Below, in pieces: positions 1 through 64,000 of a stretch of 64,000 nucleotides of DNA. The DNA is from Leucobacter sp. UT-8R-CII-1-4. GTDB taxonomy: Bacteria; Actinomycetota; Actinomycetes; Actinomycetales; Microbacteriaceae. The first letter of the stretch is position 1; each line of letters opens with the position of its first letter. The position numbers were made by a program, and so were the translations under genes. The notes below the pieces were generated by a model. The model did not search any database and was not told where the DNA came from. It saw only the letters and a list, made by a program, of their open reading frames with translations. The stretch covers positions 310,001 through 374,000 of the forward strand of contig NZ_JASCRS010000001.1 of NCBI RefSeq assembly GCF_030010235.1, read 5' to 3'.

Positions 1-1843
1 ATGCCACGGCGTCGTTTGCGTATTCAGCATCGTCAAGCACTTCCGTCATGTCGTCGGTGAACTTGGCAGGGTTTTCCGCCGTGTAGGCACCAGGGCCAAC
101 ATTCGTCACCGTGACCGTATAAGTCACGGGTGCGCCCGTTTTTGGCAACTCAGTTTGATCAGCCACCTTCGTGATCTTCAACGCAGGAAGTTCAATCAAG
201 GTACACGAAACTTGATCAGAAGCCGGCTCACACTCGGGAGTTGGAGGTTCTGGTTCAGTCGGAGTACCCACGAACGAGACATTCTTTACCGCTCGATCGC
301 CGCCAGCCTTGATCTTTACTGTGTACTTCAGTTCAACACTCTTGCCCACAGCAAGTGCGCCTGACCAGTTAAGTCGGGGCTCGCTGTAAGACAGCTCACC
401 GGGTAGCGATGCGCTGGCATCATTTTGGTAATCAGCGTCGTCGAGCACTCCGCTCAAGTCGTCCCAAATCACTGCTGGGTTCTCCGCCGAATAGCTCACT
501 TGGCCCGTATTTGTGGCCTTTACTGTGTATGAGACGGTGTCACCAGGTCGAACATCTACTGTGGCATCCGAAGTTTTTTCAATTTTGATCGAAGCAGGTT
601 TTGCGGTGTTGGTAATTGTGCACTCAACAAAATCACCGACATTAGTTTCGCCAGAACTCAACTGAAGTCTTGTATCTCCGTCCTCAGGCACGATAATTCC
701 CGCTGGATCACCATTGTTGGTGCATGACCAGTTAGTCCGGTAGTTTGAAAGATCAGTACCCTCACCGGCTACCTCCTCGAGAGTTACCGAGCTATTTGCC
801 AGCACTGTCACTTCACCAGTCGAAATCGCGGTTTCTGAGCCTGTGTTCGCAGATTCGATCAGCGAATCACCGCTGCGCACATTGAGGTCGAAAGTGTCCG
901 AGGCAAACGCACGCGAGTCAACAACCTTATTGAGCTTCACTTTTGACATCATGAATCCGAAAACACCGGCATTTAGAGAACCCGAACGAACTGTCTGCTC
1001 GATGAAGCTAGGCGTTTGCGAATAGTAGAGCACATTCGCGGCCACATTGTTCAAATTTGTGCCGTGCGATCCAGCTCCGGTGCGACCGTTGCAGGTGACC
1101 GAAGTGGTACCTTCGCCTACGATATTGATTTCCCGGAAGCAGCCCATAGTTGATTGTGGCGGGCGCAGCGCCTCAAGAAAGTTCAGCGGTTTGTCGGAGG
1201 TAAATGTAACGAATTCGCCGGCACCTGTTGATTCGGCGTCACCTGAAACAAATCTAAAGTCGTCAATTTTTGAGCCATCTGGACCCGACACAATGATGTT
1301 GTCGAGACGAGCCGTAAAGCCAGAGCCGCTGCCTGATCCGGGACCATTATTCCAAAGCACCGGTTTTCCCTGCGCGCTTGCGTAATAGTTATTGCTGAAC
1401 GCACCCTGCAGGGTGGATCCCGATACCATTTGGGAAGTTTCTCGGGGAACAATCTCGTAGTAATTGCTGCCAGGGACTGCACGCATTTTCAGGTCAAACG
1501 TAGCTACGTATCCACCACCGATTTCCAAGCGGTAGGGTTGGCCTGCTTCAGACTTAGCCTTTACCGGGTCATATCCAGAAAAATCGATCCAGCAAATGGT
1601 GTCTGCGAATTTTCCTTTGCTCCCTGGCGCATAGCTACAACCAGTTGGATCAACCTGAACCGCTTCAGCTGGTGCCGTCGAGACGGTAGAAAGCAAACCA
1701 AGCATTCCAGCAAACAGAGCAGTGGCAAGCAGCATAGCGCCAGCCTGCATTGATCCGCGCTGTCGCCATCGATTCGAAGGTTCATGGTCCGTCCGTTGTC
1801 GCGCTGAGCCAAGTAGCTTTCCCGCGCTGAATCGCCTAAACAT
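1..1843 (-). CDS. Secreted surface protein with DUF11-like repeats (partial, C-terminus outside window)
   Basis: The reverse strand reads open from an ATG at 1843 to the window edge, giving at least 614 residues. The N-terminus has a basic stretch, then a hydrophobic segment (about residues 33-55, rich in Leu, Ala and Gly) ending in an AEA-type signal peptidase site. Next comes a Gly/Ser/Asn-rich domain with scattered cysteines. At least two DUF11/isopeptide-fold-like repeats follow, each with a 'VSYTVKATNTG' or 'VTYTVTVTNVG' core, an 'AENPA' step and a 'VLDDA' motif. Such repeats form rods in actinobacterial wall adhesins. Wall anchoring cannot be judged because the C-terminus is missing. 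The divergently irrelevant but adjacent upstream gene is a LuxR regulator on the same strand that may control it (inference). Confidence 0.85.
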   Translation of the reverse strand, partial: MFRRFSAGKLLGSARQRTDHEPSNRWRQRGSMQAGAMLLATALFAGMLGLLSTVSTAPAEAVQVDPTGCSYAPGSKGKFADTICWIDFSGYDPVKAKSEAGQPYRLEIGGGYVATFDLKMRAVPGSNYYEIVPRETSQMVSGSTLQGAFSNNYYASAQGKPVLWNNGPGSGSGSGFTARLDNIIVSGPDGSKIDDFRFVSGDAESTGAGEFVTFTSDKPLNFLEALRPPQSTMGCFREINIVGEGTTSVTCNGRTGAGSHGTNLNNVAANVLYYSQTPSFIEQTVRSGSLNAGVFGFMMSKVKLNKVVDSRAFASDTFDLNVRSGDSLIESANTGSETAISTGEVTVLANSSVTLEEVAGEGTDLSNYRTNWSCTNNGDPAGIIVPEDGDTRLQLSSGETNVGDFVECTITNTAKPASIKIEKTSDATVDVRPGDTVSYTVKATNTGQVSYSAENPAVIWDDLSGVLDDADYQNDASASLPGELSYSEPRLNWSGALAVGKSVELKYTVKIKAGGDRAVKNVSFVGTPTEPEPPTPECEPASDQVSCTLIELPALKITKVADQTELPKTGAPVTYTVTVTNVGPGAYTAENPAKFTDDMTEVLDDAEYANDAVA

Positions 1844-2026
1844 GAGGTGACCCCAATCTGGTGTTTCATCAGTTGTTGTGCGGAGCTTGCACTTCTGATT
1901 TCACGAAGGCAAACAATCCGAGGTTCAGCTAACTGGCAGAACACTTTTGAGCTCACTCCAAATTTCAGATCTCACCCTGGAACATCACCCGAGGCTTCCG
2001 CTGAGAGCTGCCTCGAGTGCGCTACT

Positions 2027-4573
2027 TCAGTACACCCCGCGCTCAGTCGCAAGTCGAACTGCCTCGTGCCGATCCGCAGCGCCAAGCTTTCGATAAATAC
2101 TTCTCAAATGTGTCTTCAGAGTGTTCGATGACACATAAAGTTCAGCGGCAATAGCGTCGAGACCCCGGGGAGAAGCGAGTTGCTTCAACACATCTCGCTC
2201 TCGCACGGTAAGGCTCACCGGAGAAACATCGAATTTGAGTGGACTTGAGACGGGTTCGATCCAAGCAGTCGCCGGCAGCATCGCTCGCAGTCGTTGCAAC
2301 TCTGAAAATGGCAACATTGAGAGCGGCATTCGATTACCAGATCTGCCTATTGCGTGCATCGCCTCGTTGGCCCGCTGCCTCGCAGTGTTCTCATGCCCGA
2401 GGTGTGCCTTGATGACACTACGCAGCAACAAAGCCTGGACTGCCTCGGCAGTCGTTGCATCTCGATTCGTTCGCACCGATGTCACTAGTTGAAACGCGTG
2501 TTCCAGGTCTCCCGAAGCCAGGGACACACTCGCGTCAATTAATTGCACATCAGCAGATTTGCTAAGTTGCTGAGTCTCAAATCTAGCCGAAGCGAGATCG
2601 CCCACCGCGAGGAATAGTTCTGCACGAACGACGCGAAGTCTTTCTCGCCACCAAGGGCTTATCGGATAGTCAACGAGACTTCGACTCTCTGCTGTGAGTT
2701 CCGCCAAACCTGCAGCAGCATCACCCGCCAGGAACCTCAACCGAGCTTTGGTCCAGAGCACCGCAGGCCAGTATTCAACTCTTGCAAGTTCTGGCAAATT
2801 CATTTCGAGCTGGCGGTGTGCTTCACCGGGCTGTCCTGCGTTGGCAAGCACAAGTGCGCCGCCCAGTTGCCAGCCAACAGAACGGATCGAGCTTTCCCAC
2901 CCCGCTGGAGTGAAAGAGCTCGAGATTTCCCTGAGATGCCTGCTAGCGATCAGGATGTCTCCCCGGTACGCGTGCACAAAACTCAATTGTCCGTGCGTAT
3001 GCAAACGTCTTGCTGGGTGCGAATCTGTGGCAAGTTGCGGCGCGATAGCAAGTACCCCTGGCAGATCACCGCAGAGCAATTTGGTCAGCATCGTTTGTAG
3101 CAGCACCGCAAACCAAAGCGTCGGGTCGCCCTCCTGCTGTGTCGCCTGAAACGCGCGCAAGTCTTCGAGAAACTGGTCCACATTTGGCCCAGCTTGTTCC
3201 CAATCGCGTACTACTCGGCTCACCGTAAATCTGGCGAGTGAGAGCATCAAGCTCTCAGCGCCTTGAGGGGGCTGAGCTGCCCGATCAAGGTTTTTCATCG
3301 CATGCCTCGCAAGACTCCTGCTACGCGCCGACGGCTTGGCGATGTCTTCAACAAGTAACACTGCATAGACAAGTGCTAATTGCCAACCTCGATACAGCCG
3401 CTCATTTGAAATCTGCTCCACCGCGGTGAGACACTCCCGCGTTCGCACAAGACTGAGTTCGGAGAAATTCCGAGCAAAAAACGCAAACACTTTGTCGTCA
3501 AGGTCGCCGTCGAGGGCGACTCTGAAAAGAGCAACCGGGTCCGCAGTCCCTTCCAAAAGCTCAAAAGCTTTCGCACGGACATATTGCATATCTCTCGAGC
3601 CAAGCACCTTCGGCGCTTCGCTCACAAGCGCCGCGCGAATCAATGCATGCAACTGAAAAAGTTCAACTGAACCTCTGACCGTGATCCGCCCGAATCCCCT
3701 GGACTCGAAGTCTCGAACTAAAGCCCAAGAATCAAATTTTTTGGGAAGCAGCGCTTCCGCAAGTTCAATTGAGAGTTCCGGGCATAGTGCAACTGCGCAG
3801 GCAAACTGCCGCTCTTGTTCAGTGACAAACTCGGGCAGATATTGAGTAGCGAGTGCTCGGGTATGCTCTTGAACTCTGCCGTCTAGCATCCGATAGGCTG
3901 CTGCGGGTCCTGCGTCTCGGAATTTTGCAACGGCAAGACGTGAGGCCAAGACATGACCGTTTGTGGCGCGATGGAGCCTGTCTGCAAGTTCAATCGACTC
4001 TGCGTTTCTCCCGTAGCCCAGAAGCGTGAGCATCTCATCCATGGTGAAGGCTAGCTCGTCAGAGCCGATCAGTGTCATACCGATCCCGCCAACGGGCAAG
4101 GCTTGCTCGAACACGGTTGAGTTTCTGGTGGTAACAATCAGTTGTAGCGAGGGACATCCTTGAAACACCGAGAGCAACTGAGTCTGAAACTCCTGCGAGG
4201 TGAGGTGCAAATCGTCGAGCACCCAGATCATCGGTGTCGACTGGAAAAGCAGTCGAGTGATGAGCAAGCTCGGCACCTCAGTTGGGTCAATCAATTTAGC
4301 TTCGTAGCCTGCTACTACGGGAGCAATCGTTTCAGAAAGGCTCGCAACCAGCACCCTGAGTACTTTTCGCCAAGCGAGAGCAATTTCATAGTCCGATTCA
4401 GAAAACGATATCCATGAGATTTCCGAATCCGAGTGTCGCTGTGAAAGCCAGTGGCTGACCAGCGAGGTTTTCCCCGCGCCGCCTTCGGCTTTCAGAACGC
4501 ACACTCCAGAGGCCTGGTTAATTCGCTCAAGAAGTGCAGATCGGTTAATCCAATGTGAAGTATTCTCGCGCAA
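2027..4573 (-). CDS. MalT-like LuxR-family ATPase transcriptional regulator
   Basis: This 848-residue protein has the layout of the large MalT/STAND class. A P-loop lies at residues 31-36 (GGAGKT), Walker B is 'WVLDDLHL' near residue 118, a TPR-like helical middle follows, and a C-terminal LuxR helix-turn-helix begins with 'LTVRERDVLKQL' and continues 'NTLKTHLRSIYRKLG'. Proteins of this class bind a ligand and ATP, oligomerise and activate promoters. The start is TTG, because an in-frame TAG lies immediately upstream and a GGGGG ribosome site precedes it. The gene ends 183 bp before the surface-protein gene on the same strand, so that gene is a natural target (inference). A weak hairpin at 1990-2015 follows the stop. 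Confidence 0.9.
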   Translation of the reverse strand: MRENTSHWINRSALLERINQASGVCVLKAEGGAGKTSLVSHWLSQRHSDSEISWISFSESDYEIALAWRKVLRVLVASLSETIAPVVAGYEAKLIDPTEVPSLLITRLLFQSTPMIWVLDDLHLTSQEFQTQLLSVFQGCPSLQLIVTTRNSTVFEQALPVGGIGMTLIGSDELAFTMDEMLTLLGYGRNAESIELADRLHRATNGHVLASRLAVAKFRDAGPAAAYRMLDGRVQEHTRALATQYLPEFVTEQERQFACAVALCPELSIELAEALLPKKFDSWALVRDFESRGFGRITVRGSVELFQLHALIRAALVSEAPKVLGSRDMQYVRAKAFELLEGTADPVALFRVALDGDLDDKVFAFFARNFSELSLVRTRECLTAVEQISNERLYRGWQLALVYAVLLVEDIAKPSARSRSLARHAMKNLDRAAQPPQGAESLMLSLARFTVSRVVRDWEQAGPNVDQFLEDLRAFQATQQEGDPTLWFAVLLQTMLTKLLCGDLPGVLAIAPQLATDSHPARRLHTHGQLSFVHAYRGDILIASRHLREISSSFTPAGWESSIRSVGWQLGGALVLANAGQPGEAHRQLEMNLPELARVEYWPAVLWTKARLRFLAGDAAAGLAELTAESRSLVDYPISPWWRERLRVVRAELFLAVGDLASARFETQQLSKSADVQLIDASVSLASGDLEHAFQLVTSVRTNRDATTAEAVQALLLRSVIKAHLGHENTARQRANEAMHAIGRSGNRMPLSMLPFSELQRLRAMLPATAWIEPVSSPLKFDVSPVSLTVRERDVLKQLASPRGLDAIAAELYVSSNTLKTHLRSIYRKLGAADRHEAVRLATERGVY

Positions 4574-5073
4574 CTATGCCCCCGTGTGCTCCCCCAGGGC
4601 TGCCGAAGTTTCGCCTCATACCAGGAAAGAACGGCCAAGCCCAACCCCTACTGTGAAAGCTATCGCAACTTTTTTCACAGTCAAAGCAATATTTCAAATG
4701 GTCGGCTCTACGCCTCAGTAGGCATGTGTGCCAGGCGCCCCGAGACTGTCTGTACCGAGGCGCCCGTATCGTGCGAACAGATCGGGAGAATGTTCTTGAA
4801 GCACAGCTTGCAGCTTCTTGGGGGAAAGTTCTCGGCTGCGGCTTCAGTGCACGACGATGTTGTGCGAGCCGTGGCCCGCAAGACGACTATCCCGAAACAA
4901 CTGCTCAACCACCACAACTCGCGAGTGTTCTCACCCCAGAACCTCACCCCTCAGATGTCTGCCGCACCGCCTCCGCCCCGGGCCGGTGGTTTGCCGCCGG
5001 CGTGAACTCCTGCACGGAGCACACCAGTTCTTGGCGAACCACCGGCTCAAGATCTTCTGATCCAGCGCAGGGT
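4574..5073. other. Intergenic region, no credible gene
   Basis: About 500 bp between the LuxR gene and the cupin gene. It holds the probable LuxR promoter (4651-4690) and a GGCGCC inverted pair at 4734-4739 and 4759-4764. Several short open frames exist on both strands, but none has a good ribosome site or a recognisable domain. Reverse-strand frames between about 4740 and 5060 are interrupted by stops but have some protein-like stretches, so a decayed gene remnant is possible and cannot be confirmed by eye. Confidence 0.5.
4651..4684 (-). promoter_or_regulatory. Probable promoter with operator for the LuxR gene
   Basis: On the reverse strand TTGACT (4684-4679) and TAGCTT (4662-4657) are spaced by 16 bp, giving a leader of about 80 nt. 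A perfect inverted repeat, CTGTGAAA at 4651-4658 and TTTCACAG at 4673-4680, spans the region from the -10 to the edge of the -35. It is well placed for repression or autoregulation. The promoter reading is by eye. Confidence 0.45.
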
Positions 5074-5457
5074 TTAAGAGTCAGCGACCACAACGAATTT
5101 TTCGAATGGCTCGTGGATCGTCCAGCGCATCAGCGTGCCTTTCTCGAAAAAGTACAGATCGCCTGCGGCTAGATGTTGTGTCTCACCGAGGTCGAGAAGC
5201 TCCACTGTCGCTGATCCTTTGGTCACGTAGCCGGCTTCGTCGCCGAGCGGTGCGTCATAGAGAGGTGACACTGCGGGCTGTGAGCGCCAAAACGCAGCAA
5301 CGAGCACATTTCCGTTGCTTGCTTTGTCACGCAATACAGCGATTTCACCAAAGCCTGCCATGCCCGGCTCTCCGTGCGGTTTTGGGTGCTCAAATGGCAC
5401 GAACTCTTGATCAGCGCTTGCGCCGATTACGTATGAAGGCTTCGAAACTGTAGGCAT
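5074..5457 (-). CDS. Cupin-domain protein
   Basis: 127 residues forming a single small beta-barrel of the cupin DUF861 type: 'GYVTKGSATVELLD' followed by 'HLAAGDLYFFEKGTLMRWTIHEPFEKFVVV'. The start at 5457 is fixed by an AGGAGG ribosome site seven bases upstream; a longer frame to 5601 lacks one. Family members are small-molecule binders or simple metalloenzymes, often acting on ureido- or amino-acid-like compounds, but no specific reaction can be assigned. It is divergent from an AraC regulator, which probably controls it. Confidence 0.8.
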   Translation of the reverse strand: MPTVSKPSYVIGASADQEFVPFEHPKPHGEPGMAGFGEIAVLRDKASNGNVLVAAFWRSQPAVSPLYDAPLGDEAGYVTKGSATVELLDLGETQHLAAGDLYFFEKGTLMRWTIHEPFEKFVVVADS

Positions 5458-5518
5458 AATGACCCTCCTTTGGGTGCGATGTAGTTGCAGTTCTGACGCT
5501 ATTTCAGAGTTTCGGCCT

Positions 5519-5549
5519 ATGATCGACGCACAGCGCACAGATGATCGAC
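5519..5549 (+). promoter_or_regulatory. Direct repeat, probable AraC-type operator
   Basis: The nonamer ATGATCGAC occurs at 5519-5527 and again at 5541-5549, a 22-bp period (two helical turns). AraC-family dimers typically bind such direct repeats. The pair lies between the divergent cupin and AraC genes. Confidence 0.5.
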
Positions 5550-5570
5550 AATTCACGCAAGGCGGCGAAA

Positions 5571-6491
5571 ATGGTGACCACACTGCACACCGACAGTGCA
5601 TCAGAGTGGGCCGCCATCGCGTCAGACTCCTTCATCGATCTTGAGGTTCGTGAGACGGGCGAGCGCTTTGATGCCTCGATTCGTTCGCTCCGTTTTTCTG
5701 ACCAGTTGCAGTTGAACCACGTGCAGCACACTGCCTCAACCATTGTGCGAACCGAGAAGGGCGCGGCTCGCGACTTGCGTGATGATGTGTTGCTGCTCAC
5801 CCCGCGCACGGGCCAGGTAACTGTGCGTAGGGCTCACTCGTGCCTCACCCTACGACCTGGGCAGTATTCGCTGCACTCGGCGAACGAACCGTATTCGCTT
5901 GAATTTCCGAGCGGGGGCGATGTGTTGGTTGCGCAGATCCCGGCACCAACGCTGAGCGTTGTTCCTCCGCGGTTGCCGGTTTCTGGGTCTATCGGAGCCG
6001 TGTTGCGCTCACTCATGCTGGAGTTGCTCGATAACCAGAGCGACGCCGATTTGCTCGGTGATACTGCGCTACACCTGGCTAAAAGCTTGCTCGTGCAGCA
6101 TGCAGAGCCTGGCGCTGCTAGCGATGCTCGCGCAACTGTGTTGCGCGCAATGGCTTTTATGCGCGCCCACTTTGCTGACCCTGGTTTGCATCCAGCGGCT
6201 ATCGCCGCCAATTTGCATGTCTCGCTTCGCTATTTGCAGCTCGCATTTGCGGCGGAGGGTCTGAGTTGCGCTGCGCAGCTCACCGAAATTCGCCTCGAAC
6301 AGGCTCGCAGGCTCCTTGGTGCCCCGGCGGCTCAAGCACTCAACATCTCTGATATTGCCGCGATGTGCGGGCTTGAGGCAAATACCTTCATCCGCGCGTT
6401 CCGTCGCGCTTTCGATCAGACGCCGGGCGCGTACCGTGCCGAGTTGCGTGCCGGGCTCGACAACGGGTACCTTCCCGACGCCCGGCGCTAG
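5571..6491 (+). CDS. AraC-family transcriptional regulator
   Basis: 306 residues. The N-terminal half resembles the AraC-binding-like ligand domain found in FeaR-type regulators ('LLTPRTGQVTVRRAHSCLTL...GQYSLHSANEPYSLEFP'). The C-terminal half has the double helix-turn-helix of AraC ('AIAANLHVSLRYLQLAF' and 'NISDIAAMCGLEANTFIRAFRRAF'). The ATG at 5571 is preferred because AAGG lies nine bases before it; the in-frame ATG at 5541 falls inside the putative operator repeat. The divergent cupin gene is the likely target. The inducer is unknown. Confidence 0.88.
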   Translation: MVTTLHTDSASEWAAIASDSFIDLEVRETGERFDASIRSLRFSDQLQLNHVQHTASTIVRTEKGAARDLRDDVLLLTPRTGQVTVRRAHSCLTLRPGQYSLHSANEPYSLEFPSGGDVLVAQIPAPTLSVVPPRLPVSGSIGAVLRSLMLELLDNQSDADLLGDTALHLAKSLLVQHAEPGAASDARATVLRAMAFMRAHFADPGLHPAAIAANLHVSLRYLQLAFAAEGLSCAAQLTEIRLEQARRLLGAPAAQALNISDIAAMCGLEANTFIRAFRRAFDQTPGAYRAELRAGLDNGYLPDARR

Positions 6492-6535
6492 CGCGACCGA
6501 ACACGAAGCATCAACCAGGCAAGCCGCCCACCCGA

Positions 6536-7039
6536 CTAGCTGGCAGCTGGCAATTCGAGCACCGATGCGATGAAGCGTTGCGCTGAATCTGCGAGCTGTT
6601 CGCGATGCTTACCGACCAGTTCGTCGGCGGGCGGGTCGAGTGGCGACATTGGGCGCAGCCCGTTTACTCGAACGTTGCAGTCGAGGTCGGCGCAAATGTA
6701 CGTGCCCTGGGTCGAGGTGCCTTTGGGGTTTGTGAGCGTTGGGCTTGAGAACAGCACCACTTGTCCGAACCTTCGTGGCATGCGGCAGAAGGCGCACATC
6801 ACTGCGCGCCCGGCCGAGGTCTGTGTTTTGGTGTTGAGCACCATCACTCCGTGCAGCCTCTCGTTGCGTTCGATAAAGAGATATCCCCGCTGCTGTGCGC
6901 CGGGATCGCGCCAACCGAGATAATCCAGATCTTCCCAGGCGAGCCTTGTGAGCGCTTTGGGTGCGTGCACGGCTTTGCGTGTCGCTTCGTCAACGTTGCC
7001 GAGCGCGAGCTTAAATTCGCGCAGACTTCGCTTCTTCAT
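6536..7039 (-). CDS. FBP-domain treble-clef zinc-finger protein
   Basis: 167 residues matching the C-terminal treble-clef domain of elongation factor G-binding (Fbp/FusB-like) proteins. Zinc ligands are visible as 'CAFC' and a later 'CADLDC' pair. FusB proteins bind EF-G and rescue it from fusidic acid, but most stand-alone actinobacterial FBP proteins are uncharacterised, so resistance is not claimed. The ATG at 7039 follows AGAGG and is preferred to ATG codons at 7051 and 7057. It is divergent from a TetR regulator across 101 bp that contain an inverted repeat. Confidence 0.8.
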   Translation of the reverse strand: MKKRSLREFKLALGNVDEATRKAVHAPKALTRLAWEDLDYLGWRDPGAQQRGYLFIERNERLHGVMVLNTKTQTSAGRAVMCAFCRMPRRFGQVVLFSSPTLTNPKGTSTQGTYICADLDCNVRVNGLRPMSPLDPPADELVGKHREQLADSAQRFIASVLELPAAS

Positions 7040-7054
7040 AATTCCTCTCATTTC

Positions 7055-7078
7055 CAATCTGTACGCATGTCCAGATTG
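7055..7078 (+). promoter_or_regulatory. Inverted repeat, candidate TetR operator
   Basis: CAATCTG at 7055-7061 and CAGATTG at 7072-7078 form a perfect 7-bp inverted repeat with a 10-bp spacer. It sits just upstream of the FBP gene and within the intergenic region shared with the TetR gene, the usual place for a TetR operator. Target assignment is inferred. Confidence 0.45.
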
Positions 7079-7140
7079 ATAGAATCATAGCGAGGAATCC
7101 TGAATTGCACGAACAAACCAGGGTGAAGAACGGAGCAAAC

Positions 7141-7677
7141 ATGGCGTACCTACCCCGCGAACAGCGTCGGGCCGCCATTATTGACGCTGCACTCAAGATC
7201 ATTCGGCGCGATGGCTTCGCTGCAGTCACAGCACGGTCCGTTGCTCAAGAAGTCGCTGGATCACCCGGCCTCATCCACCAGCACTTTCCGAGCATGGACG
7301 AACTCATCGCAACCGCCTGGCAGCAGTACATCGATACGAATATTGCCGAGTTCTCCGAAAACCTCGCGGCAGGCGCCGACACCACCGCAGAGTTTTTCGC
7401 GAACCACTCCGACCCCGATCGTCGCGAAGAACTCTCACTCTGGGTCGACGCCTGGACCGAAGCACTGCGTCGCCCAGCTTTTGCAGCAACTTTCACGCAC
7501 AGCCTCAACCAGCTCACCCGGGCACTCACAGAACACGATGAGCACATCAGTGAAATTGAAGCGAAACACGACGTGCTCCTCGCCCTTTCCCTCGCCAGCA
7601 TGCAGCGCCTCGATCCAGAGAATTACCCGGCAGATCTCGCCCAGAGCTTCACCAGAATCGCCAACCGCCAAAACTAG
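7141..7677 (+). CDS. TetR-family transcriptional regulator (BetI-like)
   Basis: 178 residues. The N-terminal helix-turn-helix is clear ('FAAVTARSVAQEVAGSPGLIHQHFPSMDELIATAW'), and the C-terminal ligand domain resembles the BetI type C domain. The ATG at 7141 has GGAG eight bases upstream; an in-frame TTG at 7105 is less likely. It probably represses the divergent FBP-domain gene and itself through the intergenic repeat. The ligand is unknown. Confidence 0.85.
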   Translation: MAYLPREQRRAAIIDAALKIIRRDGFAAVTARSVAQEVAGSPGLIHQHFPSMDELIATAWQQYIDTNIAEFSENLAAGADTTAEFFANHSDPDRREELSLWVDAWTEALRRPAFAATFTHSLNQLTRALTEHDEHISEIEAKHDVLLALSLASMQRLDPENYPADLAQSFTRIANRQN

Positions 7678-7754
7678 CGTTTCATTCACGGCTCAAGCCA
7701 ACAAGCCGAAAGCGCACCAAACTCAGCGCGCAACAACGGCAGAAACACGCCAAT

Positions 7755-7790
7755 TTTGACGAATGCTGTCAAATGTCCTACATTTGACAG
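7755..7790 (+). promoter_or_regulatory. Leaderless promoter with palindromic GntR operator
   Basis: TTTGAC (7755-7760) and TACATT (7779-7784) are spaced by 18 bp, which puts transcription start at about 7791, the GTG start codon. A perfect 10-bp inverted repeat (TGTCAAATGT at 7767-7776, its complement at 7780-7789, 3-bp centre) covers the -10 element. A second overlapping pair, TTTGAC and GTCAAA, lies at 7755-7760 and 7768-7773. The layout fits autorepression by the FadR-type regulator that starts immediately after. Confidence 0.65.
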
Positions 7791-8522
7791 GTGACCGATT
7801 CAACTCGCCCCATTCAGCGCCACCAACCCCTCTCTGCCCAGATCGCAGAGCGAGTTCGCGAGCGCATCGAATCCGGCGAATGGCCAGTCGGCCACCGAGT
7901 ACCAGGTGAGCACGAACTCGCCGAGGCGATGGGCACCAGCCGCAATACGGTGCGCGAAGCCTTGCGCGGCCTCGTACACGCGGGCCTCCTCGAGGCTCGC
8001 CCCGGCGATGGCACCTACGTCTTAGCCAGCACCGAACTTGAGGTCGCACTCAAACGTCGCGCTTCCCGCGAAGAAATCAACAATGTCTTCGAGGTGCGCG
8101 CGGCGCTCGAACAATACGGCGCAAGACGCGCAGCCGAACAGGCCAATGCCGCGCAAATCGAAACACTCACCCAGTTGCTCGACGAGCGCGACGCGCACAC
8201 CGACATCGAAGAATATCTCGCAACCGACCTCGCCTTTCACCTCGAACTCGTTCGAGCCTCCGGCAACCGGCTGCTGGGTGATCTCTACCAAGATCTGCAC
8301 CAGCAAAGCACCGGCCTGCCCGGCGAGGGCGACGCGCAACAGCGCAATACAGCGTTGCGCGCCCGCTGGCATGACGAAGATCCGCATCGGGCGATCCTCG
8401 AAGCCATCAAAAAACGTGACCCCGATGCCGCAGTAGCCGCGGTCACTCTGCTCATGGAGCAGGCCAATACGCTCTGCGGCGAATCACTCGAAGAAACTCT
8501 CCCCCAAACTAGAAAGCCCTGA
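7791..8522 (+). CDS. FadR-subfamily GntR transcriptional regulator
   Basis: 243 residues. The N-terminal winged helix contains 'HRVPGEHELAEAMGTSRNTVREALRGL', typical of GntR proteins, and a C-terminal helical FCD ligand domain follows with the metal-ligand style 'EEYLATDLAFHLELVRASGN'. The GTG start at 7791 directly abuts a palindromic operator and has no ribosome site, so translation from a leaderless mRNA is likely. The transporter gene starts one base after its stop, so the pair forms an operon and the regulator probably controls export or uptake of its own ligand. Confidence 0.9.
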   Translation: MTDSTRPIQRHQPLSAQIAERVRERIESGEWPVGHRVPGEHELAEAMGTSRNTVREALRGLVHAGLLEARPGDGTYVLASTELEVALKRRASREEINNVFEVRAALEQYGARRAAEQANAAQIETLTQLLDERDAHTDIEEYLATDLAFHLELVRASGNRLLGDLYQDLHQQSTGLPGEGDAQQRNTALRARWHDEDPHRAILEAIKKRDPDAAVAAVTLLMEQANTLCGESLEETLPQTRKP

Positions 8523-8523
8523 A

Positions 8524-9789
8524 ATGCCTAAGGCACACAATGACGACGATCTGACACCCCAGCGCAGACAACGTCTCGGCAGACGCGGGCTTGCCATCGC
8601 CGGAATTCTGCTGATTGCAGCGAACCTCCGCACGGGCATCACCGTGGTTGGCCCCCTCATGGGCGACGTACGCGATGAGCTGCACCTCACCAGCATGACT
8701 GCGTCTCTTTTGATCACCATTCCGGTAATCTGCTTCGCAGTTTTCTCACCCGTGGCGCCGCTAATTGCACGCCGCTTCGGCATCGAGCGCACGCTCGCAG
8801 CCGCGCTTGTACTGCTCGCACTCGCGCTCGTGGCCCGCTCGCTGCCAATAGCTGGCCTACTCTGGGCCGGCACGCTCGGCATCGGCTTCTCGATCGCCGT
8901 ACTGAATGTGATTCTGCCCGCCCTGCTGAAGCGCGATTTCGCATCTGAGGCCAGCAAACTCACCGGCATCTACTCCGCACTGCAATCAGGTTGCGCAGCA
9001 GCAGCTTCGGGCCTCGCAGTGCCAGTTGCCGGGCTCACTGACGCCGGGTGGCGCGTATCGTTTGCGATGTGGGCGGGCCTTGCCCTCATTGCGCTCGCGG
9101 TCTTCTGGCCACAGGTCGCAAATGCCAAGCGCCCGGAACCGACCGGCCCCATTTCGATTGGCGAGGGTGGCTCGCGTGTCGTGCACCGTTCTCCCTGGGG
9201 CAGCGCGCTCGGCTGGCAGATCACCATGTTTATGGGCCTTCAGTCGACACTGTTTTACACGCTGCTCACCTGGTGGCCAATGATGGACGAATCGAATGGT
9301 TTCACCTCTGCTGAGGCGGGTCTGCACCAAAGCTTGTTCCAGATTGTTGGCATCGCGGGCAACCTTGTTGTTGGAGCGTGGATCGTACGCTGGTCACGCG
9401 ATCAGCGGCCCATTCTGTTCTTGCTTTTGCCTTTCAGTATTCTTGGGCTTACCGGGCAGCTTTTCTTCCCGCAGCTCTCGCTCGTCTGGAATTTGCTGGT
9501 TGGTTTCTCGGCCGGTGGCACCATCGTGCTCGCGCTCTCACTGTTCAGCTTGCGCGCATCACACCACCGCCAGGCCGCGTCAATCTCTGGCATGGCTCAA
9601 TCGGTTGGGTACATTCTCGCGGCGGCCGGTCCGGTCTTTGTTGGCGTACTGCATGACTCGACAGGTAGTTGGCAGCCTGTGCTGCTGTTCTTGCTCGTTT
9701 TGCAGGCGCTGCAGCTTGGCGCGGGCTTGCTCGCCAGCCGCGAGCGTCTCCTCGGCGTAAAGAACGTTCCGGGCGAGAGCGTGGCTTAG
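8524..9789 (+). CDS. CynX/NimT-family MFS transporter
   Basis: 421 residues with about 12 hydrophobic segments. The start 'ILLIAANLRTGITVVGPLMGDV' is characteristic of the cyanate/nitroimidazole (CynX/NimT) branch of the major facilitator superfamily. In well-studied members this branch has been linked with cyanate or 2-nitroimidazole transport, but most are orphan carriers. The ATG lies one base after the GntR stop. A strong terminator at 9839-9872 closes the two-gene operon. Direction of transport and substrate cannot be seen. Confidence 0.85.
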   Translation: MPKAHNDDDLTPQRRQRLGRRGLAIAGILLIAANLRTGITVVGPLMGDVRDELHLTSMTASLLITIPVICFAVFSPVAPLIARRFGIERTLAAALVLLALALVARSLPIAGLLWAGTLGIGFSIAVLNVILPALLKRDFASEASKLTGIYSALQSGCAAAASGLAVPVAGLTDAGWRVSFAMWAGLALIALAVFWPQVANAKRPEPTGPISIGEGGSRVVHRSPWGSALGWQITMFMGLQSTLFYTLLTWWPMMDESNGFTSAEAGLHQSLFQIVGIAGNLVVGAWIVRWSRDQRPILFLLLPFSILGLTGQLFFPQLSLVWNLLVGFSAGGTIVLALSLFSLRASHHRQAASISGMAQSVGYILAAAGPVFVGVLHDSTGSWQPVLLFLLVLQALQLGAGLLASRERLLGVKNVPGESVA

Positions 9790-9838
9790 TCTCGCAGCCT
9801 TTGGTGCGCTGGATCCCCCGCACACCGATTTGTCGCCC

Positions 9839-9872
9839 AGTGGGGCCGCAGTGTTCGCACTGCGGCCCCACT
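9839..9872 (+). terminator. Rho-independent terminator after the CynX-like gene
   Basis: A perfect 15-bp stem (9839-9853 with 9858-9872) is capped by a TTCG tetraloop and followed by TTCTTGTT. It ends the GntR-transporter operon. Confidence 0.85.
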
Positions 9873-10059
9873 TTCTTGTTAATTCATTCATTTTTAAATT
9901 TTAATCTCTGAACATCTGCACCAAAATCAAAGAAACACAAGTCCTTCCATTTATTTCATTGCCAAACAAAAGATCTAAATGTAGTTTATTCAAAGCACCA
10001 CTTTCTTGAATCGGTGCTGATGTGTTTCTGCATATATGTACAAGGGAGTACGAGCAGCC
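9873..10059 (+). promoter_or_regulatory. AT-rich upstream region of the APC permease
   Basis: The 187 bp before the permease are much richer in A and T than their surroundings and carry no gene. AGCACC and GGTGCT (around 9991-10015) form a 6-bp inverted repeat with a 13-bp gap. The region probably holds the permease promoter and regulatory sites, but no confident -35/-10 pair was chosen. Confidence 0.4.
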
Positions 10060-11649
10060 ATGACAGAACAGAATCAAGTTGAGATTCACGACGAAGATGC
10101 AGCGCATCTCGCGTCGCTCGGCTACAAATACGACACAACCTTCAAACGAGAGATGGGCTTCTGGGGCAATGTGTCTCTAGGTTTTACCTATCTCTCGCCC
10201 ATCGCGGGCGTCTACGCAATGTTCGCGTTCTCGTTTATGAGCGCGGGCCCGCCAATGGCATGGGCGCTCGTGATTGCCCTCGTCGGCCAGTTTTTTGTGG
10301 CACTCGTGTTTGGCGAAGTGGTGTCAAACTACCCGGTAGCAGGTGGCGTCTACCCCTGGTCACGAAGGCTCTGGGGCCGCAAGTGGGCCTGGATGAACGG
10401 CTGGATCTACGTCGTCGCGCTTGTCGGCACAATTGCCGCGGTCGCCTATAGCGTCGCGCCGTTTCTGCTCGATGCATTTCTCGGTTATGACGAGGGCCGA
10501 CCAGCTCCGACTGCGGGCCTCACAGTGGTGATCGCGCTGATCGCCCTTGCGATTGCCTCGGTGCTGAATTACATGGGCACCAAAGCGCTCAGCGCAGCGG
10601 CAATGATCGGTCTGATCGCTGAAATGATCGGCTCGGTCGCAATTGGTGTGTACCTCATCATTCGCAACTTCGTGTTCCTCGGCGACGGCGATCCAACGAC
10701 CGGTCACTCCTTTGCCGTGTTCTTCACCAACAAAATCACCGATCTGCAGGGCAATGTGATTGCAATTGGCGAGAATGGCCCATTCGGCAGCGGCGTTGGC
10801 GGCTACTTCGGCGCCTTCGCTTGGGCGGCACTGATCGGCATGTACGCCTACTACGGCTTTGAGGCGAATGGCGATGTCGCCGAAGAGGTGAAAGATCCAA
10901 GCCGTCGGGTGCCGAAGTCGATGCGAATGACACTTTACGTCGGCGGCATCACCGCGAACCTCCTGGTCTTCTCACTCGTTTTGGCTGTGCCCGACTACTC
11001 GGCAGTCGCAGACGGCACCGTCGCAAACCCGATTAGTGCCGCAATTAGCGATGCCTTCGGTCCACTCTTCCCTGTAGTGATGATCGTCGTCTCGATCGCG
11101 TTCATCTCGTGCGTCACGAGCCTGCAGGCAGCGGCCAGCCGGCTTCTGTTCTCAATGGGTCGCGATGGCTTCTTGCCTGCGTCAAAGTGGCTCGCACACC
11201 ACACCCCGGCACGCGGCGTACCAAGCAATGCGGTACTCACGGCAGCAGTGTTCCCCGCACTGTTTATTCTGCTGTCACTCTTCGCTGAGAATGCGCTCAC
11301 CGCGCTTATCTCCTTCGGCACGGTCGGTATCTACATTGGATTCCAGATGGTGGTGTTGGCGGCACTCCGGGCAAGATTCCTTGGCTGGAAGCCTGCAGGC
11401 AAGTTCAAGCTCGGTCCTTGGGCTTACCTCGTGAACATCATCGCGCTCGCTTGGGGTGTGGTTGCCATCGTGAACATCTCGTTCCCTTGGCCCGTAAATG
11501 ACAACACCTTCCTCGATTGGGCGGTACTTATCGTGCTCGGCATCGTGCTGGCTGTTGGCTTTGGCTACATGCTCATCACAAAAGCGCACCTGCGCGGCGA
11601 CGCACCAGCTGGCGATGCGAGCGGACCAATCAAAACCATCACTCGATAA
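10060..11649 (+). CDS. APC-family amino acid/amine permease
   Basis: 529 residues and about 12 to 13 membrane segments of the amino acid-polyamine-organocation family. The N-terminal 'GFWGNVSLGFTYLSPIAGVYAMF' and the 'FFVALVFGEVVSNYPVAGGVYPW' segment are typical of the permeases for GABA, choline and related amines. The ATG at 10060 follows GGGAG; the in-frame ATG at 10036 has no such site. It heads the island with gamma-glutamyl amide hydrolases and a glutamine-synthetase-like ligase, so uptake of an amine or amino acid that feeds those enzymes is likely. A hairpin at 11659-11688 lies before the next gene. Confidence 0.88.
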   Translation: MTEQNQVEIHDEDAAHLASLGYKYDTTFKREMGFWGNVSLGFTYLSPIAGVYAMFAFSFMSAGPPMAWALVIALVGQFFVALVFGEVVSNYPVAGGVYPWSRRLWGRKWAWMNGWIYVVALVGTIAAVAYSVAPFLLDAFLGYDEGRPAPTAGLTVVIALIALAIASVLNYMGTKALSAAAMIGLIAEMIGSVAIGVYLIIRNFVFLGDGDPTTGHSFAVFFTNKITDLQGNVIAIGENGPFGSGVGGYFGAFAWAALIGMYAYYGFEANGDVAEEVKDPSRRVPKSMRMTLYVGGITANLLVFSLVLAVPDYSAVADGTVANPISAAISDAFGPLFPVVMIVVSIAFISCVTSLQAAASRLLFSMGRDGFLPASKWLAHHTPARGVPSNAVLTAAVFPALFILLSLFAENALTALISFGTVGIYIGFQMVVLAALRARFLGWKPAGKFKLGPWAYLVNIIALAWGVVAIVNISFPWPVNDNTFLDWAVLIVLGIVLAVGFGYMLITKAHLRGDAPAGDASGPIKTITR

Positions 11650-11658
11650 CCCTTCCAG

Positions 11659-11688
11659 CAGTGGGCGTCCAGCGATGGGCGCCCACTG
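11659..11688 (+). terminator. Hairpin between the permease and PuuD-like gene
   Basis: CAGTGGGCG at 11659-11667 pairs perfectly with 11680-11688 over a 12-base loop. It has only a short mixed T tract (TCGTGTT), so it may be partial, allowing read-through into the next gene. Confidence 0.5.
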
Positions 11689-11718
11689 TCGTGTTACCCC
11701 GCCCGAAAGGAACCCCCA

Positions 11719-12495
11719 TTGACCTCCCCCATCGACCCAAACGAACTCACCATTGGCAACGAAGACCCGAACGGGCCCCTCATTTATGTCATTGGCCAGC
11801 TTGACTTTCCCGGCATGAGCGAGCTTGCCCGCGAGCTTGGCACCGCTCAAGCTCGCGGCTCATTCGATGGCATTCGGCAAGCCGGTGGGCGGCCACGCTT
11901 AGTTGCTTCTTCTGCGCTGGATCGCCCGGCACCCGGCACGATTCTCAGCGAGGCAGATGGCCTGGTCTTTCTCGGCGGCAGTGATGTCGATGTTACGCTC
12001 TACGACCAAAGTGGAGTCGAGCCAAATCACTATGGCGGTGCGGACAAGCGTGCTGATGAATACTGCATCGAACTTCTGCAGCAGGCGGCCGCGCAGAACA
12101 TACCTACACTTGCGTTTTGCAAGGGTTCTCAGCTCATGAATGTTGCTTTTGGTGGCACACTGATCGGCGATATCGGCGAGTGGCAGATGCACCGTGGCGC
12201 CCACCTGCCAGAGCTCATGATCGACGAACGGCTCACTCTCGATGAAGACTCCCTCATCGCAGCGATACTGGGTCGCACTGAGGTCACCGTGCGCAATGGT
12301 CATCATCAAGCGGTGGATCGCGTTGGCGACGCGCTGCGCGCCGTCGCCAACGCCGATGATGGCATTGTTGAGGGGGTGGAGCACCGTACTGCGAGCTTTA
12401 TGGTCGGCGTACAGTGGCATCCCGACGATGCAGGGGCAGACCTCACTGACCGGGCCCGGATCTTTGACGCTCTGATCTCTCGGGCAAAGGCATAA
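11719..12495 (+). CDS. PuuD-like gamma-glutamyl amide hydrolase (class I GATase fold)
   Basis: 258 residues of the peptidase C26 family, whose PuuD members hydrolyse gamma-glutamyl-GABA to glutamate and GABA. The nucleophile elbow is 'AFCKGSQLMN' (Cys about residue 134). The histidine region reads 'VQWHPDD', so the usual triad glutamate (HPE) is aspartate here. A TTG start is preceded by AAAGGAA. It lies 69 bp after the permease and is closed by a bidirectional terminator, suggesting a permease-hydrolase unit. A second, canonical paralogue lies at 18013-18756. Confidence 0.85.
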   Translation: MTSPIDPNELTIGNEDPNGPLIYVIGQLDFPGMSELARELGTAQARGSFDGIRQAGGRPRLVASSALDRPAPGTILSEADGLVFLGGSDVDVTLYDQSGVEPNHYGGADKRADEYCIELLQQAAAQNIPTLAFCKGSQLMNVAFGGTLIGDIGEWQMHRGAHLPELMIDERLTLDEDSLIAAILGRTEVTVRNGHHQAVDRVGDALRAVANADDGIVEGVEHRTASFMVGVQWHPDDAGADLTDRARIFDALISRAKA

Positions 12496-12496
12496 A

Positions 12497-12533
12497 CGAA
12501 GCGCTCACTGAGTGTGTCTCAGTGAGCGCTTCG
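12497..12533. terminator. Bidirectional terminator between hydrolase and flavodoxin genes
   Basis: A perfect 16-bp stem (12497-12512 with 12518-12533) with a TGTGT loop lies between two convergent genes, 1 bp after one stop and 7 bp before the other. T-rich tails are short on both sides. Confidence 0.75.
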
Positions 12534-12540
12534 CCAATGT

Positions 12541-12990
12541 TTACAGCCCGGCGGCCACAATCACGCCGGGCAACCATTCAAGCGCAATATCGCTGGGCAG
12601 ATCCCACGATGATGCATCGTGTCTGCCATACTCGCCCACCCGAGTCGCGCCGCGCTCGGCAAAACGGCGGTCGAGCTGTTCACTACCTTGGCTATAGGTG
12701 TCGTAGAAACTGTCGCCGAGCCCGAACATGGCGTACCGCAGCCCCTCAAGCGCTGGCGGGTTCTCGTCAAATCGCTCCGCGAACGGCAATGCCGTGTTGG
12801 GCAGATCACCCTCTCCGTGCGTCGAACAAACCACGATATAGAACTTCTCAGCGCTCAGCTCAGCTGGCTCAAAGTCACGCAGGTCAAAAACGTCGACATT
12901 TTCGTGGGTCTCACGCAGTTTTGCGCCAAGGTCTTCGGCGATCAGTTCGCTATTGCCCGATTCGGTGCCGTACAAGACGGTGATGTTCAT
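12541..12990 (-). CDS. Flavodoxin (short-chain, MioC-like)
   Basis: 149 residues with the FMN phosphate loop 'LYGTESGNSE' at the N-terminus, 'STHGEGDLPNTA' in the 60s loop and 'FGLGDSFYDTYSQGSEQLD' in the 90s loop, as in MioC-type flavodoxins. It carries electrons one or two at a time between a reductase and an oxidase. It lies 26 bp downstream of an FprA-type reductase and faces a P450, making it the likely redox partner. This matches the P450cin arrangement (P450, flavodoxin 'cindoxin', reductase) more than the common ferredoxin-linked systems. Confidence 0.9.
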   Translation of the reverse strand: MNITVLYGTESGNSELIAEDLGAKLRETHENVDVFDLRDFEPAELSAEKFYIVVCSTHGEGDLPNTALPFAERFDENPPALEGLRYAMFGLGDSFYDTYSQGSEQLDRRFAERGATRVGEYGRHDASSWDLPSDIALEWLPGVIVAAGL

Positions 12991-13016
12991 TGCTGTTCTC
13001 CAGTTTGTGTGGGTCG

Positions 13017-14288
13017 TTATTGGGTTTCGCGTCGTGCAATTCGAAGCATTTCCGCGGTGTCAAGAATTTTGCGGCGCACTCGGTCAGGGCCTGCCTGCGC
13101 ACGCTCGTGCGCATCGAGCAGGTGCCACTGCTCATACGAAATCGAGTTTGTGCGCACATCTTCGGGCAGCGACTCGAAACCGCCTCGGCCAATCGGGCCA
13201 GTAGATTCAGCGAGATCAGCAACGATCTCTTCAGCTACAGCTTTGGCACAGGCTCGGTTTTCTGGGATCGCTCCTCGCGGGCCACGTTTGGCCCAACCTG
13301 TTCGGTACAGACCCATTTCGATCCGACCTGTCTGGCTTGGCGTGGCAACGTATGTGGCGAGCGGATCGTTTCCAGCAGAAAACCCGGTGGCGATCAAGAC
13401 CGAGCTCGCCTCAATTTGTTCGAGTTTGCCGTCTTGTTCGAACTCGATGGCGCTGACTCGTTGATCGCCGACAAGTCGCACAGGCGTTGCACCAAATCGC
13501 AGACGCACACTTGCGCCTGGGGCAGCTTCGCGGGATTGTAGTGCGCGCAATGCCGCGAGCCGCGCGGTGGCCTGGCGGTCAAGCGTCCCTGCCTGTTCTT
13601 CGAGCGCGATGGTCTCGGATAGCCCAAAAATTTGGTAGTTGCCGGCTTCAAGCTTCGCGAGTTCTGCGAGCATTTGCGGGTCGCTCTTTGCGTTCGTGAT
13701 CTGTGAGCGGTTCAGCAGGGTCACCCGCGCGGCAGGCGATTCGAGGTAGCTTGCAAGCGCGTGTTCGGCAATGTCGCTGCCTTGATAGTCGGCCCCGGTT
13801 TTTACCAGAAAACGTAATAGGTCGATTGCGACGTTTCCGCCACCAACAATGACCACATCTTCACCGAGCGTTGGTAGCTCGGAGCGCTCTGCTGGGTGCG
13901 AGTTCAGTAGTCGGGTAATCGTGCCCGAGCCATAGACACCCGCCAGCTCCTCACCCGGCAAATGGATACTATTGTCGGCGTAGAGTCCGGTCGCGAACAC
14001 CACCGTGTCAAATGCAGCACGCAGTTCGGCGACACTGACGTCTGTACCGACTTCGATGTTGCCCGCGAAGCGCACGTTTGGCGCCACAAAAAGCCGGTCG
14101 AATTGCCTCGTGATCGCTTTGGTGTGCTGGTGGTCCGCGGCAACTCCGTAGCGGATCAGGCCGAAGGGCACTGGTAACCGATCGATGATGGTCAGATTTG
14201 CTTCTGGCAGCATGCGCTGGATCGACTGCGCTAGGTAGCAACCCGCAGGCCCGCTGCCGATTATTGCCATTTCCAGTGTCGAAGACAA
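13017..14288 (-). CDS. FprA-type NADPH-ferredoxin/flavodoxin reductase
   Basis: 423 residues of the adrenodoxin-reductase family. The FAD dinucleotide fold is 'AIIGSGPAGCYLAQ' near the N-terminus, followed by 'LPVPFGLIRYGVAADHQHTK', and the NADPH fold is 'VVIVGGGNVAIDLLRFL' near residue 150. It should pass electrons from NADPH to the adjacent flavodoxin. A TTG start at 14288 follows AGGAG by five bases; an ATG at 14270 directly before the FAD motif is the alternative. The gene forms an operon with the flavodoxin and is divergent from the P450. Confidence 0.88.
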   Translation of the reverse strand: MSSTLEMAIIGSGPAGCYLAQSIQRMLPEANLTIIDRLPVPFGLIRYGVAADHQHTKAITRQFDRLFVAPNVRFAGNIEVGTDVSVAELRAAFDTVVFATGLYADNSIHLPGEELAGVYGSGTITRLLNSHPAERSELPTLGEDVVIVGGGNVAIDLLRFLVKTGADYQGSDIAEHALASYLESPAARVTLLNRSQITNAKSDPQMLAELAKLEAGNYQIFGLSETIALEEQAGTLDRQATARLAALRALQSREAAPGASVRLRFGATPVRLVGDQRVSAIEFEQDGKLEQIEASSVLIATGFSAGNDPLATYVATPSQTGRIEMGLYRTGWAKRGPRGAIPENRACAKAVAEEIVADLAESTGPIGRGGFESLPEDVRTNSISYEQWHLLDAHERAQAGPDRVRRKILDTAEMLRIARRETQ

Positions 14289-14392
14289 GACCGCTCCTTT
14301 GCAGATCATTGGCATCGTCCAGGGGTTTGCACTTCAACGTTGAGGGCGCCCGGGTGATGCCAAAATATGTGGCTTGAAGTCAGTGTAGATGC

Positions 14393-14417
14393 AAAACATT
14401 CATTTAACGAATGTTTT
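14393..14417 (+). promoter_or_regulatory. Palindromic operator between reductase and P450 genes
   Basis: AAAACATTC at 14393-14401 and GAATGTTTT at 14409-14417 form a perfect 9-bp inverted repeat with a 7-bp AT-rich centre. It lies in the 293-bp divergent control region, 105 bp from the reductase start and 165 bp from the P450 start, and could coordinate both. The cognate regulator is not identified; GntR at 20273-21031 is one candidate. Confidence 0.55.
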
Positions 14418-14581
14418 AATCGCTAATTTCCCTACGTTTAGCCGGTAGATAAACAATTTCACTTGAATCACTTGCTTCTTAAAAGATTCAGTTATAGCTT
14501 ATTTGCAAGCAGATGAGCTTTCCTCTCGGTGCGCGAGCAATGAGCCGAAAGTATGCGAAGTATCGACAAAGGAGTAGATAT

Positions 14582-15796
14582 ATGAGCACTGCAATCGACG
14601 AGGTCGCGTACCTCGATATTGCATCCCCAGGATTCTCAATGAGTTCAGAAGCGGTGCGTGATGCCAGAGCTAAGCACTGGTATGCCCGCACAAACTACGG
14701 TGTCGCGGTACTGCGCTACCGAGAGGTCACCGAACTGCTGAAGCATCCAAGCCTCAATCAGGGTAGTGCTCAGTGGCCAGAACACAATGGCGTGCACTCA
14801 GGCATCTTCTACGAATGGTGGTCGAAGAACCTGCTCGTGCTCGAAGGCGAAGAACACCACCGCATTCGCCGCCTCTTGAATCCAGCATTTTCACCCCGCG
14901 TGGCCGAATCGCTGAAGCCAGAGTTCGCTGCGATCGCCGCCGAACTCATCGAGAACATGAAGCAGAAGCAAGCCAAGGGCGCTCAAGTGGAGTTTGTACA
15001 TGACTTCTCTGAGCCCTTCGCAACCCGCGCACTCTGCGCCATGATGGGGATTTCACACGAGCACTGGCCGTTTATCGCAGATCGCGCAAACACCATCGGA
15101 TATGCCCTCAGCATTAGCATCAAAGAAGATATCGAGAACATTGATCATGCGGTCACCGAGCTATACACCTTCGTCGAAGAACTGATTCAAGAGCGCACCG
15201 CGCAACCGGGCGACGACGTTGTTTCGCACCTGATTGCGTTCACCGCCCACGGTGACAAACTCAGCGAAGAAGAACTGCGAAATGCCCTCGTGCTGATGCT
15301 TTTTGGCGGAATGGATACCACTCGCAATCAGCTCGGACTCCTGATCCAGACTTACATTCGCTCGCCTCAACAGTGGGAACTACTCGCAGGCGACCCTGAA
15401 GCTCTCACCAAACCGGCCCTTGAAGAAGCTCTTCGGGTTAATCCGACCACCCGCTGGGTTACCCGTGAAGCCAACGAAGACTTCGAATTCAACGGCCTCG
15501 AAATCGCCAAGGGCACCACGGTGCATCTCTTCACCATGACGAGCGGTACCGACCCAGTTGCCTACCCTGACCCCGAAATCGATATTCTCGCGACCGATCG
15601 GCCTGCGCACCATACCTTTGGCGGCGGCGTGCATCACTGCCTTGGTCACTACATCGCCCGAGCAGATATGAGCGTGGCCTTGCCTATGCTCGCGAAGGCG
15701 TTCACCAAGCTCAGCTGCCCCGGCGGTGACGAGTGGCTGCCAGACTCTGGCAACCACGGTCCGATCACCTACCCGATTAATTTCGAGCTGCGCTAA
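14582..15796 (+). CDS. Cytochrome P450 monooxygenase
   Basis: 404 residues, soluble bacterial class. The I-helix oxygen-binding motif is GGMDTT (242-247), the K-helix ExxR is E282-R285, and the heme loop is FGGGVHHCLG with Cys353 as iron ligand. All key residues are intact. A strong AAAGGAG precedes the ATG by eight bases. It starts a run of same-strand genes (glutamine-synthetase-like ligase, solute-binding-like protein, PuuD-like hydrolase, GATase) and is divergent from its probable redox partners. P450 next to a glutamine-synthetase homologue recalls morpholine/piperidine degradation in mycobacteria. N- or alpha-C-oxidation of an amine is inferred, not shown. Confidence 0.92.
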   Translation: MSTAIDEVAYLDIASPGFSMSSEAVRDARAKHWYARTNYGVAVLRYREVTELLKHPSLNQGSAQWPEHNGVHSGIFYEWWSKNLLVLEGEEHHRIRRLLNPAFSPRVAESLKPEFAAIAAELIENMKQKQAKGAQVEFVHDFSEPFATRALCAMMGISHEHWPFIADRANTIGYALSISIKEDIENIDHAVTELYTFVEELIQERTAQPGDDVVSHLIAFTAHGDKLSEEELRNALVLMLFGGMDTTRNQLGLLIQTYIRSPQQWELLAGDPEALTKPALEEALRVNPTTRWVTREANEDFEFNGLEIAKGTTVHLFTMTSGTDPVAYPDPEIDILATDRPAHHTFGGGVHHCLGHYIARADMSVALPMLAKAFTKLSCPGGDEWLPDSGNHGPITYPINFELR

Positions 15797-15900
15797 CACC
15801 CCTCGTGCTGTGCACTGCAATTTGCACAGCTTCACCCAAGCCACAGGTTCAGTGCAGAACCCGTGTACTCACTCTCCTTCCAATGACGAAAGGAACCAAT

Positions 15901-17319
15901 ATGTCGCACTCAAATTCAGGTGGCGCTTTCGCCACAGCCCTTCGTGAGATTCTTGACGACGATCAGGCATTCGCACGACACCAGCAGGCAAATCTACGCC
16001 CCGAAGTGGTCAGCGCACTCGGCGAGAAGATTCGCACGAGCGGGGTGAAATACATCTACTACATGCTGCCGACTCTTGGTGGTCGCACAGTAGCGAAAGT
16101 GGTGCCTGCCGAGCACTACGAACGAATACTCAAAAAGGGAATCGCTTTTCACCGCACCGCGCTCACTGACCTACAGACCAGTCGCGAGGGCGAACTCATC
16201 GGTGGCGGCGTAGCTGCGCACGAGTTCTGGGCGCTACCCAACCCAGAAACCTTCACCCAATTACCGTGGGATCCGGAGGTAGGCCGAATGTTCTGCATCG
16301 CCTACGACCCACCCCAACTCAAAGATGGCGGCCGTCTCATCCCCCTCGACACACGAGCACTGTTCATCGCCGCGCACCGTTCCTTTACCGAGCGCACTGG
16401 GCTTGAATTGCGCAGCGGCCTCGAACCAGAGATGACCTGGGTAAGCCCAGACGTGCAGATTATCTCGAAAGAGGATCAAAGCCCGGCCTATCAGGTCGAA
16501 AACCTTGAGAAGATGCGCCCCGTCTACAAGAAGGTGATCAGCTATGCCCAAGCTATGGGCCTCAACATGATCCAGGGTGACTACGAAGACGACGGCCAGG
16601 TTGAGCTCAACTGGGAGTACGATCGCGCTGAACTCTCGGCCGAACGAATGACGACTTACCGTCAGATCTGCAAGCAGGTTGCGCGCGAAACCGGATTCCA
16701 GGCCAGCTTCATGCCAAAGCCGTACAACGGAAAAATGGGCAATGGTTGCCACCACAATATGAGTCTCTGGCGCGGCGAAGACAACATCATTGAAGATGGT
16801 CGCGTTGAGTTGCATGTGACGGAGGCCGCAAAACATGCCATTGGCGGCATGTTGAAGCACACCCCCGGCTCGATGCTGGTTATGGCGAGCACCGTAAACT
16901 CCTACAAACGTTTCTGGGACGCCGGCCAGTTCGCACCATCCGGTGCCGATTGGGGCCTCGACACTCGCGGTGTCGCGATCCGCATTTCCGCAAATGGCCG
17001 CATGGAGTACCGTTTGCCAGATGCCAGCGTCAACCCGTACCTTTCGCACCTCTACCTTCTCGCAGCTATTGAGCATGGCCTTGAAACTCAACTTGATCCA
17101 GGCGAACCTGGCCAGGTGAGCGCAGAAGTTGGCGAGATCTCTGTGCCGAACACTCTCGGCAGCGCTATTGAGGCGTTCGAAGCAGACAGTTACCTCATGA
17201 ACACAATGCCAAGCGAGCTCACCGAGGTGTATCTCAAGCTCAAGCGTGACGAATGGGCGCGCTATTGCGGTCAGATCACCGAGTGGGAGTTCCGTCAATA
17301 CTGGGAGGCAATTCCGTGA
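15901..17319 (+). CDS. Glutamine-synthetase-like gamma-glutamylamide ligase
   Basis: 472 residues with the full catalytic core of the family: 'GLEPEMTW' and 'GQVELNWEYDRA' (metal/glutamate ligands), 'GNGCHHNMSLW' (ATP-site histidine), 'NSYKRF' and 'NGRMEYRLPDASVNPYL' (Arg/Glu catalytic strand). Sequence context and surrounding genes favour the PuuA/IpuC/AtdA1-like group, which joins glutamate to an amine with ATP, over true nitrogen-assimilating GlnA. The ATG at 15901 follows AAAGGAA. The next gene overlaps its stop (GTGA), so they are translationally coupled. The amine substrate is unknown. Confidence 0.85.
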   Translation: MSHSNSGGAFATALREILDDDQAFARHQQANLRPEVVSALGEKIRTSGVKYIYYMLPTLGGRTVAKVVPAEHYERILKKGIAFHRTALTDLQTSREGELIGGGVAAHEFWALPNPETFTQLPWDPEVGRMFCIAYDPPQLKDGGRLIPLDTRALFIAAHRSFTERTGLELRSGLEPEMTWVSPDVQIISKEDQSPAYQVENLEKMRPVYKKVISYAQAMGLNMIQGDYEDDGQVELNWEYDRAELSAERMTTYRQICKQVARETGFQASFMPKPYNGKMGNGCHHNMSLWRGEDNIIEDGRVELHVTEAAKHAIGGMLKHTPGSMLVMASTVNSYKRFWDAGQFAPSGADWGLDTRGVAIRISANGRMEYRLPDASVNPYLSHLYLLAAIEHGLETQLDPGEPGQVSAEVGEISVPNTLGSAIEAFEADSYLMNTMPSELTEVYLKLKRDEWARYCGQITEWEFRQYWEAIP

Positions 17320-18020
17320 CCCGAATCATTCGACTGGCCTGCATCGACTCTGCAGCCCTACCACTCTTCGACAAAAGCCCAGACGGTGTGCGCCGCGAAG
17401 GTTACGAGCCTGCCGCAGCGGAACTGGTGTTGAGCAGGTTAGGCGCCGAAGTACGGTGGGTAATGCTGCCTTGGGACGACATGATCCCCGCGGTGCGTCG
17501 TGGCGATGCTGATGCGGTTTGGTGCGGCCAAGGCATCACTGCTGAGCGCTCGGCCCTGGTGTCTTTCACCAGGCCCTACGCCGTGTTTCATGAGACGCTC
17601 GCAGTTCGCGCCGATGATCCAGCGCGATCGCCTAACGATCTTGCCGGGTACCGAATTGGTGCGATCACTGGCTCGACCAATATGGCGCTCGCAAAAACCT
17701 TCCCCGGTGCTGAACTGGTGAATTTTGGCGCCAGTGACGACGTTTACGGCGAAATGATCGAGGCGACACGTTCGGGTGCCATCGATGGTTTTGTTGACGA
17801 CGATGTTGTCACGGTGCCGCTATGCCGGGAAGACCCTGACTTCGCTGAGGCGTTCACGATACAAACCGCGAATCAGTGGGGAGTCGGCGTCGCACCGGAC
17901 AACGTCGCCCTGCGAGACGAGATCAGTGCGGCGATTGACGCGGTGATCACCGATGGTTCACTCGAGCGAGTCTGGCGCGAGTGGATGCCGCTCTTGGCCT
18001 TCCCATTCGGCAATGACTAG
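17316..18020 (+). CDS. Family 3 solute-binding-protein-like protein without signal peptide
   Basis: 234 residues with the two-lobe fold of family 3 binding proteins for amino acids ('SALVSFTRPYAVFHETLAVRADD', 'IGAITGSTNMALAKTFP', 'GAIDGFVDDDVVTVPLC'). It begins 'MTRIIRLACIDSAALPLF', with no hydrophobic signal and no lipobox. The GTG start overlaps the ligase stop and its own end overlaps the next start, so it is locked into a cytoplasmic operon with no ABC permease or ATPase. It could be a cytosolic ligand binder or an enzyme of the cyclohexadienyl-dehydratase-like branch of this fold. No function is assigned. Confidence 0.8.
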   Translation: MTRIIRLACIDSAALPLFDKSPDGVRREGYEPAAAELVLSRLGAEVRWVMLPWDDMIPAVRRGDADAVWCGQGITAERSALVSFTRPYAVFHETLAVRADDPARSPNDLAGYRIGAITGSTNMALAKTFPGAELVNFGASDDVYGEMIEATRSGAIDGFVDDDVVTVPLCREDPDFAEAFTIQTANQWGVGVAPDNVALRDEISAAIDAVITDGSLERVWREWMPLLAFPFGND

Positions 18021-18756
18021 AGCAGAGACGGGCGGGGCACACGCGACTAAAACGCGTGTGCCCCGGATAGCCGTTGCGGGCATGTGGTCGCGGCTGATCC
18101 ACGGTTTACGTTTTGATGGCAGTGCGGTTTCTGCCGCGGTGCTGCAATCGGTAATTCGGGCCGGCGGAGAACCGTTCACACTGTTTGCCGAAAGCTCGCT
18201 ACCCGCGGCCGAGCGGCTTCGGGGCTTTGATGCGTTGCTGCTTCCAGGTGGCTTCGATATTGACCCGAAAAGATATGGCGAGGATCCGCTAGCCACCACT
18301 AAAACTGCAGATATGGCGGCACAAGACCAGTTCGAGGCCGAACTACTCAATGCCGCTGTCGCGATGGGCTTACCGGTGCTCGCAATCTGCCGGGGTTTTC
18401 AACTCGTGAATGTTGAGCACGGCGGCACACTTTTACAAGATCTTCCCGCCGACAGTCTGCATCGATCGGGCATCCATCCGGTGCAGATCGATGCCGAATC
18501 ACGTCTTGCGCAGGCAATCGGTTACACTGAGCTGCCGGTGTCTTCGTATCACCATCAGGCGATCGCCAGGGTGGGTGTTGGCTTGCGCGTTGTCGCACGC
18601 GCACCCGACGGCATCATCGAGGCGCTCGAACCGAGTGATTCAGGTATCCCGCTGCTCGCTGTGCAGTGGCACCCAGAAGACTCCGCCGCAGAGAACCCGC
18701 AGCAGCTAGCAATCTTTCGATGGCTAATTACTGCGGCTCTTGAGCATGTGGCTTAG
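18013..18756 (+). CDS. PuuD-like gamma-glutamyl amide hydrolase
   Basis: 247 residues of peptidase C26. The nucleophile elbow is 'LAICRGFQLVNVEHGGTL' and the His/Glu region is 'VQWHPED', so the Cys-His-Glu triad is complete. The second motif 'PVSSYHHQAIARVG' is typical of gamma-glutamyl-GABA hydrolases. The ATG at 18013 overlaps the upstream gene by eight bases. It probably removes the glutamyl group added by the ligase two genes upstream after the amine carbon chain has been oxidised. Confidence 0.88.
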   Translation: MTRAETGGAHATKTRVPRIAVAGMWSRLIHGLRFDGSAVSAAVLQSVIRAGGEPFTLFAESSLPAAERLRGFDALLLPGGFDIDPKRYGEDPLATTKTADMAAQDQFEAELLNAAVAMGLPVLAICRGFQLVNVEHGGTLLQDLPADSLHRSGIHPVQIDAESRLAQAIGYTELPVSSYHHQAIARVGVGLRVVARAPDGIIEALEPSDSGIPLLAVQWHPEDSAAENPQQLAIFRWLITAALEHVA

Positions 18757-18803
18757 CGCCAGAAGGCCCGGCGATCCCCCGCTACCAGAGAAAGGCAACA
18801 CAC

Positions 18804-19526
18804 TTGCAGAAGATTCTTGTTATTGAGCATCAACCCGATGCCGGGCTTGCCCACCTCGGCGAGCGCTTTGCAGAGCTCGGTATCCAGGTGACCACGGTGC
18901 AAGGACCGGCTGCAAGTGAACTGTCGCTCAATAGCGAAACCCTGCGTGAATTTGACGGCCTGATTGTGCTCGGCGGATCGGTGGGACCGCTCGACGATCT
19001 TGCGGCTCCCTGGCTGCCTGCGACTCGCGAACTGCTCGCGCAGGCTGTCGAGCAAGGGCTGCCAACTCTCGGCATTTGCCTTGGCGCACAACTGCTCACA
19101 GTGGCGCTTGGCGGCCAGGTGACCACTATGCCGAACGGCCCAGAGATTGGCCTGCAACAGGTCACGCTCAGTGACGCTGGCGAGTCCGATCCGCTTCTGG
19201 GCGGGTTGAGCGATGGCGACGATACTCTCCGTTCACTGCCGGTGGTGCAGTGGCACTGGCTTGAGAGTTCTGAGCTGGCACCGGGGTCTGTGTTGCTCGC
19301 CAGCAATGAACACTGCACAAATCAGGCCTTCCGCATTGGAGACCGAGCCTGGGGTCTGCAGTTTCATCCGGAGGCACTTGTCTCTGCGGTGCGGGCCTGG
19401 ACCAAGATTGATGATGTTTCAGAGCTCGGCCTCAATGAGGCAGACATTATTGCTGAGGTATCGGCTGAGACCCCTCGGCTACGGTTTATTTGGCAGCAGC
19501 TGGCCGATCGTTTCGCCGCGCTCTAG
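18804..19526 (+). CDS. GMP-synthase-like class I glutamine amidotransferase domain protein
   Basis: 240 residues, a single class I GATase domain. The nucleophile is in 'GICLGAQLLTVALGG' and the histidine-glutamate pair in 'LQFHPEAL'. There is no synthetase partner domain. Stand-alone proteins of this kind include AtdA2 of aniline degradation, which hydrolyses or handles a gamma-glutamyl intermediate together with the ligase AtdA1. The TTG start has AAAGG nine bases upstream. Its place after the PuuD-like gene suggests a role on gamma-glutamylated compounds; the exact step is unclear. Confidence 0.82.
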   Translation: MQKILVIEHQPDAGLAHLGERFAELGIQVTTVQGPAASELSLNSETLREFDGLIVLGGSVGPLDDLAAPWLPATRELLAQAVEQGLPTLGICLGAQLLTVALGGQVTTMPNGPEIGLQQVTLSDAGESDPLLGGLSDGDDTLRSLPVVQWHWLESSELAPGSVLLASNEHCTNQAFRIGDRAWGLQFHPEALVSAVRAWTKIDDVSELGLNEADIIAEVSAETPRLRFIWQQLADRFAAL

Positions 19527-19559
19527 TCTCGCATGGCTAGGCCGGGCAGAAAGCTCTCG

Positions 19560-20276
19560 CTATTGGCCAACGAGCAGTCTGAGTGAGGTGGCCGCTGGCT
19601 CGAGTGGGATCCAGCGCACCGATCCTTCGTCACCGGCAACGTATTCTCCCGGCAAATATTTTGGTGAGTTGCTGCAAAGCACGTGACCGTGCGCGCCGAC
19701 AACGGCCAGCGCAGTCTCATTTTTGAGAAGGATCGGCAACAGTTCGCGTTCAAGGTCGGGAACTTGAATATCGCAGCCGATCGCGCCAACGCGAGTGCCC
19801 TGAATCTCGGCTGGAACGGTGAGCGTCACCACGTACGCTTCGATACCGAGGTAGTCAATGTAGGGTCCAACTAACGACACTGCTCCATCGTGGTAGGCCC
19901 GAGTGAACCATTCGTGATGTTCATAGTCGTAGAAGCGATCAGCACCCGGAATCAGGCCAAATGAATAGCGTGAAAAGCGCTGCTCGTCTTCGCGCACCCA
20001 CCATTCAAGGTGACCACTTTGTTTATTTTCAGTCACCATCGAAGCGAAGATCAGGCCGCAACCGTCGGCAACCGTATTCTCGGAGAGAAAAGCAGCTGTT
20101 GCGTCACGAAGGTGTTTGCGTGCAGTCCCTGAGATGCTCACTCGCTCAGAACCCTCAAGCTGTACAACCTCAAGCAGTGTTTGAGCCAGCTGCTCTAGCT
20201 GAGAAAACTGTGCGTTCAGCCAATCGTTGAGCTTGCTGACGACTTCGGTGACTGGGTGGCTGTCTTGTGCGCTCAT
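19560..20276 (-). CDS. Soluble Cache-domain sensor protein
   Basis: 238 residues resembling a dCache_1 extracellular sensor ('HHEWFTRAYHDGAVSLVGPYIDYLG', 'VGAIGCDIQVPDLERELLPIL', 'LAVVGAHGHVLCSN'). It has no signal peptide, no membrane segment and no kinase or methyl-accepting domain. Its ATG overlaps the stop of the upstream GntR gene by four bases (ATGA), so the two are made together. It may act as a cytosolic ligand-sensing partner of that regulator. Related domains bind amino acids and amines. It ends 33 bp from the convergent GATase gene. Confidence 0.75.
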   Translation of the reverse strand: MSAQDSHPVTEVVSKLNDWLNAQFSQLEQLAQTLLEVVQLEGSERVSISGTARKHLRDATAAFLSENTVADGCGLIFASMVTENKQSGHLEWWVREDEQRFSRYSFGLIPGADRFYDYEHHEWFTRAYHDGAVSLVGPYIDYLGIEAYVVTLTVPAEIQGTRVGAIGCDIQVPDLERELLPILLKNETALAVVGAHGHVLCSNSPKYLPGEYVAGDEGSVRWIPLEPAATSLRLLVGQ

Positions 20277-21031
20277 GCTTCAGCCGCCTCACCCAAACGC
20301 TCCAAACGAAACTTCGCCTCCATGATGAACTCTCGATTGCGCGCGACATGCGCGACCGCTAAACGGTAGCTCTCATCAGGCTGACGCTGTTCTATCGCCA
20401 TGCTGATCGCGACGTGCTCCGAGAACGCCTGCTGTGCTGGCACTCGGCAGATACCCTCGCTCCACAAAAACGGCGAAAGCTCCGAGTGCAACCGCTGCTC
20501 CGCTGCCAACAGACGAGGCGATTGGCTCAGCACCGCAATTTCGAAGTGAAAACGGCTGTCTGCCATGGATTTTTCTCGTGAGGTACGGGCCTCTCGCGTG
20601 GCAAACGCGAATTCTGCCAGTCGCGTGTGGGAGCCGGGTTCGAGCCTTTCTGCAGCGAGCGTTGCGGCCATACCTGACACTGCGGCGTGCTCGTCAAAGA
20701 AATCACGCAGCGCGACGATGCTCGAGTGCCGCAGCTCTTGTTGCAGAGTTTGGTCAGACGGAAACGGGGTCTGCACGATGAAGGTACCGCCGTTGCGGCC
20801 GCGTCGAGTCTCAACAATTCCTTGAGCTCGCAACCGAGCCAGTGCCTTGCGTAGCGTTGCAACCGCGACGCCAAATTGATTGGCAAGTTCAAGCTCTGGT
20901 GGCAGTCGTTCGCCGACGCTCAGCATGCCCATTGAAATCGCGGTAGAGATACGCTGCGCGATCCCGTCGAGCGGCACCTCTTCAACAGCGTCAGCGCGCG
21001 ACTGGGCTGCAACGAAATTGGGCTGGCTCAC
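20273..21031 (-). CDS. FadR-subfamily GntR transcriptional regulator
   Basis: 252 residues. The winged helix carries 'LPPELELANQFGVAVATLRKALARLRAQGIVETRRG', and the FCD effector domain follows. The GTG start lies 138 bp from a divergent N-formylglutamate amidohydrolase homologue. It is translationally coupled to the Cache protein. It may control the amine island, but no repeated operator linking it to the P450 promoter was found. Confidence 0.87.
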   Translation of the reverse strand: MSQPNFVAAQSRADAVEEVPLDGIAQRISTAISMGMLSVGERLPPELELANQFGVAVATLRKALARLRAQGIVETRRGRNGGTFIVQTPFPSDQTLQQELRHSSIVALRDFFDEHAAVSGMAATLAAERLEPGSHTRLAEFAFATREARTSREKSMADSRFHFEIAVLSQSPRLLAAEQRLHSELSPFLWSEGICRVPAQQAFSEHVAISMAIEQRQPDESYRLAVAHVARNREFIMEAKFRLERLGEAAEA

Positions 21032-21169
21032 GATCCCAACGCTACCGTGGCAAACCTCGAAAGTGCTAGATATTTGCCCGGTTTCACGATGTTTCAGCCT
21101 TGCACTACCAGCACAGCTCTATCGACACCAGCCATTCACACTTTGGTCGCAAAAAGCTACGCTACGTAC

Positions 21170-22276
21170 ATGAGAATGCGCGATCTTGATTTGATCCCGG
21201 CCGGCACGGTCTTCACCGCTACACAGATCACTCACTATGCCTTGCCAAGTGAGCGCACGCTTGAGCAGGCGATCGCCGAGGCAGACCTGCTCGTCAGCAC
21301 TCCGCATTCTGGTGCAGCCATCCCCGCTGAAATCGCAGAATTTCTCTCCCCCACGCTCACCAAACGCCTGCAGTATGACTACAGCGATGTCGCCACGGCT
21401 TCAGTTGTGCGCCGCTGGGCAGAAATTGATCCTCGTATTGTTGCCGTGATCAACCCGCACCCGCGCCTGATTCGTGATCCGAACCGCGCGAAACCAGCCG
21501 ATGTCAGCGGTGACCTGCGCGCAGCTATTGCACGCGTGCGCGAGGCTGGCCCATGGCAGTCCGTCGACCTCAGCGGTGTTGATGCGATTCGCCCGGTGAC
21601 CTTTTCCTTTTTCCCAATTCTTGAGATTCCCGAGGGTGACGCGGCTGTTGATCATCTGGTGCAGACCTTCGTTGAGACCGCCGAGCAGGGGCTGGGCGTC
21701 TACGAGCGCACCCGGGATGAACTGACCGAGCGCTTTCTCGCAAAGGGCCTGGAACATGGCGGCTGGTTTACGCGCTTGTCATTCCACGACACTATGAATA
21801 CAACCACCACACGTGAAGGGGCCGTCAGTGTGGCGCGTGCTGAGAAGGATCGGCTGCCTGAGGTGGTTGCCCTTTCAAACCGCGGTGATGCCAACGGGGA
21901 AAAGCGCAGCACTGCTGAGCCAGGCGATAGCCCAACGATGAACCCGGTGCGCTTGCGACTTTTGGCTGAGGCGCACCGCGATGGTTTTGACGTGCAGAAC
22001 GACAACGCTGTACAGCTCAACCAGCCTTACCTTGGCAGTCAAGAAATCATTGCCGCTCGTGATCGGTTCCTTCAGATCAGTGATGAAGCAGATGCCGCGG
22101 GTTTTGTGGCAGAAGCGGTGCAGGCAGAATTTTTGCGCGAGTTTTTGCTTGGCCCAGCGGCGAGCGCTGAACTGCAACTGCCCGGTACTGAGTGGGTCAG
22201 CGAAGATTTTGCACGGGTTGATATGCTCGCGCACGCTTGTAAGCGCGCCTGGGATGAATACCGTTCCCTGCGCTAA
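21170..22276 (+). CDS. N-formylglutamate amidohydrolase-family protein
   Basis: 368 residues. The signature 'LLVSTPHSGAAIP' near the N-terminus and 'FHDTMNTTTT' in the middle match the zinc-dependent FGase family, which cleaves N-formyl-L-glutamate to formate and glutamate in some histidine pathways. No hut genes are nearby, so the substrate may instead be another N-acyl or gamma-glutamyl product of the island. The ATG at 21170 is chosen to leave the protein starting near the conserved region; it lacks a clear ribosome site and may be leaderless. Confidence 0.75.
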   Translation: MRMRDLDLIPAGTVFTATQITHYALPSERTLEQAIAEADLLVSTPHSGAAIPAEIAEFLSPTLTKRLQYDYSDVATASVVRRWAEIDPRIVAVINPHPRLIRDPNRAKPADVSGDLRAAIARVREAGPWQSVDLSGVDAIRPVTFSFFPILEIPEGDAAVDHLVQTFVETAEQGLGVYERTRDELTERFLAKGLEHGGWFTRLSFHDTMNTTTTREGAVSVARAEKDRLPEVVALSNRGDANGEKRSTAEPGDSPTMNPVRLRLLAEAHRDGFDVQNDNAVQLNQPYLGSQEIIAARDRFLQISDEADAAGFVAEAVQAEFLREFLLGPAASAELQLPGTEWVSEDFARVDMLAHACKRAWDEYRSLR

Positions 22277-22304
22277 ACGCGACTGTTTTCACTGCTTCTT
22301 GCGT

Positions 22305-23645
22305 TTAACCCCACAGCACGCCAAAAAGCGCACCGGCCGCGATCGTGGTTACTGCGAGTACAACTGACGGCCAGAAGAACGAGTGGTCAACAAGTTTGGT
22401 GCCGAGTTTTGTGCTGCCAGTGTGGTCAAAGTTCGCGGCGGCAATCTGTGACCCGTTGGTTGGCAGCAGATAGATGCCTGCAAACGCACCGGCCCACATG
22501 CCGGAGAGCAGGCCGAGTGGAATGCCCGCTGCGAGGCCAATCGGCACAATTGTTCTGGTTGCAGTCGACTGACTTGTGGTGAGCACACAAACCAGGAACA
22601 CACCGAGTGCGAAGATCCAGGGGGCTGCAGTGACCAGACCGCCGACACCCGAGGAGATCATCTCGGAGTGAGCCCCAAGGAAGGTGTCGGTGAGCCAAGC
22701 AAGACCAAAGAGTGCGATTGCCGAAACCATACCGGCCCTGAATACCGTCATCGTTGGGATCTCTGCGACTTTTGGCCTCGACACGATCAGGATCACGGTA
22801 CCGGTCACAAACATGACGATCTCGATGATCGGTGTCATTGATACCGGGTCGCCGGCGGCATCGAGCGGGCGCAATTGCTTGAAGAGGCCAAACACCACGA
22901 TTGCGGCAACACCCAGTAGGAAGATGGCTGCTGCGTTTCTGCCTGCCTTGGTAACTGTGACCTGGGCGCGGATTTCTTCTGCGTCACCGCTTGGCGCAGC
23001 AATTTCCCCCGAAGCAATTTTGGCTTGAATCTCTGGATCGTCCGCGATGTCTTTGCCGAGCTTGTTCACCACGATGCTTGAGAGCACGATGCCAACGATT
23101 GCCGCGGGAATGGTCACCTTCAAGATGTCGATGAGTTCGAAGTTCCAGGGTGCGGTGTCGGTGAGTGTCACCATTGCCGCCATAGCGGCTGAGACAGGGC
23201 TGCACGCGAGGGCGACACCGGTTGCTACGACCGAGAGTGAGAGTGGTCGTGATGGGCGAATACCGTTTCGGTATGACAGGTCCTGGATCACTGGGAGTAG
23301 CGGGTAGAGGATGTTTGAGGTGCCGGCTCCCACCGAGAACAAGAAGGCAACGAGTGGTGCGACCAGCGTGATCTGTTTTGGGTTGCGGGCGATTAGTTTC
23401 GCTGCGACCGAGACCATCCAGTCGATGCCGCCTGCTGATTGCATCATCGATGAGGCGAGCACGACCGCGAGCACAATAAGTAGCGCATCTACTGGGGGTG
23501 ATCCGGGGGCAAGTTGAAATACGAAGACGAGGATCGCAACGCCTGTGCCGCCCCAGAGCCCGAGGCCGACACCGCTGGAGCGCGTGCCCATGACGATGCA
23601 GCCGAGCACCACCAATAGTTGCGTGATGAAGAGTGCGATATCCAT
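22305..23645 (-). CDS. Anaerobic C4-dicarboxylate transporter (DcuA/DcuB-like)
   Basis: 446 residues with about 10 to 12 membrane segments. 'GAGTSNILYPLLPVIQDLSYRNGIRPSRPLS' (in two halves) and 'TSQSTATRTIVPIGLAAGIP' are hallmark regions of the Dcu family, which exchanges or takes up aspartate, fumarate, malate and succinate. A loop around residues 200-230 is charged and cytosolic. The ATG at 23645 follows AAGGAG. It converges with the amidohydrolase gene and may handle carbon or amino products of the island. Confidence 0.87.
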   Translation of the reverse strand: MDIALFITQLLVVLGCIVMGTRSSGVGLGLWGGTGVAILVFVFQLAPGSPPVDALLIVLAVVLASSMMQSAGGIDWMVSVAAKLIARNPKQITLVAPLVAFLFSVGAGTSNILYPLLPVIQDLSYRNGIRPSRPLSLSVVATGVALACSPVSAAMAAMVTLTDTAPWNFELIDILKVTIPAAIVGIVLSSIVVNKLGKDIADDPEIQAKIASGEIAAPSGDAEEIRAQVTVTKAGRNAAAIFLLGVAAIVVFGLFKQLRPLDAAGDPVSMTPIIEIVMFVTGTVILIVSRPKVAEIPTMTVFRAGMVSAIALFGLAWLTDTFLGAHSEMISSGVGGLVTAAPWIFALGVFLVCVLTTSQSTATRTIVPIGLAAGIPLGLLSGMWAGAFAGIYLLPTNGSQIAAANFDHTGSTKLGTKLVDHSFFWPSVVLAVTTIAAGALFGVLWG

Positions 23646-23953
23646 CGAAGCTCCTTCGCTCCTGAGTGAGTGAATTTCAACAGGGTTCTTCCTGAGAGTA
23701 ACCCAGTATGCGCCAAAGTCGGCAGAGAAACTTCACTCATCAGCAAATACTTTGGGCAGCTGTAGCAAACACTTAATGAGATGAGACAGATACTCACTGG
23801 GCCACGTCAACTACTCACGGCCGCGCACTCGCTCGCGCAACTTCGCGGCTCCTCGTTGCGCTGCCAACAGGCAGACTCGCAAAATGCTCAATACCTGCCA
23901 CGCACGTTTCAGTTCTGCAGAGCCACCGCGTCAGGCGCGAAAGGTTGTCGACG

Positions 23954-24958
23954 ATGTTTGAATCAGATGCCAGCACGGTCGCCCAGCAGGCCAATACCGG
24001 AGCTCTTCCCCCTGCTTCAGAAGTCAGCGCGCTAGTTCGAGAAGCGCACAGCAGATACGCCTCCCACTCCGAAGGAAAAGTAGCCGACTACATTCCGATT
24101 CTTGCTCGTGCACAGGCAGAGCACTTTGGCATTTCGCTAATTGAGGCCACCGGCGCGACCTACTCGGTCGGAGATTGGCAGCAGTCCTTTTCCATCCAGT
24201 CCATTTCAAAAGCATTCGTGTTCGCTCTCGTGTGCGATGCGATCGGTCACGAAGCGGTTCACCGACGGATCGGGGTCAACAACACCGGCCTGCCGTTTAA
24301 CTCAGTGATCGCGGTCGAACTCAATCGCGGCAGCCCCATGAACCCCATGGTGAATGCCGGCGCTATCGCAACGACAGCGCTTATTCCTGGTGACAGCCCG
24401 AGCGCTCAATGGGACTACATTCACAACGGCCTCTCTCGATTTGCCGGCAGAGAACTCCGTGTCGATGAGCTTGTCTACGAGTCTGAAATCTCGACCAACC
24501 AGCGCAATAGGTCAATCGCCGAACTACTCGATAGCTATGAGCGTCTGCCCGTTGATCCGCTTGACGCAGTTGATGTGTACACCCGGCAATGCGCGCTGGC
24601 GGTCACCTCGCAGGATCTTGCAATGATGGGCGCCACCCTTGCCGACGGGGGTGTGCATCCAATCAGCGGCGAACGCATTGTGTCGGCTGAAGTCGCCCGC
24701 GACACGCTTACGGTGCTGGCATCTTGCGGGCTCTATGAACGCTCTGGCGAATGGCTTTTCGAAATCGGCCTGCCCGCGAAATCTGGTGTTTCGGGCGGCA
24801 TTGTCGCAATCGCACCGGGCAAGGGAGCAATTGGCGCCTATTCCCCACCCCTCGACCCTGCCGGCAACAGCGTTCGGGGGCAACGCGCGTGCGCGTATCT
24901 CTCGCGAGCGCTCGGCCTCAACCTTTTTGCTTCAAACGCGCAGCAACAGGCCCGCTGA
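23954..24958 (+). CDS. glsA: Glutaminase (serine-dependent GlsA family)
   Basis: 334 residues. The catalytic Ser-x-x-Lys lies in 'SFSIQSISKAFVFAL', and other family marks are 'EPSGLPFNS'-like 'NNTGLPFNSVIAVEL' and 'PMNPMVNAGAIATT'. It converts glutamine to glutamate and ammonia. The ATG at 23954 follows AAGG; a TTG nine bases upstream is less likely. The next gene, an MFS carrier, starts 13 bp downstream, so they share an operon. In this setting it may recycle nitrogen or act on glutamine-like gamma-amides. Confidence 0.9.
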   Translation: MFESDASTVAQQANTGALPPASEVSALVREAHSRYASHSEGKVADYIPILARAQAEHFGISLIEATGATYSVGDWQQSFSIQSISKAFVFALVCDAIGHEAVHRRIGVNNTGLPFNSVIAVELNRGSPMNPMVNAGAIATTALIPGDSPSAQWDYIHNGLSRFAGRELRVDELVYESEISTNQRNRSIAELLDSYERLPVDPLDAVDVYTRQCALAVTSQDLAMMGATLADGGVHPISGERIVSAEVARDTLTVLASCGLYERSGEWLFEIGLPAKSGVSGGIVAIAPGKGAIGAYSPPLDPAGNSVRGQRACAYLSRALGLNLFASNAQQQAR

Positions 24959-24971
24959 AAGGACCACAATC

Positions 24972-26588
24972 ATGGCTCTCATCGAAACGCAGCAGCAAGC
25001 TCCGCAGGAGCGCCGTTCCTGGCTCCCAATGGTCGCGCTCTTCCTCGCGCAAGTGTTGATGTCGTTTAACGTCGCAGCCCTGCCGATTTCGCTCGGTGGC
25101 ATGGTGCAAGACTTCGGCGTCCCGCCGACCACTGCGAGCACCACGATAGTTGTCTACGGCCTCGCGGTCGCCGCTCTCGTAATGACCGGCGCCAAGCTCG
25201 GCCAGCGAGTTGGCTGGCTTCTCATATTTCGAGTGGTGGTGGCTGCCTTCGCGGGATCCTCGTTGCTAATGATCTTGTCGCCATCAGTGGGCTGGGCGAT
25301 TGCGGGGCAAACCCTGGCCGGGGCATGTGCCGCGATTATCGTGCCTGCGCTCGTCGCGCTCATCGCCGAAAACTATGCGGGTAGACAACAGGCCACCGCG
25401 ATCGGATCGCTCGGCTCAGCCCGGGCGTTTTCAGGAGTGAGTGCCTTTCTGGTCGGTGGCACGCTCGGCACCTTTGTCGGCTGGCGTCCGGTGTTTTTTG
25501 TGACGCTCGCCCTCGCACTCGCAGTGTTTTTGCTCAGTTTCTCGCTGCGGCGGGATCGTGGGGATCGCAGCGTGCGAATCGACTTGCTGGCTTCTGCGCT
25601 GATCGGTCTCGCCATTGTGATGCTCACACTTGGGTTCAACAATCTCAACGGTTGGGGAGTTCTGCTCGCCCGCGACACCGCACCGGTTTCGCTGTTTGGA
25701 CTCTCCCCCGCGCCTGTACTCGTTGTGCTTGGTGTGATTTTCGGCCAGCTATTCTTTTTGCGCACACAGAACCGTATGAAACAGGGCCGGGTGCCGCTCG
25801 TTGATCTGAGTGTGCTGCGCAAACCCAGCGAGCGAGCAGCGATTTACGCCATGTTCATCATTGTCTCCATGGAGGCCGCCGTGAATTTCACGGTGCCAAC
25901 CTATATTCAGGTGGTGCAGGGCCGCACACCGTTTGATACATCGCTTGCAATGATGCCGTTCAACCTTACGGTGTTTATCACGGCAACCCTCATTGTGCGT
26001 TTCTACGAGAGGTTCAGCCCACGTAACATCGCGCGGTTCTCATTTGCGCTCACGACTATCGCACTGCTTTGGCTGGCGCTCGTCGTCACGAATAACTGGG
26101 AAACCTTCCCGACCATCGTCGGACTGGTCGCTTTTGGTATCGGTCAGGGCGCGCTTGTGACGCTCGTCTTCAACGTCTTGGTTACGGCAGCTCCCAAAGA
26201 GCTCGCGGGCGACGTGGGATCGCTTCGCGGCACCACCCAGAATCTCGCCTCGGCTGTAGGCACTGCGGTCATGGGTGCGGTGCTGGTGACAATCCTGAGT
26301 TCCGGTATAGCAACTGCCGTGCAGCAGCACCCTGAGCTCCCGCCGGAGCTCGTCGCCCAGGTCGATCTTGATCAGAGCAATTTTGTGAGCAACGAGGCTC
26401 TGCGTGGCATCCTCGCCCAGACCACCGCAACTCCAGAACAGGTTGAGGTCGCAGTCACCCTCAATGAGTCAGAACGTCTTCGCACACTCAAGCTTGGCTT
26501 TTTGATTCTCGCTGGGGTCAGCGCGATTGCGGCTATTCCTGCGTCCCGTTTGCCGAAGTATCGCCCAGAAGAGATTCCTGCGGAGTAG
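24972..26588 (+). CDS. DHA2-type 14-TM MFS transporter
   Basis: 538 residues with about 14 hydrophobic helices. Motif C is seen as 'LGSARAFSGVSAFLVGGTLG', and the general layout is that of EmrB/QacA drug:proton antiporters. The ATG follows AAAGGACC. It sits in an operon with glutaminase. Its 3' end overlaps the 3' end of a convergent MerR gene by 56 bp. Substrate is unknown; it could export a toxic amine or pathway by-product. Confidence 0.85.
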   Translation: MALIETQQQAPQERRSWLPMVALFLAQVLMSFNVAALPISLGGMVQDFGVPPTTASTTIVVYGLAVAALVMTGAKLGQRVGWLLIFRVVVAAFAGSSLLMILSPSVGWAIAGQTLAGACAAIIVPALVALIAENYAGRQQATAIGSLGSARAFSGVSAFLVGGTLGTFVGWRPVFFVTLALALAVFLLSFSLRRDRGDRSVRIDLLASALIGLAIVMLTLGFNNLNGWGVLLARDTAPVSLFGLSPAPVLVVLGVIFGQLFFLRTQNRMKQGRVPLVDLSVLRKPSERAAIYAMFIIVSMEAAVNFTVPTYIQVVQGRTPFDTSLAMMPFNLTVFITATLIVRFYERFSPRNIARFSFALTTIALLWLALVVTNNWETFPTIVGLVAFGIGQGALVTLVFNVLVTAAPKELAGDVGSLRGTTQNLASAVGTAVMGAVLVTILSSGIATAVQQHPELPPELVAQVDLDQSNFVSNEALRGILAQTTATPEQVEVAVTLNESERLRTLKLGFLILAGVSAIAAIPASRLPKYRPEEIPAE

Positions 26589-26958
26589 ATGCACCCAAGA
26601 GGCCTAAAAACTCATCGGCCATAGCGAGCTGCTTCGCGAGCTTTTCGCGCCGCTCAACCGCGTCTCGTTGAAAGTCGGCGAGCGCTTGCGCGGCAACCGC
26701 AGCGTTGGCGGTGCCCGAATTTAGTGAGTCGATGGCGCTCAGCAGATCACGCATCTGCTCAAGTGAGTAGCCGAGTGGCTTCATACGCCTGATCAGCATC
26801 AACCGGTCGTAGTCGCCCTCGGTGTACAAGCGAAATCCGCCGTCTGAGCGACCAGAAGGCGTAAGCAGCGCGATCTCGTCGTAGTGACGAATTGTGCGCA
26901 AAGAGAGCTCGGTTCGCTCTGCCAATTCACCGATGTGCATCATTCCGGCAGCCGGCAT
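26533..26958 (-). CDS. MerR-family transcriptional regulator
   Basis: 141 residues. The N-terminal winged helix 'HIGELAERTELSLRTIRHYDEIALL' and the 'GGFRLYTEGDYDRLMLIRRMKPLGYSLEQM' region (two pieces of one domain) are diagnostic, and a coiled-coil dimerisation helix follows. There are no metal-binding cysteines, so it is closer to the drug or ligand-sensing branch. The ATG at 26958 has GGGAG seven bases upstream. A TipA-like palindrome lies 24-38 bp before the start. Confidence 0.88.
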   Translation of the reverse strand: MPAAGMMHIGELAERTELSLRTIRHYDEIALLTPSGRSDGGFRLYTEGDYDRLMLIRRMKPLGYSLEQMRDLLSAIDSLNSGTANAAVAAQALADFQRDAVERREKLAKQLAMADEFLGLLGASTPQESLLGDTSANGTQE

Positions 26959-26981
26959 CGTGCTCTCCCATCAAACTAACA

Positions 26982-26996
26982 CTCACGTTACGTTAG
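26982..26996. promoter_or_regulatory. TipA-like MerR operator
   Basis: A 15-bp palindrome of form CT-n-ACGT-n-ACGT-n-AG lies between the divergent MerR and SulP genes. It resembles the CTCACGT-type dyads of TipA and related MerR regulators. Position suggests autoregulation, and possibly control of the SulP gene. Confidence 0.6.
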
Positions 26997-27103
26997 AGTT
27001 CTGTTGTGCGCGCCGTGACGCGCCATCCCTCAAACTCAGCACTTAGTGCCTCTCAATGCTTTCATATCGAAAACATTGACCCCACTCTCGCAGAAAGCCG
27101 ACA

Positions 27104-28645
27104 GTGTCGAAGTCAGCCCCCCGCCAGATTCAACGTACGAACTCCTCAGCATCAACTCCCAGCCCGGCCACGCACACGGTGCGCGGTGCGCTCAGATCAC
27201 CCCGGATACTTACCAGGGAGGCGTTGGCTGGCCTCGTGGTGGCAATCGCGTTGATTCCAGAAGCCATTGCGTTTTCAATTATCGCCGGGGTGGATCCAAA
27301 GGTCGGTCTGTTTTCGTCGTTCGTCATGGCCATCACTATTGCCTTTGTAGGCGGACGACCGGCCATGATTACCGCCGCCACCGGTGCCGTCGCGCTCGTC
27401 ATCGCACCAGTCGCCCGCGAGTACGGCATGGACTATTTCATCGCGACGGTGCTACTGGCCGGTGCACTACAGATCGTGTTAAGCCTGTGTGGCGTGGCAA
27501 AACTCATGCGCTTTATTCCCAGAAGCGTCATGGTTGGCTTCGTGAATGCCCTCGCAATCCTGATCTTTCTCGCACAATTGCCGCAGCTCATCGACGTGCC
27601 CTGGCAGGTATATCCGCTCGTAGCGCTGGGTCTAATCGTGCTGGTCGCACTGCCAAAACTTACCAGCGTTGTGCCAGCACCACTGGTCTCAATCGCGCTT
27701 GTGACTTCGATCACTGTCGCATTCGCTATTCAGGTGCCAACCGTTGGCGATCAGGGTGAATTGCCACGCAGCCTGCCCGAGCTGTTCATTCCGAATGTTC
27801 CACTCAATTTTGAGACGCTTGCGGTCATTGCCCCCTATGCACTGGCCATGGCACTCGTTGGCCTCATGGAGTCACTCATGACAGCGAAGCTGGTCGACGA
27901 GATCACCGACACCCCGTCAAACAAAACCCGAGAGTCCTGGGCGCAAGGCGTCGCCAATATTTTCTCTGGCTTTTTGGGCGGCATGGGCGGCTGCGCAGTG
28001 ATCGGGCAGACAATGATCAACGTCAAGACCTCGGGTGCCCGCACCCGAATCTCCACATTTCTTGCCGGAGTCTTTTTGCTGGCGCTCATCGTATTGCTCG
28101 GCGATGTCGTTGCGCTTATCCCAATGGCGGCGCTCGTCGCCGTAATGATTATGGTCACGATCACCACTTTCGACTGGCACTCGGTCTCGCCAAACACCCT
28201 GCGACGTATGCCAAAGAGCGAAACGGCGGTCATGCTCATCACGGTCGCAGCGGTGATTGCTACCCACAACCTGGCAATTGGAGTGATCGCCGGGGTATGC
28301 ACCGCGGCAATCATGTTTGTGCGCCGAGTGGCTCATTTTGTAACGCTGGATCGCGAAGTACTCGATACCGCTGAAGGCGCGGTGGCCCGCTACAGCGTGA
28401 ACGGCCAGCTGTTGTTTGCGTCTAGCAACGACCTCACCATGCAGTTCTCATACTCTGAAGATCCAGATCAGGTAGTTGTTGATTTCAGCAAGGCACAGAT
28501 TTGGGATGCATCAAGTGTCGCTGTGCTCGATGCCATTGAAACCAAGTATCGTCGCCTCGGAAAGTCCGTCACCTACGTTGGCATGTCTGAGCGTTCAGCG
28601 AACGTCCACGGTCGTCTCAGCGGCGAACTGGGTAACGCAAGCTAG
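27104..28645 (+). CDS. SulP-family anion transporter with STAS domain
   Basis: 513 residues. Membrane domain with the SulP start 'EALAGLVVAIALIPEAIAFSIIAGVDPKVGLFSSF' (split pieces) and 'MTAATGAVALVIAP'-type segment, then a C-terminal STAS domain from about residue 410 ('VVVDFSKAQIWDASSVAVLDAI'). Family members carry sulfate, bicarbonate or dicarboxylates. The GTG start is weakly supported by AGAAAG. Specificity cannot be told from the sequence. Confidence 0.9.
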   Translation: MSKSAPRQIQRTNSSASTPSPATHTVRGALRSPRILTREALAGLVVAIALIPEAIAFSIIAGVDPKVGLFSSFVMAITIAFVGGRPAMITAATGAVALVIAPVAREYGMDYFIATVLLAGALQIVLSLCGVAKLMRFIPRSVMVGFVNALAILIFLAQLPQLIDVPWQVYPLVALGLIVLVALPKLTSVVPAPLVSIALVTSITVAFAIQVPTVGDQGELPRSLPELFIPNVPLNFETLAVIAPYALAMALVGLMESLMTAKLVDEITDTPSNKTRESWAQGVANIFSGFLGGMGGCAVIGQTMINVKTSGARTRISTFLAGVFLLALIVLLGDVVALIPMAALVAVMIMVTITTFDWHSVSPNTLRRMPKSETAVMLITVAAVIATHNLAIGVIAGVCTAAIMFVRRVAHFVTLDREVLDTAEGAVARYSVNGQLLFASSNDLTMQFSYSEDPDQVVVDFSKAQIWDASSVAVLDAIETKYRRLGKSVTYVGMSERSANVHGRLSGELGNAS

Positions 28646-28716
28646 CATTGGCAGTGCCAGGCCAAACCGCATGTTCATGCAGGATGTTGCCCCAGCCTGG
28701 CGATAGGAGAGGTGAA

Positions 28717-29151
28717 ATGTCTGAAGCACGTACTTGGCAAGCTCCCACCGCAGAGGCGCGATTTGACATCCTGCGAAGTTCAAAGTCGGTTGCGATTGTC
28801 GGTGCCTCAGCCAATCCCGAACGCGCAAGTTACGCGGTAGCGAACTATCTCAAAGAAAACTCTGCATTTGATCTGTACTTTGTGAACCCAATGGCCGACG
28901 AAATCCTCGGCCAGAAAGCCTACGCTTCACTGTCCGATCTGCCCGTGGTTCCAGACATCGTTGATGTCTTTCGCAAGCACGAAGATCTGCCAGAGGTTGC
29001 GCGAGAGGCCGTGGCAATCGGCGCGAAAACTCTATGGCTACAGCTTGGTTCATGGAACGAGGAAGCAGCAGCGATTGCCGAATCGGCTGGCCTCAATGTG
29101 GTGATGGATCGCTGCATCAAGATTGAACACACCCGCTTCTACGGCGAGTAA
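28717..29151 (+). CDS. CoA-binding (YccU-like) protein
   Basis: 144 residues, a single Rossmann-like CoA-binding domain: 'SVAIVGASANPERASYAVANYL' and 'WLQLGSWNEEAAAIAESAGLNVVMDRCIKIEH'. This small family is conserved in bacteria, and its precise role is not established. AGGAGAGG precedes the ATG. It lies 71 bp after the SulP gene on the same strand. Confidence 0.85.
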   Translation: MSEARTWQAPTAEARFDILRSSKSVAIVGASANPERASYAVANYLKENSAFDLYFVNPMADEILGQKAYASLSDLPVVPDIVDVFRKHEDLPEVAREAVAIGAKTLWLQLGSWNEEAAAIAESAGLNVVMDRCIKIEHTRFYGE

Positions 29152-29178
29152 TTCACCGGGCGCAAACTTCACGCAGAG

Positions 29179-29712
29179 CTAGGCGGGATATCTCTCTGCC
29201 TCGCTCAGCGAGTTCAATTGAGCAGCGGCTCTCACCTCGCCTGCCCTGCCGAGAGCCGAAAACTTCGCGCCGGCATCGCATGCCGAGAACAGGTGCTTGA
29301 GCGCGCGCGTGAGCGGCCGGAAACCCTCAATTGCCACAGCAACTTCCGGTGACGAGTGGTCAATACCGAGAGCAGAAAGACTATCCGCGACTGCGCCAGC
29401 AGCGAGATAGTCTTCTACCGCGAAGCGACCGCTGTCGCCGCACAGCACCAGGTTGATCGAGGTGCGAGCTCCGCGTTCAAGTTGCTCAGCCACTACGGCT
29501 TCAGCAGTCGCACGGGCGTTCCTCAGCGAGGCCAAAAACACCGTTGGGTGTTGCGCCTGTAACACCGCCTCGGCGGCGAGCGCAGAGGCTGTGCTGTCAC
29601 TCTCAATCGCGTCAACGATGACCACAATTTCAGACTTCGCAAGAGTGGCCAACGCGTGCTCGCCCCAACCGAGCCTGAGCTGATACATCTGTTGCGAAGA
29701 GGTCTCACTCAT
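29179..29712 (-). CDS. ComB-like (2-phosphosulfolactate phosphatase family) protein
   Basis: 177 residues. 'YQLRLGWGEHALATLA' at the start, 'VVIVDAIES' and 'VLCGDSGRFAVEDYLAAG' fit the ComB family, whose founder dephosphorylates 2-phosphosulfolactate in coenzyme M synthesis. Actinobacterial members have no known coenzyme M role. The second motif has 'GDSGR' where ComB has a Gly-Glu/Arg-type loop, so activity is uncertain. No clear ribosome site is seen at 29712; longer starts up to 29892 are possible. Confidence 0.6.
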   Translation of the reverse strand: MSETSSQQMYQLRLGWGEHALATLAKSEIVVIVDAIESDSTASALAAEAVLQAQHPTVFLASLRNARATAEAVVAEQLERGARTSINLVLCGDSGRFAVEDYLAAGAVADSLSALGIDHSSPEVAVAIEGFRPLTRALKHLFSACDAGAKFSALGRAGEVRAAAQLNSLSEAERYPA

Positions 29713-29832
29713 GGAGCCAGAATAGGCGAGTTTCGTCACCCAGTTTTTGCCAACGTCACACTCCGTCATCATTTGTACACGCCCAGATTCTCGATGTGCT
29801 CTCGCAGAAGTTGAGGGCGTAAAGTTACGAGC

Positions 29833-30240
29833 ATGGGATATGAGGTCGAAAAGTCTGAAGATGAATGGCGCGAACAGCTCGGCGAAGAGCAATACGCGAT
29901 CTTGCGTGAAGCTGCGACCGAACGAGCTTGGACCGGTGAGTTGCTCGACGAAGATCGCGCTGGTCTCTACACCTGCGCGGCCTGCGGAAATGAGCTCTTC
30001 GTGAGCGGAACAAAATTTGATTCAAATTGCGGCTGGCCGTCGTTTTATGAGTCGATCCGAGAAGACGCCGTTGAACTGCTTGAGGATCACTCGCTCGGGA
30101 TGACCCGCACGGAGGTTCGCTGCGCAAAATGTGGTGGTCACCTCGGTCACGTCTTTCCCGATGGTTTCGGCACTCCTACCGGCGATCGCTACTGCATGAA
30201 CTCGCTCTCGCTGAATTTCACTGCGTCTGAGCCAGAGTAA
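29833..30240 (+). CDS. msrB: Peptide-methionine (R)-S-oxide reductase MsrB
   Basis: 135 residues. Structural zinc is held by Cys48/Cys51 and Cys97/Cys100, and the catalytic cysteine is Cys121 in 'DRYCMNSLSLNF'. 'NCGWPSFYE' and 'GHLGHVFPDG' are signature motifs. It reduces the R isomer of methionine sulfoxide in proteins. No resolving cysteine is evident near the N-terminal position often used (Cys66 in 'SNCGWPS' may serve). A strong terminator follows. Confidence 0.95.
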   Translation: MGYEVEKSEDEWREQLGEEQYAILREAATERAWTGELLDEDRAGLYTCAACGNELFVSGTKFDSNCGWPSFYESIREDAVELLEDHSLGMTRTEVRCAKCGGHLGHVFPDGFGTPTGDRYCMNSLSLNFTASEPE

Positions 30241-30260
30241 ACGCGACTGGGATCGTGGCT

Positions 30261-30304
30261 AAAGCCCCAGGCAATTGCATAGTGCAATTGCCTGGGGCTT
30301 TTTT
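30261..30304 (+). terminator. Strong Rho-independent terminator after msrB
   Basis: A perfect 18-bp stem (30262-30279 with 30283-30300) with a three-base TAG loop is followed by TTTT. The flanking A tract makes it able to work in both directions. Confidence 0.9.
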
Positions 30305-30444
30305 CACCACTCTGTTAAGCAATGCCACTACTCGAAGCCACCGCGTGCGCTACCTATTTGCGTTGCGCCCGGCAGGCAAGGATGTGATTCGATGCGAAAC
30401 TGAATTCCTCGCGAGGTCTTGTCAGGGATCTTCTCATCGCGAGG

Positions 30445-30540
30445 CCGCAGAACTTACACCCTAGTTTTGCGGTGTGCATCATCCGTGTAGATGCGTGGGG
30501 GTCTCCGTAGGTCAGATATCGGAGGCCCCCATTTTATTTG
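30445..30540 (+). ncRNA. Candidate structured small RNA ending in a terminator
   Basis: Three successive hairpins lie in a gene-free stretch. The first pairs 30445-30453 with 30464-30472 (9 bp, one G-U). The second pairs GCATC 30476-30480 with GATGC 30490-30494. The third is a G/C-rich terminator, 30496-30507 with 30520-30531, followed by TTTTATTT. As msrB is already terminated at 30300, this terminator must serve another transcript. No family match was recognised, and the promoter is not located. Confidence 0.45.
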
Positions 30541-30851
30541 CTCACAAGATGTCTCTGGCTTCTGAGTATTCTTCTGAGACGCGAAGTCCTAGTTCATTGC
30601 CGCGCCGACAAATTCAGTGCTTTCGGGAGATTCCTAGCTCCCAACCATCTGCGTTCACTACTTAGCGGGGCAATGTTCACCCTCCACATTTACGCATTTC
30701 TCACTCATTCGACGCAAAACACTAGACTCACATGCCATCTGCCCCGTACTGTCGTGAGTGGTCGCCTTGAATTTTCACTTTTGTGGACTCTCCCCGGTTC
30801 AATGAGTGAAGCGGCCATTCAACACCCCGGTGACTCACATCCCAGTCACCC

Positions 30852-30905
30852 GCGTGGTGGTTTGGCATCCTTGTTCCCCTTATGTTCAGACCCAAACCAC
30901 CACGC
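30852..30905. repeat. 14-bp perfect inverted repeat
   Basis: GCGTGGTGGTTTGG at 30852-30865 is matched by its exact complement at 30892-30905, enclosing 26 bases. There is no T tract and no flanking gene. It could be a protein-binding site, an RNA stem or the trace of a small mobile element. Confidence 0.6.
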
Positions 30906-31158
30906 ACTTCTCGAAGCTCCAGGCACTCGCCTTCGATATACGAAAGAGCTGCGGCCGCCAGTTGCGTGGTGCCACAAATCCAACTTTCGGGGCATCAACT
31001 CACGAGACCTTGTACGGCTCTACTCCGACGCTCGTCGTGGCTACTCCTTATGTTCCAAAGGTCTACTTACTCCTGTTGAAAAGATGAGTCAATGCCTCTC
31101 TCGGATGTCAGGATAAAGATCTCGCGTGACTGTGTAACAACAATTAGTTTTCGTGAGT

Positions 31159-31244
31159 CCGTGGCGCGTGCACTGAGCACCACGGGAGGCATCACTCTCA
31201 GATGCGCGAGGGTCCCTGGTGCTGGGGGGTTCCAGGGACCCTTT
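31159..31244 (+). ncRNA. Second candidate structured RNA ending in a terminator
   Basis: CCGTGG (31159-31164) pairs with CCACGG (31180-31185). GCATC (31189-31193) pairs with GATGC (31201-31205). A perfect 10-bp terminator stem (31210-31219 with 31232-31241) is followed by TTTCTCTC. The order and the GCATC/GATGCG hairpin match the element at 30445-30540. No gene upstream explains the terminator. Confidence 0.45.
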
Positions 31245-31373
31245 CTCTCAGCCTTGTGTTTCGACATTCCGAGCATTGCAACGTTGCATTCAGCTCGACG
31301 CGTCAGCTTTCTCGTAAATCGGTCACTGACGTGGGGTTATTTCACAGACGGTGGGGCATTCACCACTCTCACA

Positions 31374-31409
31374 GGGGTGTCAGACGCGTGCTTGCGCACG
31401 CTCGACCCC
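31374..31409. repeat. Two-tier hairpin
   Basis: GCGTGC (31386-31391) pairs with GCACGC (31396-31401) over a TTGC loop. An outer GGGGT/ACCCC pair (31374-31378 with 31405-31409) extends it. It lies about 155 bp upstream of the LuxR start and may be in its leader or be an operator. Confidence 0.4.
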
Positions 31410-31564
31410 CTAACTCAGAGCCGTAAATACTCACTCGGTTATACATACTTACTCCTCAATTAGCAATAGGCCTCCACTCACTTCACTCAAGTTCTACATT
31501 TGTGTGCAGCTATTTACTGCGAGAGCGAGTTCAGCTTTCAGCACGAACCAATGGGGGTACGTTC

Positions 31565-34114
31565 ATGGCGAACGTTGAGGGCTATTCGATGATTGGGCGC
31601 CAGCAAGAACTGCGCCAAACACTGCAGTTCGTTCAATCCGGTTGGGATATTGAAATCGTAGGCAGACGCGGCGATGGCCGCTCAATATTTCTGAACGCAC
31701 TTTCTGAAAAGCTCTCTGAACGGGGCTGGCGCGTGCTTCGGGTCTACGCAAACGCTTCGCTGAGCAATACTCCGTTGAGTGCGCTCCATCTCGCGGGCCT
31801 CGTCCAAGAAGGCGGCCCCGCTCCGGCCACCATTGTGAGTGCCGCAGCACTATTACTCAAGCTAGCGAAAGAACAAAACTCTGTGCTGCTGGTTGATGAT
31901 CTCAGCGAACTCGATGAACTGAGCTGGGGCGTCATCCGCCACGTTCGCGCTGTCACCTCACTCACCATTGTCTCGACCGGGCTCGTAGGCGGCAATCTTG
32001 AAGGAAAACAGCTCTTACCGAGTGGCGGGATCCGCCCTGCGCTGCTGGTGAGACTTGGCCCACTCACTGTTGAAGAAATGCACGTGCTGCTGCAGCGCAG
32101 GCTCGGCGCTCCACTCGCACACTCTTCGCTGAGCAAGCTCTATGCCAAATCGGGTGGTATCCCCGAACTCGCCCTAGCCGTAGTTGAGGCGGGCCTTGCG
32201 CTCGGAAGCTTTGTGCAGTTGGAAGACACCTGGCACCTGGTTCGTGATTCCTGGAGTGAGGTGATAGACGGCGTTGTCTCACAGCATCTCTCCTCCCTCA
32301 CCCCGAATGAACAATTGGCGCTCAAACGGCTCTCGCTAGCCGGGCTCATTGATTTCGATGACTCTCTGCGGCTCGTTTCGGCAGACACGATCGAACGATT
32401 AGAAGCACGAGATATCGTGCATTTTTACCCTTCGGGAGACCGAAAGTGGCTAACGATCGCTCCCCCGTTGCTCGCCGAATATTTCCAGCAAAACATTCGG
32501 GTTGCAAAGTCACTGAAATCGCAGGGAGAAATAGCTCGGGGCCACACAGACGGTGCTCCAGCGGCGAATACGGCGATCAAGATTCCCGACACAGACCCGC
32601 TCTACGTGCGTCTCGTGTTTGACCATATGGAGCAGCGCACCACCCTTGCCGCTGATGAGTGGGCGACGACGCCCAGTGTTGAATCTGGTCTGAGATATCT
32701 CGAACTACTGAATGAGTCGCGCGCCACACAGTGGAAGGTGCGCGAGGTGTTGGCAGCGACCAGAGAGCTGGCCGCCACTCCAGAAGAGATCGCCCGTGTC
32801 GATGTCTGGAGTGTCTGGTGGCTCGCCTACGGAGAAGAAGATTTCGAAGCAGCGCTGGCTTCGGCTGTGCCCAAGGTTGAGCACGGTTCTTATGGTCGGC
32901 TACTCGATGCGTCTCGGGTTCGAGTGCAGCTTGAACTTGGTCACCCGCCGGGCAGAGCGGAAGAGCTGCTCTCTGATGTTGATGGCCTGCCCATTGAGGT
33001 ACAACTTGAGTTAGATACCACTCGGGCACTGCTCTACCTAAACCAAGGCAGATTTAGCGAAGCGAAGGATCTGTTGCACCTCTCCGTGCCAAGCGCTCAA
33101 AGCAACATCGGAATCTTGCACAACGTGGTACTCGGTTTCGCGCTGCTCGGTCTCGGCGAGTTTTCACAGTCAGTCTCAATTGCGATTGAAGGATATTTTG
33201 AGGCTCGCGAGCGCTTTGATGCAGCGAGCATGGCGGCCTACGGTTACCTCCTTTCAGTAGTGCTCGCCGTGTCTGGCCAAGACCAGCAGCTACAAGTACT
33301 GCGTTCAACCGCGACAGCTCTTGGTGGCGCACCTCATTTTCCGAAAATTGCCTACCTCGGCATCCTGTTCACGGCAACAATTGGTGCAGGTAGGCTCCGT
33401 CGAAAAGACGAGATTCGTGCAATCGGAGAAGAACTGGATCTCACCATTTATCCGGAGGGAAAAGGTGCCAACGCCGGAGGTATCTGGGAGCCACTAAAGC
33501 AAATAGCCATTCTGGGTGGTACCGATTCAACCGCAGACCTGCTCTGGGAAAGCGGTCAAGGTCTTATCAAACGAGAACTACTCTTCTCTGGCGCAATGTC
33601 CTGCCTGGTCGCCGTTGAGCTCAGGCCCGAATCCGACCGTCTCGAAACTCTGATTCTGCAGCTTGAGAATGTGCGAGGCGAGCTGATTGATGCATTCCTC
33701 GACTATTTGCGAGCGGTCATCAATGAAGATACCGGTGCTCTGCTCGCAGTTATTGAGCGGCTCCGCGCCTGCGGTTGTGTACTCCAGGCGGTTCGGGCGC
33801 ATAGGATCGCGGCGAGGATCAAACGCGACAGCGGTGATTTCTCAGTGGCTGAGCAGATTGACGGCATGGCACGGGCCTTCATTGAGAAATTTGACGCCAA
33901 TGCTTTTGACCTCGTGCAACTGGGTCTAGATCAATCGGTGCTCACCGCGCGCGAAAAAGAAATCGCACACCTGGTCGCGGAGGGTCTCACGAATCATCAG
34001 ATCGCAGAAAGCCTGGTATTGAGTGTGCGTACAGTTGAGAACCACGTGCATCGCATTATTCGCAAGCTGGGTGTACGGTCTCGGCACCAGGTTGGCGCGC
34101 TGATCGAGCGCTAG
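31565..34114 (+). CDS. Large LuxR-family ATPase-type regulator with altered Walker A
   Basis: 849 residues. An AAA/STAND-type domain sits at the N-terminus, a TPR-like helical region in the middle, and a LuxR helix-turn-helix at the C-terminus ('LTAREKEIAHLVAEGLTNHQIAESL', 'VENHVHRIIRKLGV'). The P-loop reads GRRGDGRS (33-40): Arg39 replaces the nearly invariant lysine. Walker B 'SVLLVDDLSELDELS' is present. The ATG at 31565 follows GGGGG. It stands alone after 1.3 kb of non-coding DNA. Targets are unknown; it may regulate from the unusual upstream region. Confidence 0.88.
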   Translation: MANVEGYSMIGRQQELRQTLQFVQSGWDIEIVGRRGDGRSIFLNALSEKLSERGWRVLRVYANASLSNTPLSALHLAGLVQEGGPAPATIVSAAALLLKLAKEQNSVLLVDDLSELDELSWGVIRHVRAVTSLTIVSTGLVGGNLEGKQLLPSGGIRPALLVRLGPLTVEEMHVLLQRRLGAPLAHSSLSKLYAKSGGIPELALAVVEAGLALGSFVQLEDTWHLVRDSWSEVIDGVVSQHLSSLTPNEQLALKRLSLAGLIDFDDSLRLVSADTIERLEARDIVHFYPSGDRKWLTIAPPLLAEYFQQNIRVAKSLKSQGEIARGHTDGAPAANTAIKIPDTDPLYVRLVFDHMEQRTTLAADEWATTPSVESGLRYLELLNESRATQWKVREVLAATRELAATPEEIARVDVWSVWWLAYGEEDFEAALASAVPKVEHGSYGRLLDASRVRVQLELGHPPGRAEELLSDVDGLPIEVQLELDTTRALLYLNQGRFSEAKDLLHLSVPSAQSNIGILHNVVLGFALLGLGEFSQSVSIAIEGYFEARERFDAASMAAYGYLLSVVLAVSGQDQQLQVLRSTATALGGAPHFPKIAYLGILFTATIGAGRLRRKDEIRAIGEELDLTIYPEGKGANAGGIWEPLKQIAILGGTDSTADLLWESGQGLIKRELLFSGAMSCLVAVELRPESDRLETLILQLENVRGELIDAFLDYLRAVINEDTGALLAVIERLRACGCVLQAVRAHRIAARIKRDSGDFSVAEQIDGMARAFIEKFDANAFDLVQLGLDQSVLTAREKEIAHLVAEGLTNHQIAESLVLSVRTVENHVHRIIRKLGVRSRHQVGALIER

Positions 34115-34121
34115 CCGCGCG

Positions 34122-34185
34122 GATGGTGTGGGACGTCAACGCTCCCGCACCATCGGACGCGCAATGTGAAGTGGGTGCGGGAGCG
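34122..34185 (+). terminator. Mutually exclusive hairpins after the LuxR gene
   Basis: The segment 34140-34154 can pair with upstream 34122-34133 (12 bp, one G-U) or with downstream 34174-34185 (perfect 12 bp, with 34140-34151). Only one can form at a time. Neither is followed by a clear T run. It may be a terminator or a switch. The rest of the gap 34115-34470 shows no gene. Confidence 0.45.
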
Positions 34186-34470
34186 GACATCGCCAGCAGG
34201 CTCACAGAGCGAACCGGCACTCACCACTTTGCCCTGCTCCGTAGCACCGACCTGCTGATTTCACACAAATAGAGTGGTGATGCACTGTACTTGAGTATTT
34301 CAATCCTGCGTCTGGTCTCAGCCCGATGAATACAGAGGTCAATAGTGCCGCGAAATACACCTAAAGTCGTTTCGGGATCGCCTGGACTCCAGATGGAGTG
34401 AGAGCCTCGTCTTACAACTTGCTACGCTTAAAACAAAGCGATGCAACGAAGTGACGAAACGAGAAGTGCG

Positions 34471-35379
34471 ATGACAGAGCAGACTCCACAAGATCCGGCA
34501 ACTGGTGACAACTCGACACCAACAACACCGGAGCAGCCTGCACCGCAGCCACCGGCACCGCAATATTCGGCACCACAGCAGTACCCAGCTCCACAGCAAC
34601 CCCAGCAATACCCAGCTCCACAGCAGCCACAGCAATACCCAGCACCGCAACAGCCCCAGCAGTACCCCACGCCACAGCAGCCCGGAAGCGGGTACTACAG
34701 CTACGCTGAACAGCCGGCTCCAGCCGCACCGGGTGCACCAGCTGTATCTGCAATGCCCGGCGCTCCTATGCCGCCCGCGCAAGAGCCAACCAACACCCTG
34801 GCGATACTCTCGTTGATCCTCGCATTTATTGTCGCGCCAGCGGGCATTATTACCGGTCATATCGCGCTCGGGAAAATCAAGCGCACGGGCGAACCGGGTC
34901 GAGGCATTGCCCTCGCCGGCACCATCGTCGGGTACGTATTTACCGGTCTCGCTGTAATCGGCACGGTTATTGCGATCATGTTCACCGTGCTCCTGGGTGG
35001 TATCGCCTATACCGCGGCTGGCAGCGGTATACAGCAGCTCGAAGAGTATGGCGAGTATGGCGACTTCGATTCGAACGACTACGGCACGGACCGATCCAGC
35101 GGAGATCTCCTCGACACCCCAGAAAAGGTGCTCGAAGCCTGGCAGCCATGCGCGCTTGCGCTGGAGATCGACACCAACGACGGAGACGCGTTCTACGACG
35201 ATATCGAGTGGCTAGCAGCCCAGGAAGCGCTCGCTCGACTGATGGATCCAAGCCCCGAGGCCGACGCCATTCGCGAGTACGTCGACTATCTAGTCACCAA
35301 CGAGTCTTTCGACTACAACCTCACCGCGGCTTACGTTGATGCCCTCGCTGCGTCTTCAGCCAAGCTCTGCACCCAGTAA
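34471..35379 (+). CDS. Pro/Gln-repeat membrane protein with DUF4190-like domain
   Basis: 302 residues. A cytosolic N-terminal tail of about 100 residues is Pro/Gln-rich, including four tandem 9-residue repeats (QYPAPQQPQ type). Two hydrophobic helices follow with the DUF4190 pattern ('LAILSLILAFIVAPAGIITGHIALGKIKRTGE' in pieces, 'GIALAGTIVGYVFTGLAVIGTV'). A C-terminal domain of about 100 residues is acidic and probably outside. Such proteins are common and uncharacterised in actinobacteria. ATG at 34471 is preferred over 34441; both have weak ribosome sites. Confidence 0.8.
   Translation: MTEQTPQDPATGDNSTPTTPEQPAPQPPAPQYSAPQQYPAPQQPQQYPAPQQPQQYPAPQQPQQYPTPQQPGSGYYSYAEQPAPAAPGAPAVSAMPGAPMPPAQEPTNTLAILSLILAFIVAPAGIITGHIALGKIKRTGEPGRGIALAGTIVGYVFTGLAVIGTVIAIMFTVLLGGIAYTAAGSGIQQLEEYGEYGDFDSNDYGTDRSSGDLLDTPEKVLEAWQPCALALEIDTNDGDAFYDDIEWLAAQEALARLMDPSPEADAIREYVDYLVTNESFDYNLTAAYVDALAASSAKLCTQ
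34579..34686 (+). repeat. Four 27-bp tandem repeats in the Pro/Gln-rich tail
   Basis: Units at 34579-34605, 34606-34632, 34633-34659 and 34660-34686 each encode a QYPAPQQPQ-like nonapeptide. The last two units have drifted. Copy number may vary between strains by slippage. Confidence 0.85.
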
Positions 35380-35458
35380 TTTTGGTCGTGCGCCGCACCA
35401 ATTTTCGCGGCGCAGGGCAAGTAATCTTCAATCTCTTCAGCTCCGAAAAGGAACACTT

Positions 35459-36445
35459 GTGAATACTCCGATTCGTATCGGCATCGTTGGCTACGGCAAT
35501 CTCGGACGCGGCGTTGAGACCGCGATTGGACTGAATAACGACCTCGAGCTTGTTGGCGTATTCTCACGCCGTGATCCGGGAAGCGTCATCACGCTGAACG
35601 AAGCAACTCGGGTATATCCGTATTCAGATCTTGCGATGGATCGCGACGACATCGACGTGCTTGTGCTTTGCGGCGGCTCGCGCTCAGACTTGCCCGTGCA
35701 GACCCCTGAGCTCGCAGCCCGCTACTCTGTGGTTGATAGCTATGACAACCATGCTCACATTCCTGAGCATTTCGCCGCTGTCGACGCTGTAGCTGCCGGC
35801 GCCGGCACTACCGCCATCATTTCGACCGGTTGGGACCCAGGAATGTTCTCGCTCAACCGGGTGTTCGGTGAGGCGATTCTGCCCAAGGGCGAGAGCTACA
35901 CTTTCTGGGGGCGTGGACTGAGCCAGGGCCACTCAGAGGCATTGCGCCGTGTGCCAGGTGTGGCTGACGGTGTGCAGTACACACTTCCTGCCGAAGACGC
36001 TATTGCACGGGTTCGGTCGGGCGAGAACCCAGAACTTTCCACCCGTGACAAGCACACTCGTGAGTGTTTTGTGGTGCTCGCCGAGGGCTCCGATGCTGAC
36101 ACAGTTCGCGAAGAAATTGTCACGATGCCCGATTACTTTGAGCCCTATGACACCACGGTTCACTTCATTTCAGCAGAAGAGCTCGCCCGCGACCACCAGG
36201 GCATGCCGCACGGCGGTTTTGTGATTCGCAGCGGCTCGACCTCAGCAGACACCACGCAGGTCATTGAGTACCGTCTGGCGCTCGACTCGAACCCAGAGTT
36301 TACGGCCGCCGTGCTCGTCGCCTATGCGCGGGCGGCTGCGCGCATGAGCCGCGCTGGTGACCACGGCGCGAAAACCGTGTACGACGTTGCCCCAGGCCTG
36401 CTGTCACCTCGCTCGGCGGCAGAGTTACGCGCCGACCTGCTCTAG
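35459..36445 (+). CDS. ddh: meso-Diaminopimelate D-dehydrogenase
   Basis: 328 residues. The NADP fold is 'IGIVGYGNLGRGVETAI' at the N-terminus. 'CGGSRSDLP', 'SYDNHAHIPEHF' and 'STGWDPGMFSLNRVFGEAILP' are characteristic of Ddh. It makes meso-diaminopimelate in one step from tetrahydrodipicolinate, NADPH and ammonia, a shortcut in lysine and cell-wall synthesis. The GTG start at 35459 has AAAGGAA seven bases before it. Confidence 0.94.
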   Translation: MNTPIRIGIVGYGNLGRGVETAIGLNNDLELVGVFSRRDPGSVITLNEATRVYPYSDLAMDRDDIDVLVLCGGSRSDLPVQTPELAARYSVVDSYDNHAHIPEHFAAVDAVAAGAGTTAIISTGWDPGMFSLNRVFGEAILPKGESYTFWGRGLSQGHSEALRRVPGVADGVQYTLPAEDAIARVRSGENPELSTRDKHTRECFVVLAEGSDADTVREEIVTMPDYFEPYDTTVHFISAEELARDHQGMPHGGFVIRSGSTSADTTQVIEYRLALDSNPEFTAAVLVAYARAAARMSRAGDHGAKTVYDVAPGLLSPRSAAELRADLL

Positions 36446-36508
36446 AAGCATCGGTGAGTCGCAACTCACCCACTTGCCATTCATTCGAAGATATGTTCGA
36501 ATGAATGC

Positions 36509-37570
36509 GTGAGATGGAGTAGCCAGGCTGTCGGCTCAGCCCGCGATACGCAGAGTGCACTGCCTGGCCTTGAGCTGTCTGAAATGGCTGCCATGCCGGG
36601 CCATCTGCGCACGGTTCGCTCGCCAGAGTTTGCGGGAATGGTGTTTCACGAGGTACTCGCCAAAAGCGCACTCAATCGAGTTCCAGGTCAATCGTCAATG
36701 CCATTCTCCTGGACGGTGAACCCCTATCGCGGCTGCTCGCACGCCTGCGTGTACTGCTTCGCACGAGGAAGTCACCGCTACCTCGATCTTGATACTGGTC
36801 GCGATTTTGACTCCCAGATTGTGGTCAAGGTAAATGTGGCTGAGCTGCTCGACCGCGAGCTAGCTAAGCCAAGCTGGCAGGGCGAGTACGTCGCGCTCGG
36901 CACAAACACTGACCCCTATCAGCGCGCCGAGGGCCGCTACCGCCTCATGCCCGGAATCATCGAGGCTCTCGCACGACGGCAAACCCCAGTCTCGATTCTC
37001 ACCAAGGGCACACTGCTGCGTCGCGATCTTGCCCAACTCGCGGACGCAAATTCGCGCGCTTCTGTCACGATCGCGATGTCGATTGCGATCGGTGAGCACG
37101 AACTTCAACAGTCCATCGAACCCGGCACACCTACGACCAGAGCGAGACTCGAAACCATTGCCGCTGCGCGGGCTGCGGGTTTTGCGCCGATGGTGTTCAT
37201 CATGCCGGTGCTTCCATATCTCACCGATTCAACGGAGCAGCTCAATACACTGCTGCGCGACATTAGCGCTGCAGGTGCCGAATCGGTTATGTATGGCCCG
37301 CTGCATCTGCGCAGTCACGTCAAACCGTGGTTTTTTGAGTGGCTTGAACGCGAACACCCTGATTTAGTACAGCCCTATCGTTCGCTTTACCCGGGCGCCT
37401 CAAGCAAGGCGCCGCAGCGTTATCGACTTGAGCTGGCAGGCAGAATTCGGCCGCTCATGCGCCGATACGGCCTAGATGCTCGACCCGCAAATAGACCTGC
37501 CGCGTCAGTGGCCCTGCGAACGAGTGCCACCCAGCTTCCTGGGGTTCCGAGCCCACCTACACTGTTTTAG
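36509..37570 (+). CDS. Radical SAM protein of the Rv2578c family
   Basis: 353 residues. The 4Fe-4S cluster cysteines are C76, C80 and C83 in 'GCSHACVYC'. 'VALGTNTDPYQRAEG' and 'VSILTKGTLLRRDL' match the SplB-like/Rv2578c branch. The reaction is unknown. A GTG start gives 'MRWSSQAV', the usual beginning for the family. Its 3' end overlaps the convergent TRIC gene by 14 bp. Confidence 0.87.
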   Translation: MRWSSQAVGSARDTQSALPGLELSEMAAMPGHLRTVRSPEFAGMVFHEVLAKSALNRVPGQSSMPFSWTVNPYRGCSHACVYCFARGSHRYLDLDTGRDFDSQIVVKVNVAELLDRELAKPSWQGEYVALGTNTDPYQRAEGRYRLMPGIIEALARRQTPVSILTKGTLLRRDLAQLADANSRASVTIAMSIAIGEHELQQSIEPGTPTTRARLETIAAARAAGFAPMVFIMPVLPYLTDSTEQLNTLLRDISAAGAESVMYGPLHLRSHVKPWFFEWLEREHPDLVQPYRSLYPGASSKAPQRYRLELAGRIRPLMRRYGLDARPANRPAASVALRTSATQLPGVPSPPTLF

Positions 37571-38375
37571 GGTCGTCTCTGCTCTCGCCATGTCGCCCGT
37601 GTTTTGGCGAGGACTCGTCGCCGGCTTGATTTTCTTTGGCAAACGAGTCAAGGTCGGGCAGAGTGATCGGCACGGTGAGCACACCCGTGTGAAGCGCCTC
37701 TTCGATCACCGCTTCAACCTGCTTCTGCTTGCGCAACTGGAGGCGACTCAAGGCCCGTTGCTCTGGCAAACTCCAACCAAAACGAACGGCGAGCAAACGC
37801 AGCAGAGTCGTCACGACAACGCAGGCGATACCAGCGATAAACACCGGCACGTTAAAAACGAGGATCAGCGTGGCGAGCACGCCCACACCGGCGAGTGCCG
37901 CGAAGGCGTAGAGCGATCCAACGTGCATGAGAGCGATCGGAATGTTCAAGATTACATCGCGCACCACGCCGCCACCGACACCCGAGATGACGCCGATAAA
38001 CAGTGCTGGAACCACCGGCAGCCCTAGCGCGAGAGCCTTGGTGGCACCAATCGCGGCAAACATGCCGAGGCTGAGCGCGTCAAAAAGCGTGATCACCGGA
38101 TCGACCCGGCGCAATAGCCGGGGCAGAAGCATGCCGACAAAGGCTGCGCCGACCGCCGTCACCAAATACCAGTTGTTTGCAAAAGCCGCTGGCGATACGT
38201 TGAGCAAAATGTCGCGCAAAAAACCGCCACCGATACCGGTTGCGATACCGATAATTGCCACCCCGAGCAGGTCGATCCGTTTGAACCCCGCCGCGTACAT
38301 GGCGCCCTGCAAACTGCCGACGCCAACAGCGACCAAGTCGAAGGCAATTGGTGTGTGAAAAGTCTCTGCGGTCAC
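37557..38375 (-). CDS. TRIC-type cation channel family protein (YadS/YicG-like)
   Basis: 272 residues. The membrane part is an internal duplication of three helices each, with a 'GIGGGFLRDILLN' motif in the first half and 'GVGGGVVRDVILN' in the second. Bacterial and animal TRIC proteins conduct monovalent cations, chiefly potassium. A hydrophilic C-terminal tail of about 60 residues, rich in charged residues, follows and is cytosolic or disordered. Confidence 0.88.
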   Translation of the reverse strand: MTAETFHTPIAFDLVAVGVGSLQGAMYAAGFKRIDLLGVAIIGIATGIGGGFLRDILLNVSPAAFANNWYLVTAVGAAFVGMLLPRLLRRVDPVITLFDALSLGMFAAIGATKALALGLPVVPALFIGVISGVGGGVVRDVILNIPIALMHVGSLYAFAALAGVGVLATLILVFNVPVFIAGIACVVVTTLLRLLAVRFGWSLPEQRALSRLQLRKQKQVEAVIEEALHTGVLTVPITLPDLDSFAKENQAGDESSPKHGRHGESRDDPKTV

Positions 38376-38422
38376 ACTACTATTCTGCCGCGTTTTTGGC
38401 TCACGCTGATACGCGAGAACGC

Positions 38423-39514
38423 CTAGTACGCCTGAACGTCGGTAACGGGCAGGGTCGAGTCAGCCCCAAAGTTCAGCGACGATGGATCGTGCCCAGCCGC
38501 AAACAATTGCGCACCGAGAGAGGCAATCATGGCGCCGTTGTCGGTGCAGAGCGAGAGTGGCGGCACCCGGAGTTCAACACCCTGCGCAGCGCAGCGTTCG
38601 GCAGCGAGCTCACGGACTCTGGCGTTCGCCGCGACACCACCGCCGAGCAGTAGACGCGGCACGCCGAGGTCTGCGCAGGCGGCGAGCGCTTTAGCGGTCA
38701 GCACATCGGCGACTGCCTCTCGGAAGCTGGCGGCGACGTCTGCGACGGGAATCTCTGCGCCCGAGTCCTGCTGTTGCTCAACCCACCGAGCAACCGAAGT
38801 TTTGAGCCCTGAGAACGAGAAGTCGTAGCGATGACGCTCAAGGTCTTTCGCCTTTGAGAGGCCCCGTGGAAAACGAATTGCGTTGCGGTCACCTTCTGCC
38901 GCCAAACGGTCGATGTGTGGACCACCGGGATAGGGCAGACCAAGCAATCGAGCAACCTTGTCGAAGGCTTCGCCTGCAGCATCGTCGATAGTTTCGCCCA
39001 GTAGCTCAACATCACTCACCAGGTCGCGCACCAATAGCAGTGAAGTGTGGCCGCCTGAAACCAGCAGCGCAACCGTCGGTAACTCGAGCTCACCGATCGC
39101 GCCCTCAATGCCCGCGACACCGCGCAGCCCCTCCCCCTGCAGCAAATCTGCGCCGACATGGCCGACCAGGTGGTTCACCGCGTAAAGGGGTTTATCGAGT
39201 GCGATAGCAAGCGACTTCGCAGCCGAGACACCAACCATAAGCGCACCTGCGAGCCCGGGGCCGCAGGTGACCGCTATGGCATCAAGTTCATCAAAAGTCA
39301 CACCTGCTTCGGCGATAGCTTTCTCAAGGGTTGGCTGCATCGCTTCAAGGTGCGCTCGCGCCGCCACCTCCGGCACTACCCCGCCGTAGCGAGCGTGTTC
39401 GTCCATCGACGAAGCGATGGTGTTTGCGAGCAGCGTACGCCCACGCACAATTCCGACACCTGTTTCATCGCAGCTGGTTTCAATACCGAGCACGAGAGGT
39501 TCAGCGACGCTCAT
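38423..39514 (-). CDS. tsaD: tRNA threonylcarbamoyltransferase TsaD
   Basis: 363 residues of the Kae1/Qri7/TsaD family. The start '[15 protein letters not shown]', the iron-binding histidines in '[11 protein letters not shown]' and '[11 protein letters not shown]', and '[17 protein letters not shown]' are diagnostic. With TsaB and TsaE it transfers threonylcarbamoyl to A37 of ANN-decoding tRNAs. It is last in the operon; its start overlaps the rimI stop by four bases. Confidence 0.96.
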
Positions 39515-39984
39515 CGACGATTCTCCATTTCCAATTGCATCACCACGGCGTCTACGTCATCTGGCTGGTAATACCGAGGCCGCACAGCAATCTCAGTAAA
39601 TCCAAGTGAGGCGTAAAGTGAACGCGCGATCGGGTTATCAGCGCGCACCTCAAGGAATACCTTGCGCACACCTCGCGAATCGGCCTCGTCGAGAAGGGCA
39701 TCCATCAACACCCTCCCGTGGCCGGCGCCGCGAACCTCAGGGGCAAGCGCGATCGTCTGAATATCGCCGTCTTCACCCACCGCGAGGAGCCCACCATACC
39801 CCTTTATCTCCCCCTGACCATTCAACAGCACCACATACTGCCGATGATCAGCCGTGAGTTCGTCGCGCATCATCTCGATGCTCCAGGCCTCGCGATCGAA
39901 CACAGCGTGCTCGATCGCCCAGATAGCGTCAAGATCTGCCAGAGTGGCGGCCCTCAGCTCAAATTCTGCCTCGGCTGCACTCAC
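39511..39984 (-). CDS. rimI: Ribosomal protein S18 N-acetyltransferase RimI (GNAT)
   Basis: 157 residues, a GNAT domain with the acetyl-CoA loop '[15 protein letters not shown]' and '[19 protein letters not shown]'. RimI acetylates the N-terminal alanine of S18. It sits between tsaB and tsaD as in many actinobacteria and overlaps both by four bases. Confidence 0.9.
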
Positions 39985-40673
39985 GCCGAAACTCGCTTCA
40001 CTGCGGCTGCCGGTTTCACATCAGGCGCCCGCAAGTAGAGCGCACGATCGGGTTCAAAGGCCGCACCCGCAACAAGTTTTCTTGCCGCAAGCTGCACCAA
40101 ACGAGCGGCCGGAATTCGCTCGGGCCAGACATCAGCGGGGCTCTCAAGATAGTCGGCTCTCGTCTCCAAACGAGGATCGCTGAGCCGCTGCGGCACCCCA
40201 GCCCAGTTGAGGCCCGCATAGTCAGTCACAAAGAGCTCTCGGCGCTTCGCATCTTGTACCACTCGAACCTCGGGCGCTGCGGCACCCGATTCAAGGATCG
40301 CAAGCGCGACAGCCTCGTGCCCTTGCACGGGCAAGAGCGGCACACCGCGGCCAACAGCGAATGCGTGTGCTGCGGCGATACCGACCCTCAGCCCAGTGAA
40401 TGGGCCGGGGCCGATGCCAGCAACCACCCCGGTGACTGCCGCGCTTGGCGCGCCGGCGAGCTCGAATGCACGAGCGATCACACTACCGATTGCTTCGGCA
40501 TGGCCGCGAGCGTCATCGCTTGACACCTCAAAGATTCGCCCGGCGTAACCGAGTGCGACGCTCGTGCCAAGCGAGGTATCGATGGCGAGCAGCACGTGTT
40601 CACCAAGTTCTGCTGCGAGAAGTTCACGCTCGCTCGGTGCCGCAGCAAACAGTTCAGCAGCGGGGGTCGTCAC
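39981..40673 (-). CDS. tsaB: tRNA threonylcarbamoyladenosine biosynthesis protein TsaB
   Basis: 230 residues. 'LLAIDTSLGTSVALG' and 'GIGPGPFTGLRVGIAAAHAFA' are typical of TsaB, the inactive paralogue that dimerises with TsaD. The N-terminus carries about 25 extra residues. The GTG start shares one base with the upstream TAG stop (TAGTG), giving tight coupling. Confidence 0.93.
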   Translation of the reverse strand: MTTPAAELFAAAPSERELLAAELGEHVLLAIDTSLGTSVALGYAGRIFEVSSDDARGHAEAIGSVIARAFELAGAPSAAVTGVVAGIGPGPFTGLRVGIAAAHAFAVGRGVPLLPVQGHEAVALAILESGAAAPEVRVVQDAKRRELFVTDYAGLNWAGVPQRLSDPRLETRADYLESPADVWPERIPAARLVQLAARKLVAGAAFEPDRALYLRAPDVKPAAAVKRVSA

Positions 40674-42337
40674 TAGAGCACTCCATTGTTATAACGTGGG
40701 CCGTAGCCGGTAACCGTGACGGTTCGCGGTTCAACAGGCTCATCTAGATCTTCAGAGCCATCAGCGTCCGAGGGGTTCCCTGCCCCGCCAATTGGCCGTT
40801 CGATTACGATTTCGATCCAACTGCCGCGTTCTTCGATAAGACCAGCGCCCCACTCCGTGACAACCACCGAGCCCTCGAAATCGAGGTCGAGATCGTCAAG
40901 TTCAGCGGCATCAGCGAGTCGATACGCATCTACGTGGATCAGTGGAGCACCGCCGCCAAGAGACGGATGGGTGCGGGCCAGCACGAACGTTGGGCTGGTA
41001 ACCGGGCCTCGAACGTTCAAGCCCTCACCAATACCGCGGCTGAGCGTGGTCTTACCGGCACCAAGCGGTCCGGTGAGAATCACAAGATCACCGGCAGCGA
41101 AGCTCCGCCCCAGGCGAACGCCGAGCGCATGCATGGCTTCGGGATCCGCTATTTGCAAAGAAAATGACGAGCTCGTGTCGGTGTTATCCGGCTCGCTGAG
41201 TGTGCTGTCGTCACCGTCAACGGCCACCCGCACAACACGAGTGCCAATACTCGCAACAATCTCGTAGTTGATTGTGCGCATGAGCTCAGCCCAAACCTCA
41301 ACCGGCGGCACGCCAGTGCACGGATCGCCAAAAAGAATCACCGGATCGCCAAGACTCACCTTTTTGCCGAGCTTGCCGATGTCGACGATGCACTGATCCA
41401 TGCCTATACGACCGACGATTGGGCAATGCTGGCCAGCGATAGCAACCGTGGCTCCGGCTCCATTGAGCGCACGCGGCATGCCATCGGCGTAGCCAATTGG
41501 CACAAGCGCGAGAGTCGTGTCGCTTTGAGTCACATGGTTGAAACCGTACGAGACGCCAGCCCCAGCTGGCACATCGCGCAGAGCAACAATCTCGCTCCGA
41601 AGCGTCATCGCTGGCACAAGGCCGAGATCCGCAGAAGTCTTGCCTGCCAACGGGCTCAGGCCATAAATAGCCATGCCGACTCGCACCGTGTTGTAGTACA
41701 GGTGAGGTGAGGTCATCGTTGCAGCAGATGAAGCCAAGTGAATCATCTCTGGATCACAACCGGCCGCGCGCAAAATGGCAAGTGCACTCTCAAAACGTGC
41801 AGCCTGAGCGCGATCTTCGGTGTCATTGGTGTTTGAGAGGTGACTAAACAGGCCGCGCACACGCACAGCACCCGCGCGTTCCAGCTCGGCACCGCGCGCA
41901 AATAGTGCCGACCACTCTCCCGGAGATGCGCCGTTTCGGCTGAGCCCCGTATCGATTTTGAACTGCATTGTCGCAGTCTTGCCAAGATGTGAGGCGGCTG
42001 CGGCGAGCGCTTCGAGCTGGGCAAGATTACTCACCGCAATCTCAATGTCACGCTCAACAGCGGCAACAAAGTCGACACGGACTCCGTGCAACCAGCAGAT
42101 CACAGGGGCGTCGATACCGGCATCGCGCAGAGCAATCGCCTCTTCAAGATCGGCCACACCAAGCAGCGTCGCACCTCCCTCGATCGCAGCTTTGCCGACG
42201 ATTGCTGCACCGTGCCCGTAGCCGTTTGCCTTCAATACAGCGATGACGTTGCCGCCGGTCATTTCGCGCAGGTGCCGCACATTGTGCCGAATCGCTGGCA
42301 GAGAGATCTCAGCGACTCGCATTGATCCAGTTCTCAT
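40673..42337 (-). CDS. Fused alanine racemase and TsaE ATPase
   Basis: 554 residues in one frame. Residues 1 to about 370 are alanine racemase: PLP lysine K36 in 'VIAVLKANGYGHG', 'RVGMAIYGLSPL', and 'GRIGMDQCIVDI'. Residues from about 395 onward are TsaE: P-loop 'TGPLGAGKTTLSRG', 'SPTFVLARTH' and 'HVDAYRLADAAELDDLDL' with 'VTEWG'. The first makes D-alanine for the wall; the second is the ATPase of threonylcarbamoyl-tRNA synthesis. GGAGGCG precedes the ATG. A linker of about 25 Ser/Asp-rich residues joins them. Confidence 0.95.
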   Translation of the reverse strand: MRTGSMRVAEISLPAIRHNVRHLREMTGGNVIAVLKANGYGHGAAIVGKAAIEGGATLLGVADLEEAIALRDAGIDAPVICWLHGVRVDFVAAVERDIEIAVSNLAQLEALAAAASHLGKTATMQFKIDTGLSRNGASPGEWSALFARGAELERAGAVRVRGLFSHLSNTNDTEDRAQAARFESALAILRAAGCDPEMIHLASSAATMTSPHLYYNTVRVGMAIYGLSPLAGKTSADLGLVPAMTLRSEIVALRDVPAGAGVSYGFNHVTQSDTTLALVPIGYADGMPRALNGAGATVAIAGQHCPIVGRIGMDQCIVDIGKLGKKVSLGDPVILFGDPCTGVPPVEVWAELMRTINYEIVASIGTRVVRVAVDGDDSTLSEPDNTDTSSSFSLQIADPEAMHALGVRLGRSFAAGDLVILTGPLGAGKTTLSRGIGEGLNVRGPVTSPTFVLARTHPSLGGGAPLIHVDAYRLADAAELDDLDLDFEGSVVVTEWGAGLIEERGSWIEIVIERPIGGAGNPSDADGSEDLDEPVEPRTVTVTGYGPRYNNGVL

Positions 42338-42338
42338 T

Positions 42339-42701
42339 TCACGCCTCCGTTGCTGCTTCCACGATAACGAAAGCCGTAGCCATTCCGCCGTCGTGCGTCA
42401 TTGAAAGGTGTATTTGGTCGCCGCCCAGGGCAACAAGTTGCTGCACCAGTGCCTCAGTTCTGGCGAAGGAGGGTTTGCGACCTTGACCGCGAAGCACCTC
42501 CATGTCATGCCAGCCGAGGCCGTAGGAGTCACCAATGGCTTTGATCAGTGCTTCCTTTGCCGCAAAACGTGCTGCGAGCGAGGCCATCGGGAGCGTGCGT
42601 TCCGCCTCGGTGAAGAGCCTTGTACGCAGGCTCGGTGTGCGGTCGATAGAGCGCTCAAATCGCGCAATATCGACCGTATCCACACCGATACCGAGAATCA
42701 T
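42339..42701 (-). CDS. acpS: Holo-[acyl-carrier-protein] synthase
   Basis: 120 residues with 'ILGIGVDTVDIARFE' (magnesium aspartate) and 'ARFAAKEALIKAIG'. It transfers 4'-phosphopantetheine from CoA to acyl carrier protein. It follows glmS by two bases and precedes the racemase by one, within a six-gene operon. CoA is made by the pathway of the divergent coaA. Confidence 0.95.
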   Translation of the reverse strand: MILGIGVDTVDIARFERSIDRTPSLRTRLFTEAERTLPMASLAARFAAKEALIKAIGDSYGLGWHDMEVLRGQGRKPSFARTEALVQQLVALGGDQIHLSMTHDGGMATAFVIVEAATEA

Positions 42702-42703
42702 GG

Positions 42704-44554
42704 TTACTCGACGGTTACCGACTTCGCGAGGTTGCGAGGCTGATCAACATCGAGCCCCTTCGCGGTTGAGAGTTCAAGCGCGAACCATTGCAGCGGCACA
42801 ACCTGCACGAGTGGCTCAAAGATCGAGTCAACCAGTGGCAGGCGAATCACATCATCTGCGTAAGGCAGCACCGAGGTATCGCCCTTCTCCACGAGTGCGA
42901 TCACGCGGGCACCGCGGGCGCGAATCTCCTGAATGTTCGAGACAACCTTTGAGTGCATCACTGGCGACTGACGCGGGCTTGGCACCAGCACGAACACTGG
43001 CTGGCCGTGATCAATCAGCGCAATTGGGCCGTGCTTCAGCTCACCTGCAGCAAAGCCTTCAGCGTGAATGTAAGCAATCTCTTTGAGCTTCAGTGCGCCC
43101 TCAAGAGCAGTTGGGAAACCTACGTGACGACCGAGGAACAGCACCGAACGGGTGTCTGCCATCCAGTGTGCGAGCTGCGCGATTTCGTCGTGCGTCGCAA
43201 CTGCCTCGGCTACGGCTGCCGGCAGCTCTTCGAGGCCGGTGATTGCGGCGGCTTCAGCTTCTGCCGAGAGGGTGCCGCGTACGTGACCAAAGTGCAAACC
43301 GATCAGGTACAGCGCGGTGATCTGTGCGGTGAAAGCCTTTGTCGACGCAACAGCAACCTCGGGCCCAGCGTGGGTGTAAACAGCAGCATCGCTTTCGCGC
43401 GGGATCGTTGCACTCTGCGTGTTGCAGACTGAAACGGTAGTGACACCGCGCTCATTTGCATACTTCACAGCCATCATGGTGTCCATGGTTTCGCCCGACT
43501 GGCTAACCGAAATCACCATAGTTCGCTCGCTGAGCACTGGGTCGCGGTAGCGGAACTCGTGGCTCAGCTGCACCTCGACCGGGATGCGGGCCCACTGCTC
43601 AATCGCATAGGCACCAATCTGACCAGCGTAGGAGGCGGTACCGCAGGCAATGATCACAATACGGTCGACGTTCTTGATGGTCTCATCACCGAGCGCGCTC
43701 AGCTCAGGGATCACCACGTGCCCATCGGTGATGCGTCCGCGAACGGTGTTCGCAACAGCCTCAGGCTGCTCATTGATTTCCTTCGCCATAAACGAAGACC
43801 AGCCACCCTTGTCGGCAGCTTCAGTGTCCCACGCCACCTCGTACTCCTCGAATTCAACGGGGTTGCCGTCGAAGTCGGTGATGGTCACGAGTTCTGGGGT
43901 GATGATCGCGATGTTGTCTTCTTCGACCGCCACTGCGCGTCGGGTGTACCCGACAAAGGCCGCCACATCGCTACCAAGGAAGTTCTCGCCCTCGCCAAGG
44001 CCAACCACGAGTGGTGAGCTGTGGCGCGCAGCGACAACCTTGTTTGAGTTGTCGCGGTGCATTGCGAGCAGGGTGAAGGTGCCGTGCAGTCGCTTCACCA
44101 CACTTCGGAACGCAACCTCAAGGTCACCTGCCTTCGCCACCTCAAGCCCGAGCAGAGCGGCCACAACCTCGGTATCGGTTTCGCTCTGCAGTTCAACACC
44201 AGCGGCATCAAGTTCGGCACGAAGTTCAGCAAAATTCTCGACGATACCGTTGTGAATCAGCGCAAGCTTGCCTGCATCACCGAGATGCGGGTGTGCATTC
44301 ACATCGGTTGGTCCACCGTGTGTTGCCCAGCGAGTGTGACCGATACCGGTGCCCGTGGCTGGTACCGGGCTCGCTTCAAGAAGTTCTACCAGACGAGCGA
44401 GCTTGCCCGATCGTTTCCGAACTGCAACTTCACCGTTGGTATCGAGCACAGCGACACCCGCTGAGTCGTAGCCTCGGTACTCGAGGCGCTTGAGACCGCT
44501 CGTGAGCACCTCAACGGTGTCTCCGGGGCCGACATATCCGACGATTCCACACAT
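42704..44554 (-). CDS. glmS: Glutamine-fructose-6-phosphate aminotransferase
   Basis: 616 residues. The amidotransferase nucleophile is Cys2 ('MCGIVGYVG'), and two SIS sugar-isomerase domains follow ('IIACGTASYAGQ', 'SQSGETMDTM', 'KELKHGPIAL'-like 'GELKHGPIALID'). The C-terminus ends 'LAKSVTVE', as in the family. It begins amino-sugar synthesis for the wall. The ATG at 44554 is certain because the cysteine must be at position 2. No ribosome site is seen, and a TAAAAT eight bases upstream suggests a leaderless mRNA. Confidence 0.96.
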   Translation of the reverse strand: MCGIVGYVGPGDTVEVLTSGLKRLEYRGYDSAGVAVLDTNGEVAVRKRSGKLARLVELLEASPVPATGTGIGHTRWATHGGPTDVNAHPHLGDAGKLALIHNGIVENFAELRAELDAAGVELQSETDTEVVAALLGLEVAKAGDLEVAFRSVVKRLHGTFTLLAMHRDNSNKVVAARHSSPLVVGLGEGENFLGSDVAAFVGYTRRAVAVEEDNIAIITPELVTITDFDGNPVEFEEYEVAWDTEAADKGGWSSFMAKEINEQPEAVANTVRGRITDGHVVIPELSALGDETIKNVDRIVIIACGTASYAGQIGAYAIEQWARIPVEVQLSHEFRYRDPVLSERTMVISVSQSGETMDTMMAVKYANERGVTTVSVCNTQSATIPRESDAAVYTHAGPEVAVASTKAFTAQITALYLIGLHFGHVRGTLSAEAEAAAITGLEELPAAVAEAVATHDEIAQLAHWMADTRSVLFLGRHVGFPTALEGALKLKEIAYIHAEGFAAGELKHGPIALIDHGQPVFVLVPSPRQSPVMHSKVVSNIQEIRARGARVIALVEKGDTSVLPYADDVIRLPLVDSIFEPLVQVVPLQWFALELSTAKGLDVDQPRNLAKSVTVE

Positions 44555-44585
44555 AGACGTTATTTTAGTGGCACGATGAAGTGTG
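44555..44585. promoter_or_regulatory. Compact divergent promoter for glmS and coaA
   Basis: Only 31 bp separate the two start codons. The heptamer TATTTTA (44561-44567) reads as a -10 (TATTTT) for coaA and as TAAAAT for glmS. Both mRNAs would then have very short or no leaders. No good -35 was found for either. Confidence 0.4.
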
Positions 44586-45554
44586 ATGACTGAGTACAGC
44601 ACTGAGACACAGGCTCTGGTACGCCCAGACCTGACTTCTCCATTCATTGAAATCGCTCGTGATGAGTGGGCAAGGCTCGCTGGAGAGACCCCTATGCCCC
44701 TCAAAGAGGCCGAGATTGAGGCCTATCGTGGGCTCGGAGAACCGCTAGATCTCGCCGAAGTTGGCGATGTTTACCGGCCACTGAGTCGACTTATCAATCA
44801 ATACGCAATTGCAGAGCGAGAGGTGCACCGCCGCACTCGCAGTTTTTTGCGCAGACCAAATGACAGGCCCTCACCTTTTGTCATTGGAATTGCGGGTTCG
44901 GTTGCGGTCGGCAAGTCGACCGTTGCCCGAATTTTGCGCGATATGCTCGCTCGCTGGCCTGAAACCCCGCATGTTCAGTTGATTACGACCGATGGGTTTT
45001 TGTACCCGAATGAGGTTCTGAATGAGCGTGGGATCGCCCACCGCAAAGGCTTCCCAGAGTCGTACGACAGGCGGGCACTGCTTCGTTTTGTGACCCAGGT
45101 GAAATCAGGGGCCGCGGAAGCGAATGTGCCGCACTATGACCACCTGATTTACGACATTGTGCCGGGAGAATTCACCAAGGTGAAACGACCCGACATCCTG
45201 ATCGTTGAGGGGCTTAACGTGTTGCAGCCTGCCTCAATGGACCACCCGCTCGCGGTGAGCGACCTCTTTGATTTCTCGATCTATGTCGATGCCCGCACCG
45301 CAGACATCGAGCAGTGGTTCATCAATCGTTTCTTGCGGTTGAAGGATCAGGCGTTCAGTAACCCAGACTCATTCTTTAAGCGCTTTGCTGGCCTTGATGA
45401 GCAGGCGGCGCGCGATCTGGCGCACGAGTTCTGGGCAGGTATTAACGAACCGAACCTGATCGAAAACATTCGGCCAACTCGTGCCCGCGCTTCGCTGGTG
45501 CTACGCAAAGACGCCGACCACACCGTGCAGAAGGTTCTGCTGCGAAAGATCTAA
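44586..45554 (+). CDS. coaA: Type I pantothenate kinase
   Basis: 322 residues. The P-loop is 'GIAGSVAVGKSTVARIL', and 'TTDGFLYPNEVLNERG' and 'FVDFSIYVDA'-like 'FDFSIYVDARTADIEQWFINRFL' parts match bacterial CoaA. It commits pantothenate to CoA synthesis and is usually feedback-inhibited by CoA. The ATG at 44586 or the GTG at 44583 may be used; the leader is too short for a normal ribosome site. Confidence 0.95.
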   Translation: MTEYSTETQALVRPDLTSPFIEIARDEWARLAGETPMPLKEAEIEAYRGLGEPLDLAEVGDVYRPLSRLINQYAIAEREVHRRTRSFLRRPNDRPSPFVIGIAGSVAVGKSTVARILRDMLARWPETPHVQLITTDGFLYPNEVLNERGIAHRKGFPESYDRRALLRFVTQVKSGAAEANVPHYDHLIYDIVPGEFTKVKRPDILIVEGLNVLQPASMDHPLAVSDLFDFSIYVDARTADIEQWFINRFLRLKDQAFSNPDSFFKRFAGLDEQAARDLAHEFWAGINEPNLIENIRPTRARASLVLRKDADHTVQKVLLRKI

Positions 45555-45582
45555 CCTTCAGCCTGCGTTCGAACAGCCCGGT

Positions 45583-45616
45583 TGAGAGCGAGGGTCATCT
45601 CTGACTCTCGCTCTCA
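45583..45616. terminator. Hairpin between convergent coaA and paaG
   Basis: TGAGAGCGAG at 45583-45592 pairs perfectly with 45607-45616 over a 14-base loop. It lacks a T run, but its place between convergent genes fits a terminator. Confidence 0.45.
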
Positions 45617-45718
45617 TCGGATCCGAGGATGAGCTCGGGACATCCGCCGCGCGACACGATACGTCGCGCCTAGCGCGTTGGTCTGTTTGCGCAGCGAATC
45701 GCAGTATCCGTCAACGAG

Positions 45719-46492
45719 TTAAGCCTTGCCCGTGAAATTCGGGCGACGCTTTTCCTGGAAAGAAGCAAACCCCTCGCGGTAGTCCGACGTGTCGCACAGC
45801 GCCGCCTGAGCACGGTTCTCATCGCTCATTGAGGCCCACAGCCCAATTCGCTGATCGCGCAGGTCTGCGACGAGTCGCTTCGATGCCAGAAACGCCTGAG
45901 TCGCGCCGATTGCTGCCTTCGAAGCGGCTTGCTGTGCGGCAGCGAGCACCTCATCATCGGGCAGCACTTGAGAGAACAACCCTGCGGTGACGGCCTCTGT
46001 GCCCGACATCAGACGGCCCGTGTAGATCAGATCCAGCGTGCGATGGGCGCCGAGGCGCTCGAAGAACAGCGCGTGACCACCCGAGTCGAGCGTCGCGCCC
46101 AGGTTGGCAAATGGGCTGCCAATCTTTGCTGACTCGGCCACGTACACGACGTCGGTTGCGATCAAGAGGCCGAGTCCGACTCCTAGGCACGCACCCGTTG
46201 CCACCGCGAAGGTGGGGGCGGGGAACTCGCTCATCTTTTTCATCAGCGGCTCGATCAGACCTTCAAGATAGCCGATCACATCGTCCTCACGAGGATCAAC
46301 CCCAGAGATGTCTCGGCCCGCACAGAATGCGCGGCCTTCACCGCGCAGCAAGAGCGCGCGCACGCCCGCTGCAGCTGCCTCATCGTAGGCAGCTGAGAGC
46401 TCAGCAACCGCAGTCGGGTCGAGCGAGTTCAGCTTCTCTGGCGCGTCAAGCACAATTTCTGCCACGCCGTCGGTAATTGTCAGTCGAATCAT
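45719..46492 (-). CDS. paaG: Enoyl-CoA hydratase/isomerase, probable PaaG
   Basis: 257 residues, crotonase fold. 'GEGRAFCAGRDISGVD' forms the oxyanion region. 'FANLGATLDSGGHALFFERLG' places an aspartate where E. coli PaaG has its catalytic Asp in 'PDCGG', while the hydratase glutamates are missing. PaaG isomerises ring-1,2-epoxyphenylacetyl-CoA to the oxepin. The ATG follows GGAG by eight bases. It is the last gene of the paaABCDE transcript. Confidence 0.82.
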   Translation of the reverse strand: MIRLTITDGVAEIVLDAPEKLNSLDPTAVAELSAAYDEAAAAGVRALLLRGEGRAFCAGRDISGVDPREDDVIGYLEGLIEPLMKKMSEFPAPTFAVATGACLGVGLGLLIATDVVYVAESAKIGSPFANLGATLDSGGHALFFERLGAHRTLDLIYTGRLMSGTEAVTAGLFSQVLPDDEVLAAAQQAASKAAIGATQAFLASKRLVADLRDQRIGLWASMSDENRAQAALCDTSDYREGFASFQEKRRPNFTGKA

Positions 46493-46593
46493 CTCAGGTT
46501 CTCCATCGTGGTTGTGCTGGGCAGCATCGCCCAGGCTGGTAATGACAAAGGAGGGCACACCTCGGAAGAGATGTGCCCTCGCAATATCGCTGC

Positions 46594-47703
46594 TTATGCG
46601 TCGAAGTCGACCACAATGCGGTCGGAAGTCGGTCGCGACTGGCAGGTAAGCACGTACCCGCGCTCAATCTCGTCGCTTTCCAGCGCGTAGTTTTCATGCA
46701 TGTTAACGCTGCCCTCGACGACGCGGGCTCGGCAGGTGCCACAGACACCACCGGCGCACGCAAATGGCACGTCTGGGCGCACACGCAGTGCCGCATTCAG
46801 CACGGTCTCGTTTGCGCTAATCGGGCTCTCAACCGTAGCTGAGGTGCCGTCGAGCGTGAAGTCGATCTCGAAGGTTTTTTCTCCCGACTGAATCACAACG
46901 TCGCGAGCACGCGGAGCCTGCGCGCCAGGCTCGCCGGTGCTGAATAGCTCAAAACGAATATGCTTCTCGTCTACACCGTTCTCAGCGAGCAGGTCGCGGG
47001 TGAGCTGCACAAGTTCGAATGGGCCGCAAAGCACCCACTCGTTCACGCGAGCGGTCGGAATAATCGACTGCAGGATCGTGCGCAATTTTTCTTCGTCAAG
47101 ACGGCCAGACATGATCGGTGCCGAGCGCTGCTCGCGAGAGAGCACGTGGTGCAGGGCGAGGCGATCCGGGTAGCGGTCTTTCAGCTCTGCGAGCTCTTCA
47201 ACAAACATCACGTCGAGAGACGACTTATTTGTGTAGAGCAGATCAAAACGTGCGGTTTCACTCTGCTCCAGCACGCGGTGCGCCATGGTGATCACGGGGG
47301 TAATGCCCGAACCAGCGGCAATGCCTACTACCTGCTTGCCGTCGAGGTCCTCGAGGTTTGAAGTGAAGGTGCCTTGCGGTGTCATTACGTCGATGGTCTG
47401 ACCCGGCTGCAGCGTATCGTTCGCCCAGTTCGAGAACAGACCGCCAAGGTCACGCTTGATCGCAACCGAGATGCGGCCGTCGCGAGGTGGGCGGCAAATC
47501 GAGTACGAGCGGCGAACTTCTTCGCCGTCGATCGTTGCCCGCAGCGCGAGGTATTGGCCCGCAGCGTAGTCATAGTTGTCAGCGAGTTCTGCGGGCACCT
47601 CAAAGGTGACCTCAACACTGGTGTCAGTCAGTGGGCGCACATCGGCAACACGCAGTTCGTTAAACGTCGCGCGCTTCTTTGCGCCGAGATTGATGGCAGC
47701 CAT
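46594..47703 (-). CDS. paaE: Phenylacetyl-CoA epoxidase reductase subunit PaaE
   Basis: 369 residues. FAD domain 'RRSYSICRPP', NAD(P) domain 'VVGIAAGSGITPVITM', and C-terminal plant-type 2Fe-2S centre 'CAGGVCGTCRARV' plus a fourth cysteine near 'VLTCQS'. It feeds electrons to the PaaA diiron site. AAAGGCAAG precedes the ATG at 47703. Confidence 0.95.
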   Translation of the reverse strand: MAAINLGAKKRATFNELRVADVRPLTDTSVEVTFEVPAELADNYDYAAGQYLALRATIDGEEVRRSYSICRPPRDGRISVAIKRDLGGLFSNWANDTLQPGQTIDVMTPQGTFTSNLEDLDGKQVVGIAAGSGITPVITMAHRVLEQSETARFDLLYTNKSSLDVMFVEELAELKDRYPDRLALHHVLSREQRSAPIMSGRLDEEKLRTILQSIIPTARVNEWVLCGPFELVQLTRDLLAENGVDEKHIRFELFSTGEPGAQAPRARDVVIQSGEKTFEIDFTLDGTSATVESPISANETVLNAALRVRPDVPFACAGGVCGTCRARVVEGSVNMHENYALESDEIERGYVLTCQSRPTSDRIVVDFDA

Positions 47704-47779
47704 GTTCTTGCCTTTCAGCCGGCTCGTACATTTATTTGGTTGGTTTGGTGGCACCCGAAGTATTCAGGTAAGCGCCCGC

Positions 47780-48304
47780 CTAGTGCACCTTGAAGTAGTC
47801 GAAAGGTTCTTGACAGCGCTGGCACTGGTAGAGCGCCTTGCATGAAGTCGAACCGAATCGAGAAATCTCACGGGTATGCAGCGAGTGGCAGCGCGGGCAT
47901 TTCACGCCGAGATTCACGGGGATCGGCCCGCGCATCTCATCGGAGCGCGCCATTGGCGGGGCGATTCCGTAGTCTTCGAGCTTGCGTTTGCCTGCTTCGG
48001 TCATCCAGTCGGTAGTCCAGGCTGGTGCCAGCGTGTAGCTCACCTGCACGTCTTCATAGCCCGCATCGCGAAGGGCAGAAGCGACGTCATCGCGCATCTG
48101 GTCGATCGCGGGGCAGCCTGAATACGTTGGTGTGAGCACTACGTGCGCAACCTTGCCGTCTGCGTGTGCTTCACGCAGCACACCGAGGTCTTCGATGGTC
48201 AGCGCCGGCACCTCAGGGTCAAGGATCGTTGCTGCTAGGTCCCAGACTTTTGCCGATGCCTCATCAGTGGGCCGAATACCGGTCGATGTAGACACGGCAC
48301 TCAC
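47780..48304 (-). CDS. paaD: Phenylacetyl-CoA epoxidase maturation protein PaaD
   Basis: 174 residues. An N-terminal MIP18/DUF59 iron-sulfur assembly domain ('LDPEVPALTIEDLGVLR', 'TPTYSGCPAIDQM') is followed by a zinc-ribbon-like tail with 'CPRC' and 'CQRC'. PaaD is needed for an active epoxidase. GTG at 48304 overlaps the paaC stop by four bases (GTGA); a GTG at 48295 is an alternative. Confidence 0.93.
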   Translation of the reverse strand: MSAVSTSTGIRPTDEASAKVWDLAATILDPEVPALTIEDLGVLREAHADGKVAHVVLTPTYSGCPAIDQMRDDVASALRDAGYEDVQVSYTLAPAWTTDWMTEAGKRKLEDYGIAPPMARSDEMRGPIPVNLGVKCPRCHSLHTREISRFGSTSCKALYQCQRCQEPFDYFKVH

Positions 48305-49134
48305 CACTTCGCGCCTGGATGGCGGCGTGGTAGCCACTGCAGCTCAGCGAGAATGTACCCGAGCAGTGTCGAGTGACGTCCCTCTCGGCCACCGGTCATT
48401 GCTGGTTTTGCGGTTGGCAGTTCTAGGCCAGCCTCAGCAAATACGGTGTTGAGTGTTTCGTCGAAACCAGCGCGAAGCGAAGACGGACGAGCCGCGATAC
48501 CCTCAAGCTGATCGATAAGCGCGTCATCGGTAAAGAGCTCTTCAACGTATGGCCACATATCTTCGAGAGCGACAATGATCCGCTTCCGTGATTCTTCGGT
48601 GCCACCGGCGAGGCGTAGCGTCCACTGCACCGCGTGATCCTGGTGGTAGCGAACCTCACGCTCTGCCTTCGCAGCGATTGCCGCGATCGACTCGTCACTG
48701 CTCGTAAGCAGCGCGGTGTATAGCTGCACCTGGTAGATCGAGAAGTAGAGCTGACGCGCGAGCATGTCACCGAAATCGGTGCCCGTCTGCTCTACGAGCC
48801 AGCAATTGCGGAACTCTGGCTCGTCGCGCCAAAACGCAAGGTCATCTTCTGATTTGCCACTCGCAGAGCCTGCGAAGTTGAGCAGGGCGCGGGCGTGACC
48901 GAGCAGGTCGAGTGCGATATTGCCGAGAGCAAGATCTTCTTCGAGTTCTGGTGCGCGCGAGACCCACCAGCCGAGCTGCTGCGAAAGAATCAGCGAATCG
49001 TCGCCAAGACGCAACGCATACTCGGCTACCTTTTCGCTCGCGATGCGACCCGAGCCCGGCAGCTCTTCGTCGAGAATGGTCTCGTCGAGTGATACGTCGC
49101 CGTGGTGGTCGATAACGTCGTGATCGTGACTCAC
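48301..49134 (-). CDS. paaC: Phenylacetyl-CoA epoxidase subunit PaaC
   Basis: 277 residues of the ferritin-like PaaA_PaaC family. 'YALRLGDDSLILSQQLGWW', 'LDLLGHARALLNF' and 'KAEREVRYHQDHAVQW' are conserved. PaaC is the structural partner of PaaA and has degenerate metal ligands. It overlaps paaB upstream (ATGA) and paaD downstream (GTGA). Confidence 0.95.
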   Translation of the reverse strand: MSHDHDVIDHHGDVSLDETILDEELPGSGRIASEKVAEYALRLGDDSLILSQQLGWWVSRAPELEEDLALGNIALDLLGHARALLNFAGSASGKSEDDLAFWRDEPEFRNCWLVEQTGTDFGDMLARQLYFSIYQVQLYTALLTSSDESIAAIAAKAEREVRYHQDHAVQWTLRLAGGTEESRKRIIVALEDMWPYVEELFTDDALIDQLEGIAARPSSLRAGFDETLNTVFAEAGLELPTAKPAMTGGREGRHSTLLGYILAELQWLPRRHPGAKW

Positions 49135-49436
49135 AGGTGCTTCACCCCTTCAGCGCGGGTGTAGTAGATCGCGTGACGGTAGTTCTTACCGGCTGGCGAT
49201 TCAAAGAACTCACCCTTTCTATCGGGATCGCTCGTGGTGAAAGCGGTTGCTGGTGCAACCCAAATCGACACGCCCTCGTTGCGGCGCGTGTACAGATCGC
49301 GAGCGTTGCGCACTGCCATTTCAGAGTCGGGCGCGTGCAGCGATCCAACGTGTACGTGGCTCAGACCGCGATTCGCGCGAATGAAGACCTCCCAAAGCGG
49401 CCAAGCCTCGGTACCCATCTCTCCGGGTGTTGACAT
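49131..49436 (-). CDS. paaB: Phenylacetyl-CoA epoxidase subunit PaaB
   Basis: 101 residues, the usual length. 'WEVFIRANRGLSHVHVGSLHAPD' and 'ARDLYTRRNEGVSIWVAP' are family signatures. PaaB bridges PaaAC dimers in the complex. It lies between paaA (36 bp upstream) and paaC (4-bp overlap). Confidence 0.96.
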   Translation of the reverse strand: MSTPGEMGTEAWPLWEVFIRANRGLSHVHVGSLHAPDSEMAVRNARDLYTRRNEGVSIWVAPATAFTTSDPDRKGEFFESPAGKNYRHAIYYTRAEGVKHL

Positions 49437-49472
49437 CTTCGTCTCCTTATTCGTATTCGATCGTCGTTCGAG

Positions 49473-50438
49473 TTAGGCCGCTACGCGGGCCTGCTCGCTC
49501 TGCTTGCGTGCGTACTCGGCTGCTGCTTCGCGCACCCAAGCACCGGTGTCGTGTGCCTCGCGGCGACGCTTAATACGCTCAGTGTTTGCTGGGCCACGGC
49601 CGTCGAGCACTGCGTAGAATTCGTCCCAGTCGATTTCGCCCATGATCCACTGACCGGTTTCTTCGTCAAAACGCAGATCCTTGTCAGGGCATTCGAGGCC
49701 GAGTGCTTCAAACTGCGGCACGCACATGCCAACAAATCGCTGGCGAAGTTCGTCGTTCGAGAAACGCTTGATCTTCCAAGCCATCGAGCGCGCCGAGTTC
49801 GGTGATTCGTCGTCGGTTGGGCCGAACATCATTAGCGATGGCCAGTACCAGCGGTTTACCGCGTCCTGCGCCATCTGCTTCTGTTCAGGGGTGCCCTGCG
49901 AGAGTTCTAGCAGAATCTCGAAGCCCTGGCGCTGGTGGAACGACTCTTCCTTGCAGATACGCACCATGGCGCGACCGTAGGGGCCGTATGAGGCGCGGCA
50001 GAGTGGCACCTGGTTGCAGATCGCTGCACCGTCAACGAGCCAGCCAATTGCACCCATATCGGCCCAGGTTGGCGTGTGGTAGTTGAAGATTGATGAGTAG
50101 CGCGCGCGGCCTTCGATCAGCTGATCAGTCATCTCTTCGCGTGAGATGCCGAGTGTCTGTGCTGCTGAGTAAAGGTAGAGGCCGTGACCCGCTTCGTCCT
50201 GCACCTTGGCAATCAGAATCGCCTTACGCTTCAGGCTCGGGGCGCGGGTGATCCAGTTTGCCTCTGGCTGCATACCGATGATCTCGGAGTGCGCGTGCTG
50301 AGAGATCTGACGGATCAGAGTTTTGCGATATGCCTCTGGCATCCAATCGCGTGGTTCAATTCGCAGATCAGCCTCGATAAGCGCATCGAAGTGAGCCTGC
50401 TCTTCGCTGGTCTCTACAGCGGTAACCGGAGTTGACAT
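49473..50438 (-). CDS. paaA: Phenylacetyl-CoA epoxidase catalytic subunit PaaA
   Basis: 321 residues. Diiron ligands are visible in 'HAHSEIIGM', '[12 protein letters not shown]' and '[15 protein letters not shown]'. PaaA epoxidises the ring of phenylacetyl-CoA. A GGAGG ribosome site precedes the ATG at 50438. It is the first gene of paaABCDEG, driven from the divergent promoter that contains a PaaR-like site. Confidence 0.96.
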
Positions 50439-50505
50439 CTGAGGCCTCCTTGACTCTAGGTGCAGAAAATGCCGGATAACAGGGAATACTGGCCCGATTC
50501 GAATT

Positions 50506-50532
50506 ACTGACCGACCATTCAGTTAGTATACT
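50506..50532. promoter_or_regulatory. PaaR-like operator in the paaA-paaI divergent promoter
   Basis: A 22-bp imperfect palindrome at 50506-50527 begins ACTGACCG and ends CAGTTAGT. It fits, with few mismatches, the ACT-n-ACCG...CGGT-n-AGT pattern known for corynebacterial PaaR (recalled, not searched). For the rightward promoter TTACTG (50504-50509) and TATACT (50527-50532) are 17 bp apart, so the site fills the spacer. AGTATACT (50525-50532) is palindromic and may serve as -10 both ways. Confidence 0.65.
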
Positions 50533-50607
50533 CATTCCATCCGGGTTCGCAAGAACCTTGAAACTCACACCGTGGTCAGCACCCCTACTACGCAACGGAG
50601 CGTCACA

Positions 50608-51081
50608 ATGAACAGCACCCCATCAACTATTCAGGCCGAGGATCACCAGCTCGCATATGCGGCAGATCCCGAATGGGCAGCGACACACATGGCGCCGACC
50701 GACAACACCAAACGCTTTCTCGGCATGACGATCCACGAACTTGAGCGCGGCCGCGCCGTACTCTCAATGGTGGTTCGCCCAGAAATGGCCAATGGATTTG
50801 GCATCACTCACGGCGGCATGGTCTTCACCCTGGCCGACACCGCCTTTGCTTACGCATGCAACGAAAGCAATCAGCCCACCGTTGCATCAGGCGCAGACAT
50901 CACCTTCACCAAGGCAAGTCACGCCGGAGACACCCTCACCGCAACCGCAGTTCGTCGCTGGCTCTCTGGCCGCAACGGACTATACGACATCACTATTACC
51001 GATCAGCACGGTGAACTCATCGCGGAATTCCGCGGTCGCTCGTTCACCACTAATCGCACCCTGCCCACCACCTCGAAGTAG
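50608..51081 (+). CDS. paaI: Hydroxyphenylacetyl-CoA thioesterase PaaI
   Basis: 157 residues, hotdog fold. 'NGFGITHGGMVFTLADTAF' contains the active-site region. PaaI frees CoA from dead-end hydroxyphenylacetyl-CoA or ring intermediates. The ATG at 50608 follows CGGAG. It is 17 bp before paaK in the same operon. Confidence 0.92.
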   Translation: MNSTPSTIQAEDHQLAYAADPEWAATHMAPTDNTKRFLGMTIHELERGRAVLSMVVRPEMANGFGITHGGMVFTLADTAFAYACNESNQPTVASGADITFTKASHAGDTLTATAVRRWLSGRNGLYDITITDQHGELIAEFRGRSFTTNRTLPTTSK

Positions 51082-51098
51082 AGCCAAGGAGTCGACAC

Positions 51099-52406
51099 AT
51101 GTCACAGATCACTATGGAAGAGCTCGGCTTGCACGACGCAGAACGGCTCGATCGCGCTTCTCTCGAAGCCCTCCAGCTAGAACGCCTGCAGTGGACAGTA
51201 CGCCACGCGTACGAAAACGTTCCGTTGTACCGCACCAAGTTTGACGAAGCCGGCGTACATCCAGACGACATTAAGACGCTCGCAGATGTGCAGCGCCTCC
51301 CCTTCACGACGAAGGAAGACCTTCGCCTGAACTACCCATTCGGCATGTTTGCAGTGCCGAAGGAAGACATTCGCCGGATTCACGCTTCTTCGGGCACCAC
51401 GGGCCGACCAACAGTCGTCGGCTACACCCAGAGCGACCTCGACAACTGGGCTGATCTCATTGCTCGCTCGCTCTACGCGGCGGGCGTTCGCCCGGGATGG
51501 CGTGTACACAACGCCTACGGATACGGTCTATTCACTGGCGGTCTCGGCGCGCATGCCGGCATCGAACGCCTAGGCTGCGCCGTCATTCCAATGTCTGGCG
51601 GTCAGACCGAAAAGCAGGTTCAGCTGATCATGGACTTCGAGCCAGATGCAATCATGTGCACCCCGAGCTACCTGCTCACCATTGCCGACGCATTTGAAGC
51701 CGCCGGAATTGACCCCCGTTCAACCAGCCTCAAGGTCGCAGTGTGCGGTGCCGAGCCGTGGACCGACGCTATGCGCAAAGAACTAGAAGAACGCCTCGAC
51801 ATCAAGGCAGTAGATATCTACGGCCTTTCTGAGGTTATGGGACCGGGTGTTGGCAACGAGTGCGTCGAAACCCAAGACGGCCCCCACATTTGGGAAGACC
51901 ACTTCCTGCCAGAAATCATCGACGAAAACCTGCAGCAGGTCCCAGACGGCGTGCAGGGCGAACTTGTCTTCACGACGCTCACCAAAGAAGCGTTCCCCGT
52001 GATCCGCTACCGCACCCGTGACCTCACCGAGCTTCGCCCAGGCACCGCTCGCCCCGGCATGCGCCGCATCGCGAAGATCACCGGCCGCAATGACGACATG
52101 ATCATTCTGCGTGGCGTGAACCTCTTCCCCACTCAGATCGAAGAAATCGCTCTGGAAAGCCCGGACCTGAGCACCCACTTCGTGCTTGAGCTCACCCGCA
52201 AGGGCAAGATGGACGCGCTTTGCGTGAAGATTGAGCCTCGCGAGGGCGTCAGCGATGCGCAGTGCATCGAAGCTGCAAAGGTGCTCCAGCACCACATCAA
52301 GAGCCGCATCGGCACCTCGGTAGGTGTCGAATTGGTACCGTGTGGATCGCTCGAGCGTTCGCAGGGCAAACTCAAGCGAGTTTATGACCTGCGTGAGCAG
52401 ATTTAA
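51099..52406 (+). CDS. paaK: Phenylacetate-CoA ligase
   Basis: 435 residues. The AMP-binding loop is 'HASSGTTGRPTVVGYT', with 'VYGLSEVMGPGV'-like 'DIYGLSEVMGPG' and 'RGVNLFPTQIEE' near the C-terminal hinge. It activates phenylacetate with ATP and CoA, the first pathway step. AAGGAG precedes the ATG. A hairpin follows before paaR. Confidence 0.95.
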   Translation: MSQITMEELGLHDAERLDRASLEALQLERLQWTVRHAYENVPLYRTKFDEAGVHPDDIKTLADVQRLPFTTKEDLRLNYPFGMFAVPKEDIRRIHASSGTTGRPTVVGYTQSDLDNWADLIARSLYAAGVRPGWRVHNAYGYGLFTGGLGAHAGIERLGCAVIPMSGGQTEKQVQLIMDFEPDAIMCTPSYLLTIADAFEAAGIDPRSTSLKVAVCGAEPWTDAMRKELEERLDIKAVDIYGLSEVMGPGVGNECVETQDGPHIWEDHFLPEIIDENLQQVPDGVQGELVFTTLTKEAFPVIRYRTRDLTELRPGTARPGMRRIAKITGRNDDMIILRGVNLFPTQIEEIALESPDLSTHFVLELTRKGKMDALCVKIEPREGVSDAQCIEAAKVLQHHIKSRIGTSVGVELVPCGSLERSQGKLKRVYDLREQI

Positions 52407-52425
52407 GCCGGTCAACTGATACAGT

Positions 52426-52463
52426 AAGCGGCGGCAAGTACCCATGGGCGCTTGCCGCCGCTT
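52426..52463 (+). terminator. Hairpin between paaK and paaR
   Basis: A perfect 13-bp stem (52426-52438 with 52451-52463) has a 12-base loop and a weak T tail. It may lower but not abolish read-through into paaR, whose ribosome site begins 14 bp later. Confidence 0.65.
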
Positions 52464-52486
52464 CTCATATTGCCAAGGAGTCGACT

Positions 52487-53101
52487 ATGGAGTCACGAAC
52501 AAACGGCGCCGTTGCGCCTCGTCGCGGACGCCCAGGCTACGACCAAGAGCAAATGCTCGAAGTGATCGTCAAGGTCTTCACTGACCACGGGTACGACGCA
52601 GCAACCCTTGAACTCATCGCTAAGCGTCTGGGCCTCTCCAAGTCAGCGGTGTACCACCACTTCGATTCGAAACAGGCAATGCTCGAGATGGCGCTTGAAC
52701 GCGTGCTAGGCGCACTCGAGAGCGTGTTTTCTGCGCGTGCGGCAACCGAGGGCGCCGCTGCAGACCGCATTCGTTTTGTTGTGACCGGTGCAGTGCGCGT
52801 GGCCTGCGAAGAACGGCCCTATCTCCTGCTTTTGCTGCGTCTACACGGCAACTCTGAGGTGGAGTTGCAAGCTATGGAGCGACGCCGCGCATTCGACCAG
52901 AAGCTTCGCCATCTCTTTGACCAATCGCTCGAAGAACAGACCCTACGAGAAGACCTTGATCCTGGGCTGGCCGAGCGTTTCACCTTCGGCCTCATCAACT
53001 CGCTCGTTGAGTGGTACCGCCCAGGCGGACGATTCAGCGCAGAAGAAATCGCCGACTCCGTGCTGCGATTCTTGAACGACGGGCTTCGGCCAAAGGCTTA
53101 G
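52487..53101 (+). CDS. paaR: TetR-family regulator, probable PaaR
   Basis: 204 residues. The helix-turn-helix is 'YDAATLELIAKRLGLSKSAVYHHFDSKQAML', and the ligand domain is typical of TetR regulators of actinobacterial paa genes. PaaR represses paa promoters and is released by phenylacetyl-CoA in Corynebacterium (known). AAGGAG precedes the ATG. Identity rests on position within the cluster and on the two matching operator sites. Confidence 0.85.
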   Translation: MESRTNGAVAPRRGRPGYDQEQMLEVIVKVFTDHGYDAATLELIAKRLGLSKSAVYHHFDSKQAMLEMALERVLGALESVFSARAATEGAAADRIRFVVTGAVRVACEERPYLLLLLRLHGNSEVELQAMERRRAFDQKLRHLFDQSLEEQTLREDLDPGLAERFTFGLINSLVEWYRPGGRFSAEEIADSVLRFLNDGLRPKA

Positions 53102-53220
53102 CAAAGTTTGAAAGCTGCGCCACCCCACCGTGCGGCGCGACCAAAAGGGATAGCGCTAGTCTCCCTGCCGAGCGTATGACGACGGATTTGGGGTGGGCGG
53201 GCCAGAACTTTGAGAAAGCG

Positions 53221-53261
53221 AAAACCCCGCGCATCTAGACAAGCTAGATGCGCGGGGTTTT
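53221..53261. terminator. Bidirectional terminator between paaR and paaZ
   Basis: A perfect 18-bp stem (53221-53238 with 53244-53261) has A4 on one side and T4 on the other and an ACAAG loop. It separates the convergent transcripts. Confidence 0.92.
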
Positions 53262-53271
53262 CTGCTATCGA

Positions 53272-55302
53272 CTAAGCGTTTGGTGTCTTTGAAACCAAAG
53301 TCAGCACATCATAAGTGGCGACGGTCTCATCGTTCTGGTTTGTCAGAACGGCGTCCCAGTGCACCTCACCGTACTCATCGGTTTCACGCGGAATGATCTG
53401 CTTCGCAGTTAGCGCCACTCGCACCTGATCGCCAGGCGAGACCGGCGTGATAAACCGCAGGTTCTCAAGACCGTAGTTTGCGAGGACCGGGCCAACGTCT
53501 GGCCAGACAAAAAGACCAGCCGCGAACGAGAGCAGCAGGTATCCGTGCGCCACACGACCGGGGAAGAACGGGTTCGCCGCCGCGGCTTCTTCGTTGACGT
53601 GTGCGTAGAAAGTATCGCCGGTGAAGTCAGCAAAGTGGCTGATGTCGTCGAGGGTGACCTCGCGAGCCTCAGACACAACCTGGTCACCAATACGCAGATC
53701 CTGCAGCGACTTCTGGAACGGGTGCACATCGTTTTGCGTGGTCGCGCCAGCATGCCAAACACCGGTAATTGCAGTCAGCATCGCTGGGCTACCCTGGATC
53801 GCCGTGCGCTGCATGTAGTGGAACACGCTGCGCACACCGCCGAGCTCTTCTCCGCCACCAGCGCGACCCGGTCCACCGTGTACCAGCATCGGCAGTGGTG
53901 AGCCGTGACCGGTAGACGAGCGGGCATCATCGCGATCGAGCACCAGCATACGACCATTGGCCGAAGCAGCACGCTTGGTGAGCGTGGCAACAAACTCTGG
54001 GTCGTGCGAAGCGACACTCGTGACGAGCGAACCGCCGCCGCGAATCACGAGCTCAGCAGCCTCATCGGCACTGTCGTAGCCGATCACTGAGCTGACCGGG
54101 CCGAACGCCTCAGTGTCGTGCACGCGGGCAGCGTTGGCGTCTGCGAAGTGCAGCAGAATCGGCTGCAAGAAGGCACCGCCGTCCGCCGCGCTCTGGCCTT
54201 CGCCAACCACGATCTTGCCGCCGTCAGCTACCAGTTTGTCGACCTGACGCAATACCTCTTCGCGCTGCTCAGCAGAAGCGAGCGCACCCATGGTGACACC
54301 CTCCGTGCGAGGATCGCCAACAACGACCTTCTCAGCGATACGGGCGCGCACGGCTTCAATCACGTCGTTCACCACAGCGTTTGGCACAATCGCACGGCGA
54401 ATCGCGGTGCACTTCTGGCCTGCCTTGGTGGTCATTTCATTCACCAGCTGGCGCACGTATCCGTCGAACTCTGGTGTGCCAGCTACAGCGTCTGGACCGA
54501 GCACCGAAGCGTTGATTGAGTCAGTTTCAGCGCCGAAGATCACGCCCCCGGTTTGCACCGCGTCGTGACGACGCAGTGACTCAGCAGTTGAGGCCGATCC
54601 GGTAAACGACACAACATCGCCAAGCTTCGCGTGATCGAAAACTTCACGAATCGATCCGGTGACCAATTGCACCGAACCTGCTGGGAGCAGACCGGATTCA
54701 ACCATAATTCGCACCATGTGCTCCGCCAGGTACGCGCCTGGAGTTGCTGGTTTGATTACGGTTGGCATGCCGGCAAGAAATGCTGGTGCAAACTTTTCTA
54801 GCGAGCCCCAGACTGGGAAGTTGAACGCGTTGATCTGCACGGCAACACCCGGCAGCGTGGTGCGAATGTGGCGACCGAGGAAGCTGCCGTCTTTCGCGAG
54901 CACCTCAACGGGACCGTCGAGCTGCACCTTGGCGTTCGGCAGCTCACGGCGACCCTTGCCCGAATAGGTGAAGAGCACACCGATACCACCGTCAATATCA
55001 ACCCACGAGTCGATCTTGGTGGCACCGGTCTGGTACGACAGTTCGTACAGTTCGTTCTTGCGCTCAGTGAGCACCAGAGCGAGCTGCTTCAGCAGCACTG
55101 CTCGCTGATGAAAAGTCAGTTCACTCAAGTTCTTCTGACCGACGGTGCGGGCGTGATCCAACGCTGCACCAAGGTCAAGCCCCTCGCTTGACACTCGAGC
55201 GATTGCCTCACCCGTAGAAGCATCAACAACCTCAACCCCAGCAACGCTCTCGGCTGGTGACCACCATGCGTCCTGCACATAGCTCTGTAGCATTCGCGTC
55301 AT
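53272..55302 (-). CDS. paaZ: Bifunctional oxepin-CoA hydrolase / aldehyde dehydrogenase PaaZ
   Basis: 676 residues. The N-terminal aldehyde dehydrogenase carries the catalytic cysteine in 'GQKCTAIRRAIVP' and 'SFTGSASTAESLR' in the cofactor site. The C-terminal MaoC-like hydratase from about residue 540 has 'FTGDTFYAHVNEEAA' and 'GRVAHGYLLLS'. PaaZ opens the oxepin ring and oxidises the resulting aldehyde. AAGGAG precedes the ATG. Confidence 0.95.
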   Translation of the reverse strand: MTRMLQSYVQDAWWSPAESVAGVEVVDASTGEAIARVSSEGLDLGAALDHARTVGQKNLSELTFHQRAVLLKQLALVLTERKNELYELSYQTGATKIDSWVDIDGGIGVLFTYSGKGRRELPNAKVQLDGPVEVLAKDGSFLGRHIRTTLPGVAVQINAFNFPVWGSLEKFAPAFLAGMPTVIKPATPGAYLAEHMVRIMVESGLLPAGSVQLVTGSIREVFDHAKLGDVVSFTGSASTAESLRRHDAVQTGGVIFGAETDSINASVLGPDAVAGTPEFDGYVRQLVNEMTTKAGQKCTAIRRAIVPNAVVNDVIEAVRARIAEKVVVGDPRTEGVTMGALASAEQREEVLRQVDKLVADGGKIVVGEGQSAADGGAFLQPILLHFADANAARVHDTEAFGPVSSVIGYDSADEAAELVIRGGGSLVTSVASHDPEFVATLTKRAASANGRMLVLDRDDARSSTGHGSPLPMLVHGGPGRAGGGEELGGVRSVFHYMQRTAIQGSPAMLTAITGVWHAGATTQNDVHPFQKSLQDLRIGDQVVSEAREVTLDDISHFADFTGDTFYAHVNEEAAAANPFFPGRVAHGYLLLSFAAGLFVWPDVGPVLANYGLENLRFITPVSPGDQVRVALTAKQIIPRETDEYGEVHWDAVLTNQNDETVATYDVLTLVSKTPNA

Positions 55303-55340
55303 CGCGTGAACTCCTTATGTCTTGGTATCCGTGAACGGCG

Positions 55341-56222
55341 TTAGTTGCCGTTGTTCCAGTCGTAAAATCCCTGCCCGCTCTTGCGACCGAGCTTGCCCTC
55401 TGCAACCATGTCGCGCAAGATCTGTGGCGGCGCGAATCGTGGACCGAGGTCGCGTTCGAGCTGTTCAGCAATGCCGAGGCGCACGTCGAGACCAACAATG
55501 TCGGTGGTCTTCAGCGGGCCGCTCGGGTGCTTGTAACCGAGCTCCATTGCGAGGTCGATGTCTGCGGCACTTGCCACACCCTCTTCGACCATACGCATGG
55601 CTTCAAGCGCAATGGCAACGCCGAGGCGGCTTGAAGCGAAGCCTGGTGAGTCTGCAACGGTGATTGGCGTCTTGCCGAGTGCGCGCACCCACGCGCGAGC
55701 CTGCTCGGGGAGCGCCTCAGCCGTGCCCTCGTGCACCACGATTTCGATCAGTGTCGAAGCCGGTACTGGGTTAAAAAAGTGCAGCCCGATGAACTGCGCT
55801 GGTCGTTCAAGCGAATCGGCAAGCTGAGCGAGCGGAATCGACGAAGTGTTTGAAGCAAGAATCGCGTCGGCCGGAAGCTGGCGCTCAATCTCGCGCAGCG
55901 CCTCAATTTTGAGATCAAGAATCTCTGGCACTGCTTCTACAACAAGACGAGAAGCGCCAAACGAGCCCATCTCGGTCGCCACGGTAAGCGAGTTCTTCAG
56001 CTGTGCTGCGTCAGCGTCGAATCCGCGAGCGATCGAGGCATCAATGCTCGCTTCGATCCGCTCACGTGCGGCGTCAGCTGAAGCGACGTCGCGCTCAACG
56101 ACGACAACGTCGGCACCAGCGAGCAGGAACGAGTGGGCGATTCCGCCACCCATTCGGCCGCCGCCAAGCACGCCCACCCGTGAGGGTACGCCAATTTCAG
56201 GGTGTTCGTGGTGCTCGCTCAC
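55341..56222 (-). CDS. paaH: 3-Hydroxyacyl-CoA dehydrogenase PaaH
   Basis: 293 residues. NAD fold 'VGVLGGGRMGGGIAHSF', catalytic-histidine region 'FIGLHFFNPVPASTLIEIV', and C-terminal 'GYKHPSGPLKTTDIVGLD'. It oxidises 3-hydroxyadipyl-CoA to 3-oxoadipyl-CoA. Its start overlaps the paaF stop by four bases. Confidence 0.94.
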   Translation of the reverse strand: MSEHHEHPEIGVPSRVGVLGGGRMGGGIAHSFLLAGADVVVVERDVASADAARERIEASIDASIARGFDADAAQLKNSLTVATEMGSFGASRLVVEAVPEILDLKIEALREIERQLPADAILASNTSSIPLAQLADSLERPAQFIGLHFFNPVPASTLIEIVVHEGTAEALPEQARAWVRALGKTPITVADSPGFASSRLGVAIALEAMRMVEEGVASAADIDLAMELGYKHPSGPLKTTDIVGLDVRLGIAEQLERDLGPRFAPPQILRDMVAEGKLGRKSGQGFYDWNNGN

Positions 56223-56968
56223 TTCGTCTTCTTTCGCTCAAGAAACTCGGTCATTCGACGCATCTTCTCGGGGCTCTCAAAGAGCACCGATTGTTCTTCA
56301 AGATCAATCTGCGGGTGCGCTGCGCGCGGTGCCTGCAGCACACGCTTTGACGCCATGGTTGCCGCTGGATCGAGCGCACCAATTCGTGAGGCTATCTTTT
56401 GCGCTCGCTCAAGCGCCGCTTCGGAGGTCTCTTCGAGGTGGGTAATCAGGCCAGCCCGCAGGGACTCTTCTGCGTTCAGCACCCGCCCGGCCAACATGAT
56501 CTCGGCCGCGAGTGGCTCCCCTACGAGTTCACGCAGACGCCAGCTTGCGCCAGCAGCCGCGATAATGCCAAGACCAGTTTCTGGATTGCCGATTTTCAGC
56601 GTCGGGGTGCCCACTCGAATGTCTGCCGCATAGGCAAGTTCGGCTCCGCCGCCGAGAGCAAAACCCTCGAGCACAGCAATTACCGGCATTGGCAGCGCAT
56701 TGATCCGCTGAAACGCTTTGGTGTTGATGCCTTTGAGCGCGTCTGCGGCTCGACGCTCACGCAGTTGCGCAATGTCTGCGCCGCCAGCGAAAGTGCCCTC
56801 TGCGCCGCGCAGAATCAGTGTCTGAGGCGTGGCTTCAAGGCCCTCGCACAACTCGTGCAGTGCATCAATCAGATCTTGATCGATCGCGTTGCGTTTCTCT
56901 GGGCGGTTGAGTGTCGCGAGCACGTAGCCTTCGCGCTGCTCAACCAGAAGCGGTGAGTTCTCAGTCAT
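56219..56968 (-). CDS. paaF: Enoyl-CoA hydratase PaaF
   Basis: 249 residues, crotonase fold. 'NRPEKRNAID', 'GTFAGGADIAQL' (oxyanion hole) and 'FALGGGAELAYAADIRVG' with 'NPETGLGIIAAAGASWRL' are seen. A glutamate in the last motif fits a hydratase. It hydrates 2,3-dehydroadipyl-CoA. The ATG at 56968 follows the thiolase stop at once. Confidence 0.9.
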   Translation of the reverse strand: MTENSPLLVEQREGYVLATLNRPEKRNAIDQDLIDALHELCEGLEATPQTLILRGAEGTFAGGADIAQLRERRAADALKGINTKAFQRINALPMPVIAVLEGFALGGGAELAYAADIRVGTPTLKIGNPETGLGIIAAAGASWRLRELVGEPLAAEIMLAGRVLNAEESLRAGLITHLEETSEAALERAQKIASRIGALDPAATMASKRVLQAPRAAHPQIDLEEQSVLFESPEKMRRMTEFLERKKTK

Positions 56969-56970
56969 GC

Positions 56971-58170
56971 TTAGACTCGCTCGATAATGGTCGCGGTGCC
57001 CTGACCTACGCCCACGCACATGGTGGCTAGGCCGTAGCGCGAGTTTTCGCGCTCCATGCGGCCAAGCAGAGTGACCAGCAGACGCGAGCCTGAGGAGCCG
57101 AGTGGGTGACCGAGTGCGATTGCGCCGCCGTCGACGTTTACGCGCGCTGGATCGAGACCCAATTCGCGCATGCAGGCCAGCGACTGCGAGGCGAAGGCCT
57201 CGTTCAGCTCGACCGAACCAATTTCGTCGATGCTCAGGCCTGCTCGCTGCAACGCTTTCTGAGTTGCTGGCACCGGGCCGACACCCATAATCTCTGGCGC
57301 GAGCGCCGCCGAGACGCTCGTCACAATTCGTGCGCGTGGAGTGAGGCCGTAGCGCTCAATGGCGGCTTCGCTCGCTACCAAGAGAGCACTCGATCCATCG
57401 TTGAGCGAGGATGCGTTGCCTGCGGTAACAACTTCGCCGCCGGCGACTACTGGGCGCAGGCCCGAGAGCACCTCAAGGGTGGTGCCGGGGCGTGGGCCCT
57501 CGTCAACCGAGACCACAGACTGCTTGCCTCGGCCAAGCTCTACCGTGTAGGGCGCAATTTCACGCTCAAAATGGCCCGCCTCAATTGCGGCGAGCGCTCG
57601 GCGATGGCTTTCAACCGAGAACGCGTCAGCGTCTTCACGACTGATGCCGTACACGCGTGCGACCTCTTCGGCCGTTTCAGGCATGGTGAAGGTTGCTTTG
57701 TCGCGAGCTGCGAGGCGCGAGTTGGTGAAGCGCCAACCGATCGAAGTGTCGTATTGGTCACCAGGCTTTGCCCATGGCTTCGCTGGCTTCTCTTGCACCC
57801 ATGGTGCGCGGGTCATTGATTCAACGCCGCCGGCAAGAATCAGATCGGCGTCGCCTGCGCGAATCGCTTGGGAAGCATTCGATACGGCGGTCATGCCTGA
57901 GGCGCAAAGTCGGTTCACGGTGTAGCCGGGAAGTGTGTCTGGGAGGCCCGCTAGCAGTACTGCCATTCGAGCGACGTTGCGATTGTCTTCGCCGGCCTGG
58001 TTTGCGGCACCAAAAATGACCTCGTCGATGGCCTCTGCTGGCACTCCAGTGCGTTCTACGAGGCTCTTCAGTACGTGCGCTGCAAGGTCGTCGGGGCGTG
58101 CACCCGCGAGGGCTCCACCGTAACGCCCAACAGCGGTGCGTACACCGTCTACGAGATATGCCTCTGGCAT
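56971..58170 (-). CDS. paaJ: 3-Oxoadipyl-CoA thiolase (PaaJ/PcaF)
   Basis: 399 residues. The nucleophile is Cys89 in 'VNRLCASGMTA', with 'GGAIALGHPLGSSGSR' and 'MCVGVGQGTA' at the C-terminus. It splits 3-oxoadipyl-CoA to acetyl-CoA and succinyl-CoA, ending the pathway. AAGGAGG precedes the ATG. It heads paaJ-F-H-Z, with a PaaR-like site 32-53 bp upstream. Confidence 0.94.
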   Translation of the reverse strand: MPEAYLVDGVRTAVGRYGGALAGARPDDLAAHVLKSLVERTGVPAEAIDEVIFGAANQAGEDNRNVARMAVLLAGLPDTLPGYTVNRLCASGMTAVSNASQAIRAGDADLILAGGVESMTRAPWVQEKPAKPWAKPGDQYDTSIGWRFTNSRLAARDKATFTMPETAEEVARVYGISREDADAFSVESHRRALAAIEAGHFEREIAPYTVELGRGKQSVVSVDEGPRPGTTLEVLSGLRPVVAGGEVVTAGNASSLNDGSSALLVASEAAIERYGLTPRARIVTSVSAALAPEIMGVGPVPATQKALQRAGLSIDEIGSVELNEAFASQSLACMRELGLDPARVNVDGGAIALGHPLGSSGSRLLVTLLGRMERENSRYGLATMCVGVGQGTATIIERV

Positions 58171-58201
58171 GTTTGCCGACCTCCTTGTCGATCAGACACC
58201 C

Positions 58202-58223
58202 ATTAAGTGAATGAACGGTCAGT
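58202..58223 (-). promoter_or_regulatory. Second PaaR-like operator, upstream of paaJ
   Basis: Read on the reverse strand, the site matches 18 of 22 bases of the site at 50506-50527, including the whole ACTGACCG half. A TATTAA element lies just upstream of it for the leftward promoter. The shared site argues for joint control of the two paa transcripts. Confidence 0.65.
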
Positions 58224-58316
58224 TAATAGATCCCTAGCCTAGCCGCATCCGGATAAATCTCGCAACGCACACAACAATCAAGCTTGAACGCTCGACAGAA
58301 ATGGTATACCAACCTT

Positions 58317-58382
58317 ATGATGCTGCTACTTGCCGTCCTTTTGGTAAGTAATTCACGCCCGGCCCGCGACTCATTCATCTGA
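58317..58382 (+). CDS. Candidate leaderless leader peptide
   Basis: An open frame of 21 codons starts 'MMLLLAVLLVSN' and ends at TGA 58380-58382. Five of the first nine residues are leucine and two of the first ten are valine. TATACC (58305-58310) lies six bases before the ATG, with TTGAAC 15 bp further up, so transcription would begin at the start codon. The frame is followed by, and overlaps, a hairpin upstream of a transporter. It is too short to prove by eye. Confidence 0.4.
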   Translation: MMLLLAVLLVSNSRPARDSFI

Positions 58383-58392
58383 GTTGCGGGCC
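58328..58392 (+). promoter_or_regulatory. Possible attenuator hairpins before the first MHS transporter
   Basis: Hairpin 1 pairs 58328-58334 with 58343-58349 across the Leu/Val codons. Hairpin 2 pairs 58361-58372 with 58381-58392 (12 bp, one G-U) and includes the leader stop. The transporter ribosome site is at 58407-58410. No U run follows hairpin 2, so control could be translational or by Rho. Confidence 0.4.
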
Positions 58393-58417
58393 GAGCTCTG
58401 AACAATGGAGTTCATTC

Positions 58418-59743
58418 ATGACACAGTCAATCAGTCACACCCGAGAGCAACGCCGCGTGCTCGCCGGCACAGTCGTCGGCACCTCCATCGAGTGGTACGA
58501 CTTCTTCATCTACGCTCAGGCAGCCGGAGTGGTTCTCGGCCCACTCTTTTTCGCCCCGGCAGGCGAGACAGTGGCACAAATTGTCGCTTGGGCATCACTT
58601 GGCATTTCGTTCCTTTTCCGCCCGCTCGGAGCCATCGTCGCAGGTCACCTCGGAGATCGCCTCGGTCGCAAGCGAATGCTTGTGATGACTCTTCTTCTCA
58701 TGGGCATCGCCACCGCTCTGATCGGGGCATTGCCGACCTACGCGCAAATTGGCATGGCCGCACCAGCGCTACTGGTACTACTTCGGGTGTCGCAGGGCTT
58801 CTCGGCCGGTGGCGAGTGGGGCGGAGCTGCCCTCATGTCGGTCGAGCACGCCCCAGAGGGCAAGCGAGGCTTTTTCGGCGCCTACCCGCAAATTGGTGTT
58901 CCCGTTGGCATGATCCTCGCCACCGCAACGATGTGGGCAATCACGACCACGCTCACCGAAGAGCAGTTTCTTAGCTGGGGCTGGCGGATTCCCTTCATTT
59001 TCTCAATCGCGCTCATCGCAATTGGCTACGCTATTCGGCGGGCCGTTGAGGAGTCTCCGGTGTTCAAAGAACTCCAGGAACGAAAGGGTGAATCCTCGGC
59101 ACCGCTGAAGACTCTCTTCAAACGCAATGCCAAAGAGGTCCTTCTGGCGGCCCTGATCTTCATTGCGAACAACGCCGCCGGCTATCTCTTGATCGCGTTC
59201 TTCTCGGCCTATGCAACCCGCCCAGTCGAGGCGGGAGGCCTTGGGCTTGAACGCCCGCCGGTTCTGCTCGCAACCACGCTCGCCTCGTTCGGATGGCTCG
59301 GCTTTACTCTCTTTGGCGGAATCATTTCTGACCGGATCGGCCGCGTGCGCACCTTCCAGATCGGTTACGGCCTTATCGCCATCTGGGCTATTCCGATGTG
59401 GTTTTTGATCGACACCGGCAATATCGTGATGTACTTCCTTGCACTGTTCTTGCTCACGGTCGGCCTTGGCCTTTCCTATGGACCGCAGGCAGCACTGTAT
59501 GCCGAGATGTTCCCGGCAGACATCCGATACTCGGGTGTCTCGATTGGCTATGCCATCGGTGCGATTCTTGGCGGCGCATTCGCGCCGATGATCGCCGAGC
59601 TTGTCTTTGGGAAAACCGGAGCATCGTGGTCGATCGGTGTCTACATCCTCGTAGTCACCATCGTCTCGCTTGTCGCAGTCTCACTCGTGAAGAGCAAAGA
59701 CAACGCACCGTTGAACAAGACAACCGCAGATTCGCACATCTAA
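58418..59743 (+). CDS. MHS-family MFS transporter (first copy)
   Basis: 441 residues, 12 membrane helices. 'GTSIEWYDFFIYAQAAGVV', 'GHLGDRLGRKRML' and 'GFSAGGEWGGAAL' are hallmarks of the metabolite:proton symporters (ShiA, KgtP, ProP). GGAG lies eight bases before the ATG. It is divergent from the paa genes across a region with a PaaR-like box and a leader-peptide candidate. Uptake of phenylacetate or another organic acid is possible; the leader would instead point to branched-chain metabolism. Confidence 0.9.
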   Translation: MTQSISHTREQRRVLAGTVVGTSIEWYDFFIYAQAAGVVLGPLFFAPAGETVAQIVAWASLGISFLFRPLGAIVAGHLGDRLGRKRMLVMTLLLMGIATALIGALPTYAQIGMAAPALLVLLRVSQGFSAGGEWGGAALMSVEHAPEGKRGFFGAYPQIGVPVGMILATATMWAITTTLTEEQFLSWGWRIPFIFSIALIAIGYAIRRAVEESPVFKELQERKGESSAPLKTLFKRNAKEVLLAALIFIANNAAGYLLIAFFSAYATRPVEAGGLGLERPPVLLATTLASFGWLGFTLFGGIISDRIGRVRTFQIGYGLIAIWAIPMWFLIDTGNIVMYFLALFLLTVGLGLSYGPQAALYAEMFPADIRYSGVSIGYAIGAILGGAFAPMIAELVFGKTGASWSIGVYILVVTIVSLVAVSLVKSKDNAPLNKTTADSHI

Positions 59744-60001
59744 ATCCCCCCGTTTCGGGGGCCGCTGATCAAACGTTCAGTCGGCCCTCGATCCATGCGA
59801 ATAAAACTCCCCTTAAACGGGTGTTTTCTTGTAACTCCCAGAAATTATCGGTAACGATTTGGGTTTTTACGGCCATTCGATTCGCATGACTATAACTCCG
59901 TATGCCTATACTTACTGACCTGTCGGCAAGTAATTGTCGGTACTTAATGCGTCCTGTCACGGCGCATTATTTATTCCCCCCAAAGGAACGACGGAGTTCA
60001 A
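59744..60001 (+). other. Gap between the two transporters with two hairpins
   Basis: A CCCCCG/CGGGGG hairpin (59747-59761) follows the first gene by three bases. TAATGCG/CGCATTA (59945-59951 with 59963-59969), followed by TTTATT, lies 32 bp before the second ATG and may be an attenuator. TATAAC at 59891-59896 is a possible -10. A 10-codon frame at 59886-59918 was seen, but without support. Confidence 0.4.
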
Positions 60002-61327
60002 ATGACACAAACTATGGATGCCAAGCGCGAACAGCGCCGGGTACTCGCAGGAACAGTGGTCGGTACCTCAATCGAATGGTACGACTTCTTCATCTACGCC
60101 CAGGCAGCCGGAGTGGTTCTCGGACCACTCTTCTTTGCCCCAGCTGGCGAGACAATCGGACAGATTGTTGCTTGGGCATCGCTTGGAATCTCATTCCTCT
60201 TCCGCCCACTCGGCGCGATCGTTGCCGGTCACCTCGGTGACAAACTCGGCCGCAAGCAAATGCTGGTGCTGACTCTGATTCTGATGGGCGCAGCCACTGC
60301 CCTGATCGGCGTCCTGCCAACCTACGCTCAAGTCGGAATGCTCGCACCGATTCTGCTGGTGCTACTTCGTATCCTGCAGGGCTTCTCAGCAGGCGGCGAA
60401 TGGGGCGGAGCCGCCCTCATGTCGGTCGAGCACGCACCCCCTGGAAAGCGCGGCTTCTTCGGCGCCTACCCGCAGATTGGCGTTCCGGTAGGCATGATCC
60501 TCGCCACCGCGACGATGTGGGTCATCACCTCTTCGCTTACTGAAGAACAGTTCCTCACCTGGGGATGGCGCGTGCCGTTCATCTTCTCAATCGTGCTGAT
60601 TCTGGTTGGCTACTTCATTCGCAAGGCAGTTGAAGAGTCACCAATCTTCAAGGAGCTCCAGGAGCGCAAGGGCGAGTCTTCGGCACCACTGAAAACGCTC
60701 TTCAAGCGCAACGCGAAGGAAGTCATTCTCGCAGCGCTCATCTTCATTGCGAACAACGCAGCTGGCTACCTGCTGATCGCGTTCTTCTCGGCATACGCGA
60801 CCCGTCCGGTCGAAACCGGCGGCCTCGGTCTTGAGCGCCCGCCAGTGCTGCTGGCGACCACACTCGCCTCATTCGGCTGGCTTGGCTTCACCCTCTACGG
60901 CGGAATTCTTTCCGACCGGATCGGCCGCGTGCGTACCTTCCAGATCGGTTACGCGCTGATCGCTATCTGGGCCATCCCAATGTGGTTCCTGATCGACACC
61001 GGCGACATTGTGATGTACTTCCTCGCTCTGTTCCTGCTCACCGTTGGTCTCGGCCTCTCCTATGGCCCGCAGGCAGCGCTCTACGCCGAAATGTTCCCAG
61101 CTGACATTCGCTACTCGGGTGTCTCTATCGGTTACGCCATCGGCGCGATTCTCGGCGGCGCATTCGCACCTATGATCGCTCAGCTTGTCTTCGACAAGAC
61201 CGGCGTATCTTGGTCGATTGGTGTCTACATTGTTGCGGTCACGATTATCTCGTTCATCGCCGTCTCACTGGTGAAGAGCAAGGACAACACTCCTCTCAAC
61301 ACCACCACGATTGACCTGCACGGTTAA
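60002..61327 (+). CDS. MHS-family MFS transporter (second copy)
   Basis: 441 residues, equal in length to the preceding copy and about 88% identical by eye; some 50 residues differ, mainly in the N-terminal tail, helices 4-6 and the C-terminal end. All family motifs are intact. Many codons differ synonymously, so the duplication is not recent or the copies have been held by selection. GGAG precedes the ATG. A strong terminator follows. Confidence 0.9.
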   Translation: MTQTMDAKREQRRVLAGTVVGTSIEWYDFFIYAQAAGVVLGPLFFAPAGETIGQIVAWASLGISFLFRPLGAIVAGHLGDKLGRKQMLVLTLILMGAATALIGVLPTYAQVGMLAPILLVLLRILQGFSAGGEWGGAALMSVEHAPPGKRGFFGAYPQIGVPVGMILATATMWVITSSLTEEQFLTWGWRVPFIFSIVLILVGYFIRKAVEESPIFKELQERKGESSAPLKTLFKRNAKEVILAALIFIANNAAGYLLIAFFSAYATRPVETGGLGLERPPVLLATTLASFGWLGFTLYGGILSDRIGRVRTFQIGYALIAIWAIPMWFLIDTGDIVMYFLALFLLTVGLGLSYGPQAALYAEMFPADIRYSGVSIGYAIGAILGGAFAPMIAQLVFDKTGVSWSIGVYIVAVTIISFIAVSLVKSKDNTPLNTTTIDLHG

Positions 61328-61338
61328 TTTCAACACAC

Positions 61339-61378
61339 AAAGAGGCGCTGCTCGCGAAATCGCGGGCAGCGCCTCTTT
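61339..61378 (+). terminator. Terminator after the second MHS transporter
   Basis: A 13-bp perfect stem (61339-61351 with 61366-61378) continues inward through CGCG/CGCG and is followed by GTTGT. The A/T ends make it usable in both directions. Confidence 0.88.
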
Positions 61379-61395
61379 GTTGTCTTGCCGGCAAT

Positions 61396-61420
61396 GTCGG
61401 CGGGCGAACAGCCCGCCGAC
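61396..61420 (-). terminator. Hairpin after the E2 gene
   Basis: A perfect 10-bp GC-rich stem (61396-61405 with 61411-61420) lies six bases beyond the E2 stop on the reverse strand. It has no T run of its own and probably acts together with the stem at 61339-61378. Confidence 0.6.
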
Positions 61421-61425
61421 AAAGC

Positions 61426-62874
61426 TTAGAGCCTCGGGAAGGAACGCAGCGGGTGCTCGATCTTCTCAACCAAGCTTCCGATAAAGCCTGCCGCATACCC
61501 GCCATCGCAAACACGATGATCAAAAGCAAGCGAAAGCTGCGCAATACGACGAACTACAATTTCACCGTTCACTACCCAAGGTCGCTCAATCACTCGGCCC
61601 ATACCAAGAATTGCGACCTCTGGATGATTGATGATGGCGGCGGAGCCGTCCACACCGAATCCACCGTAGTTGTTAAAGGTGAAGGTTGATCCGCTGAGCT
61701 TTGCCGGCGCGAGACGACCGGTGCGGGCTTCCGCACTCAGTTCCTTCAGCGCGCTATCTAGCTCAATGATCGACAGATCGGTGGCTCGTGGCAGCACAGG
61801 CACGGAGAGTCCGCGCTCGGAATCAACAGCGATACCAAGGTTGACGCCGTCAAAGGTCATCAACTCGGTGCCGTCTTCGCTCAGGCGCGATGCAAGCAGC
61901 GGGTACTCCTCGAGTGCCATCAACACGAAGCGCGCGATCAGCGTCGTTACCGATGGTGGGCGCTCCCCTGCTGCAGCCATCTGCGGACGCAACTGCCAGA
62001 GCTCGGTGAAATCGACATCAACCCAAACTGTTGCCTCTGGAATTTCCGATCGGCTGCGGCTGAGCTTCGCTGAGACCACCTTGCGCAGCGGTGAAAGCTT
62101 TTCTGCCGAGGCGAGGCGAAGTCCGTGCAGACCTGCAACTTCATCGCCCGCTGGCTGAGTGGAGCCTGCCTGCGTAGTTGCCACAGATGCCCCGAGAGCT
62201 TCGGCGGCACGCAGCACATCGGCGCGGGTCACTGCACCATCACTGCCGGTTGCGGCAATGCTCCGAGGATCAACCCCGAGCTCGCGGGCAAGGCGACGCA
62301 CAATAGGCGATCGCACTGCGACGGGACCGAACGCTGCTCCCGGAACGGCAGCCTCGGCTGCCACAGCCACTGCCGCGCTGGGCGCCGATGCCGGCTGAGC
62401 CGCCGGAACTGCCGCAGCCTTTTCTGCGGCGTTTGCCGTCTGAGCAGTGACTGTCTTTCGACGGCGACGCCCCTTCGCAGCAACACTGCCGGTGCCGTAA
62501 CCGATCAGCACATTGCCCGAGCCGGATCCTGCGCGCTCTTCAGCACGGTAAGCGTCAAGCTCGGTGTTTTCGTGGTCGTCTGCCGTATCGGTAGCGGGTG
62601 CGGCAGATCCAGCGTTTGCAGCAGGTTGATCGCCGGCCTCGCCGACTTCAAGCACTGGAGACCCGGTTAATACCGCTTCGCCCTCTGCACCGTGCAGCGC
62701 CAGTACGGTTCCGCCAAACGGGGAGGGCAGCTCGACAATACTCTTTGCAGTTTCAACCTCGGCGATTGCCTGGTCAATTGCAACAGTATCGCCAACGGAA
62801 ACCAGCCAGCGAACAATGACAGCCTCGGTCAACCCCTCGCCGAGGTCTGGCAGTAGAAATGTCTGTGCAGCCAT
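61426..62874 (-). CDS. Dihydrolipoyllysine-residue acyltransferase (E2)
   Basis: 482 residues. One lipoyl domain with Lys44 in 'EVETAKSIVELP', an Ala/Pro-rich linker, a peripheral-subunit-binding domain around 187-222 ('VRRLARELGVDPRSIAATG') and a catalytic domain ending with 'LAFDHRVCDGG'. A single lipoyl domain and the neighbouring split E1 favour the branched-chain 2-oxoacid complex, though pyruvate is possible. No E3 gene is in the window. It is three bases after the E1 beta stop. Confidence 0.92.
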   Translation of the reverse strand: MAAQTFLLPDLGEGLTEAVIVRWLVSVGDTVAIDQAIAEVETAKSIVELPSPFGGTVLALHGAEGEAVLTGSPVLEVGEAGDQPAANAGSAAPATDTADDHENTELDAYRAEERAGSGSGNVLIGYGTGSVAAKGRRRRKTVTAQTANAAEKAAAVPAAQPASAPSAAVAVAAEAAVPGAAFGPVAVRSPIVRRLARELGVDPRSIAATGSDGAVTRADVLRAAEALGASVATTQAGSTQPAGDEVAGLHGLRLASAEKLSPLRKVVSAKLSRSRSEIPEATVWVDVDFTELWQLRPQMAAAGERPPSVTTLIARFVLMALEEYPLLASRLSEDGTELMTFDGVNLGIAVDSERGLSVPVLPRATDLSIIELDSALKELSAEARTGRLAPAKLSGSTFTFNNYGGFGVDGSAAIINHPEVAILGMGRVIERPWVVNGEIVVRRIAQLSLAFDHRVCDGGYAAGFIGSLVEKIEHPLRSFPRL

Positions 62875-62877
62875 GTG

Positions 62878-63873
62878 TTAGTCCTCCCAGTGCAGGGTGT
62901 CGATCGTGTCGATCACGCGGTCGACGTCTGGCAGATACCAGTGCTCAAGCTTTGGTGGCGCAAACGGCACATCAAAACCGGTGACCTTACGAACCGGAGC
63001 TTCGAGGTATTCGAAGCATTGCTCGGCAACTCGCGCCTGAATTTCTGAGGCCACGCTTACGAAGCCAGGTGCTTCTGAAATCACAATTGCGCGACCGGTC
63101 GAACGCACAGCATTCATCACGGTCTCGTCGTCGAACGGGGTGATGGTGCGAACATCAACGACCTGCACACTGCGTCCGTCTTCAGCGGCAACCGCTGCTG
63201 CCTCGAGTGCGACCTGCACCGAAGGGCCGTATGCGATCAAGGTGAGGTCAGTACCCTGACGGGCAATTGCTGCTTTGCCGAGGTCTGCGGTGATGCTGGT
63301 GTCGACCGGGCCCTTCATCCAGTAGAGCTTCTTGGGCTCCATAAAGACAACGGGATCTGGCGAAGCAATCGCCGCGCGCAGCAACGAGTACGCCTCCTGC
63401 GGCGTAGCTGGCGAGACCACTGTGAGACCAGGGGTGTGCGCGTAGTAGGCCTCTGAAGAATCGCAGTGGTGCTCAACGCCGCCGATACCACCTCCGAAAG
63501 GAATGCGGATCACCATAGGCAGTCGCAACACACCCTTCGTGCGATTGCCCATCTTTGCGACGTGGCTCACGATTTGCTCGAAAGCTGGGTAGGCGAACGC
63601 GTCGAACTGCATCTCTGCAACTGGGCGCATCCCGTTCATCGCCATGCCGACTGCGCTACCGATAATGCCTGACTCGGCCAGAGGCGTGTCAAAGCAGCGT
63701 TCCTCACCGTACTTTTCAGTGAGCCCATCGGTGACTCGGAAGACACCGCCAAGGGCGCCAACGTCTTCACCAAAAATCAACACCGCAGGGTCGGCTTCGA
63801 TTGCATCGGCAAGCGCACGGTTGAGCGCCGCCGCCATGGTCATGGTCTGAACTTCAGTTGCGTTGACGCTCAT
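62878..63873 (-). CDS. 2-Oxoacid dehydrogenase E1 component, beta subunit
   Basis: 331 residues, transketolase-like. 'LIFGEDVGALGGVFRVTDGL', 'DTPLAESGIIGSAVGMAMNG' and 'DVRTITPFDDETVMNAV' are typical of E1 beta of pyruvate or branched-chain complexes. It pairs with E1 alpha to decarboxylate the oxoacid and load the E2 lipoyl arm. GGAGG precedes the ATG, which overlaps the E1 alpha stop. Confidence 0.92.
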   Translation of the reverse strand: MSVNATEVQTMTMAAALNRALADAIEADPAVLIFGEDVGALGGVFRVTDGLTEKYGEERCFDTPLAESGIIGSAVGMAMNGMRPVAEMQFDAFAYPAFEQIVSHVAKMGNRTKGVLRLPMVIRIPFGGGIGGVEHHCDSSEAYYAHTPGLTVVSPATPQEAYSLLRAAIASPDPVVFMEPKKLYWMKGPVDTSITADLGKAAIARQGTDLTLIAYGPSVQVALEAAAVAAEDGRSVQVVDVRTITPFDDETVMNAVRSTGRAIVISEAPGFVSVASEIQARVAEQCFEYLEAPVRKVTGFDVPFAPPKLEHWYLPDVDRVIDTIDTLHWED

Positions 63874-64000
63874 GCGCTTGCCTCCGTACGTGCGATTTCG
63901 TCTTGCAGCAGGTCCCACTGAGCGCTCAGTGTCGCTGGGCGGGTTGCGTAGACGTGGGCAAAAAGCTCTTCTGGTTCGACAACGACATCTCGGTTCATCG
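63870..64000 (-). CDS. 2-Oxoacid dehydrogenase E1 alpha subunit (C-terminal part)
   Basis: The last 43 or so codons of a gene that enters from beyond the window. The tail 'VVVEPEELFAHVYATRPATL' fits the C-terminus of E1 alpha subunits, where the beta interface lies. The TGA at 63870-63872 overlaps the E1 beta ATG (ATGA). Identification rests mainly on gene order. Confidence 0.75.
   Translation of the reverse strand, partial: MNRDVVVEPEELFAHVYATRPATLSAQWDLLQDEIARTEASA

What the first reader, a model, noticed from the sequence alone, without database searches (positions are those of the whole stretch)
10060..24958. Amine-catabolism island that may replace the Puu oxidase with a flavodoxin-driven P450
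Seen: a permease, two PuuD-like hydrolases, a stand-alone GATase, a glutamine-synthetase-like ligase, a P450, a flavodoxin, an FprA reductase, an FGase homologue and a glutaminase within 15 kb. Known: the Puu pathway uses an importer, PuuA ligase, a flavin oxidase, an aldehyde dehydrogenase and PuuD; mycobacterial morpholine/piperidine degradation pairs a P450 with a glutamine-synthetase homologue; aniline degradation pairs a ligase (AtdA1) with a GATase (AtdA2). Inferred: here an amine is gamma-glutamylated and oxidised at carbon or nitrogen by the P450, then de-glutamylated. PuuB and PuuC equivalents are missing from the island. I know of no described system with exactly this set.
Basis: partly seen in the sequence, partly recalled or inferred. 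Interest (0 to 1): 0.75.

Follow-up and report, generated by a model that had tools for sequence, protein, structure and literature searches.

The report
Flavodoxin-driven ring-opening amine catabolism island
A Leucobacter-type bacterium carries a conserved gene set that probably opens ring-shaped amines with a P450 enzyme and then caps the opened product with glutamate; it looks like a flavodoxin-powered version of the pathway known in part from bacteria that eat piperidine and morpholine.

Summary
The genes are real, but the island is smaller than reported: about 10036-21031. A permease, P450, GS-like ligase, cytosolic binding-protein-fold protein, C26 hydrolases and a GntR/Cache regulator pair recur together; the FGase homologue, dicarboxylate transporter and glutaminase occur in 0 of 66 related loci. 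The ligase is not GlnA-like at its ammonium site and in 249 family genomes occurs only beside the P450 (16 of 16). The same core, with a ferredoxin or no adjacent partner, stands in 20 of 20 loci fetched from a P450-rich, probably mycobacterial genus, often near glutarate-degradation genes. Gulosibacter P450s of this kind were reported 52-53% identical to PipA/MorA, and one set as induced on molinate (PMC9477822). Best reading: the P450 hydroxylates a free saturated N-heterocycle, perhaps piperidine; the ring opens; the ligase caps the amino-aldehyde; C26 hydrolases uncap the acid. Amine catabolism with P450 oxidation is supported; replacing Puu, and glutamylation before the P450, are not favoured. 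New here: flavodoxin/FprA as an exchangeable partner, and the unit as a whole with a candidate intracellular amine sensor. Substrate and step order are inferred.

The parts
10036..11649 (+). APC-family permease, likely amine importer
   Evidence: Pfam AA_permease_2; in 58 of 66 loci
11719..12495 (+). C26 (PuuD-like) gamma-glutamyl hydrolase a
   Evidence: Pfam Peptidase_C26; C26-type hit in 65 of 66 loci (C26a and C26b queries cross-hit, so this counts 'a C26')
12541..12990 (-). Short-chain flavodoxin (MioC/CysJ-like), proposed electron carrier to the P450
   Evidence: Pfam Flavodoxin_1; 32 of 34 Micrococcales loci
13017..14315 (-). FprA/adrenodoxin-reductase-type reductase, proposed NADPH-flavodoxin reductase
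   Evidence: Pfam Pyr_redox_2 over its cut-off; group of P450-type reductases split 100/100 from the other FprA rows; 33 of 34 loci
14316..14581 (.). Divergent promoter region with a 25-bp inverted repeat AAAACATTCATTTAACGAATGTTTT at 14393-14417, a possible operator
   Evidence: one match in the window (0.17 expected by chance), but among 147 fetched loci only in three copies of this same genome, so weak
14513..15796 (+). Cytochrome P450, of the kind reported as PipA/MorA-like; likely true start 14582
   Evidence: Pfam p450; 61-83% identical relatives at 34 loci; 46-54% in 22 of 198 genomes of a P450-rich genus
15805..17319 (+). GS-like gamma-glutamylamide ligase; likely true start 15901
   Evidence: nearest PDB sequences 7cql (type III glutamate-ammonia ligase) and 9qur (glutamate-methylamine ligase); catalytic residues kept, ammonium-site residues not
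17316..18020 (+). SBP-fold protein, read as cytosolic (no signal peptide seen), GTG start overlapping the ligase stop; amino-acid headgroup residues conserved
   Evidence: Pfam SBP_bac_3; alignments; AlphaFold pLDDT 94.2; closest to Arg/Gln-bound SBPs; 34 of 34 loci
18013..18756 (+). C26 (PuuD-like) gamma-glutamyl hydrolase b, ATG overlapping the end of the SBP gene
   Evidence: Pfam Peptidase_C26; C26b query hits 64 of 66 loci
18804..19526 (+). Stand-alone class I GATase-like amidase; accessory
   Evidence: 22 of 66 loci
19560..20276 (-). Cache/PDC protein, candidate intracellular amine sensor (dCache_1AM type)
   Evidence: Pfam MCP-like_PDC_1; W123 and D169 invariant in 40 sequences; no Arg at the amino-acid carboxylate position in 21 of 22
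20273..21031 (-). GntR-FCD transcriptional regulator, overlapping the Cache gene by 4 bases
   Evidence: Pfam GntR + FCD; 60 of 66 loci

Best explanation
It is an inducible catabolic island for saturated cyclic (secondary) amines, a flavodoxin-driven relative of the piperidine/morpholine P450 loci. Proposed steps: (1) the APC permease imports the amine; (2) the Cache protein senses it and the GntR-FCD regulator turns the genes on; (3) NADPH -> FprA -> flavodoxin -> P450 hydroxylates the carbon next to nitrogen, and the carbinolamine opens to an omega-amino-aldehyde; (4) the GS-like ligase gamma-glutamylates the freed primary amine, stopping re-closure to a cyclic imine; (5) an aldehyde dehydrogenase (in trans here, near the cluster in some relatives) makes the gamma-glutamyl omega-amino acid; (6) C26 hydrolases release the omega-amino acid and glutamate; (7) transamination and oxidation, and for a C5 amine glutarate to glutaryl-CoA to crotonyl-CoA. 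The SBP-fold protein, encoded overlapping the ligase and hydrolase genes, probably binds the gamma-glutamyl intermediate by its alpha-amino-acid head. Shown: gene content, conservation, ligase residue changes, mutual exclusion of flavodoxin and ferredoxin, nearness to glutarate genes in a third of loci. Inferred: substrate, order of steps 3 and 4, electron path, and the SBP and Cache ligands.
For: Core conserved: ligase 65, SBP 65, C26b 64 of 66 loci. Ligase only with P450: 16 of 16 ligase genomes among 249, same strand within 1.6 kb. The window ligase keeps E129, E131, E212, E220, H269, E357, R321, R339, R344, R359 but has H at D50, A at S53, a gap at Y179 and F at E327; PuuA and GlnT rows also lack these four. 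Flavodoxin 37, ferredoxin 19, both 0, neither 10 of 66. Mycobacterium-like loci have the same core, 20 of 20. Glutaryl-CoA dehydrogenase and/or the CoA-transferase within the fetched flanks in 21 of 66, both in 14; own genome has both side by side about 11 kb beyond the window (58% and 52%). PMC9477822 (passages and section 8): Gulosibacter P450s bioI and pipA about 52-53% identical to PipA and MorA; bioI and its reductase log2FC > 6 on molinate versus LB. A 51% identical P450 with two GS-type genes, ALDH, GATase and C26 lies on a plasmid of Paracoccus sp. TOH, a piperazine degrader by the title of a cited paper. A stand-alone intracellular dCache_1AM beside a regulator is reported in Actinobacteria (PMC10104139, passages).
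Against: No enzyme assay of these proteins came to light. The window P450 was not compared directly with PipA or MorA (sequences not held); the link goes through the Gulosibacter paper. The molinate comparison was minimal medium against LB, so it may reflect nitrogen or medium, and the second Gulosibacter set (pipA and its reductase) was not significantly induced (log2FC < 2). The glutarate genes are not seen in the fetched flanks of 45 of 66 loci, among them every Leucobacter locus; the CoA-transferase's best PDB hit is labelled formyl-CoA transferase and its NCBIfam score is below cut-off. No ALDH in the window island. One of 22 Cache proteins (L069) has Arg where amine sensors lack it. A gap at Y179 and A at S53 also occur in an own-genome row that groups with GlnA (L002), so only D50 and E327 are telling. 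The possible operator is not conserved. P450s without ligase are only 47-49% identical and may have another substrate, which weakens the order argument.
Confidence: 0.6

Rival explanations
1. One reading: the amine is gamma-glutamylated first, the P450 oxidises the gamma-glutamyl amide, then C26/GATase removes glutamate, as recalled for isopropylamine (ipu) degradation.
For: Strict co-occurrence of ligase with P450; nearest PDB sequences to the ligase include a glutamate-methylamine ligase, which acts on a simple free amine; the SBP-fold protein keeps an amino-acid headgroup site.
Against: P450 relatives occur without ligase, the ligase in 249 genomes not without P450; recombinant MorA oxidised free morpholine per PMC9477822. 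The ipu paper is not held, so that precedent is recalled.
Confidence: 0.2
2. A Puu variant: polyamine (putrescine/cadaverine) catabolism with the P450 in place of PuuB.
For: PuuD-like C26 hydrolases, GS-like ligase and APC permease; an agmatine-deiminase-type gene in 12 of 34 plus 2 of 23 loci.
Against: Ligase does not group with E. coli PuuA (long branch); own genome has a separate C26 + GS-like + ALDH set at C4:167-171 kb, though its GS did not group with E. coli PuuA either; Gulosibacter relatives reported PipA/MorA-like (PMC9477822). No agmatine-deiminase match in the whole window.
Confidence: 0.1
3. Another amine class, e.g. N-alkyl or choline-like natural amines, handled by P450 N-dealkylation, with the ligase consuming the released amine.
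For: dCache_1AM domains bind small methyl- and ethylamines (PMC10104139, passages); the module persists in genomes of 1.2-1.6 Mb, so the substrate is probably common in nature.
Against: Glutarate genes beside 21 of 66 loci point to a C5 omega-amino acid. No C1 gene was among the ten neighbour representatives that were annotated, but most neighbour clusters were not annotated.
Confidence: 0.1

Closest known systems
PipA (M. smegmatis piperidine) / MorA (Mycobacterium HE5 morpholine) P450 loci
   Same: P450 kind (about 52-53% for Gulosibacter relatives, PMC9477822); neighbouring GS-like gene and GntR-type regulator (recalled for the named loci; seen here in the Mycobacterium-like loci)
   Different: Here the P450's neighbours are a flavodoxin and an FprA-type reductase, not a ferredoxin and its reductase; the Cache, SBP-fold and C26 proteins are part of the unit in both, as one search shows for unnamed relatives
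Gulosibacter molinativorax ON4 bioI/pipA neighbourhoods (GMOLON4_435-438 and 3049-3052; PMC9477822)
   Same: Consecutively numbered electron carrier, reductase, P450, GS; the bioI set induced on molinate; G. chungangensis, named there as a likely carrier, is locus L030 with flavodoxin, FprA, P450, GS, SBP and C26
   Different: In the parts read, that paper ties the GS to ammonium assimilation and does not describe SBP, C26 or Cache proteins as a unit; the carrier type is not stated
E. coli Puu pathway
   Same: Permease, gamma-glutamyl ligase, C26 hydrolase logic
   Different: No PuuB or PuuC in the island; ligase not with PuuA; P450 does the oxidation
xplA/xplB RDX locus on pGKT2 of Gordonia KTR9 (names recalled; its P450 is 99.8% identical to that of the DN22 plasmid)
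   Same: FCD, Cache, P450 (47%) and GS (53%) in the same order, then XplB (40% to FprA) and XplA with a flavodoxin part (43%)
   Different: The GS match stops at residue 442 and the frame runs on into XplB; XplA haem part only 25%; XplB is not placed inside the island FprA group
Aniline AtdA1/AtdA2 and 1-naphthylamine NpaA1 systems (PMC11335346, passages)
   Same: GS-like ligase with a GATase-like enzyme and an oxygenase (aniline system)
   Different: Aromatic amine and Rieske dioxygenase there; 8wwu (identity as NpaA1 recalled) scores 75 bits against 194 for 7cql

Membership tests
PipA/MorA-type N-heterocycle P450 locus | P450 in the PipA/MorA family | tested here: inconclusive
   PipA/MorA sequences not held; 46-54% identity to P450s of a P450-rich, probably mycobacterial genus; published about 52-53% for Gulosibacter relatives (PMC9477822)
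PipA/MorA-type N-heterocycle P450 locus | Ferredoxin and ferredoxin reductase as partners (as described for MorA) | tested here: not met
   0 of 34 Micrococcales loci have the ferredoxin; 32 have flavodoxin; no ferredoxin match in the window with that query
PipA/MorA-type N-heterocycle P450 locus | Adjacent GS-like gene and nearby GntR regulator | tested here: met
   window, and 34 of 34 / 30 of 34 loci
PipA/MorA-type N-heterocycle P450 locus | Oxidises free cyclic secondary amine | not testable with these tools
   needs enzyme assay
Puu pathway | PuuA-type ligase | tested here: not met
   tree (quick method, SH-aLRT only; E. coli PuuA on a long branch)
Puu pathway | PuuB flavin oxidase and PuuC dehydrogenase in the cluster | tested here: not met
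   none among the 18 proteins at 7105-26588 scanned
Glutamine synthetase GlnA | Ammonium site D50, S53, Y179, E327 (roles recalled) | tested here: not met
   H, A, gap, F in the window ligase
Gamma-glutamylamide ligase (GmaS/GoaS kind) | Metal and phosphate residues kept, ammonium site lost | tested here: met
   a few relatives have Lys at R339 or R359 (L044, L069, L070, pGKT2)
Gamma-glutamylamide ligase (GmaS/GoaS kind) | Ligase activity on an organic amine | not testable with these tools
   needs assay
XplA/XplB | Flavodoxin fused to P450 haem domain | tested here: not met
   separate genes on opposite strands
dCache_1AM amine sensor | Shared aromatic pair and Asp kept, amino-acid carboxylate Arg absent | tested here: met
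   W123 and D169 invariant, F124 at least 90% in 40 rows; no Arg in 21 of 22; equivalents of PctD R103/D133 and W155 not established
dCache_1AM amine sensor | Binds amines | not testable with these tools
   needs calorimetry

The most novel reading that the evidence does not exclude
The island defines a general 'open and cap' pathway for saturated N-heterocycles: any of several electron carriers drives a P450 that opens the ring, a dedicated ligase traps the amino-aldehyde as a gamma-glutamyl compound before it can re-close, and a cytosolic substrate-binding-protein-fold protein handles the gamma-glutamyl intermediate (as carrier or new enzyme), all under an intracellular amine sensor. It is a natural pathway, kept even in 1.2-1.6 Mb genomes, and it explains the GS gene beside pipA/morA and the GS-XplB fusion of the RDX plasmid as a recombination scar.
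Probability: 0.35. Interest if true: 0.75.

Novelty: new variant of a known kind. Interest (0 to 1): 0.55.

Why it matters
Saturated N-heterocycles are common in drugs, pesticides and industry, and what follows the first P450 step in their breakdown is, to my knowledge, poorly known. If right, this assigns a function to the GS-like gene next to the piperidine/morpholine P450, shows the redox partner to be an exchangeable part, adds a cytosolic use of a substrate-binding-protein fold, and gives named targets for simple tests. It also offers an origin for the GS piece fused to XplB on an RDX-degradation plasmid.

Tried and rejected
Rejected: FGase, Dcu and glutaminase as parts (0 of 66). Not favoured: island as Puu replacement (see above). 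Considered: XplA/XplB as direct descendants of the island's flavodoxin/FprA; the FprA tree puts XplB in the same group of P450-type reductases (100/100) but at an unresolved base (87/66), and FprA-flavodoxin pairs stand beside other oxygenases and another P450 on plasmids, so descent is not claimed. Considered: a conserved operator in the divergent promoter; the palindrome is specific to this genome.

From their listings (titles and starts of abstracts; 20 of 35, 20 of 83 and 20 of 9,291 papers listed) I saw no paper describing this unit beyond PMC9477822. The library lacks most subscription journals and lacks Chong 2014 and de Azevedo Wasch 2002, so this is no proof of novelty. PMC3662644 (passages): one GlnR peak beside a P450 gene with no differential expression, and none of the other 8 GS homologues of M. 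smegmatis GlnR-regulated; the word piperidine does not occur in it. PMC10820124 (passages) gave the DN22 xplA context. PMC12866759 (one passage) only named Paracoccus sp. TOH.

The P450 tree (window, 15 of the 34 loci, 19 other loci, 3 outliers) and the ligase tree (28 rows) used the quick method without bootstrap.
Full report
Observation. The finding does not list a Cache/PDC protein (19560-20276, minus) and a GntR-FCD regulator (20273-21031, minus), whose frames overlap by 4 bases. The host genome (G000, 3.0 Mb, 9 contigs) is unnamed; it shares its genus with G208, whose contig length equals that of Leucobacter salsicius, so I call it Leucobacter-type. Ligase, SBP-like protein and C26b genes overlap: the GTG of the SBP gene overlaps the ligase stop (17316-17319) and the C26b ATG (18013) precedes the SBP stop. 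From that start the SBP-like protein begins with its first beta strand at residue 3, so no signal peptide is seen.

Boundaries. One search found 35 loci; 34 (L006-L039) encode a P450 61-83% identical and one (L040, 27%) was left aside. In those 34: ligase 34, SBP 34, C26a-type 34, C26b-type 33, FprA 33, flavodoxin 32 (L010 and L023 miss it at contig starts), Cache 30, FCD 30, permease 26, GATase 20; FGase, Dcu, glutaminase and the genes left of the permease 0. One search covers 66 loci in four groups: 34, 20 Mycobacterium-like, 7 ferredoxin-type and 5 other loci of the family (four re-fetched duplicates, L052, L054, L055, L062, dropped). Totals: ligase 65, SBP 65, permease 58, FCD 60, Cache 59, FGase/Dcu/glutaminase 0. 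The one locus without ligase or SBP at the threshold, L066, ends at a contig end. C26a and C26b queries cross-hit, so they count any C26. L041-L047 and L067-L070 were counted (23 extra loci: ligase 17, SBP 13), not.

Co-occurrence. In 249 genomes of the family (own included) the P450 (E <= 1e-70) is in 19 and the ligase (E <= 1e-90) in 16; all 16 ligases lie on the P450's strand within 1.6 kb. The three P450 genomes without ligase at that cut-off are G038 (contig end; a partial ligase is visible) and G049 and G223 (48% identity; no other island gene at the thresholds; L067, L068). Genomes of 1.2-1.9 Mb are among the carriers. In 396 genomes of the phylum only three, own included, pass 1e-80. 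In 198 genomes of one P450-rich genus (unnamed; probably Mycobacterium from size and P450 number, an inference) 22 carry 24 matches at 46-54%; 20 of the 24 were fetched. All 20 have permease, FCD, ligase, SBP and C26; 19 have Cache; none has flavodoxin or FprA; 12 have a ferredoxin, 4 a ferredoxin reductase like that of R. opacus. On plasmids, R. opacus 1CP has P450 and ligase about 20 kb apart, and Streptomyces L046 and L047 have P450 and ferredoxin without ligase.

Redox partner. Across the 66 loci flavodoxin is in 37, ferredoxin in 19, both in 0, neither in 10 (two at contig starts). In the P450 tree (quick method, SH-aLRT only) a 19-row group (100) holds all ferredoxin rows and also L064/L065, which have flavodoxin and sit with the Streptomyces ferredoxin rows (100); the other flavodoxin rows lie outside it. 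The FprA of L064/L065 groups with reductase parts of long open frames that also hold flavodoxin and P450 parts (99/97). This suggests two recruitments. Parts of the P450 tree are unresolved.

Ligase. In 28 aligned rows the window ligase keeps all ten metal and phosphate residues checked but has H, A, gap and F at D50, S53, Y179 and E327 of E. coli GlnA (site roles recalled). Most relatives do the same; exceptions are Lys at R339/R359 in L044, L069, L070 and pGKT2, T at D50 in L036, V at S53 in L044, Y at E327 in L032. PuuA and GlnT also lack the four. An own-genome row that groups with GlnA (L002) has A and gap at S53 and Y179, so D50 and E327 carry the argument. The island ligases with those of R. 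opacus, TOH (one) and Ruegeria (one) form one group (100), next to GlnT (81), apart from the GlnA group (96). PuuA rows have long branches and are unsure. Nearest PDB sequences: 7cql and 9qur.

SBP-fold protein. D11, R78, S120 and D161-D163 are invariant in 32 rows. In the alignment with AncQR R78 and D162 fall on the Arg and Asp that in this family hold the alpha-carboxylate and alpha-amine (roles recalled). The model (pLDDT 94.2) matches Arg/Gln-bound binders with TM about 0.84 and open or apo forms with about 0.5-0.65. A free alpha-amino-acid head is what a gamma-glutamyl amide would offer; the ligand is not shown.

Regulator. [quoted passage not shown] The window pair fits: W123/F124 and D169 conserved, the amino-acid-type Arg absent in 21 of 22 (L069 has it). 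The spacing D169-T151 equals PctD D235-S217. The PctD R103/D133 pair was not traced.

Substrate. PMC9477822 (passages; section 8) reports in Gulosibacter molinativorax two P450s about 52-53% identical to PipA and MorA, with contiguous reductases, electron carriers (435, 3049) and GS (438, 3052). bioI and its reductase rose log2FC > 6 on molinate against LB (fprA 7.44 in its Table 2), the pipA set did not (log2FC < 2); GS 438/3052 is called overexpressed. Molinate leads to a seven-membered cyclic amine. G. chungangensis KCTC 13959, which that paper names as a likely carrier, is L030 with flavodoxin, FprA, P450, GS, SBP and C26. Glutaryl-CoA dehydrogenase (best PDB match 3sf6) and a CoA-transferase (best NCBIfam model succinate-glutarate type, below cut-off; best PDB label formyl-CoA transferase) lie within the fetched flanks in 21 of 66 loci, both in 14: 13 of 20 Mycobacterium-like, 5 of 34, 2 of 7, 1 of 5. 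In the window's genome relatives of both stand side by side about 11 kb beyond the window (58% and 52%). This favours a C5 omega-amino acid, hence piperidine, but 45 loci without it leave other rings open. Paracoccus sp. TOH, whose plasmid has a 51% identical P450 with two GS-type genes, ALDH, GATase and C26, is a piperazine degrader by the title of a cited paper.

Order of steps. P450 first is preferred because P450 relatives exist without ligase and, in the genomes searched, not the reverse, and because recombinant MorA with its partners oxidised morpholine (PMC9477822). gamma-Glutamyl capping of an amino-aldehyde would prevent ring closure, the rationale recalled for the Puu pathway.

pGKT2. 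In Gordonia KTR9 the order FCD, Cache, P450, GS equals that of Mycobacterium-like loci such as L129; after ligase residue 442 the frame runs on into XplB, 862 codons open from 11845 of L041. I read the GS-XplB fusion as a scar where xplAB joined such a locus. In the 23 kb fetched of the DN22 plasmid p5, xplA/xplB stand without a second P450 or GS annotated.

Own genome. It has 19 Aldedh matches, a second P450 + GS-like + GATase amine island at C1:914-932 kb and a C26 + GS-like + ALDH set at C4:167-171 kb.

Noticed in passing
G000:C1:914-932 kb (L071, L072): A second amine island: ALDH, reductase, P450 (28% to the window's), GS-like, GATase, flavodoxin-FNR reductase, APC permease, C26, aminotransferase, ALDH, GntR (names partly by eye from the reading frames).
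   Followed up: partly
L041 11845-14433 (pGKT2, Gordonia KTR9): GS-like gene truncated and in frame with xplB, behind FCD, Cache and P450 genes of the amine-island type.
   Followed up: partly
L080/L108, L088/L113, L089/L114, L096/L111, L099/L117: Open frames of about 1000-1070 residues that hold FprA- and flavodoxin-like parts and a P450-like part in other genomes of the genus.
   Followed up: no
L046, L047: Related P450 (47-49%) with ferredoxin inside Streptomyces plasmid clusters with ectA, ectB and ectoine synthase genes but no GS-like gene.
   Followed up: no
Leucobacter loci, e.g. L011:3695-4717: Agmatine-deiminase-type gene (below the NCBIfam cut-off) in 12 of 34 plus 2 of 23 loci.
   Followed up: no
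window 21047-22276: FGase-like gene only 15 bases from the divergent GntR-FCD start; found in none of the loci compared.
   Followed up: no
window 14393-14417: 25-bp inverted repeat in the P450/FprA divergent promoter, single in the window, not found in relatives.
   Followed up: yes
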